From: an uncultured Dokdonia sp.
GTDB lineage: Bacteria > Bacteroidota > Bacteroidia > Flavobacteriales > Flavobacteriaceae
Length of the DNA: 34,828 nucleotides
Direction of reading: 5' to 3'
Assembly: GCA_913060645.1 (NCBI GenBank)
Contig: CAJXSW010000021.1
Location: forward strand, 1 to 34,828
The first letter of the stretch is position 1; every line of letters starts with the position of its first letter. Positions 1 to 34,828 of this stretch are shown in pieces. Below the pieces are notes generated by a model that saw nothing but the letters and a program-made list of their open reading frames with translations, was not told the DNA's origin and searched no databases. Position numbers and translations under genes: made by a program.

Positions 1-47
1 CTACACTATCCTCTTCGTCGGCAGCGTCAGATGTGTATAAGAGACAG
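1..47 (+). other. Nextera sequencing adapter (artefact, not genomic)
   Basis: Bases 1-6 (CTACAC) match the end of the Illumina P5 oligo. Bases 7-14 (TATCCTCT) match an i5 index that I recall as N503/S503. Bases 15-28 (TCGTCGGCAGCGTC) are the Nextera read-1 tail, and bases 29-47 (AGATGTGTATAAGAGACAG) are the 19-bp Tn5 mosaic end. Genomic sequence therefore begins at about base 48. The adapter puts a TAA at 38-40 in the frame of the following kinase gene, so gene callers will pick a false start there. Confidence 0.97.
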
Positions 48-49
48 TT

Positions 50-1441
50 ATTACAGAGAATGCAGAATCACTGTATGGTCTCACACTAGAATATCTTCAA
101 GATAATGCGCATGTAGTTTCCGATTTAATATATATAGATGATAGAAAATTGGTTCTAGATGCTATTTATGAATCTATGAAAACCTTTAATCCTTGGATTC
201 AGCAATTTAGATTTCTTTTGCCATCAGGGGCTCACGGATGGGTAAATATACATGCCACACCAGAAAAGCTTTCTGAGAATGTAGTAAGCTGGCATGGTTA
301 TGCCACAGATATTACTGAGATGAAAAATACTCAGTTAGAATTGCTTAGAGTTAAGGATCGATTTGAGTTTGCTCTCGAAGGATCAGAAATAGGAGTTTGG
401 GATTGGGATATTGAAAATGACGAAGTTTATTACTCAGACAAGTCATTAGAATTTTTAGAGATTCCTAGAGATAGTATACTGCTAAGCGATAGTATATGGA
501 CAGATAAAGTACATCCAGATGATAAGCAAATGTATTTTGATGATATGAATGCATACTTTGAGGGACGTACTAAATACTATTCAGGGCAACATCGTATTTT
601 TTCTTCAAGCGGGACATATAAGTGGATTCAAGATAAGGGCAAGGCTGTAGAGTGGGATGAAAAAGGAAAGCCATCGCGCATGATAGGAACTCATGTCGAC
701 ATTACAGCGATGAAGGAGTTTGAAGAAGACATTCTTAGCAAGAATAAACTTATAGAAAGTCATAATGGACGCCTTAAAAACTTTGCTCTCATCGTATCAC
801 ATAACCTAAGAACACATGCAGGAAATCTCAAAAGTATTCTACGGCTCATAGATGATGCCGAGAGTCCAGAGGAGAAGAAAGAGTTAGCTCCTTACCTCAA
901 TGATATCTCAGACGGTTTAAGTGGTACAATAAATAATCTTAATGATATAGCTTCTTCAAATAGAAGCTTATCTGATACTCCAAAGCTTATTCTCTTGAGA
1001 GAATATATAGATAAAACAATCAATACACTTCAAGCTCAAATAACTGAGAAGGATGTTATTGTATTATGCGATATTCCTAATGATATCCAGATTACTTATA
1101 ATGCTGCATACTTAGAAAGTATTTTGTTTAATCTAATATCAAATGCAGTTAAGTATAGCGATAATAACAGGCAGTCTATCGTAAAAATTAATGCGGAGAT
1201 GATATCCATAAATGACTTGTTATTATCTGTAGAGGATAATGGGTTGGGCCTTGATCTCAATACAAATGGAGGTAAGCTATTTGGACTTTATAAAACATTT
1301 CACCGCAATGAAGACGCAAAAGGTTTAGGCTTATTTATGACTAAAAATCAAATAGAAGACATGGGTGATGAGATAAGTGTTTCTAGCGTAAAAGGCGAGG
1401 GGTCTATCTTTAGCGTACTTTTTAAAAATAAATTACCGTAG
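50..1441 (+). CDS. PAS-PAS sensor histidine kinase, 5' truncated by contig end
   Basis: The frame is open from the first genomic codon (50-52), so the true start lies off the contig. A TTG at 149 is only an internal codon. The residues before it (ITENAESLYGLTLEYLQDNA and on) read as the end of a first PAS domain, which closes at HGYATDITEMK. A second PAS follows at about residues 70-190 (numbered from codon 149), closing at GTHVDITAMKEF. The HisKA H-box is VSHNLRTHAGNL with the phospho-acceptor at His218. The usual proline after HxLRT is His here, a variant I recall from flavobacterial kinases. The ATPase domain shows an N-box (LFNLISNAVKYS), a G1 box (VEDNGLGLD) and a G2 box (GLGLFMTK). No receiver or DNA-binding domain follows. 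The ligand and the partner regulator are unknown. No membrane segment is visible in the remaining part. Confidence 0.9.
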   Translation: MTENAESLYGLTLEYLQDNAHVVSDLIYIDDRKLVLDAIYESMKTFNPWIQQFRFLLPSGAHGWVNIHATPEKLSENVVSWHGYATDITEMKNTQLELLRVKDRFEFALEGSEIGVWDWDIENDEVYYSDKSLEFLEIPRDSILLSDSIWTDKVHPDDKQMYFDDMNAYFEGRTKYYSGQHRIFSSSGTYKWIQDKGKAVEWDEKGKPSRMIGTHVDITAMKEFEEDILSKNKLIESHNGRLKNFALIVSHNLRTHAGNLKSILRLIDDAESPEEKKELAPYLNDISDGLSGTINNLNDIASSNRSLSDTPKLILLREYIDKTINTLQAQITEKDVIVLCDIPNDIQITYNAAYLESILFNLISNAVKYSDNNRQSIVKINAEMISINDLLLSVEDNGLGLDLNTNGGKLFGLYKTFHRNEDAKGLGLFMTKNQIEDMGDEISVSSVKGEGSIFSVLFKNKLP

Positions 1442-1512
1442 GTTATTATATGAGGTGTTCTCCGTACTTTGTGGTTATCATATAGATAATCATAATATAT
1501 TGAGTGCAATAG

Positions 1513-2736
1513 ATGAATAATAAATTCAAATTATCAGGTCCTGGTGTACTAGTAGCTGCCGCCTTTATAGGTCCGGGAACAGTCACTGTATGTACAATTA
1601 CAGGAGCTGCCTATGGATTTACACTACTATGGGCTATGGTTTTATCTATAATAGCTACCATAGTGTTGCAAGAAATGGCAGCTCGCATAGGTCTTGTATC
1701 TGGTAAAGGATTAGCCGGCGTTATAAGAGATTCATTATCAAATAAAATTACACAAACTTTTGCCGTTATCTTAATGCTTAGCGCTATAGCGATAGGCAAT
1801 GCAGCATATGAGGCAGGTAATATAAGTGGAGGCGTTCTAGGTATAGAAGCACTCGGTTTTTCGAGCTCATTAAGCGTGGGTACTTTGAATATTAATAGTT
1901 GGTCTTTAGTGCTAGGAATCCTTGCTAGCATCATCCTATTTATTGGAAATTATAAAGTGCTAGAGCGCATACTGGTCACACTTGTTATTATCATGAGTAT
2001 AGCTTTTGTAACGACGGCATTTGTGACAAAGCCAGATATACTAGCTATTTTAAGAGGTAGTTTTATTCCATCTTTTCCAGATGGTAGCTTACTCACCATA
2101 GTTGCACTGGTAGGTACTACAGTAGTTCCTTATAATTTATTTTTACATGCATCATTAGTTAGTGAGAAGTGGCGTAATGAATCAGATTTACCAGCTGCAC
2201 GTCGTGACACAATTGTTGCAGTGATTTTAGGAGGTTTGGTTAGCATGGCAATCATCATTTGTTCAGCAGCCATACAAGGAAGCGAGATAAAAAATGCAGC
2301 CGACCTTGCTCAAAGCCTAGAGCCTCTATTCGGAGATTATGCTAGGTATTTTATTGGGTTAGGATTAGGAGCAGCCGGCTTAACCTCTGCTATTACAGCA
2401 CCTCTTGCAGCGGCGTATGTTGTGCAAGGTTGTTTAGGGTGGAAACGAGATCTTAAATCAGCTAAGTTTAGAGCAATCTGGCTTACAATTCTTATACTAG
2501 GCATTGTTTTTTCATCTATAGGGTACAGCCCTGTAGAGATTATTCAGTTTGCACAAGTAGCAAATGGTGTGTTATTACCTATAATTGCTGGTTACTTAAT
2601 CTGGATAGTAAATAAACGGGATGTACTAGGTAATTATGTAAACTCATCACTTCAAAATGGAATTTCAATCGTTATTTGGTTAGTTGTTTTTGTGCTAGGT
2701 GCGCGCACTATCTTAAAAGTATTTGGACTATTATGA
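1513..2736 (+). CDS. NRAMP-fold transporter lacking metal ligands; probable 5-oxoproline-linked importer
   Basis: This is a 407-residue integral membrane protein with about 11 hydrophobic segments and clear NRAMP (SLC11) fold signatures. The helix-1 start is GPGVLVAAAFIGPGT, and the helix-6 segment is LVGTTVVPYNLFLHASL. The canonical helix-1 motif DPGN is GPGT here (residues 20-23), and the helix-6 motif MPH is VPY (205-207). The Asp, Asn and Met that bind Mn/Fe in true NRAMPs are therefore absent. The gene is first in an operon, and its stop overlaps the pxpA start in an ATGA. Bacillus ycsG is a comparable NRAMP-like gene beside ycsF (pxpA), and transport of 5-oxoproline has been suggested for such neighbours. 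That role is inference here; ordinary MntH activity is unlikely. The ATG at 1513 sits directly before the first helix. Confidence 0.88.
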   Translation: MNNKFKLSGPGVLVAAAFIGPGTVTVCTITGAAYGFTLLWAMVLSIIATIVLQEMAARIGLVSGKGLAGVIRDSLSNKITQTFAVILMLSAIAIGNAAYEAGNISGGVLGIEALGFSSSLSVGTLNINSWSLVLGILASIILFIGNYKVLERILVTLVIIMSIAFVTTAFVTKPDILAILRGSFIPSFPDGSLLTIVALVGTTVVPYNLFLHASLVSEKWRNESDLPAARRDTIVAVILGGLVSMAIIICSAAIQGSEIKNAADLAQSLEPLFGDYARYFIGLGLGAAGLTSAITAPLAAAYVVQGCLGWKRDLKSAKFRAIWLTILILGIVFSSIGYSPVEIIQFAQVANGVLLPIIAGYLIWIVNKRDVLGNYVNSSLQNGISIVIWLVVFVLGARTILKVFGLL

Positions 2737-3464
2737 TGCATATAGATCTCAATAGCGATGTAGGTGAAGGTGTAGGGAACGAGGCTCAGTTAATACCGTA
2801 TTTGAGCTCTTGTAACATCGCTTGCGGTGGTCATGCGGGAGATACAGCAACGATGTTGGAAGTTCTCGCTTTCGCGAAAATATCTAATGTGAAAATTGGT
2901 GCTCATCCCAGTTACCCGGATCGCAAGAATTTTGGTCGTGAGGCAATGACTATTTCTCATGAACTTTTAAAAGAGTCAATAACTTCTCAAATTAAACTTC
3001 TTATTAGTTTAGCAGCAAAAAGTGGACAACACGTACATCACGTAAAACCACATGGTGCGTTATATAACGAAGCTGCCAAAAATGAAGAAATAGCTCATCT
3101 CATTATAGATACCATACTTGAAATAGATGACCGTCTTGTGCTCTACGTACCTCATAATTCCGTAATCGCATCGCTAGCTGTTTCAAAACTAGCTATAAGC
3201 ATAGAAGGTTTTGCAGATAGAAATTATAATGATGATTACTCACTAGTATCTCGTAGTTCACCAGATGCAGTTTTGACATCTCATAATGCAGTCTTACCTC
3301 ACGTATTACGCATGGTAAAAAAGCGCCAACTAAAAACAATCAACAATCTTACACTTCCTTTTGACGTAGATACACTTTGCGTCCACGGCGATACAGAAAA
3401 TGCATTACAGATTGTAAAAGAAATTCACAAAGCATTTGCTCAAGAGAATATTTTAATAAAATGA
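2733..3464 (+). CDS. pxpA: 5-oxoprolinase subunit A (LamB/YcsF family)
   Basis: PxpA, with PxpB and PxpC, hydrolyses 5-oxoproline (pyroglutamate) to glutamate using ATP. It is a cytoplasmic enzyme that scavenges a damage product of glutamine and glutathione. The LamB/YcsF motifs are present: DLNSDVGEG at the N-terminus (Ser where Cys is common), NIACGGHAGD, GAHPSYPDR, VKPHGALYN, EGFADRNY and CVHGDT. From the ATG at 2733 the protein is 243 residues, close to the E. coli length. The ATGA overlap with the transporter stop (2734-2736) supports this start, and 2736 is an alternative ATG. A longer frame from 2676 runs through the transporter gene and has no family similarity at its front. A repeat-palindrome copy encodes AFAK at about residues 46-49. 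Confidence 0.95.
   Translation: MMHIDLNSDVGEGVGNEAQLIPYLSSCNIACGGHAGDTATMLEVLAFAKISNVKIGAHPSYPDRKNFGREAMTISHELLKESITSQIKLLISLAAKSGQHVHHVKPHGALYNEAAKNEEIAHLIIDTILEIDDRLVLYVPHNSVIASLAVSKLAISIEGFADRNYNDDYSLVSRSSPDAVLTSHNAVLPHVLRMVKKRQLKTINNLTLPFDVDTLCVHGDTENALQIVKEIHKAFAQENILIK
2866..2880. repeat. Partial copy of TTTCGCGAAA palindrome inside pxpA
   Basis: TCGCTTTCGCGAAAA matches the left arm and centre of the consensus TACGCTTTCGCGAAAGCGTA, but the right arm is lost after GAAA. It is read in frame as Ala-Phe-Ala-Lys. Confidence 0.6.
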
Positions 3465-4156
3465 TGTGCCAGTATGATTTTCATATTTGTAGGTTAGGAG
3501 ACTATTCATTGTTAATTCAAATAGATAGTACTCCATCTAAGGATCTTTTGAATTGGTTGCTCATTAAAAAAGGTGATTTGTCAAAACTTTTCAATGCTGA
3601 GGTAGTACATACATATAATGAGTTGCTTCTTAAAGATTGTATTTCTATAACTACAAACATAGATTCTTTAATTAATCAAGTCTCAGCTTTACTCAATGTT
3701 CGAGTATCTAATAATGATTGTAATGGCGTCGTACACCAGATTCCTGTTTGCTATAGCAGTCTCTATACTCCAGATTTAGAAGAATATGCATTGCAAGTAA
3801 AACGCACAATACCTGAAATTATAAAAATACATACAAATAGAGAGTATCCTATCTACTTTTTAGGATTTCTTCCGGGTTTCCCATATTTAGAAAATCTTGA
3901 TGCTCGATTACATCTTGATAGAAAATCTGTTCCATCACGTTCAATAGCAAGGGGAAGTGTTGCCATTGGAGGAACACAAACTGGTATTTATCCTCAAGAT
4001 AGTCCTGGTGGCTGGCATGTAATAGGGAGAACTCCTATTTCGCTATTTGACGCAACAAAAGCAAAGCCTAGTCTATTTAATGCAGGCGATACAATTACAT
4101 TTTATGCCATAAACGAGCGTGAGTATGAGAAGATAGCAATGTCTAATAATTTATGA
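3461..4156 (+). CDS. pxpB: 5-oxoprolinase subunit B (KipI family)
   Basis: PxpB/KipI-family subunit of the ATP-dependent 5-oxoprolinase, 231 residues from the ATG at 3461. That start overlaps the pxpA stop as ATGA. A second ATG at 3464 would shorten it by one residue. The longer frame from 3377 is only overlap with pxpA. Family signatures are GFLPGFPYLENLD and, further on, RGSVAIGGTQTGIYPQDSPG followed by GWHVIGRTP. The N-terminal half (about residues 1-85) is the less conserved alpha/beta domain, and the C-terminal half is the cyclophilin-like barrel. The Bacillus KipI role as a sporulation-kinase inhibitor should not be carried over; context here is metabolic. Confidence 0.94.
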   Translation: MMCQYDFHICRLGDYSLLIQIDSTPSKDLLNWLLIKKGDLSKLFNAEVVHTYNELLLKDCISITTNIDSLINQVSALLNVRVSNNDCNGVVHQIPVCYSSLYTPDLEEYALQVKRTIPEIIKIHTNREYPIYFLGFLPGFPYLENLDARLHLDRKSVPSRSIARGSVAIGGTQTGIYPQDSPGGWHVIGRTPISLFDATKAKPSLFNAGDTITFYAINEREYEKIAMSNNL

Positions 4157-5016
4157 AACCTTCTATTTCCATACTGCACCCAGGATTTTATACAACTGTC
4201 CAAGATAATGGAAGAGAAGGTTACGCACTTCTAGGAGTTCCACAAAGTGGTGCTATGGATAAACATGCTTTTATGATTGCAAATGCTATTCTCAATAATA
4301 CACCTGGTGCAGCAATGCTAGAGTGTACTTTATTGGGACCTACTATAGTATTCAATCATGATATCAACTTTGTAATTACTGGTAGCAATGCAGGAGCTAC
4401 GCTAGATGGGGCTCAGGTAATGGAAGGCGTTCCTGTTTTGGCGAAAGCCAAACAAGTATTAAAAATGTCTAAAATAAGCGGAGGATCTAGAAGCTATCTC
4501 GCATTTGCAGGAGGACTATATTCTCAAAATATACTAGGTAGTAAAAGCTGGTATTATCCACTCACACCACAAGGAAAGCTCAGCGTAGGGATGGAGCTAC
4601 CTTTAGGTATCTCGAGATATGGTGCGTCAAAAAATGCACATCTCAAGATGCAATCACAATCTGGGGTAATAAATTCATCTATGGCTACTATTAAAGTGTA
4701 TAGGGGTCCTGAGTTTTCAAAACTCACTTATAACCAGCAACAACAATTAAGTAATCATGTATTTACGGTTTCAAATCTATGGAACAGGATGGCAATACAA
4801 CTTGTTGAGATATTACCAAACGCTCTAAAAAGTATATATACAAGTCCCGTTATACCAGGAACAGTGCAGCTCACACCTTCTGGAAAATTAATTATTTTAA
4901 TGAATGACTGTCAGACTACAGGAGGTTATCCTCGAGTGTTACAAGTAGTAGACAGTGATCTTAATAAACTGGCGCAAATGCAACAGGGTAGTCAGTTTTT
5001 ATTGTGTGTTACTTGA
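4153..5016 (+). CDS. pxpC: 5-oxoprolinase subunit C (KipA / biotin-dependent carboxyltransferase-like)
   Basis: The third 5-oxoprolinase subunit, 287 residues. KipA-family motifs are TTVQDNGREGYALLGVPQSG, AMDKHAFMIANAILNN, LECTLLGPTIVF, ITGSNAGATLDG, and near the C-terminus TPSGKLIILMNDCQTTGGYP. The start overlaps the pxpB stop as ATGA, so all three joins in this four-gene operon are 4-bp overlaps, which suggests translational coupling and fixed stoichiometry. Its last 18 bp overlap the convergent gene at 4999-5304, so no separate terminator can lie between them. Confidence 0.95.
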   Translation: MKPSISILHPGFYTTVQDNGREGYALLGVPQSGAMDKHAFMIANAILNNTPGAAMLECTLLGPTIVFNHDINFVITGSNAGATLDGAQVMEGVPVLAKAKQVLKMSKISGGSRSYLAFAGGLYSQNILGSKSWYYPLTPQGKLSVGMELPLGISRYGASKNAHLKMQSQSGVINSSMATIKVYRGPEFSKLTYNQQQQLSNHVFTVSNLWNRMAIQLVEILPNALKSIYTSPVIPGTVQLTPSGKLIILMNDCQTTGGYPRVLQVVDSDLNKLAQMQQGSQFLLCVT

Positions 5017-5304
5017 TTTTCTATGCTCCATTACAATATCACTCAGTAATTGCACTACGTCTCCCGTTCCTAACATTTCGTCAAGCTTTAAAGCATCTTT
5101 TTTAATAGCGTCGTGCTTCATCATTGTTGTCCACAAGTTGTTGATATAATCTGCGTAGTCTTGATCCTCGTTCCAGTGAGTAAGTTCAAGACGACGACTA
5201 CGGGCATAGATTTTTTGTAAATTCAGTTTGCAAAAAATTAGGGTTGATTGCATAATAATTGGTCTGGCTTCTTTTAAACGTTCGGTTTTTGTTGGTCTTC
5301 CCAT
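4999..5304 (-). CDS. Small hypothetical protein (101 aa)
   Basis: I do not recognise a family. The predicted product is soluble, begins MGRPTKTERLKEARPIIM, and is basic in its first half (KIYARSRRLEL) and acidic in its second (KLDEMLGTGDVVQLLSDIV). It has no signal peptide or membrane segment. The 5' half carries arginine, lysine and proline codons typical of the neighbouring genes, and nothing else occupies the segment past 5016, which makes it likely to be real. The GRPTK start resembles short DNA-contacting arms, but that is too little to assign function. It converges on pxpC with an 18-bp overlap and lies 104 bp downstream of the aldehyde dehydrogenase gene on the same strand, so it could be co-transcribed with it. 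Confidence 0.65.
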   Translation of the reverse strand: MGRPTKTERLKEARPIIMQSTLIFCKLNLQKIYARSRRLELTHWNEDQDYADYINNLWTTMMKHDAIKKDALKLDEMLGTGDVVQLLSDIVMEHRKSSNTQ

Positions 5305-5408
5305 AAGAATATTATTGTGGGGGGAAAATTGAACATATGTAAATATACTAGGGAAGCGATTATTCTAGTAGGGGTAAATGCCCTTATTTCATTGTTATAG
5401 GTAAAATA

Positions 5409-6782
5409 CTACAACCAGTTCATAAACTTCTTGAGAACACCAATTTTCCCTTTGTAAGGAGCATAACGCATGGGTACATCTATCCATGTACCACGACTTA
5501 CAATTGCCTTTGCATGACTAAAGGTGTAAAAGGATTTCTTGCCATGATAGCTTCCTATTCCTGAGTGACCTACTCCTCCAAATGGTAACTTATCATTTAC
5601 AAAATGAACAAGCGTATCATTCATAGCACCTCCACCAAAAGAGAAGTTGTTATTAAACCATTTTTTAAAAGATCGCTTTTCGGAAAAAACGTAAGCGCTC
5701 AGTGGTTTTTCCATAGCATTTATAATTCTTGAGATGTCCTCTTTGTTTTCATAAGTGAGTACAGGAAGAATTGGACCAAAAATTTCATCCTGCATTGCTT
5801 TGTCCTTTACAGTAACATTATCAAGCACTGTAGGGGCAATGTAAAGTGCATCCCTATCAGTATTTCCACCTTTAAATATTGTGGTGTTTTCAAGCATGCT
5901 TGAAAGTCTATCAAAGTTTTTCTCACTAATGATTCTTGCAAAATCTGGAGATATTGCAGGATCTGCACCATAAGCATTTGTGATTTCCACATCTAGTGCG
6001 GTGAGCAACTTATCTTTTACAGAAGTATGCACGAGGATATAATCTGGAGCGATACACGTCTGTCCAGCATTTACAAATTTACCCCACACAATTCGCTTTG
6101 CTGCTAGTTGTATTTTCGCAGATTGATCAACGATGCAAGGGCTTTTTCCTCCCAGCTCAAGAGTTACCGGAGTGAGATGCTCCGCAGCTGCTTTATATAC
6201 TATTTTACCCACAGGGACACTTCCTGTAAAAAAGATATAATCCCATCGTTGTGCCAGTAATTCTTGCGCAACCTCCTTAGCTCCTTGTACAACTGCTACA
6301 TGGCTATTATCAAAAACTTCAGCAATGATCTTAGCTAATAGTTCTGATGTTTTAGGAGTGAGTTCGCTAGGTTTTAACACAATGGTATTACCAGCTGCTA
6401 TTGCGCCCACTATTGGTCCTACGGCAAGCTGGAAAGGATAATTCCACGGGGAGATTACGAGCGTAGTGCCATAAGGTTCATACATGATTTTATCACTGGA
6501 CGGGAAATTTAAAAGCGAGGAAGAAACTTTTTTTGGCATCTGCCATTTCCATATTTCTTTAATGGCCTTATTAAGTTCCATCATGACAATACTAATTTCT
6601 GTAGCCACACTTTCAAAAGCTGGTTTTTTAAAATCGGCAGTGAGGGCATTGATAATCTCTTGCTCGTGGTTTTTTATGCTTTCGCGAAAGCGTACCAAAC
6701 AATCTTTCCTAAAAGCAATACTCTTAGTTTGTCCGGTTGCAAAATAATTTCTTTGAGTCTCTAGTAGTTGAGGAATAGTCAC
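5409..6782 (-). CDS. Aldehyde dehydrogenase, class-3-like, NAD(P)-dependent
   Basis: Oxidises an aldehyde to the carboxylate with NAD(P). The 457-residue length and lack of an N-terminal extension fit the ALDH3-like group that acts on fatty or aromatic aldehydes. Visible active-site features are SPWNYP (Asn114), KPSELTPKTSELL, FFTGSVPVGK (185-194), general base Glu209 in LELGGKSPC and nucleophile Cys243 in NAGQTCIAPDY. EIFGPILPVL and PFGGVGHSGIG follow near the C-terminus. The start is GTG at 6782, and the next methionine is too far inside the domain. Residues 31-36 (RFRESI) are encoded by a repeat-palindrome copy. The gene is divergent from ilvD. The true substrate cannot be told from the sequence. 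Confidence 0.93.
   Translation of the reverse strand: MTIPQLLETQRNYFATGQTKSIAFRKDCLVRFRESIKNHEQEIINALTADFKKPAFESVATEISIVMMELNKAIKEIWKWQMPKKVSSSLLNFPSSDKIMYEPYGTTLVISPWNYPFQLAVGPIVGAIAAGNTIVLKPSELTPKTSELLAKIIAEVFDNSHVAVVQGAKEVAQELLAQRWDYIFFTGSVPVGKIVYKAAAEHLTPVTLELGGKSPCIVDQSAKIQLAAKRIVWGKFVNAGQTCIAPDYILVHTSVKDKLLTALDVEITNAYGADPAISPDFARIISEKNFDRLSSMLENTTIFKGGNTDRDALYIAPTVLDNVTVKDKAMQDEIFGPILPVLTYENKEDISRIINAMEKPLSAYVFSEKRSFKKWFNNNFSFGGGAMNDTLVHFVNDKLPFGGVGHSGIGSYHGKKSFYTFSHAKAIVSRGTWIDVPMRYAPYKGKIGVLKKFMNWL
6675..6694. repeat. TACGCTTTCGCGAAAGCGTA palindrome, copy inside aldehyde dehydrogenase
   Basis: 19 of 20 bases match the consensus, with a perfect 14-bp core at 6678-6691. Read on the minus strand it encodes Val-Arg-Phe-Arg-Glu-Ser, a different frame from the copies in pxpA, ilvH and ilvC. 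Confidence 0.85.
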
Positions 6783-7119
6783 GGCAGTGTGTTTTTACCA
6801 AAAATAGGGACTTATTAAGGGAGCCTTGGTGATTTTCTGAAAGATTTAATATAAAGTATTGCCTAAGGATATTGTTATTAACTCAAAAGGTGAAGAATTG
6901 AGCTCTTTTTAGTTTGTTAAGTGTGAATTGTATAACGCTGTTTCTCTATTAAATAAGGCGGTATATTCTTATAGAAGTATGTTTTTAATTCAATCAAGTA
7001 ATTGTTATTCAGTGTTTTAGATGTATATATGCTAAGTTGGTTATCGGCAGCTTTATTATTATAAACTCCCTAGTTGATATTAGAATAATAATTTTATCAA
7101 TTCCAAACACACTATACTT
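6783..7119. other. Divergent intergenic region upstream of ilvD and the aldehyde dehydrogenase gene
   Basis: 337 bp without a convincing gene. It must hold promoters for both divergent genes, but I cannot place either with confidence. I looked for a branched-chain attenuator and found no terminator hairpin and no Ile/Leu/Val-rich leader. The only short frame with an ATG (6979-7020, 13 codons) has one Leu, one Ile and one Val. The region is strongly AT-rich near ilvD. Confidence 0.6.
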
Positions 7120-8799
7120 TTGAAGGAACTCAATAAATACAGCAAAGCGGTCACTCAAGACCCTACGCAACCAGCAGCTCAGGCCATGCTTCATGCAATA
7201 GGCCTTACAGACGAAGATTTTAAAAAACCACTTGTAGGTATTGCTAGTACAGGTTACGAAGGTAATCCATGTAATATGCATTTAAATAAGCTAGCTGTCG
7301 ATATTAAAAAGGGTGTACAGACATCTGATTTAGTAGGTTTGATTTACAATACAATAGGTGTAAGTGATGGTATATCGATGGGAACTCCTGGTATGCGATA
7401 CTCTCTACCTTCTCGTGACATCATAGCCGATTCTATGGAAACGGTGGTGCAAGCAATGTCTTATGATGCATTAATAACGGTTGTAGGATGTGATAAAAAT
7501 ATGCCTGGAGCTTTAATGGCACAACTACGCTTAGATAGACCTTCCATACTTGTTTATGGAGGAACTATTGCACCTGGCTGTCATGAAGATAAGAAGCTAG
7601 ATGTGGTATCTGCTTTTGAAGCATGGGGAGAGAAAGTTGCAGGAACCATAAGCGAGAAAGAATTTAAGACAGTTGTAAAAAAGGCATGTCCAGGAGCAGG
7701 AGCATGTGGTGGTATGTACACCGCAAATACAATGGCTTCTGCTATAGAAGCCTTAGGAATGAGCTTGCCATATACTAGTTCAAACCCAGCAGTTTCTCCA
7801 AATAAAACAGCAGAGTGCGCTAGAGTAGGAGCTGCTTTGAGAAACTTGATAGAAAAAGATATTAAGCCCTCAGATATTGTGACGCGCAAGTCACTAGAAA
7901 ATGCAGTAAAGCTCGTGACCGTTTTAGGAGGCTCTACAAATGCGGTATTGCACTTTCTTGCAATCGCAAAAGCTGCGCAAATCGATTTTAAACTTGAAGA
8001 TTTTCAGAAGATAAGTGATACGACTCCATTTCTAGCAGACTTAAAACCTTCTGGGAAATACTTAATGGAAGACCTTCACAACGTAGGTGGTGTTCCTGGA
8101 GTGTTAAAATATATGCTCGATCAAGGGATGCTTCATGGAGACTGCATGACGGTAACAGGTAAAACTATTGCGGAAAACCTTGCTGAAGTTGACCATCTAC
8201 AAGCACATCAAGATGTAATCCATACGGTAGAAAACCCTATCAAGGCTACAGGGCACATTCGTATACTGTATGGAAATATAGCAAGTGAAGGTTCGGTTGC
8301 AAAGATCACTGGGAAGGAAGGGTTACATTTTCGCGGAAGCGCACGTGTATTTAATGGTGAGTATGAGGCAAACGCAGGAATAGGTGCAGGTAAGGTGAAG
8401 AAAGGAGATGTTGTAGTAATACGATATGAAGGGCCGCAAGGTGGTCCAGGAATGCCAGAAATGCTCAAGCCTACAGCAGCAATTATGGGCGCAGGACTTG
8501 GTAAAGACGTAGCACTTATTACAGATGGACGCTTTTCTGGAGGAACACATGGTTTTGTAGTAGGTCACATTACTCCCGAAGCACAAACCGGTGGTGGTAT
8601 TGCGCTCATACAAGATGGAGATATCATTGTCATTGATGCAGAAAATAACACCATAAATATGGAGATAAGCGAGAAAGAACTGGCAAGCCGTAAGGTAAAC
8701 TGGATTGCTCCGCCACTTAAAGTTCAAAGAGGATCGCTCTACAAATATGCGAGAATGGTGTCCTCTGCAAGTGAGGGCTGTGTTACAGATGAGTTTTAG
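7120..8799 (+). CDS. ilvD: Dihydroxy-acid dehydratase
   Basis: Dehydrates 2,3-dihydroxy-isovalerate and -methylvalerate to the 2-keto acids, the penultimate step of valine and isoleucine synthesis. It is a cytoplasmic Fe-S enzyme of 559 residues. Candidate cluster ligands are Cys51 (GNPCNMH), Cys124 (VGCDKNMPG, with the metal-binding lysine two residues on) and Cys196 ([15 protein letters not shown]). The C-terminal motifs [13 protein letters not shown] and [10 protein letters not shown] are intact. The start is a TTG at 7120; an in-frame TAG at 7081-7083 and no upstream ATG leave no better choice, and [20 protein letters not shown] is the family start. It is the first gene of the ilvDBHCA cluster. 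Confidence 0.97.
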
Positions 8800-8822
8800 A
8801 AAAGTGGAGTGACAAGGAGTTG

Positions 8823-8865
8823 CCTTCAAGTTTTTCTCTTCTGTTTAGTATAAGAGGTTTGAAGG
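8823..8865 (+). other. Imperfect intercistronic hairpin between ilvD and ilvB
   Basis: CCTTCAA (8823-8829) can pair with TTGAAGG (8859-8865), and CTCTT (8836-8840) with AAGAG (8852-8856). No U-tract follows, so it is not a typical terminator. It might affect message stability or the ilvD:ilvB ratio, or mean nothing. Confidence 0.25.
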
Positions 8866-8923
8866 TTTAAGAAGATAATAAACAAGGGCACGTTTAAAAA
8901 TAATGCCACATAAATACCTGTAT

Positions 8924-10648
8924 ATGGAGACAAAAACCATACAAAATCCAGCAAAGACAACTATCACAATGAGCGGTAGCGAGGCATTAATTCACTGTTT
9001 ACTGGCAGAGGGAGCAGATTTAATTTATGGATATCCCGGTGGGGCGATTATGCCATTTTATGATCAGTTGCACATACATCAAGATAAGATACATCACGTA
9101 CTCACACGTCATGAGCAAGGTGCGACGCATGCGGCACAAGGGTTTGCTAGAGCAACCGGGAAAGTAGGTGTTGCTATTGCGACTTCAGGGCCAGGAGCCA
9201 CAAACCTAATTACAGGTATTGCAGATGCTCAAATAGATAGTACGCCTATGGTTTGTATTACTGGGCAAGTAGGCTCGCATTTATTGGGAAGTGATGCTTT
9301 TCAAGAGACCGATATTATAGGGATTTCTACACCTGTTACAAAGTGGAATCATCAAATTACAAGTGCTAAGGAAATACCAGAAGTACTGGCAAAAGCTTTT
9401 TATATAGCGCGTTCTGGAAGACCAGGCCCTGTATTAATTGATATAACAAAGGATGCCCAGTTTGAAGAATTTGAATTTTCTTATGAAAAATGCGAACACA
9501 TACGTAGTTATGTGCCAGTTACAGAAGTAAAGGAAGAACAATTACAAGCAGCTGCACAAGCTATAGATAGTGCAAAACAACCCATGATTGTATGGGGGCA
9601 AGGCGTTATTCTTGGTGAGGCAGAAGAGGCCTTTAAAGCCTTTGTTGAAAAATCTGGAATCCCAGCTGCGTGGACAATACTTGGAGTATCTGCAATTCCT
9701 ACAGATCATCCGCTTAATGTGGGTATGGTGGGGATGCATGGTAATTATGGACCTAATGTACTTACTAATCAATGTGATGTGTTGATTGCTATCGGGATGC
9801 GCTTTGATGATCGTGTGACAGGGAATCTTGAAAGTTATGCAAAGCAAGCTAAGGTGATTCATTTTGAAATAGATCCTGCTGAGGTCAATAAAAACGTAAA
9901 AGCAGATATACCGGTATTAGGTAACTCTAAAGAAACCCTAGAAAGAATATTGCCGCTGATAGAAAGGAAAGAACATACTGCGTGGCATCAAAATTTTAAA
10001 GACCATTACAACATAGAATTTGATAAAGTAATAAAGAACGACATTCACCCTACAAAGGAAGGATTAACCATGGGGGAGGTCATAGAGCTTATCAATACTA
10101 AAACAAATGGCGACGCCATTATAGTAACAGATGTGGGACAGCATCAGATGGTAGGTATACGTTATGCAAACTTTAAAAAATCTAAGAGTAACATTACTTC
10201 TGGAGGTCTAGGGACGATGGGCTTTGCCCTTCCAGCAGCAATAGGAGCAAAGATGGGAGCGCCAGATCGTGAAGTAGTAGCGATCATAGGAGATGGTGGT
10301 TACCAGATGACTATACAAGAACTGGGGACTATTTTTCAAACCGGTGCTGCAGTAAAGATTGTAGTGCTCAATAATGAGTTTTTAGGAATGGTGCGCCAGT
10401 GGCAGCAACTGTTTTTTGACAAGCGTTATGCTAGCACAGAGATGAAGAACCCCAACTTCTGTAAGATAGCAGAAGCTTACGATATTGAAGCTCAGAAAGT
10501 CACTGACAGAAGCACACTAGAAGATGCTATTACTCGTATGATTGCTTCAAAAAATAGTTTCTTTCTAGAAGTAATGGTAGAAAAAGAGGACAATGTATTC
10601 CCTATGATTCCTACAGGGGCATCGGTATCTGATATACGCTTAGCATAA
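8924..10648 (+). CDS. ilvB: Acetolactate synthase, large (catalytic) subunit
   Basis: ThDP-dependent acetohydroxy acid synthase. It condenses pyruvate with pyruvate or 2-ketobutyrate, the committed step to valine/leucine or isoleucine. The N-terminal domain has YGYPGGAIMPFYD and the ThDP-activating Glu64 in RHEQGATHAAQG. The central FAD domain has GMVGMHG and GMRFDDRVTG. The C-terminal ThDP/Mg motif is GDG (456-458) with NN at 483-484, the expected 24-residue spacing. I chose ATG 8924 (METKTIQ) because the seven residues added by ATG 8903 (MPHKYLY) are not family-like; 8903 remains possible. It is followed 75 bp later by the regulatory subunit gene. Confidence 0.96.
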   Translation: METKTIQNPAKTTITMSGSEALIHCLLAEGADLIYGYPGGAIMPFYDQLHIHQDKIHHVLTRHEQGATHAAQGFARATGKVGVAIATSGPGATNLITGIADAQIDSTPMVCITGQVGSHLLGSDAFQETDIIGISTPVTKWNHQITSAKEIPEVLAKAFYIARSGRPGPVLIDITKDAQFEEFEFSYEKCEHIRSYVPVTEVKEEQLQAAAQAIDSAKQPMIVWGQGVILGEAEEAFKAFVEKSGIPAAWTILGVSAIPTDHPLNVGMVGMHGNYGPNVLTNQCDVLIAIGMRFDDRVTGNLESYAKQAKVIHFEIDPAEVNKNVKADIPVLGNSKETLERILPLIERKEHTAWHQNFKDHYNIEFDKVIKNDIHPTKEGLTMGEVIELINTKTNGDAIIVTDVGQHQMVGIRYANFKKSKSNITSGGLGTMGFALPAAIGAKMGAPDREVVAIIGDGGYQMTIQELGTIFQTGAAVKIVVLNNEFLGMVRQWQQLFFDKRYASTEMKNPNFCKIAEAYDIEAQKVTDRSTLEDAITRMIASKNSFFLEVMVEKEDNVFPMIPTGASVSDIRLA

Positions 10649-10723
10649 GAATATCATTGATTATATAGAACAGCCTAAACGGTTTTGCTACAATAAAATA
10701 ATTAGTACTTAAACTCAAGATAT

Positions 10724-11281
10724 ATGAGTGAGCAAATAACAACATATACGGTAACAATATACAGCGAGAATAACATTGGGTTACTCAATCGCATCTCCGC
10801 TATATTTCAACGTCGTAAGATTAATATTGAGAGTCTCTCTGCCTCAGAAAGTGAGATAGATGATGTCTTTAAGTTTACACTAGTGGTAAATATTACAGAA
10901 CATCAAATGGAGAAAATCAAAGGTCAGATAGAACGCCAGGTTGAGGTTATCAAAGCTTTTTATCATACTGATGAGGAAACCATTTTTACAGAAAGTGCAC
11001 TTTTTAAAATTAATTCTGCACTACTTTTTGAGGAGCCTCAAATTCAGAATATTATTAAAGAAAGCCACGCACGTATTGTGACAGTTAATAGAGATTTTTT
11101 CGTTATCGAAAAATCAGGTCGTCGCTCAGAGATAGATCTGGTACACCGCGAGTTAAAACCCTTTGGTATTATGCAGTTTACTCGTTCGGGTAGAATTGCA
11201 GTTACTAAGACAGAGATGCCTATCTCTTCATTATTGCAACAAATAAGGAATGAGCAGGAGGCCGCTTTCGCGAAAGCGTAA
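10724..11281 (+). CDS. ilvH: Acetolactate synthase, small (regulatory) subunit
   Basis: Regulatory partner of IlvB. Its ACT domain binds valine for feedback inhibition and stimulates the catalytic subunit. The N-terminal ACT domain spans residues 6-80 (YTVTIYSENNIGLLNRISAI, then INIESLSASESE). The C-terminal ACT-like half has RIVTVNRDFFVIEKSGRRSE and ends in GIMQFTRSGRIAVTK. Length is 185 residues, normal for the long ilvH type (ilvN in some nomenclatures). The last codons (AAFAKA-stop) are formed by a repeat-palindrome copy whose right end supplies the first two bases of the TAA. Confidence 0.95.
   Translation: MSEQITTYTVTIYSENNIGLLNRISAIFQRRKINIESLSASESEIDDVFKFTLVVNITEHQMEKIKGQIERQVEVIKAFYHTDEETIFTESALFKINSALLFEEPQIQNIIKESHARIVTVNRDFFVIEKSGRRSEIDLVHRELKPFGIMQFTRSGRIAVTKTEMPISSLLQQIRNEQEAAFAKA
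11263..11280. repeat. TTTCGCGAAA palindrome forming the 3' end of ilvH
   Basis: Perfect 14-bp core at 11264-11277, with 18 of 20 bases matching over 11261-11280. It encodes Ala-Phe-Ala-Lys-Ala and its TA runs into the TAA stop. Confidence 0.85.
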
Positions 11282-11366
11282 CACCTCAATACAGAGTCTA
11301 AAAAACAATAACTAATCATTATAAAGACGTATTTCTAACCACCGTCTTTACCGAAAATTAATTAGA

Positions 11367-12839
11367 ATGAACTACTTCAACACATTGCCACTTAGAGATC
11401 AACTGGCACAACTAGGGAAATGCCGCTTTATGGATGCTAGCGAGTTTCAAGATGGAATAGGAGCTATAGAAGGCAAGAAGATTGTGATAGTAGGTTGCGG
11501 TGCGCAAGGTCTTAATCAAGGTCTTAACATGCGTGATAGCGGTTGTGATATTTCATATGCATTACGTGAAGGTGCAATTACAGAAAAGCGTCAGTCTTTT
11601 AAGAATGCAACAGATAATGGATTTACAGTAGGGACGTATGAAGAACTTATTCCTACTGCAGATTTAGTGTTGAATCTTACACCAGATAAGCAGCATACCT
11701 CGGTAGTAAAAGCAGTAATGCCATTAATGAAGAAGGGAGCTACGCTTGCTTATTCTCACGGTTTTAATATTGTAGAAGAGGGAATGGAAATACGTGAGGA
11801 TCTTACGGTAATCATGGTGGCACCTAAGTGTCCAGGGTCTGAGGTGAGAGAAGAATATAAAAGAGGTTTTGGAGTACCTACCTTAATTGCAGTACACCCT
11901 AATAATGATCCAGAAGGGAAGGGGCTAGCGCAGGCAAAAGCCTATGCAGCAGCGACAGGAGGACACAGAGCAGGTGTTCTAGAGTCTTCTTTTGTAGCAG
12001 AAGTAAAGTCTGATCTTATGGGTGAGCAAACCATACTTTGTGGAGTGCTACAAACGGGCTCAATCCTTTGTTTTGATAAAATGGTAGAAAAAGGGATTGA
12101 TTCTGCATATGCTGGAAAATTAATCCAGTATGGCTGGGAAACCATTACAGAAGCCTTAAAACACGGAGGAATTACAACGATGATGGATCGTCTTAATAAT
12201 CCGTCTAAGATTAAAGCTTTCCAACTAGCCGAGGAATTAAAAGAAATCATGCGTCCGCTCTTTGAAAAGCATATGGATGATATTATCTCTGGTCACTTCT
12301 CAAAAACTATGATGGAAGACTGGGCTGCAGATGATAAGAATCTTCACAAATGGAGAGCTGCTACCGGAGAAACTGCTTTTGAAAAACAAGAAATCACTAC
12401 CGAAGAGATTACGGAGCAAGAATATTTTGATCACGGAGTTCTCATGGTGGCCATGGTGAAAGCAGGAGTGGAGCTCGCTTTTGAAACCATGACCGCTGCA
12501 GGAATTATAGAAGAAAGTGCGTATTATGAGTCACTACATGAAACGCCTCTTATTGCAAATACGATCGCACGTAAGAAGTTGTTTGAAATGAACCGTATCA
12601 TTTCTGATACGGCAGAGTACGGTTGCTATCTTTTTGATCATGCTTGTAAGCCTTTGTTAACTGACTTTATGAAGACTGTAGATACCAATATTATAGGTTC
12701 CGCTTTCGCGAAAGAAAATGATGTAGATAATCAAGAATTAATTGCTGTAAATGATGCAATACGCAATCATCCTGTTGAGGAAATAGGTGCTACACTACGA
12801 AGAGCTATGGTTGCAATGAAGAAAGTAAAAACAGCCTAA
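11367..12839 (+). CDS. ilvC: Ketol-acid reductoisomerase, class II (long form)
   Basis: Isomerises and reduces acetolactate and acetohydroxybutyrate to the dihydroxy acids, using NADPH and Mg. The 490-residue length marks the class II, duplicated-knot form also found in E. coli. The Rossmann motif is VGCGAQG (42-48). The cofactor loop has Arg67, Lys74, Arg75 and Ser77, a basic/polar set consistent with NADPH. Metal-site segments include [12 protein letters not shown] and, in the second knotted domain, SDTAEYG. A partial palindrome copy encodes SAFAKE near residue 449. The gene lies between ilvH and ilvA with short spacers. Confidence 0.97.
12701..12714. repeat. Partial TTTCGCGAAAG palindrome inside ilvC
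   Basis: CGCTTTCGCGAAAG matches the consensus and then diverges to AAAA. It is translated in the same frame as the ilvH copy (Ala-Phe-Ala-Lys). Confidence 0.6.
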
Positions 12840-12919
12840 ACAGAAGAGCTGCATTATTAATCTGTAAAAGATTAAGGTGTAACAAAGTTCAAAATAACAA
12901 GTATGGATACTATGTGTAA

Positions 12920-14185
12920 ATGACAGTAGCAACAACAATATTTATTCCCACGTTAAAGTCAATTACTGATGCAGCAAATAGAGTAAAGAAGGTTGCCATA
13001 AAAACACCATTTATGCGCAGCTTTACATACTCAACCAAGTTTGAAGCAGAAGTTTTTTTGAAGCGTGAAGACTTACAGCAAGTTCGCAGTTACAAAATAC
13101 GAGGCGCTTACAATAAGATAAGCACGCTTACAGACAAGCAAAAAGAAGTAGGTATCGTATGCGCGAGTGCAGGTAATCATGCGCAGGGCGTAGCTTTGTC
13201 ATGCTCACGTTTAAGTATTCATGGCACTATCTTTATGCCTACTACTACACCTAATCAAAAGGTGGAGCAAGTAGAAATGTTTGGTGGAGATTGGATTACT
13301 GTAGTACTAGAAGGTGATACTTTTGATGATGCCTTTGCACGAGCGAGTGATGTTTGTACTACAGAAGGGAAAACGTTTGTACATCCCTTTGATGACGAAA
13401 AAATAATAGAAGGTCAGGCGACTGTAGGCTTAGAGATTTTAACGCAATCTGAGCAGCCTTTAGATTATGTTTTTGTTCCAGTAGGTGGAGGAGGATTGAT
13501 AGCTGGATTGTCTAGTGTTTTTCATCACCTATCGCCTAAAACGAAGATTATAGGAGTAGAACCAGCAGGAGCTCCTGCGATGCTCAATTCGCTCTCTAAA
13601 AAGGAAAATACTACACTAGATGAGATTGATAAATTTGTCGATGGTGCAGCAGTACAACGAGTAGGGGATCGCAACTTTGCAATTGTTCAGCAGTTTGTAG
13701 ACAGGGTAGTTACCGTTTCCGAAGGTAAGATATGCCAAACCATTCTCGATTTATATAATAGAGATGCTATTGTAGCAGAGCCTGCAGGCGCAATGACACT
13801 CGCCGTACTAGATCAATTTGCTGAAGAAATAAAAGGTAAAAATATCGCTTGTATCGTAAGCGGAAGTAATAACGATATCACCCGTACCGCCGAAATCAAG
13901 GAGCGTGCTTTGTTACATCAAGGATTAAAGCATTATTTTATTGTGAAGTTTCCGCAGCGAGCGGGAGCTTTAAAAGAGTTTGTGGCTGAGATACTCGGAC
14001 CTACAGATGATATCACCTATTTTGAATATTCAAAAAAGACGAGTAGGGAACAAGGTCCCGCAATTGTAGGTCTTGAAATAAAATCTTCAAAAGATTTACA
14101 GCCGCTTCTCGATAGAATGCGTGCGCGTAAATTTTATGGTGAGTATCTCAATGATAAACCAGAGTTATTTCAACTGCTTGTTTGA
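12920..14185 (+). CDS. ilvA: Threonine ammonia-lyase (threonine dehydratase)
   Basis: PLP enzyme that deaminates threonine to 2-ketobutyrate, the entry to isoleucine. The PLP lysine is Lys59 in QQVRSYKIRGAYNK. Other motifs are ASAGNHAQGVA, the phosphate-binding loop PVGGGGLIAGL, EPAGAMTLAVLDQF and SGSNND. A single ACT-like regulatory domain occupies roughly residues 340-421 (HYFIVKFPQRAGALKEFV), giving 421 residues, shorter than the two-ACT E. coli form. Isoleucine feedback is expected but not shown. It closes the ilv cluster and is followed by a palindrome copy and a hairpin terminator. Confidence 0.96.
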   Translation: MTVATTIFIPTLKSITDAANRVKKVAIKTPFMRSFTYSTKFEAEVFLKREDLQQVRSYKIRGAYNKISTLTDKQKEVGIVCASAGNHAQGVALSCSRLSIHGTIFMPTTTPNQKVEQVEMFGGDWITVVLEGDTFDDAFARASDVCTTEGKTFVHPFDDEKIIEGQATVGLEILTQSEQPLDYVFVPVGGGGLIAGLSSVFHHLSPKTKIIGVEPAGAPAMLNSLSKKENTTLDEIDKFVDGAAVQRVGDRNFAIVQQFVDRVVTVSEGKICQTILDLYNRDAIVAEPAGAMTLAVLDQFAEEIKGKNIACIVSGSNNDITRTAEIKERALLHQGLKHYFIVKFPQRAGALKEFVAEILGPTDDITYFEYSKKTSREQGPAIVGLEIKSSKDLQPLLDRMRARKFYGEYLNDKPELFQLLV

Positions 14186-14196
14186 GTGTAATCACA

Positions 14197-14212
14197 TTTT
14201 CGCGAAAGCGTA
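14197..14212. repeat. TTTCGCGAAAGCGTA palindrome downstream of ilvA
   Basis: TTTTCGCGAAAGCGTA starts 12 bp after the ilvA stop. The right half is perfect and the left arm is degenerate (17 of 20 over 14193-14212). It sits beside the 14231-14265 terminator. Confidence 0.65.
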
Positions 14213-14230
14213 TCAAACCGTATAAAAGCA

Positions 14231-14265
14231 AAAAGCTCAAATTCATATCATGAATTTGAGCTTTT
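14231..14265. terminator. Bidirectional hairpin terminator between ilvA and the glycosyltransferase gene
   Basis: A perfect 15-bp stem (AAAAGCTCAAATTCA / TGAATTTGAGCTTTT) with a 5-nt loop, A-rich on one side and T-rich on the other. It can end transcription of both convergent genes. Confidence 0.9.
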
Positions 14266-14283
14266 CTTATGTATGTCGAGCGG

Positions 14284-15690
14284 TTATGCTACTTGTGGTA
14301 AACTACGTGTTAACCACCCACTTTTACCCGCTGTTGCGATGGCGTAAGGAGTGATCCAGAACAAGCCAAAGGTATAGAGTAAACTGTATGAGTATGCATA
14401 AAATGACTCGGCGATATTGTATTTTTTACCATAGAATAAGGCAGGGAACGTTGATAATATCAAAATACTTACTAGCGTAGATGTTAAGAATAATACCGGG
14501 TGAGTTGCTATGAAAAATAACATAAAAGCGAGGAAAGGATAGGTCATGATAATCTCTAGTGACTGACTAATAAATAGTAATCGTGTACCTGCTTTTGATT
14601 CTTTTCTAAAGTCTGTAAACACATATTTTGCCATTGCAATATTCTCACGTACGTTACTTCTTCCCCATCTAATGAACATTTTATAAAGTCCTTTGTAGTT
14701 TTCTGGGACATTAGTGTAAGCAAATGCATTTTTCTGGAAAAGTACGTGTTTACCCTGGCTAAGAATCATATTAGTCATCGCGCGATCCTCACCTATGTCT
14801 GACGGTTTACCCATAAAAGTTTGGTCAATCCATTCTTCTAGACAAGCAAAAACAGCATCTCTTCTATAAGCAGCTAGTGCGCCAGGAGTACATAATACAG
14901 AGTTAAGGTTACTCTCTGCAGATCGTACAAACTCAAAACTTAATACAAAACTTACGTCAAGCATTTTTGGTAATAATGCTTTCTCATTATTTAATACTCT
15001 TATGTTACCTGCTACGGCACCACAATCTTCATTATTGACAAATGGACTTACTAGATTACGAAGCGTGTCTGGAGTAACAATAGAATCACTGTCTACGGTG
15101 ATAAAAACATCGCCAGATCCTTCGTGAAAACCACGATATAATGCGTGACGTTTACCCATGTTTTTAGGTTGTTGGCATATAGAAACACGGTTTCCTAATT
15201 CTTTTTTAGCCACCTGCATCCAGTGCCATGTGTCATCTTGACTTCCATCATCTATAGATAGTAGTTGGATTTTTTCTACGGGATAATCACTAGCAGCAAG
15301 ACTTTGCAGTGTTGCATATACTTGTTTTCCTTCATTATAAGCAGGTACAATCACAGTTACTGTAGGCAACTCTGCATCTGTAACAGACGCTACAGGTTTG
15401 TAACGGAAATAATTATAGAGAGTATATAAAAAGAAGGCACTTTTATAGGCTAGAAAAACTGATGCAACCGTCATGAATGCATAGCCAAACACGGTGCTTT
15501 TACGTTCAAAATCAAGTTGTGAAAAATCATAACGGAGCATGTATGCGATATATGCAGATATCACCAGCAGTAAGAAAGTTGTAATGAGGACAGTGGTTCC
15601 CCAAGGGTTTACGGCTATTTTTTTTGCAATTGAATGTTTCTTGGTAGCAGTTGATGCTAATTCTTCTGGAAGGTTGTTGTTAGTGTCCAT
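14284..15690 (-). CDS. Membrane-bound processive family 2 glycosyltransferase (hyaluronan synthase/NodC-like)
   Basis: Probably polymerises or exports a surface polysaccharide at the inner membrane. The 468-residue protein has two N-terminal membrane segments (about 31-52 and 66-90), a cytoplasmic GT-A domain and about three or four C-terminal membrane segments (372-455). GT2 motifs are VIVPAYNEG, IDDGSQDDT (DDGS 147-150), the metal-binding DSDS (200-203), CTPGALAAYRR, the base in GEDR (300-303) and IRWGRS (340-345), corresponding to the Q/RxxRW acceptor motif. This set is typical of beta-linked GlcNAc or hyaluronan-type polymerases. No other polysaccharide gene is adjacent, so the sugar is unknown. 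The ATG at 15690 gives a hydrophilic leader before helix 1. Confidence 0.9.
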   Translation of the reverse strand: MDTNNNLPEELASTATKKHSIAKKIAVNPWGTTVLITTFLLLVISAYIAYMLRYDFSQLDFERKSTVFGYAFMTVASVFLAYKSAFFLYTLYNYFRYKPVASVTDAELPTVTVIVPAYNEGKQVYATLQSLAASDYPVEKIQLLSIDDGSQDDTWHWMQVAKKELGNRVSICQQPKNMGKRHALYRGFHEGSGDVFITVDSDSIVTPDTLRNLVSPFVNNEDCGAVAGNIRVLNNEKALLPKMLDVSFVLSFEFVRSAESNLNSVLCTPGALAAYRRDAVFACLEEWIDQTFMGKPSDIGEDRAMTNMILSQGKHVLFQKNAFAYTNVPENYKGLYKMFIRWGRSNVRENIAMAKYVFTDFRKESKAGTRLLFISQSLEIIMTYPFLAFMLFFIATHPVLFLTSTLVSILILSTFPALFYGKKYNIAESFYAYSYSLLYTFGLFWITPYAIATAGKSGWLTRSLPQVA

Positions 15691-15824
15691 ATGTTTTGAA
15701 TCAAGGTTCTATATCAAGTTGAGGTAGTTCTACGGACGTGGAAGTGATTTGGATTTTTGATGAGGTTACTTTAACAAGAAGTTAGGTTTCTTAACAGTTA
15801 TGAATTGGTTTTATGTTAAAGAAA

Positions 15825-15854
15825 AAAGCCAACTCGCAGTAACGAGTTGGCTTT
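15825..15854 (-). terminator. Hairpin terminator of the lipoprotein gene at 15889-16788
   Basis: A 12-bp stem (AAAGCCAACTCG / CGAGTTGGCTTT) with a 6-nt loop. On the minus strand it is followed by TTTTTT, as expected for an intrinsic terminator. Confidence 0.88.
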
Positions 15855-15863
15855 AGTTATAAG

Positions 15864-15883
15864 TTCGCTTTCGCGAAAGCGTA
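15864..15883. repeat. TTTCGCGAAA palindrome between lipoprotein stop and its terminator
   Basis: 19 of 20 bases match the consensus, with the perfect core at 15867-15880. It lies 5 bp from the stop codon of the minus-strand gene and 9 bp from the terminator stem. Confidence 0.85.
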
Positions 15884-15888
15884 AGTAA

Positions 15889-16788
15889 TTATTCAATAAT
15901 TGTTGCGCCTTCAGGAATGTCAAAATAGCTTTTTTCAACCTCTGGATTAAAGCGGATGTTGTCTATCGTAATATTAGTAATATGCTCTCCAGCTTCTTCA
16001 TCTTTTGTTAACCAGTGCGTGTGGAAACCTGTAGGGAGTTCAATACCGTTTACGATTGTTGTCCCTTGAACTTCCATAAGTTTTTCTGGAGCAGCGCCGC
16101 CATTAGGGAAATATTTAGGGTATGACACGATGTAACGTACAACAGCTACCTTATGATCTTCTTTGCCTACATAAATAATGTAGTAATCATCTGGAGCGTC
16201 GCCAGTACCTTCACTAAAGGTAATTTTAACAACGTCATAATTATTATCCTTAAACGTTTTATCTTCTAGTTTTTCAAGGTTAACTCCTTCACCGTCTAAG
16301 ATAAAAGGTGAGCCTGCAAGGTAATATGGAGTAAGTGCCCAGAAGCGCATGTCAAAAGGAAATGCTGTTGAGTCTGTTACTTGTTTCCAAGCTTTTTCTC
16401 CATCCCATCCAAAACGCTGCGTGGTATCTTCTGGATTCCAGTGTACTGCTTTATTATTCCACGTGTCTAGTGTCTCATCTGTATAGCGACGAGTACTTCC
16501 ATCTAATGGAACATAATCAAAACGAAAGGAAAGTGGTCCGTTTTCAAAAAATCGTTGCAGTCCACCATGAGCCTCCATAGATTGCCATACAATCTTTCCA
16601 GCCTCAGTACTATTTAGTCTTTTTTCAGTTTTAGCCACACGCTCGGTGATCCATGAAGTTTCAACCTTTGCGAGGTTCTCATTTACAGTAGCTACTTCTG
16701 GTACAGGTGTAGTAGTTGTGTTTTCTTGTTTACAAGATGTGATTGTAAGCAGTGCACTGGCTGCTATAGTAAGGAATGTATATTTCAT
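15889..16788 (-). CDS. Lipoprotein, DUF6503-like
   Basis: 299 residues with a lipoprotein signal (MKYTFLTIAASALLTITSC, lipidated Cys19) and a Thr/Pro-rich tether. Then comes a beta-rich domain rich in Trp and Tyr, with IVWQSMEAHGGLQRF, RFGWDGEKAWKQV, YYIIYVGKEDHKVAVVRYI and a closing YFDIPEGATI. This layout resembles the LolA/LolB-like lipoprotein-sorting fold that I associate with DUF6503 in Flavobacteriia; the DUF number is from memory. It is probably a periplasmic or outer-membrane lipoprotein, possibly a lipid carrier, but with no assigned substrate. It lies between the glycosyltransferase and a T9SS gene, each end marked by a terminator, so it is likely monocistronic. Confidence 0.8.
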   Translation of the reverse strand: MKYTFLTIAASALLTITSCKQENTTTTPVPEVATVNENLAKVETSWITERVAKTEKRLNSTEAGKIVWQSMEAHGGLQRFFENGPLSFRFDYVPLDGSTRRYTDETLDTWNNKAVHWNPEDTTQRFGWDGEKAWKQVTDSTAFPFDMRFWALTPYYLAGSPFILDGEGVNLEKLEDKTFKDNNYDVVKITFSEGTGDAPDDYYIIYVGKEDHKVAVVRYIVSYPKYFPNGGAAPEKLMEVQGTTIVNGIELPTGFHTHWLTKDEEAGEHITNITIDNIRFNPEVEKSYFDIPEGATIIE

Positions 16789-16885
16789 AATTATGGTTAG
16801 ATTATTAATGATTTAAAGTCATGCAAAGCTGACTAAACTTACAGCGAAGTATGTTAGTATTTTCTTAAAATTTAAAGTGTTGTAG

Positions 16886-16905
16886 TACGCTTTCGCGAAA
16901 GCGTA
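16886..16905. repeat. Perfect 20-bp palindrome TACGCTTTCGCGAAAGCGTA
   Basis: This is the full consensus copy, a perfect 20-bp inverted repeat with no spacer. It lies 9 bp from the terminator of the giant T9SS gene and is intergenic. Confidence 0.9.
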
Positions 16906-16914
16906 TAAAAAACA

Positions 16915-16940
16915 AAAACCTCCTTAATGAAGGAGGTTTT
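16915..16940 (-). terminator. Hairpin terminator of the 2301-aa T9SS gene
   Basis: An 11-bp stem (AAAACCTCCTT / AAGGAGGTTTT) with a 4-nt loop. On the minus strand a TTTTTGTTTTTTA tail follows. Confidence 0.88.
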
Positions 16941-16965
16941 GTCAACGTTGCGATTTGGGGCAATG

Positions 16966-19900
16966 TTAGTGAATAATTAATTTTTGAGTATATGTAGTTT
17001 GTGGTTTTTGCATTTTTAGAATATAAGCACCTGTGCTTACATCTTGTACCGGTAACTCTATTCTTGAAGTTTCGGTATCTGGTGTCCATTCTTTAATAAG
17101 TTGTCCTAGCATAGTGAACAGCTGTACGGACTTAACATCATAATCTACTCGTTTATTAATTACAATATTATGCGACTGGCTGTTGAAGTAAACACTTAAG
17201 TTATCTGACTCCTCAGTTTCATCAAGTATTTCTACTTCTACCACTTCGACATCTTGATTATTTTCTTCTTGTTCGTTAGTGTCTTCTGTGGTATCCTCCG
17301 TCTCCTCTTCAGCTTCTGCTGTTCTTTCAAAGACGATATAAAATCTTTCTAAATAGGTGCCAGCCTCTAGCGTTAAGGTGAATTTCTCATCTGTAGTGAT
17401 ATCTGTGTAGGCGTCTTGTAAGGCGTCAAAAACATAAACAGTAGTATTTTCTGTATTTATATTTTCAAGAGCATCTACACCAATAGAGATTTCACCATCC
17501 ATAGGTAAACTGATGCGTAGAGGAAACTTTCTGTCATTCTCAATAGCAGGCACTCCTAAAATTATGGCTTTCTCATCATCTAGCATCCACATCATATCTT
17601 CTTGTGGATGGTTATCTATAACGGCATCATAAGCTCTATCATATCCAAAAGTCGTATTCTCATCGATAGTTAATAGTAATTGTCTGTGATACGCACTAGG
17701 AGAGTCAAACCCTATTCTAAATTTTTCTCTTAGGTCCTCATGTTGTACAATATCATCCTCTGCGTTAAGGGCACTTTCTGATTGTGTTGTTTCACCATTA
17801 AAGAAAAACGAACCAGAAGATGCTTCTTTTGCAAACACACGCTGTGTATTATTAAAATTAGTTGTTCCAGTAGCTGCTGCTCTCACAAAGAATCCTTGAC
17901 CTACGGCTACAAATTGAGTAGGAGTTTTAGTACCTACACCACTAGTGTTTTGAGCAGGGTGACTTACTGCCGGTGTACCTCCACTTAAAGTATAGAGTGC
18001 ATATCCAGCTTCATAGTCTGCTAAGAAGTGATTACCTCCACCCCAGTGCTCCCAGAATGATAATGTCCCAGTCAAGTGTGGATTATCATTAATAAATTTA
18101 TTTGCATCAAGAGCAGAAGGGAAAGGGTTACCCATCATGAAGTCATTACCTGCATTTATTAATTTGTCAATAGATACTGCATCTGTACCATTGTTAGGCT
18201 TACCTATAAATACATAGTTTTGAGGATCTGTGATTCCGCCACTACCTGGTCCTTTCATAGTGAAGCCGTCACCTGTTTCTAACGATCCATAAGGTCCTAT
18301 TTGTTCATAAGCACTGTAGGTGTCTGCAGGGTTATTTCTATAGGTAAATAGCCAATAAGCACTCACCGTCTTAGGTGAAGTATTTGCTCCATTAAATCCA
18401 GTACTGAAATTTAATGATTGTGGATTGTTTTCATCTGTGCCATCATTCATGATAGAGGCAACAGTGTGTGCTTGGTTTATATCTGTTATATTAATAGGTC
18501 CTACAGGTGATGACCAGATATTATATGAATAGGTATCTGAAGTTCCTTGTTGGTCTCTTTCTAACCTCCCTGCACTGGTAGCTGCTAAGTCACTATTTTC
18601 TGTCTGAATTAATTGTGACTCTCCTACGAGATCCATCACGCCGTCTAATTTTAAATAGTGAGACACTTCTATCTTACTATCATTTCCTATAGTTAACTCG
18701 GCAGTATTTACATCAAGTGCTAGAACCGTGTTATTTGATGCCGTAGAAACATTGTGAGCTGTTTGAACAATATTCCAATCAATGGTTTGCGTTCCATCAA
18801 CTAGTGATGGTGCTCCTGGTAGTGCTTGTGTAGCCCCATTAGTCCATGTATTTGTATTTGCCCAAACTCCATCTGCAGTAGAAACATAAGGTAGGGGAGC
18901 CGTTTGGAAATCTACAGTTTGCAGATTTTTTATGGCTGCTACATAATTATTGTCAGACTCGTCTTTTACGTTAGTAAATGTATACTTACTCATAGGTAAA
19001 TACATCTCTAGGTCTGCCCAAGGGATGGTAGCTACTTCATTTTTAGAGATATTTTGAGGGATGATTTTACCATTTACAGAATCATCTGTAAATTTCTCTA
19101 TTTCCTGATTCATGATGAATTGTAGTTGTTCTTGCGATAAAGCTTGACTCCATACCCTTACCTCATCAATAGTTCCATCAAAGAATCTTGTAGGACTTTC
19201 ATGATTTGAGGCAGCAATAAGAAAGTGATTTTTTGAGCTTACAGGATTATTGCGTACGGCAGAGGTATCTTCTATGCCGTCAATGTAGAATGTAGCTCTA
19301 TTTCCATCATATATTACAGCAATGTGATGCCACTCATCTTGTGGAAGTGCAATCGAAGCATTTAGAGCCTCAGTAGTTCCTGCTGCATTTTTCCATACGA
19401 TGCGAGGTACCATTGCATTTGTAAGTCTAAGAGCATACCCTTCTGTATATGGGATGTTGCTTTTTGAAATAATGTCGCGATTATTTGCATTTGCACCAGC
19501 TTTTACCCAAGTTGACATGGTGAAAGGTCCCGTGAGATCTGCAACGTCATCTGCATCCATGTAATCAGCCACACCGTTGAAAGAAATCGAGCGCTCATAA
19601 ATGTATTCTGGAGCGTAACCGAATGTGATATATTTTGTCCCTTCAAAATCATAAATTGTTTCAAGGTTTGTGCCATTCGCAGTCATGATTCGATATTCTG
19701 AAGTAGGACTAAAGGAAGGTGTATCTGAGATAAACATTAAGAAATTTCCTGGAGGTGTTATTGTAGCTGATAGTGATGCTTCAGGGACTGAAATTTTCAC
19801 ATCTCCTACAGATCCTGTTTCTACCACTTTCCAAGTGCGTAGTATTGATGTAAAATCTACTAAGGTGTTGAGTCCCGTTATTCCAGAACTTAAATCAACT

Positions 19901-22900
19901 TGAATAGGAGCAGAGGCAGCAAAAGAACCATTGTTATTTCCCCATACTAGAAAGTTTTTATCACTTATAACATTGGTATTTGCGCTGATATTTTCAGAAT
20001 TAGTGTTGTATATGTCTGAAAATCCTATAGTGACAATAGCTCCTGGATTACTTGAAGTAGATTGTTTTTGGTTTAATGTAGCAGCATCATCTCTACCTAC
20101 TCCAGCAATATCATATGTAAATCCATTATTTATGGTTGTATCCCATATAGTTGTGCCATCACTATCAATATAGTTTTCATCACCTTGTCTTGTAGCCGTA
20201 GTACTATTGGTACGATGAAGTGTTACCCCATTTTTTAAAGCAAGATATGATTGTATTTTTTTCTGATTAAGTAAAGAGTTAGGTGTGCTGTAGCTTATGA
20301 ATTCCGTTATCTTACCATTAAACCAAGATGATATATCAGTTCTGTTTAAGCCTGCAAAACTTACTCCTAAGGCATAAATTGAGTTGTTGATATCATCATA
20401 CGGTAACACATTACCAACTGTGTTTGTAGTTTGGTTATATGCAAATGCACTTACATTATCTACTCTTATACCATTCTTGTAAATCTCTGAACCATTACCA
20501 CTAGCATTTCTCTTAATGTTTATAATAATTACTTCATCAATATAACTATCTGAATTAGTTGAATAAGCACGTCCGTATGTATTTGGTGTAGTTGTATTTG
20601 CACTAGCTGGAGTAGAACCAATCATATGGCTCAACATATTATCATTACCCGAAAAGCGTATAGATATTTTACCAGTCCAGAATCCAGTTCCATCTTCAGA
20701 AAATTGTCTATTTGAAGCTCTACCAGCTACAACGCCTTCAAAAGCGTTTGGCGTAGTGCCATCTATTGTGCCGTTTTGTTTCAATACTACCCAATAATCT
20801 TGAGAATAGAATCCTCCCTTACCTTTAAGCTGAGTCTTGTCTGCTTCATTAAAACTAAGTACAGGGTTATGATTTATATTTTCACTACTATTATTAAAAT
20901 AAGTAGGTGCGTCAAAACTACTTACAGTGGCATCATTATCTTGAGCCTGATCTGACCACACATTTACTTGATTTCCATCTGTAGCGGTTATTCCAGAATT
21001 ACTTTTTAACCAAAGTTTTAAGTTTGAAGCTACATTTGCTGGACCCGAAGCTGGATTTCCAAAAGGAATCTGTGGATTTCCCACAATTATAAAATTATCA
21101 AAATTTGCACCATCATCCCTTGTAGCGTCATTATCATCTGAAAATCTCACTCTAAAGCGAGCTTGTGGGTTATTAACTAGAGATGCTGGCAAGTCTAGGT
21201 ATGATGTCATAAACTGTGATTTAGCAGCATTAAAATTACTATCATTAATACCACTCCATCCATTTACGTTAGTTCCTAGACCTAGAACATTAGCATCGTT
21301 GTACCACTTATTATCAGCTCCTAGACCTGAAGTTCCTAATACTGTCCAATTAGTCCCTCCATCTGTTGAATATTCTATATTCATTCCATCTTCTAGATCA
21401 TTATCGAGATTAAATCTCACATCAATATATAATCTCAAGTCTGTAAAACCAGTAAGATCTATAACGGGGCTTATAGCATAAGTGTCACTTCCTGGTGCGA
21501 AGTCGTTATAGTTGTTAGTATAAAAGTAATTTCCATCGGTTCCTGGCTCTGTCGTATTTGCACCATAGGTCCATATAGAATTTCCCCCAGGATTTGTAAC
21601 TGTCCAGCCTTCTACATTTACATCAAAATTATTATAGTGGATAGTGTATCGAGGGGAGATATCTATTGTAGATGAACCCTGGATATCAAACTTATAGTCA
21701 TTTTCATCTCCATCATTAGACCTAACTCTTACAGTTGCAGTATGGGTTCCAACGCCAGTTGGTGTGTAAGTTACCTGAAAAATACTTGATTCTCCAGCTG
21801 CTATAGTAGTTGATGGCATTGATGAAATTGCAAAATTGCCGCCGCCTCCTTGAATTTGTACTTGTGCGCCATTTAATACTAAATCTGCTGTTCCTGTATT
21901 TGTAATTGTAAAGTCATTAGCATCAGAAGATCCCAAGAAAACGTTACTAAAATCTGTATCATCTGCAGTAGTTGGCGTAGTATCTCCGTCTACAATTTCT
22001 ACACTATTTCCAAAAATATCTATCTCTGGAGCAACCGTAAGTGTACACTGTCCTTCAATAACAAATGTATAAGGGTTTTCGTCGCTATCATTATTATTAA
22101 TAGTCACTGTAGCAGTATGATTACCAATAACTAGTGGATTATAAGTAACTTCAAAAGAAGTAGAACCTCCACCTGGGATAATAGTATTAGATGGTATTGC
22201 CGTTACTGTAAAGTATGGGTCTCCAGTTATAATGGCATAGGGAGAAGCACCTGTAAGGTTAAGGTTTGCGCTTCCAGAATTTGCAATGGTATAAGTTCGG
22301 CTTATACTGCCATTTATTAAGCTAGCTCCAAAATTAGTGCCATTACTAACTAGTGTTGTGGTATCGCCATCATTTATAATATTACCCAGACCATTTAATG
22401 ATATTTCTGGTTGTGGCCCTGTAGCAGTTCCTGTAATACTAAAATTATATGGGTTTTCATTACTGTCATTATTTGTAACGCTGAATGTAGCATTATGAAT
22501 ACCTCCTACCGTAGGATTATATGTAATAGTAAACGTTGCCGAAGCACCTGCCGCAATAGTCGCAGGTGGAGGACTTGTGATAGAGTAACTTGTAGCACTA
22601 GCGCCACCTAATACACTTCCTGATAGGTTGAGAGTTGCAGTACCAGTATTTCTAATAGTAAATGTGCGGTTGAGTATTGATCCAGCGGTGATGGTTCCAA
22701 AGTCAGTTCCATCCCCTGCATTTGGAGTTGTACTTCCGTCTGTAATTTCTATTCCTGATCCGAAAATTGCAATTTCTGGTTGGGGAGTAGCGGAAGTCAC
22801 ATTAATTGTATAATCTTCAACTTCACCTGAACCTGCTGCTGTTGCAAGGCATGAAGTAGGGACAGCGTTAAAGAAACTTGAAACCCTCATTCTTGTATTA

Positions 22901-23871
22901 CCTAAAGTAGCTCCTATTGGCACAACAACCGCGAGAGGAGAATTTGATGTAGGTCCATTGGTTACATTAGCCACGTTACCTAAGTCATAGGTTTCTCCAG
23001 CATCGTCAAAATCAAAATCCTGATTCCAATCAATCCATACTCGAGTATTGAAATTATTATTTCCTAGTGTGTTATTATGTACAATAATATTTTGTGTAGA
23101 GCCTTGTTGTACAGTGGTTGATATATTGGTGAAATCTGAATATCCTTGCGCAACTGGTGTGGTATTATTATCGATAGTATTAAAACTAACACGAGTTATA
23201 CCTGAAGTGTCAGTGTTATTTGCGGTTGAGTAACAATAAGAATTATTAATAATTTTGATATTATCAATGGCCATATCACTGGCATAATCATTTCCAGTAT
23301 TACCTACAATTCTTATGTTAAAAGTAGAGCTAGTATAGCTAGAAAGATCTATAAATTCTGTACTCCAAGCGGCGTCACTACTTGTTTGGCTTTGTCCATT
23401 TGAGGTAAATAAATTAGACCAAGATGAACCAGCATCAATACTGATTTCTACAGAAAGACTACCTTGACTGAATCCAAATTTATGATAATCAAATGCGAAG
23501 AATGCAGTTGTTTCACCGCTAATATCAATACATGGACTTATAAGTCTCGTAGTTCTATTTGGACCTGGATTCTGTAATAAGGATGCTTCTGTGTAATAGT
23601 ATTCGTTACCATCACTAGCGTTACTGGGGCCAGTGTTCGGAGATGGTGTGTTTCCACTAGTTCTAGTCCAATCACCACCATCACTTACATCTTGAGTCCA
23701 TTGACCAAGACTACCTTCAAAACTTTCCTCATATCCCATTCCAACAACTGGCCCGGTACATGAAAATGCAGTTTCGTTGTCAAAAGTTGAGTTAGCAAGT
23801 ACAGTTCTTGCAGAAAGGATAGTAGTAAGCACAATTGTGTGAAATACAATCAATGAAGTAATCTTTTTCAT
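16966..23871 (-). CDS. Giant T9SS-secreted multidomain surface protein (2301 aa)
   Basis: Signal peptide at residues 1-26, then a MAM-like module (about 46-208, FEGSLGQWTQ to AIDNIKI) and a GEVED domain (213-357). Three tandem choice-of-anchor-D repeats of the Hydin/ASPM type follow (365-484, 488-607, 614-732; each with NNDS/NDGDEN-Y-F). Next are a second MAM-like module (about 743-930) and a LamG-like region starting LKLWLKSNSGIT (about 950-1190). A clear concanavalin-like LamG domain lies at about 1425-1615 (FNGVADYMDADD, DEWHHIAVIYDG, DGTIDEVRVW). A GNPFPSALDANKF segment and a Glu/Asp/Thr-rich linker precede the type A T9SS sorting domain ending KLIIH. I see no catalytic motif. It is probably a surface adhesin or glycan-binding protein. 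Confidence 0.9.
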   Translation of the reverse strand: MKKITSLIVFHTIVLTTILSARTVLANSTFDNETAFSCTGPVVGMGYEESFEGSLGQWTQDVSDGGDWTRTSGNTPSPNTGPSNASDGNEYYYTEASLLQNPGPNRTTRLISPCIDISGETTAFFAFDYHKFGFSQGSLSVEISIDAGSSWSNLFTSNGQSQTSSDAAWSTEFIDLSSYTSSTFNIRIVGNTGNDYASDMAIDNIKIINNSYCYSTANNTDTSGITRVSFNTIDNNTTPVAQGYSDFTNISTTVQQGSTQNIIVHNNTLGNNNFNTRVWIDWNQDFDFDDAGETYDLGNVANVTNGPTSNSPLAVVVPIGATLGNTRMRVSSFFNAVPTSCLATAAGSGEVEDYTINVTSATPQPEIAIFGSGIEITDGSTTPNAGDGTDFGTITAGSILNRTFTIRNTGTATLNLSGSVLGGASATSYSITSPPPATIAAGASATFTITYNPTVGGIHNATFSVTNNDSNENPYNFSITGTATGPQPEISLNGLGNIINDGDTTTLVSNGTNFGASLINGSISRTYTIANSGSANLNLTGASPYAIITGDPYFTVTAIPSNTIIPGGGSTSFEVTYNPLVIGNHTATVTINNNDSDENPYTFVIEGQCTLTVAPEIDIFGNSVEIVDGDTTPTTADDTDFSNVFLGSSDANDFTITNTGTADLVLNGAQVQIQGGGGNFAISSMPSTTIAAGESSIFQVTYTPTGVGTHTATVRVRSNDGDENDYKFDIQGSSTIDISPRYTIHYNNFDVNVEGWTVTNPGGNSIWTYGANTTEPGTDGNYFYTNNYNDFAPGSDTYAISPVIDLTGFTDLRLYIDVRFNLDNDLEDGMNIEYSTDGGTNWTVLGTSGLGADNKWYNDANVLGLGTNVNGWSGINDSNFNAAKSQFMTSYLDLPASLVNNPQARFRVRFSDDNDATRDDGANFDNFIIVGNPQIPFGNPASGPANVASNLKLWLKSNSGITATDGNQVNVWSDQAQDNDATVSSFDAPTYFNNSSENINHNPVLSFNEADKTQLKGKGGFYSQDYWVVLKQNGTIDGTTPNAFEGVVAGRASNRQFSEDGTGFWTGKISIRFSGNDNMLSHMIGSTPASANTTTPNTYGRAYSTNSDSYIDEVIIINIKRNASGNGSEIYKNGIRVDNVSAFAYNQTTNTVGNVLPYDDINNSIYALGVSFAGLNRTDISSWFNGKITEFISYSTPNSLLNQKKIQSYLALKNGVTLHRTNSTTATRQGDENYIDSDGTTIWDTTINNGFTYDIAGVGRDDAATLNQKQSTSSNPGAIVTIGFSDIYNTNSENISANTNVISDKNFLVWGNNNGSFAASAPIQVDLSSGITGLNTLVDFTSILRTWKVVETGSVGDVKISVPEASLSATITPPGNFLMFISDTPSFSPTSEYRIMTANGTNLETIYDFEGTKYITFGYAPEYIYERSISFNGVADYMDADDVADLTGPFTMSTWVKAGANANNRDIISKSNIPYTEGYALRLTNAMVPRIVWKNAAGTTEALNASIALPQDEWHHIAVIYDGNRATFYIDGIEDTSAVRNNPVSSKNHFLIAASNHESPTRFFDGTIDEVRVWSQALSQEQLQFIMNQEIEKFTDDSVNGKIIPQNISKNEVATIPWADLEMYLPMSKYTFTNVKDESDNNYVAAIKNLQTVDFQTAPLPYVSTADGVWANTNTWTNGATQALPGAPSLVDGTQTIDWNIVQTAHNVSTASNNTVLALDVNTAELTIGNDSKIEVSHYLKLDGVMDLVGESQLIQTENSDLAATSAGRLERDQQGTSDTYSYNIWSSPVGPINITDINQAHTVASIMNDGTDENNPQSLNFSTGFNGANTSPKTVSAYWLFTYRNNPADTYSAYEQIGPYGSLETGDGFTMKGPGSGGITDPQNYVFIGKPNNGTDAVSIDKLINAGNDFMMGNPFPSALDANKFINDNPHLTGTLSFWEHWGGGNHFLADYEAGYALYTLSGGTPAVSHPAQNTSGVGTKTPTQFVAVGQGFFVRAAATGTTNFNNTQRVFAKEASSGSFFFNGETTQSESALNAEDDIVQHEDLREKFRIGFDSPSAYHRQLLLTIDENTTFGYDRAYDAVIDNHPQEDMMWMLDDEKAIILGVPAIENDRKFPLRISLPMDGEISIGVDALENINTENTTVYVFDALQDAYTDITTDEKFTLTLEAGTYLERFYIVFERTAEAEEETEDTTEDTNEQEENNQDVEVVEVEILDETEESDNLSVYFNSQSHNIVINKRVDYDVKSVQLFTMLGQLIKEWTPDTETSRIELPVQDVSTGAYILKMQKPQTTYTQKLIIH

Positions 23872-23928
23872 TTTGTCAGATTTGTCGCTACAAAACCGTT
23901 GGGGTGGATATTGTAGTGAGTTGGGACG

Positions 23929-24076
23929 GCTAAATTATGAAAAAAACTAGTTTTATAATAGGAAAAGAGCTAAAAATGTGTAATTGAACTGCTATTTGTG
24001 TATTTCATCGATGTTTTTGATGAAAATATGTGGTGTTGTACTTGTAATTTCTAGAGAGGAGTATGTATTTCGTCGA
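23929..24076 (-). promoter_or_regulatory. Shared upstream elements of the T9SS giant genes, site 1
   Basis: Box A, GCTAAATTATGAAAAAAACT (from 23929), lies 58 bp upstream of the start and closely matches 30461-30480 before the other giant gene. Box B, TGTATTTCATCGA (23999-24011) and TGTATTTCGTCGA (24064-24076), is present twice. The second copy is identical to 30531-30543. All are in the same orientation relative to their gene. Promoter and regulator-site roles are inference. Confidence 0.5.
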
Positions 24077-24191
24077 TGATTTGATTCTCTTTGCTGAGTA
24101 ATATATGTCAAATAATAGATTCTTAGGAGGTCAGAATTTGTTGATGAGAGTCCAACTTTAATCTGTTGTGACTTGGGTATTTCTCTTCAAA

Positions 24192-24207
24192 TTTTCGCGA
24201 AAGCTTA
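24192..24207. repeat. Degenerate TTTCGCGAAAGC palindrome downstream of the PID-CTERM gene
   Basis: TTTTCGCGAAAGCTTA, 15 of 20 to the consensus over 24188-24207. It lies 14 bp beyond the terminator stem, away from the gene. Confidence 0.55.
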
Positions 24208-24221
24208 TCTCTTAAATACAA

Positions 24222-24250
24222 AAAGGAGCATTCTATAAGAATGCTCCTTT
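24222..24250 (-). terminator. Hairpin terminator of the carboxypeptidase/PID-CTERM operon
   Basis: A 13-bp perfect stem (AAAGGAGCATTCT / AGAATGCTCCTTT) with a 3-nt loop, followed on the minus strand by a T-rich tail. Confidence 0.88.
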
Positions 24251-24273
24251 CGCCTTGAATTAACACTAAATAA

Positions 24274-24468
24274 TTATTTTTCTGACTGTGCGCGTTTCTT
24301 TAGTCCTAGATACGCACCTGCAGCGAGGCCTATTACTATAAATCCATCTATAGGTGCAGCCGGAGCTTCGTCATCTACATCATCTGGAAATGTGATTTGT
24401 GCTTGTACTCCCACACTCATCACTAAAAAGAGCAGCGTCGTAAGTATATGTTTTGTATATATAGTCAT
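24274..24468 (-). CDS. PID-CTERM small membrane protein (64 aa)
   Basis: From the ATG at 24468 the product begins with an export signal (MTIYTKHILTTLLFLVMSVG, then VQAQ). An acidic linker (DDVDDEAPA) follows, then the tripartite tail: the PID motif at APIDGF, one hydrophobic helix (VIGLAAGAYLGL) and the basic end KKRAQSEK. That is the PID-CTERM protein-sorting architecture known from Bacteroidota. A TTG at 24492 would add eight residues and overlap the carboxypeptidase stop; ATG 24468 gives a proper signal peptide and a 10-nt gap. It is co-transcribed with the M14 peptidase, with a terminator only after it. Its function is unknown. Confidence 0.85.
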   Translation of the reverse strand: MTIYTKHILTTLLFLVMSVGVQAQITFPDDVDDEAPAAPIDGFIVIGLAAGAYLGLKKRAQSEK

Positions 24469-24478
24469 TTGAGTTTTA

Positions 24479-27400
24479 TTATTGGATGACAATTTTATGA
24501 GAAACCTTTAGATTTTCACCTGCAATAGACAGTATATACATACCGCTACTTAGTTGGTCTAGGTCATGAATTACCGTCTTGTTTCCTCTAAATGACGTCT
24601 CCTTAATCATAACTGTTTGGCCTAAGATATTTGTAATAACTAAGTTTACATCACTTCCTGAAAGTGCAGTAGATGTAATTGTTAACGTGCCATTAGTTAT
24701 AGGGTTAGGATACATAGCAAAATCAATCACCTCCTCATTTGTTGTTGATAATACCTCACGCTGATAGATGATTTCAAAACGATTTGTGTCTACACTTGTT
24801 TCAACATTATTGTCAACAGTAAAGGAGATAGTGTTTAATCCTTCTTCTAGTAAAGTGGTATCACCTGTGTGGTTGTCTTTAATAAATGTCTCTACCTCGT
24901 TAAGCCCATAGATGTCAAGATCTAATGTATAATTGTTAGTTCTATACAATGCATTGTAAAGTTGTATTTGATCATCTTCTGTAGGCATCGCTACTTTATC
25001 AATGCTTAAGAGTCCGCCATCTTTTAAAACGCCCATATTCTCATCAATGTTAAAGAATTTTGAAACATCCTCAGAGGTAACATCGTTGCTGTAAACATCA
25101 CTATAAAGGATTACAAAATTATCTTGTAAACCTATTTCTTCTCCATAGTGCTCGCTTCTATATAATCTACCTATGAGGTGTGGTGATGTTGCAATAGTAT
25201 TTGATGTATTGCTATACAGAGGCACTTCATTACCAGGAACTTTATCTGTCTCATTAAAGATTATCTCAGTACTATTATCTGCTACTGTAGCATCTGTTGC
25301 GGTAAAAATGGCTTGGCCAGGTTGTATGTAGTGGTAGTCTTTGGAATTTGCTCCATTACTTGAGCCACTTCCGTCTAGAAGAACCGTTACATATTGCCCT
25401 CTTGCTCCTAGTGTAGCATCCCATACCCATATCTCTCCAGTTCTCACATTTGTAGAAGCTGAAAGTACCGTGTTCATATTTAGGGAAGCTTGATATGGAT
25501 TTCCTATAAAGTTAAAAGCCCCAGCGGTGTGGTTGAGTGTAGCGCCAGTTACACTTACAGGAGACGTTGCTATTGTTCCTGTCGCTCTTAATGTCGTAGC
25601 AGTGGGAGTGGCAGCATTACTTGTTACGTTTACACTACGATCACCTCTTACTAGAAGTCTGATAGGCTCACCAGCAGTTAAAGTATTTATATCTGTGTTT
25701 ACAACACCTTGCCATGACTGTGATGCATTATCTAATTTAAAGATAGATCCATTTCCAGAAGCCGTAGCATCAAAACCATTTGCACCTGTTAAAGAACCTG
25801 AGATATGAGTACCATAACCAGGATTAGGATTTATATTATCTGTTGGGAAAGAGGTGCCTGTGTTATTAACACCTTCTTGCCAGTTTGCATTGATACTTGT
25901 AGTTGTGGTTACAGGACTAGAAAGTAATCTAAAAGCCCTTCTTGCAGGAATATATCGTTCTGTAGTAACGTTACCAGAGATATTACCTCCAGTGATAACA
26001 TCGATCATTGCAGTCCTTGTCGCATTACTTAATAATGTAAGTGAATTTCCTGTATTAAGTGTGCCATCAGTTAGCGTCAACAATTTGTTTACGGAAACTG
26101 CTGTGCTTAAGGTAACACCTTGGGTGGTGTCACTGTTATCTATAACTAAGTTTGCGATTTCAAGATCACTCCCTGTAATTTCTTGAGGAGAGCTTCCCGT
26201 CATTAAAATCGTCCCACTTGCTCCAGAGATAGCGCCAGAGTTTGTAATGTTACCATTTATATCTAGGGTAGTAGCTGCTAGATCTAGTGTTGCTCCGGCA
26301 AGTATCGTTACATTATTTACTACTGTATTTGCAGATAGGGCAGGAGCTCCAGAACGCACTTCTATATTATCATTACTTGTAGCTATACCACTTGGATCTT
26401 GAGGTGACCAAGCTCCAGCATCGTATACGTAGTTTGCAGCTTCAATAGTAATAGTGTAATCTTCTACTTCTCCAAAAAAGCCAATCTCACAAGGAGTAGA
26501 TGGCGCATTAAATTTATTGCTTACTCTCATTCTTACGTTTCCTAGTACCGCATCTATAGGCACTATAATTGTGAATGGAGAGCTGTCAGTAGGTTGGTTA
26601 GCTTTATCAATATCTATACCTAGATCATATGATTCGCCAGTGTCTGTAAAATCTCCGTTTCTATTCCAATCTATCCAAACTGTTGTTGTATGACTATTAC
26701 TTCCAATGGTATTAAGGTGAATTGTGAGATTATGAGAAGATCCTCTAGAGAGTGTTGTAATCTCTGTTGTAAAATCAGTATAAGCAGGTTCAGGACCTGA
26801 AGATTGATCTATATCTCCTAGAATGACACGTGTAATCCCATTTGCAAAATCTGTACTTCCTTCTGAAATACAGTATGTAAGTTGTGTTGTAAATGTACTA
26901 GCTGCACTGTATGGAGAATCACCACCTGCTGTGCAAGTAGCCTTTACTTGAGCTTCGTATGTTTTACCAACCTCTAGACCTGTTAGGTCAAGACTATTAG
27001 TTGTGGTATTTATACTAGTGTAAGTTGTTGTTCCGCTTTCGCGAAAGCGCACTGTATAAGAGTTGTTTGGTGTTGCTATCCAGTTAAGTGTAGCAGTTGT
27101 CGCTTGAATGTTACTTGCTTGTAAGTTTAGCGGAGCTTCATCATTCACTACGGTAACTGTAGTTGTACAAGTATCTATATTTCCTTTAAAATCTGTAACA
27201 GTAAGAGTAACAGTATTTGCTCCAACATTTGTACAGTCAAAAGTATCTACATCTAAACTATAAATTTCTATCCCAATATTATCTGTGGAGCCATCATTTA
27301 TCTGTGATGGTTGTAATACTACGATGCCGTCGTATCCAAGGCTCACTGTGATGTTTTGACAAATTGCAATAGGGTCCGTTGTGTCCGTAGGGTCGATTCT

Positions 27401-30388
27401 AAGATTATCAATGGCAATATCGCTAGACGCGCCATTTCCTGTGGTTATTATAAATCTTATTTGAAAAACCTCATTACTATATGCGTTTAAATTTATGGTT
27501 GCATTTTTCCAATCTGTTCCGTTTGTACTTTGTGCACCAGATCGAGTAAATATTTGTGTCCAAGCTGAACTATTACTCAATTTTACTTCAGCTACTAGAG
27601 ATCCGACGTTTGTACCTAACATATGATAATCAAAATCAAATGTTCCAGTAAGACCACCACTCCAGTCTATACATGGACTAGTAATAATTACCTCTGCATT
27701 AGACCCTACTCCAATAGAGTTGCTTGATGCCTCAGTATAAAAATAATAAGTTCCTTGAGATGCAGCACTAGGCCCTGTCCCTGTTGTTGCAGTACTCCCA
27801 GATCCATGAGTTAAATCACCGTCATCATTTAAATTTTGGGTCCAGTCACCAAGACCTATTTCAAAATCTTCATGATTTACGGGCGTAGTTCCAGAAATAC
27901 AAGATCTATCTGTAGCTACATTTAAGACTCTAAATTCATCAAAGGAGAATCCTGCAAATGTAGTTGTATAACCGTCAGCATTATTTGATGAATCACTATC
28001 AAATACAAAACGTAGTTGTAGGTCTGATGCTCCTGCTAAGAAACTATTGGCTTCGGGGCTAATTTCTATCTCCTCAAGTACCCATTTATTACCTTTAAAG
28101 CCTTCAAATAACGGCAGATTGTCAGGTTGATTATCACGATCTGCTGTTGATTTTGCTATGCCACCAGACCCATTTGCTGGATTGTAGCGCATAGAGGCAA
28201 GCGTAGAGCCTGGTTTTGTGTATTTACCACTTAATGGAATCCATTGTCCTGAATTGCCATCTCGACCTTGTAATTGAGCATAATCAAAATTACGTTCTAA
28301 ATCCCATTTAGCATAGAACTGTATAAGGGTAGTAGAAGATAAATTTGAGATGTCGAAACTTTGATTAAGTGTGAGTTGTACATTTCTATCATTGGCATAT
28401 GGAGGTGTAGCATCAAAAGTAATACCTCTAGAGTTTCCAAAACCACTTGTAGCAGATGTTACCCATTCCGTCCCGCTACCAGAGCTCGTCCAGTTAGAAA
28501 TTGAGGTAGGATTTACATCATCAATAAAAAGTTCTGATGGTTGGTATGTTTTCTGTATCGTAGCTTGGTAGATAATATGAGTGTCATTACTTAGTGTAAC
28601 CTCATACTCAATAGTATCACCAGGACTTATAGTTCCTAGTTGATAAGGAATTACAATGTCTGTTTGCTCTTGCTTAGCAAGATTGATAGTTGTAGTAGTA
28701 CCAATCGAAGTGATATTTGTTGAAACAGGAGTAACCGTTAATGTAAGAGGACTCAAAGTCATTCCTAAATATTCTACACCAAAATTCAAGTTTCCAGAAG
28801 TTGCGGTGATATTAGAAGGAGTTTCGTCATGTAATTGAGCTAATTTTCCTGCGAACAGAGCATTTACAAGATTCATTCTTGTTGCTCTAGCCGCAATGAT
28901 TACAATCTGGGAAGGTGAAGGCCAAAATCCAGAACTAAATTGCGGGTCTGCTTCTTCACCTAGAGCATTTCCATTTTCTGGGGCAAGAGCAAGGATACCT
29001 TTTCCTGATCCTACGCTACCACCATTAAGTGGATCTGGATCACCACCTAGCATCCAGTCACTCATGTCTCCATTTGCAACCGTAAGAACATTAGGGGCTT
29101 CTCCATAAACGTATCTGTTAAATCGTGTGAGATCGTGACAGAATTTCACATAGTCGTCTTCACGTCCTGACGCAGGAGAACCTGGATACGCATTGTATCC
29201 ATGAGGCAGCAAGTTTGAGGTTGCGTGATGGTTGAGAGCTGTTTTTGAATCATGATTTGCTACAAATGCCTTTGTAATTCTTGTTTCTGGCTCAGAAAAT
29301 GCTGTGGTACCTCTGTAAACATCTGTTGTTGGGTCATTATTAGATCCTACTCCATTCCCAGTATAGGCAGTATTTGAACCCCAGAAGTAATCGTAATTTC
29401 TATTTAGATCGACTCCACGACGGAAATTAACACCTGTATTAGCATCTGGATTTAAATTTTTACGTTGAAAGCCGCCACCATTAGGTGCAAGTTGTTCATT
29501 CCAAAGTAATCCATCAGGATTTGCAACAGGAATGAAATACATCTCATGATTGTCAACTAAGTTTTTGATATCTGCATCTGTTTCATAGTTTTCAAGTACA
29601 TACCACATATAATAGATGAGGTTCATCATGCTACTTGCTTCACGAGCGTGACTCATTCCACTATAGAAAGATTCTGGTTCATTTGATTCATCCGTGTTAG
29701 GGTTATCAGAAATACGCACGTAATATATAGTTTGAGGATCCCAACTATCGTACTGACCACCATTAGTAAATGAATTACCGTGTGTTTTGATTGGCGTACC
29801 TGAGCCATCCTCAGCAAGGGATGCATCCTTACGCACAGATATTAGATTAGGATACAATTGTCTCATTCTATCTAATTCTGTAAGCATCTCCCCGTAGGTT
29901 AGACAACCATTCATACTTCCTAACTCAAAATTTTGAGGAGTTTGCCAGTTTACTTCAGTTTCCCCTTCGTATTGAATAATGTTAGAAATAGTAGTACCTG
30001 TGGTACTTAACGATCTAGTTTCATTATTAGAGTAACTTAAAGATTTTAATACATTAAGTTTCTGTTTTGCTTTTGGTAATTCAACTTCGTTTTGTTCTTT
30101 ATAGAAGGCATGTGTGTCTTCTACTAAAGTTGTAAATGAAATATTTTGTTGTTGTATAATTTCAACTTGTGAATCGGTTAGTTCTAAAACAAGATCATTG
30201 CCGAAAATCTCAGCACCACACTTAAGGTCTATACCCGAAGTAGCTATCAATGTGAGTTGGTTTGGGGTAGGATTGGAAATCTTAATTCGTTTTCCATTTA
30301 AATGATCGTGTTGCCCTTGAGCTGTAGCGATTGTACCAAATACAAACACAAAAATGAGGATAACAACCTTTAAGTAGGTTTGCTTCAT
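24479..30388 (-). CDS. T9SS-secreted M14 zinc carboxypeptidase, multidomain (1969 aa)
   Basis: Exported metallocarboxypeptidase with a signal peptide (1-23), a pro-region (about 26-155) and an M14 catalytic domain (160-515). Zinc ligands are His247 and Glu250 (HARE) and most likely His388 (ALNHHATSNLL). Asn329-Arg330 (DLNRN) binds the substrate carboxylate and Glu471 (LAPENGN) is the catalytic base. Downstream come a beta-sandwich, a choice-of-anchor/MAM-like module (about 640-825), a MAM module (836-1000), an HYR-like domain (1003-1090), fibronectin III (1092-1170), GEVED (1175-1315), a repetitive beta stretch and a type A T9SS sorting domain (about 1892-1969, YPNPITNGTLTI to KIVIQ). It probably degrades peptides at the cell surface. 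The cargo order MAM then GEVED is shared with the 2301-aa neighbour. Confidence 0.93.
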   Translation of the reverse strand: MKQTYLKVVILIFVFVFGTIATAQGQHDHLNGKRIKISNPTPNQLTLIATSGIDLKCGAEIFGNDLVLELTDSQVEIIQQQNISFTTLVEDTHAFYKEQNEVELPKAKQKLNVLKSLSYSNNETRSLSTTGTTISNIIQYEGETEVNWQTPQNFELGSMNGCLTYGEMLTELDRMRQLYPNLISVRKDASLAEDGSGTPIKTHGNSFTNGGQYDSWDPQTIYYVRISDNPNTDESNEPESFYSGMSHAREASSMMNLIYYMWYVLENYETDADIKNLVDNHEMYFIPVANPDGLLWNEQLAPNGGGFQRKNLNPDANTGVNFRRGVDLNRNYDYFWGSNTAYTGNGVGSNNDPTTDVYRGTTAFSEPETRITKAFVANHDSKTALNHHATSNLLPHGYNAYPGSPASGREDDYVKFCHDLTRFNRYVYGEAPNVLTVANGDMSDWMLGGDPDPLNGGSVGSGKGILALAPENGNALGEEADPQFSSGFWPSPSQIVIIAARATRMNLVNALFAGKLAQLHDETPSNITATSGNLNFGVEYLGMTLSPLTLTVTPVSTNITSIGTTTTINLAKQEQTDIVIPYQLGTISPGDTIEYEVTLSNDTHIIYQATIQKTYQPSELFIDDVNPTSISNWTSSGSGTEWVTSATSGFGNSRGITFDATPPYANDRNVQLTLNQSFDISNLSSTTLIQFYAKWDLERNFDYAQLQGRDGNSGQWIPLSGKYTKPGSTLASMRYNPANGSGGIAKSTADRDNQPDNLPLFEGFKGNKWVLEEIEISPEANSFLAGASDLQLRFVFDSDSSNNADGYTTTFAGFSFDEFRVLNVATDRSCISGTTPVNHEDFEIGLGDWTQNLNDDGDLTHGSGSTATTGTGPSAASQGTYYFYTEASSNSIGVGSNAEVIITSPCIDWSGGLTGTFDFDYHMLGTNVGSLVAEVKLSNSSAWTQIFTRSGAQSTNGTDWKNATINLNAYSNEVFQIRFIITTGNGASSDIAIDNLRIDPTDTTDPIAICQNITVSLGYDGIVVLQPSQINDGSTDNIGIEIYSLDVDTFDCTNVGANTVTLTVTDFKGNIDTCTTTVTVVNDEAPLNLQASNIQATTATLNWIATPNNSYTVRFRESGTTTYTSINTTTNSLDLTGLEVGKTYEAQVKATCTAGGDSPYSAASTFTTQLTYCISEGSTDFANGITRVILGDIDQSSGPEPAYTDFTTEITTLSRGSSHNLTIHLNTIGSNSHTTTVWIDWNRNGDFTDTGESYDLGIDIDKANQPTDSSPFTIIVPIDAVLGNVRMRVSNKFNAPSTPCEIGFFGEVEDYTITIEAANYVYDAGAWSPQDPSGIATSNDNIEVRSGAPALSANTVVNNVTILAGATLDLAATTLDINGNITNSGAISGASGTILMTGSSPQEITGSDLEIANLVIDNSDTTQGVTLSTAVSVNKLLTLTDGTLNTGNSLTLLSNATRTAMIDVITGGNISGNVTTERYIPARRAFRLLSSPVTTTTSINANWQEGVNNTGTSFPTDNINPNPGYGTHISGSLTGANGFDATASGNGSIFKLDNASQSWQGVVNTDINTLTAGEPIRLLVRGDRSVNVTSNAATPTATTLRATGTIATSPVSVTGATLNHTAGAFNFIGNPYQASLNMNTVLSASTNVRTGEIWVWDATLGARGQYVTVLLDGSGSSNGANSKDYHYIQPGQAIFTATDATVADNSTEIIFNETDKVPGNEVPLYSNTSNTIATSPHLIGRLYRSEHYGEEIGLQDNFVILYSDVYSNDVTSEDVSKFFNIDENMGVLKDGGLLSIDKVAMPTEDDQIQLYNALYRTNNYTLDLDIYGLNEVETFIKDNHTGDTTLLEEGLNTISFTVDNNVETSVDTNRFEIIYQREVLSTTNEEVIDFAMYPNPITNGTLTITSTALSGSDVNLVITNILGQTVMIKETSFRGNKTVIHDLDQLSSGMYILSIAGENLKVSHKIVIQ
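27032..27051. repeat. TTTCGCGAAA palindrome inside the fibronectin III domain of the carboxypeptidase
   Basis: Perfect core at 27035-27048, 18 of 20 over the full length. On the minus strand it encodes Val-Arg-Phe-Arg-Glu-Ser, the same frame as the aldehyde dehydrogenase copy. Confidence 0.85.
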
Positions 30389-30771
30389 AGCAATAGTAGG
30401 TTTAAGTCAATTAAGGAATTTGGGATACCTTAATTCATTAGGGGTTTATTTTTATAAGCTGCTAAACTAGAAAAAAACTAATGATAAATGTTAATAAAAG
30501 TGTTAAATTGTGTATTTTATAGATGATAAATGTATTTCGTCGACATTTTGGTTACATTTAAACTTTAGTACTTGTATATTTACTTGCTGGTCTAATTTGT
30601 TGGTATTTAGTTTTTTAAGGATTTTTTTATCTTGCTCAAAATTTTTAATATTGATAAATGAAAGCCGACTATCATTCGAAGAAATAAAAGCTTATTTGCA
30701 ACCCATTAATAGTAATTTGCATTTCTGTTTACCCTTATTTATCACGTGTAGTGCTCTTTAAATAATTCATT
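30389..30771. other. 383-bp divergent intergenic region (carboxypeptidase / haloperoxidase)
   Basis: Contains the shared elements at 30461-30543 and is otherwise AT-rich and featureless. An 83-codon open frame at 30510-30761 has a Cys/Phe-rich composition unlike its neighbours and is judged spurious. It must also contain the plus-strand promoter of the gene at 30772, which I could not place. Confidence 0.6.
30461..30543 (-). promoter_or_regulatory. Shared upstream elements of the T9SS giant genes, site 2
   Basis: Box A, GCTAAACTAGAAAAAAACTA (30461-30480), lies 73 bp upstream of the carboxypeptidase start. Box B is TGTATTTTATAGA (30511-30523, degenerate) and TGTATTTCGTCGA (30531-30543, identical to 24064-24076). 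The order and orientation match site 1. The region is divergent, so the gene at 30772 could also be affected. Confidence 0.5.
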
Positions 30772-32178
30772 ATGAGAATCCCACATATATATTCGTTACT
30801 TCTAGGAATCCTTGTTGTCGTCCTATTTCAATCTTGTCAAGATGATGTAGATGATGTGAGTCTTAACCAAAATATTGAAGTATCTGATATTATTGATACT
30901 TCAATAATAGTTACAGATCCTACTACACAGCTCATCACAGATTGGAATACACTATGGTTAGAAATAGATCGGTATGCTTATGGGATGAGACCTGTCGCAA
31001 CTGCCAGATCTTTAGCTTATATACATCTCGCGGCTTATGAAGTAGCGGTTGCAGATATAGATGGCAACCAATCTAATGTAAATAATCTTGATGGATTTGC
31101 TATTAATATTAATGAGCGTCCAGATAATTTAGACATCAAGGTAGCTTTAAACACTTGCTATGCAATAGTTTTTGATCACTTCATGTATAATGTGCAAGGA
31201 GATGTAGATGTGAAAATTGGCCAACATAAAAATGCCCAAGAAACCAGACTTCAAGAAGGTTTAAGTGCAGATGTAATTACAAATTCTATTGACTGGGGAA
31301 CCTACGTTGCAGAACGAGTAATTGCCTACAGCCAAACCGACACATCTGCAGAATCTCAAATAATAGAACCACAGCCATATGCTTATGAACCTCCTGCGGG
31401 TGAAAGTTACTGGACGTACAGTGCAGATGAGGAACGAGCTTGGTTTCCTTATTGGGCCAGTGCTAGGACATTTGTAATATCATCAGAAGAGACATCGAGT
31501 ATACCACCAGCACTTAACTATAGCACTAACGTAGATAGTGATTTTTATAATGAAATGATGGAAGTGTATACTATTAACAATACAGCTAGAGAAGAAGATA
31601 ATGATGATTTATGGATAGCAGAGTTTTGGTCTGATGATGTAGAAGGTCTCATGATGAGTCCTCCTGGTCGCCAGGTTTCTATTGCAAATCAATTGATAAA
31701 TCAGCTAGATGTGAGTTATGAGCAATCACTTATAATGCTTTTAAAGTTAGGTTTTTCACTAAACGATGCTGCTGTTTCCACGTGGGCAGATAAGTATGAG
31801 TATATGGTCATGCGACCTAGTGTGTATATCCAGGAACATATAGACCCTACATATCAAACCAATTTATATAGATTCATTAACTGGCCTAATCCTTCATTTC
31901 CAGGGTATCCATCGGGGCATTCTGCATTTTCTTCGGCGGCAGCTGGGGTATTTATCAATGAGTTTGGAAATACAATCAGTTTTATAGATAAGACGCACGA
32001 AGGTAGAACCGAATTTAGAGGAGCGCCGAGACAATATAATTCACTTTCAGAAATGGCTCAAGAAAGTGCTTTCTCTAGACTTCCACTAGGAGTACATGTG
32101 AGAATGGATTGCACAGAGGGATTGCGTCTAGGTTATGAAATATCTGATGCTATTAATGCTTATGACCTTAGTGAGTAG
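30772..32178 (+). CDS. Vanadium-dependent haloperoxidase-type PAP2 lipoprotein
   Basis: 468-residue lipoprotein (MRIPHIYSLLLGILVVVLFQ then SC, lipidated Cys22). The C-terminal PAP2 domain has all three oxyanion-site motifs. They are K-x6-RP at 341-349 (KYEYMVMRP), PSGHS at 380-384 with the catalytic His383, and S-R-x3-G-x-H-x3-D at 435-446 (SRLPLGVHVRMD), where His442 would bind vanadate or take the phospho group. Length, the helical N-terminal half and a marine flavobacterial setting favour a vanadium haloperoxidase relative, of the kind studied in Zobellia, over an acid phosphatase. Halide preference cannot be read from the sequence, and phosphatase activity remains possible. It is followed immediately by a palindrome copy. 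Confidence 0.85.
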   Translation: MRIPHIYSLLLGILVVVLFQSCQDDVDDVSLNQNIEVSDIIDTSIIVTDPTTQLITDWNTLWLEIDRYAYGMRPVATARSLAYIHLAAYEVAVADIDGNQSNVNNLDGFAININERPDNLDIKVALNTCYAIVFDHFMYNVQGDVDVKIGQHKNAQETRLQEGLSADVITNSIDWGTYVAERVIAYSQTDTSAESQIIEPQPYAYEPPAGESYWTYSADEERAWFPYWASARTFVISSEETSSIPPALNYSTNVDSDFYNEMMEVYTINNTAREEDNDDLWIAEFWSDDVEGLMMSPPGRQVSIANQLINQLDVSYEQSLIMLLKLGFSLNDAAVSTWADKYEYMVMRPSVYIQEHIDPTYQTNLYRFINWPNPSFPGYPSGHSAFSSAAAGVFINEFGNTISFIDKTHEGRTEFRGAPRQYNSLSEMAQESAFSRLPLGVHVRMDCTEGLRLGYEISDAINAYDLSE

Positions 32179-32182
32179 TTTT

Positions 32183-32202
32183 TACGCTTTCGCGAAAGCG
32201 TG
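32183..32202. repeat. TACGCTTTCGCGAAAGCGT palindrome just after the haloperoxidase stop
   Basis: 19 of 20 to the consensus, perfect core at 32186-32199, starting 5 bp after the stop codon. No separate hairpin terminator is visible here. Confidence 0.85.
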
Positions 32203-32416
32203 ATGCAAGAATTATCGTAAGACTCAATTGGTATGATATTATCAATATTAAGAAGTGCGTTGGTGAGTTTATTTGAAAAAGTAGACATAGATTTTAGAAG
32301 GAAGTCCTTTAAAACAAGAGATACAAACACTTCATGTCAATTTAAATCCAGAAATTTGATATCTTGTTGAACGTATCTGTTTTAGCACGCACACTTAAAT
32401 ATATCTTGAGCCTATT

Positions 32417-32932
32417 ATGAAATATTTACTTCCTATTATTCTAGTTTATCTACTAGTTCTTTCATGTGAGGAGCCAAAGCCACTTAGTTCTGTAGATCCA
32501 GTAAATTGGGAGAAACGAACAGTGAAGGGGGCGATAAATGATTCGCTCGAGTCGGGGAGTACCTTTTTATCTATTTACTCTCAAATTTACCTACGCACAG
32601 AAAATGATCAGGCAGACTTAACGGCGACCATAAGTTTGCATAATCCTAATCGAGAAGCGCAGGTGTATGTTGATAAGGCGGTGTATTATAATACGTATGG
32701 CAAGCCAATACGTGTATATTTTGATAAGACCATTTTTATCAAGCCTATGGAGACCGTTCAGATTGTCATAGACGGTGTGGACAAAGAAGGAGGAACAGGC
32801 GCAAACTTTATCTTTGACTGGAAAATACAGCCAAATACTAATGAACCCATCATCGAAGCGATTATGATAAGTACCTACGGCCAGCAAGGAATATCATTTG
32901 TAACTACAGGTAAAAAGCTATTGCGTTCATAG
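32417..32932 (+). CDS. DUF3124 lipoprotein
   Basis: 171-residue lipoprotein with a signal and lipobox ending LLVLSC (Cys17). A single DUF3124 domain follows (about 45-165). Its hallmarks are FLSIYSQIYL, ATISLHNPN, VYYNTYGKPIRVYFDK, METVQIVIDGVDKEGGTGAN and FIFDWK. The family is beta-rich and of unknown function. The gene is 39 bp upstream of a histidine kinase gene on the same strand, so the three genes 32417-34828 form a likely operon. It may be a periplasmic sensor or a target of the two-component pair. The ATG at 32417 fits the signal peptide exactly. Confidence 0.88.
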   Translation: MKYLLPIILVYLLVLSCEEPKPLSSVDPVNWEKRTVKGAINDSLESGSTFLSIYSQIYLRTENDQADLTATISLHNPNREAQVYVDKAVYYNTYGKPIRVYFDKTIFIKPMETVQIVIDGVDKEGGTGANFIFDWKIQPNTNEPIIEAIMISTYGQQGISFVTTGKKLLRS

Positions 32933-32971
32933 AGATAGTAGCTACTTGCAAATAATTGAAATCCATTAAGT

Positions 32972-34048
32972 ATGGCAACTACAGAAGACGAACTCAAAGA
33001 AAGGATTAAAGAACTTACCTGCCTTTATGAAGTGTCCTCTATTATTGTACATGCAGATGTAGATCAAATGCAAGAAACGCTCAATGCTATTGCATTTAGC
33101 TTAAAGAAAGGCTTTCAATATCCTAGCAACACAGAGATTTCTATTGAGACCTCATTATGGTCCACCATTACAGAGCGTACGAATGAAGCTATCTGTTTAG
33201 AGGCGCCTATTCAAGTATTTAATAAGCCTAATGGGATGATTACTGCCTACTTGATAGGTAAGAGCTCTTTTTTAAAGGAAGAAAAACAATTACTGGATAG
33301 TGTCGCTCAGAAAATAGGAAACCTACTAGAGCGTATAGAAATACAGCAAAATGAAACCTCTCTCAAAAGGCAGATGGAACGTGCAGATCGTCTGGGTATT
33401 CTAGGTGAGATTACTGCGGGAATTGCACATGAACTCAACACGCCACTAGCCAATATTTTAGGATTTGCAGAGCTTTTAAAAGAAGATATAGCGAGTAATG
33501 AAAGCGCAACAGAAGATCTTGATAAGATTATAAAGAATGCTATTTTCTCTCGTGAGGTTGTAAAAAAGTTAATGTTTTTTGCCTGTGAGATGCCGCAAGA
33601 AATGCAAGCGCTTAATATGGTGCCTAGTATTAAAGGTGCCGTAGCATTACTAGAAGCTTCGTTTAAAAAAGCAAGGGTTAATTATCTGATAGACATTGAT
33701 GATCAAGAACTATGGCTTAAAGCAGATACGATTCAAATCACTCAGATTATCTTTAATCTTATCATAAATGCTATTTATTTTTCGCCAGAAAACGGACTTG
33801 TAACAATAACGGCATCGCAATCTGATCGATCTATTATTTTAAAAATTAAAGACGAAGGCGTAGGATTATCTAGTGAGGTGCTAGATAAAGTGTTTCAGCC
33901 TTTTTTTACAACAAAACCTACGGGTGATGGCTCTGGGCTGGGTCTTAGTGTGGTACATGGTATTGTAGCCAGTCACAAGGGAACTATTACAGTTAGAAAT
34001 AATAAAGACAAAGGCGCTACATTTACCGTAATGCTACCTAGATATTAA
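32972..34048 (+). CDS. Soluble sensor histidine kinase (NtrB/ZraS-like catalytic core)
   Basis: 358 residues and no membrane segment. Residues 1-125 look like a degenerate GAF-type sensor (KELTCLYEVSSIIVHAD; PIQVFNKPNGMITAYLIGK), followed by a short coiled linker. The HisKA domain has the H-box GEITAGIAHELNTPLANILG with the phospho-acceptor His153. The ATPase domain has an N-box (QIIFNLIINAIYFSP), G1 (DEGVGL), FQPFFTTKPTGDGSGLGLS and a final GATFTVMLPRY. It is the family that usually partners NtrC-type regulators, and such a gene begins 6 bp after its stop. Since the kinase is cytoplasmic, any signal from the DUF3124 lipoprotein would need another carrier. Confidence 0.93.
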   Translation: MATTEDELKERIKELTCLYEVSSIIVHADVDQMQETLNAIAFSLKKGFQYPSNTEISIETSLWSTITERTNEAICLEAPIQVFNKPNGMITAYLIGKSSFLKEEKQLLDSVAQKIGNLLERIEIQQNETSLKRQMERADRLGILGEITAGIAHELNTPLANILGFAELLKEDIASNESATEDLDKIIKNAIFSREVVKKLMFFACEMPQEMQALNMVPSIKGAVALLEASFKKARVNYLIDIDDQELWLKADTIQITQIIFNLIINAIYFSPENGLVTITASQSDRSIILKIKDEGVGLSSEVLDKVFQPFFTTKPTGDGSGLGLSVVHGIVASHKGTITVRNNKDKGATFTVMLPRY

Positions 34049-34054
34049 GACGCT

Positions 34055-34828
34055 ATGCAACTCAATAAAGAGAACATATTAATAGTAGATGATGATATCA
34101 ACATCTTAGAGCTGTTGCAGCGTCACTTGCAATCATGGAACTATCATACCTATAAGGCAGTGTCTGTAAAGGAGGCAGTTCAAATACTACGTGATACACA
34201 TATAGATTTACTTATTACAGATCTCAATATGCCAGAGATAGATGGCACAGAACTCATTAATTTTGTGTCTGAGCATTACCCACAGTTGCCTAAACTTATA
34301 GTGACTGGCTATCCCTCTGTCCAAGATTCCCTCGCTGCGATAAAGTCTGGAGTTGTAGATTATCTGACCAAGCCTTTTACTAAAATCGAATTAAAAGCGG
34401 CCATTAATAAGTCATTCGTAAATGATGACGGAAGTTTAGCTACTAGTCGCAAAGAACATCAGCTTACGAGTAACACACAGCACAAACCCTATGGTGAGAT
34501 TATAGGAAACTCTGATAAGATTAATAGTGTTATCGAGATTATAGAGCGTGTAAAGGATAATAAAGCAACCATATTTATCAAAGGTGAGAGTGGTACTGGT
34601 AAAGAGCTTGTGGCAAGAGCTATTCATTACCAAGGTAAATTTTCGCGAGCACCGTTTATTGCCGTAAACTGTGGCGGTATCCCAGAAAATTTATTAGAGT
34701 CAGAATTGTTTGGGTATACAAAAGGTGCATTTACAGGAGCCGATAATAACCGGGATGGCTTTTTTCAAGCGGCAAATGGTGGGACTATTTTCCTCGATGA
34801 GATAGGTAACGCATCTACAGCGGTACAA
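34055..34828 (+). CDS. Sigma-54-dependent response regulator (NtrC family), 3' truncated
   Basis: Open to the window end with 258 complete codons. The receiver domain spans residues 5-120: acidic pocket Asp12-Asp13, phospho-acceptor Asp56 in LLITDLNMPEIDG, signalling Thr in VTGYPS and conserved Lys in LTKPF. The AAA+ domain begins at about residue 149 with GEIIGNSDKI, Walker A GESGTGKE, the sigma-54 contact loop GAFTGA (in ELFGYTKGAFTGADNNRDGF) and Walker B GGTIFLDEIGN. The C-terminal part, including any Fis-type DNA-binding domain, lies beyond the window. Being directly downstream of the kinase makes it the cognate regulator. An intact GAFTGA means it should activate sigma-54 promoters. Confidence 0.94.
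   Translation, partial: MQLNKENILIVDDDINILELLQRHLQSWNYHTYKAVSVKEAVQILRDTHIDLLITDLNMPEIDGTELINFVSEHYPQLPKLIVTGYPSVQDSLAAIKSGVVDYLTKPFTKIELKAAINKSFVNDDGSLATSRKEHQLTSNTQHKPYGEIIGNSDKINSVIEIIERVKDNKATIFIKGESGTGKELVARAIHYQGKFSRAPFIAVNCGGIPENLLESELFGYTKGAFTGADNNRDGFFQAANGGTIFLDEIGNASTAVQ

Follow-up and report, generated by a model that had tools for sequence, protein, structure and literature searches.

The DUS of Neisseriaceae and the USS of Pasteurellaceae are, according to the sections of PMC2397512 and PMC1939737 that describe them, present in hundreds of near-perfect copies that are far better kept than their flanks, enriched between genes yet also found within them, evenly spaced, altered through point mutation, and scarce in newly acquired DNA. 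The palindrome described here resembles them in all these respects. The part of PMC1939737 that deals with their evolution cites Karlin et al. for the even spacing of DUS, argues that this spacing is less even than that of a compaction signal would be, and describes uptake sequences as evolving through point mutation under molecular drive. Our palindrome differs in being symmetric, 14-20 bp long, and present in Bacteroidota at about one copy per 3-4 kb; moreover, the type-IV-pilus-type ATPase falls below the cut-off in 9 of the 15 genomes analysed from three genera. To our knowledge, DUS and USS are not palindromes.

HIP1 and the alternate HIPs of cyanobacteria are also short palindromes iterated genome-wide in one lineage, at 1000 to 2000 per million bases in the account given in part of PMC4390886. 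The palindrome studied here is longer than HIP1 and several times rarer, has few one-off variants, and occurs in genomes of which 10/15 are missing a C5 methylase. It shares with parS and Noc sites a TTTC...GAAA palindrome suited to a dimer. The TTTC and GAAA halves are 4 bp apart in parS and 2 bp apart here, and hundreds of copies lie all along the chromosome instead of a few. In the literature searched we found no published account of the palindrome, nor of an uptake sequence in Bacteroidota, where transformation genes are being found.

A sharp palindrome repeated across the genome

The window (the whole stretch of 34,828 nucleotides analysed) holds six perfect 14-mers (GCTTTCGCGAAAGC) starting at 6678, 11264, 15867, 16889, 27035, and 32186, exactly where an earlier note on this DNA had placed them. 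The four partial copies reported there also exist, with starts that were off by 1-2 bases (they are really 2868, 12702, 14196, and 24191), and the longest copy is, as claimed, a perfect 20-bp palindrome. The motif takes the form of a core (TTTCGCGAAA), a usual version (CGCTTTCGCGAAAGCG), and a full version (TACGCTTTCGCGAAAGCGTA). With up to three mismatches allowed, the window contains 13 matches; 100 shuffles gave 0.77 on average and 3 at most. The sites, with their state in three close sister genomes and in the diverged sister G149, are as follows:

2868..2881, minus strand: one-arm site GCTTTCGCGAAAAT, full arm toward the 3' side of the minus strand, within ORF 2676-3464; core retained in 3/3 close sisters, the orthologous place in G149 being a perfect site
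6678..6691, unstranded: perfect 14-bp palindrome close to the 5' end of minus-strand ORF 5409-6782 (GTG start; true start uncertain); retained in 3/3 close sisters and G149
11263..11278, unstranded: 16-bp palindrome covering the final codons of ORF 10724-11281, an acetolactate synthase small subunit (Pfam); core retained in 3/3 close sisters, missing in G149
12702..12715, minus strand: one-arm site GCTTTCGCGAAAGA within ketol-acid reductoisomerase ORF 11367-12839; retained in 2/3 close sisters, G152 having lost the core by substitution
14196..14209, plus strand: one-arm site of a recurrent subtype, TCACATTTTCGCGAAAGCGTA, in a convergent gap 11 bases past the stop of ORF 12920-14185; retained in 2/3 close sisters, perfect in G149
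15866..15881, unstranded: 16-bp palindrome 8 bases past the stop of minus-strand ORF 15889-16788; core retained in 2/3 close sisters
16886..16905, unstranded: longest copy, the 20-bp palindrome TACGCTTTCGCGAAAGCGTA, just past the end of the 2301-aa ORF 16966-23871; retained in 3/3 close sisters
24191..24204, plus strand: one-arm site ATTTTCGCGAAAGC, intergenic, at the opposite end of the 2301-aa ORF; core retained in 3/3 close sisters despite poorly aligning flanks
27034..27049, unstranded: 16-bp palindrome within the 1969-aa ORF 24479-30388; retained in the sole close sister aligning there (G152) and in G149
32184..32201, unstranded: 18-bp palindrome whose 14-mer begins 8 bases past the stop of ORF 30772-32178; retained in the sole close sister aligning there (G152)

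The source genome belongs to a Dokdonia, and its assembly (3,112,495 bases, 219 contigs, 89% complete) contains 705 perfect 14-mers, on average one every 4.4 kb, and none of the reversed control. The claim that the motif is far above chance holds genome-wide: in a sample of 434,828 bases (the window and 20 stretches of 20 kb), we observed 102 perfect copies for 0.0008 expected under a third-order Markov model. The motif is sharp, with 102 perfect, 9 one-mismatch, and 27 two-mismatch 14-mers in these 435 kb. It also recurs in independent assemblies, since 17 other Dokdonia genomes each hold hundreds of copies. The palindrome is thus real and, as the earlier note had it, non-tandem, gene-free, and from marine Flavobacteriia (Dokdonia).

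Spacing and genomic placement

The sites had been called irregularly spaced; they are in fact significantly more even than random in several genomes. In the source genome sample, the coefficient of variation (CV) of the gaps is 0.59 for 0.88 expected, lower than in all 2000 simulations, and it is 0.44 on contigs C1-C3 of that genome. It is 0.74 in G149 (p 0.0006) and 0.61, 0.655, and 0.63 in G153, G152, and G155, where 0, 11, and 4 of 2000 simulations were equally low. A suggested tie to the replication origin or terminus found no support in the one genome analysed for it: along the chromosome of G168, from the genus labelled g11, the 50 listed of 57 20-mer sites are uniformly distributed (KS p 0.57). 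Together with the 705 copies of the source genome, this differs from the parS hallmark of a few sites clustered near the origin.

With ORFs called by a simple purpose-written script, which makes intergenic and frame counts approximate, 71 of 135 cores (53%) lie outside ORFs, compared with 9% for random places; the other 64 are inside, and 20 of the 135 sit 0-20 bases past a stop. The intergenic densities per kb are 2.27 convergent, 1.62 codirectional, and 1.27 divergent in G000, and 1.9, 1.41, and 1.72, respectively, in G153. At intergenic and coding sites alike, both arms are followed outward by flanks rich in A and C and poor in G. Across 13 genomes, copy number hardly tracks genome size (rho 0.40, p 0.18), hence density declines with genome size (rho -0.70, p 0.008), a correlation that arises in part by construction, since size is the denominator of density.

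Conservation and mode of loss

Among the window sites, 26 of 30 site-by-sister comparisons, tallied by hand, align through the site, and 23 of these 26 keep the core. When 120 kb from each of three sister genomes were compared, cores were kept in 75 of 79 pairwise comparisons, which are mutually dependent and concern sites selected for having the core in one genome or more. Core identity was 0.992-0.996, flank identity 0.89-0.92, and random 10-mers were identical at 0.41-0.57. A separate comparison gave 36 of 40 cores kept. All eight site losses among close sisters (four in each of two comparisons) are base substitutions without a gap. Close sisters showed none of the clean presence/absence expected of insertions; in the diverged G149, one of four differences includes a gap, in a poor alignment.

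The sites are scarce in accessory DNA. We counted 98 cores in 314.5 kb of sister-shared DNA and 3 in 45.5 kb of unshared DNA, some of which may come from stretch ends that have no counterpart. Recent high-identity tracts, which cover 1.3%, 0%, and 2.7%, hold 0/28, 0/24, and 2/27 sites, although these numbers are small.

Distribution across genera and transformation genes

Every Dokdonia genome (18/18) carries the palindrome, at 369-905 copies. Among the 237 Flavobacteriaceae genera sampled, the inner 12-mer exceeds 21 copies only in Dokdonia, g11, and g191. The g11 genomes G168, G183, and G186 were rated rich from 20-mer counts of 57, 76, and 4, respectively, with a 100-kb sample in addition for G168. 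The motif-rich genera occupy two places in the rpoB tree, Dokdonia with g191 in one and g11 in the other; G144 is an example of their motif-poor sisters.

All 25 genomes examined for ComEC have it, including motif-poor ones, and it therefore does not discriminate between them. Of the 15 genomes from the three genera, only six have a type-IV-pilus-type ATPase (PF00437) that scores above the cut-off, and none of nine others does, which suggests that the classical DUS machinery is not common to all; the type-II-secretion-like ATPase cluster is patchy. No candidate receptor was found beside ComEC in five neighbourhoods of motif-rich genera and five others, with ten proteins scanned from L355, L359, L360, and L361 only; these neighbours are thioredoxin-like, a POT transporter, DPP IV, NlpC/P60, and LpxB. 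Neither of the Riemerella proteins RS04915 and RS04920 turned up in the ComEC neighbourhoods; Riemerella, in the portion of PMC8459023 concerned, transforms using a different protein set.

A candidate self-DNA uptake tag and its rivals

Among the readings weighed, a DNA uptake sequence, absent from the roles listed in the earlier note, fits best. The palindrome has the profile of such sequences and fits poorly a mobile repeat, a terminator, the site of a second ParB, or a C5-methylase site. We hold, tentatively and a little short of calling it probable, that it most likely serves as a self-recognition tag for natural transformation, as DUS and USS do. The abundance, perfection, even spacing, and conservation of the sites point to this, as do their substitution-only loss in close sisters, their scarcity in unshared DNA, and their clade restriction; from these we infer a receptor, an uptake bias, and a drive. 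A surface DNA receptor would prefer double-stranded fragments bearing the palindrome, whose symmetry would let a dimer read it in either orientation. The fragments would enter via a flavobacterial outer-membrane route, not a type-IV-pilus one, and then ComEC; homologous recombination would swap resident alleles, and incoming intact copies would repair mutated sites. Under such a molecular drive, sites would stay perfect, spread across shared DNA at about one per 3-4 kb, and come to lie in tolerant positions, while newly acquired DNA would be without them. It is conceivable, though distinctly more doubtful, that Flavobacteriaceae evolved this palindromic signal for self-DNA uptake separately from Neisseria and Haemophilus, that it is read by an outer-membrane receptor other than a pilus, and that it emerged or spread on two occasions (in Dokdonia and g191, and in g11) with the same 16-base core, a transformation "language" common to marine lineages that are apart on rpoB.

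We ranked as main rival to the uptake tag a site bound by a dimeric protein of chromosome organisation or segregation, which would, every few kilobases, fold, condense, or anchor the chromosome; a nucleoid or segregation protein site was among the roles listed in the earlier note. The two-fold symmetry at 14-20 bp suits a dimer, and the outward A-/C-rich, G-poor flanks in coding and intergenic DNA, the very strong conservation, the even spacing, uniform along one g11 chromosome, and the presence in some phage-like contigs are all in its favour. As DUS are argued to be less even than a compaction signal, the strong evenness here also suits an architectural role. Even so, we consider this reading unlikely. 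Copy number hardly follows genome size, unshared DNA is almost without sites, and 102 perfect against 9 one-off copies is too exact, as known architectural proteins tolerate more site variation. An extra ParB is absent: a dedicated ParB/Noc paralogue was rejected because a single HTH_ParB protein is encoded in each of 12 genomes tested from the three genera, and motif-poor genomes likewise have one each. If architectural, the sites would rank, for density and exactness, among the foremost arrays of protein sites known to us on any bacterial chromosome; if an uptake tag, they would mark a new, independently evolved, sequence-marked bacterial sex. Dokdonia is cultured, an example being D. donghaensis, with a PacBio genome announced in PMC4974333, and either prediction is directly testable with one 20-mer.

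The remaining explanations are less probable still. A palindrome made and maintained by methylation-linked mismatch repair would, like HIP1 as portrayed in the relevant part of PMC4390886, be palindromic, highly iterated, and lineage-restricted. It is nevertheless improbable here, at a density of about 0.2-0.3 per kb and with a tiny one-mismatch class that HIP1-type repair would make large. The methylase or restriction-avoidance signature suggested earlier is unsupported in its C5 form, since 10 of the 15 genomes from the three genera lack PF00145. A two-way, Chi-like recombination or repair signal, or another replication-linked DNA signal, is quite improbable: one perfect copy per 4.4 kb is near the Chi density of E. 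coli, and sites are present in phage-like contigs, but Chi sites are short and directional, unlike a symmetric palindrome of 14-20 bp, and two pieces (35.7 kb) of the lytic phage P12024S, whose host may not be motif-rich, lack the 8-mer core. We give very little credence to a transcription signal, be it a bidirectional terminator or an operator, despite a 20-mer RNA folding energy of -7.3 kcal/mol and the 20 of 135 cores just past a stop. Convergent, codirectional, and divergent gaps differ little in density, and an intrinsic terminator was rejected because the sequence after the hairpin is A/C-rich with no T run and 64 of 135 cores are inside ORFs. Equally remote is a selfish inserted mini-repeat (REP, MITE, or similar), another role proposed earlier, which would be dispersed and lineage-restricted as the palindrome is; yet all eight close-sister losses are gapless substitutions, and we saw no target duplication or longer element, the flanks being merely compositionally biased.

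Copies in phage-like contigs and in other genera

Some phage-like contigs (L191 and L231) bear sites. This counts against an uptake tag, as plain foreign DNA should be without them. A viral collection yielded at least 120 stretches with matches, mostly single ones among the 80 stretches listed.

In six low-copy genomes of other genera, all 23 sites read, on nine stretches, fall inside ORFs. Judged by eye, these resemble CusA-type pumps, a 405-aa outer-membrane efflux protein, P-type ATPases, and Fur-like regulators. Some site pairs in low-copy genomes are exactly 933 bp apart, a pattern for which we considered parS near the origin; the idea was rejected because 23/23 sites lie within efflux-like ORFs, which indicates gene transfer. 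Hence, the palindrome marks gene flow out of the motif-rich lineages, copies of it being carried by metal-efflux-like islands of other genera.

Form and abundance of the palindrome

In each of five genomes sampled, no 10-base palindrome is commoner than the core TTTCGCGAAA. It occurs ten times in the window; six of these copies extend to the perfect 14-mer, the longest of them being a 20-bp palindrome. Across the window's genome there are 705 perfect 14-mers and 727 inner 12-mers, which means that both outer GC pairs are present on 97% of the 12-mers; the reversed motif, counted as a control, gave 0 matches at both lengths. A 435-kb sample, made up of the window and 20 stretches of 20 kb, contains 137 copies of TTCGCGAA, with both GCT arms in 102, one arm in 34, and neither in 1. 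Sorted by mismatches to the 14-mer, 102 copies are perfect, 9 have one mismatch, and 27 have two. The last are mostly one-arm sites with ATT where GCT is expected, and several share a longer form.

Recurrent asymmetric form of the palindrome
Window 14196, L107:513, L109:6942, L117:12487, L121:8675, and others: CACATTTTCGCGAAAGCGTA, one arm changed to CACATT, mostly intergenic

Outward of the 14-mer, the arms continue with G (179/204 arms), T (139/204), A (155/204), and A (119/204). Past these extended arms the sequence is A/C-rich and G-poor, in coding and intergenic sites alike.

Position and spacing of the sites

Cores lie outside ORFs in 71 of 135 cases, compared with 9% for random places; positions 0–20 bases past a stop account for 20 of the 135 (1.6% of random places). 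The 64 cores inside ORFs are in phases 0, 1, and 2 in 30, 14, and 20 cases, respectively.

The spacing is under-dispersed: in the 435-kb sample its CV is 0.59 against 0.88 expected, lower than in 2000 of 2000 simulations, and it is 0.44 on contigs C1–C3 of the window's genome, which overlap this sample. The Dokdonia sisters G153, G152, and G155 show CVs of 0.61–0.655 (values as low arose in 0, 11, and 4 of 2000 simulations, respectively), and 377 kb of the diverged sister G149 shows 0.74 (p = 0.0006). Sites are fewer in low-G+C windows, and two large gaps in the 5.5-Mb genome G150 consist of 30% G+C DNA with ordinary genes, e.g., glycosyltransferase, ABC transporter, and radical SAM. In the window, a 6.9-kb ORF (16966–23871) has one site at either end and none inside, and the largest gaps of G149 are occupied by ORFs of 4431, 5052, and 2939 codons. 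The first two of these (L340, L341) are neighbours that span the two largest site-free gaps, each preceded by a 318-aa ORF of similar size.

Conservation of the sites

Among three Dokdonia genomes (120 kb), the core is kept in 75 of 79 pairwise comparisons, with an identity of 0.992–0.996 against 0.89–0.92 in the flanks; random 10-mers are identical in 0.41–0.57 of cases. The four losses correspond to two distinct sites, both one-arm and both changed by a single substitution. For the sites of genome G000, the core is kept in 36 of 40 comparisons with close sisters, and the four losses, two of them at perfect sites, are all substitutions. In the comparison with G149, three of seven sites are kept, three are changed by substitution, and one contains a gap. 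In DNA shared with a sister, 98 cores fall within 314.5 kb, compared with 3 cores in 45.5 kb of unshared DNA. Site number is scarcely linked to genome size (rho 0.40, p 0.18, 13 near-complete genomes).

Distribution among genomes

All 18 Dokdonia genomes carry the palindrome, at 369–905 copies each. The KARI protein of the window has its best match among named genomes in Dokdonia sinensis (locus L025, 94% identity). This locus has six 14-mers in 21 kb and is identical across 4464 bp to a locus of G151, from the window's genus, which identifies that genus as Dokdonia; the 14-mer is absent from the 79 other named loci, flavobacterial and related. In a survey of 397 family genomes (237 genera), tallied by eye, only six exceed 21 copies of the 12-mer. 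They have 445–917 copies and come from Dokdonia and two other Flavobacteriaceae genera, g11 and g191; the remaining 391 have 0–21 (reversed control, 0–3). The three genera have a 16-base core in common, and the bases just beyond it differ: TA in Dokdonia and in G168 of g11, mixed in G187. The 20-mer is present in 23 of 23 g11 genomes (3–83 copies each).

In an rpoB phylogeny of 29 genomes (a 30th had no match to the gene), Dokdonia groups with g191, with the motif-poor G144 as sister, and g11 lies elsewhere. In this single-gene tree, well supported branches force two changes of the motif-rich label; a single change sufficed in 0 of 200 bootstrap trees.

Possible function

We tentatively favour a DNA uptake tag maintained by molecular drive, at somewhat less than an even chance, because the joint profile of the sites matches that reported for the DNA uptake sequences of Neisseriaceae (DUS) and Pasteurellaceae (USS) (PMC2397512, PMC1939737). 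The likeness covers sharpness, evenness, conservation, tolerant positions, rarity in DNA not shared with sisters, and, among close sisters, change by substitution alone. Molecular drive would keep such sites intact. The main rival, the site of a chromosome-organising dimer, seems rather unlikely to us, and it accounts equally well for the symmetry and the evenness. A single HTH_ParB per genome is found in 12 of 12 genomes from Dokdonia, g11, and g191; a second, weak match occurs in 2 of 10 others.

Six of 15 genomes from the three genera have a type II/IV ATPase over the cut-off, versus 0 of 9 others; the 9 of 15 below it are unhelpful to the uptake reading. So are the sites in some phage-like contigs: L191 and L231 (IMG/VR; genes by PHROGs: integrase and tape measure; Mu-like transposition genes) have two 14-mers each in 12–14 kb. 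TTCGCGAA is absent from both pieces (L383, L388) of the 35.7-kb lytic Nonlabens phage P12024S (JQ823122), whose host may not be motif-rich. Also unhelpful, no excess of sites was established in recent recombination tracts of three Dokdonia genomes, where sites were too few.

ComEC is present in 25 of 25 genomes, motif-rich and motif-poor alike. A C5 methylase is encoded by 5 of 15 genomes from Dokdonia, g11, and g191 and by 6 of 9 others. In the related Riemerella, transformation reportedly requires ComEC, DprA, RecA, and proteins outside the known machinery, including a predicted DUF5689 surface protein and an outer-membrane protein, described as widespread in Flavobacteriaceae (PMC8459023). 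A receptor of this surface or outer-membrane kind might read the sequence. Among the ATPases counted above, those at L353 (G156) and L354 (G165) are strong T2SSE matches (~475 aa) adjoining a 724-aa ORF, in an operon that resembles type II secretion or type IV pilus gene clusters.

No published description of the palindrome, from 10-mer to 14-mer, was found in titles and abstracts, and the 14-mer is absent from the open-access papers searched by text. Abstract-level searches on uptake sequences in Bacteroidetes and flavobacteria, on competence in Flavobacteriaceae, and on palindromic motifs, both in Dokdonia or Nonlabens and over-represented ones in general, yielded no description of it.

Sites in low-copy genera

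In low-copy genera, 23 of 23 sites read (nine stretches, six genomes) lie inside ORFs, frequently in the frame GCT TTC GCG AAA GC (AFAKA). They sit in islands that resemble, by eye, copper or cation efflux loci, with a CusA-type pump, a 405-aa outer-membrane protein, a P-type ATPase, and a Fur-like regulator.

Efflux-like islands with the motif
L016–L024 (genomes G078, G087, G101, G073, G111, G012): islands in genera otherwise without the motif

The simplest reading of these sequences is that outward gene flow, from rich to low-copy genera, would explain the island sites. The 405-aa gene often carries two sites, 933 bp apart.
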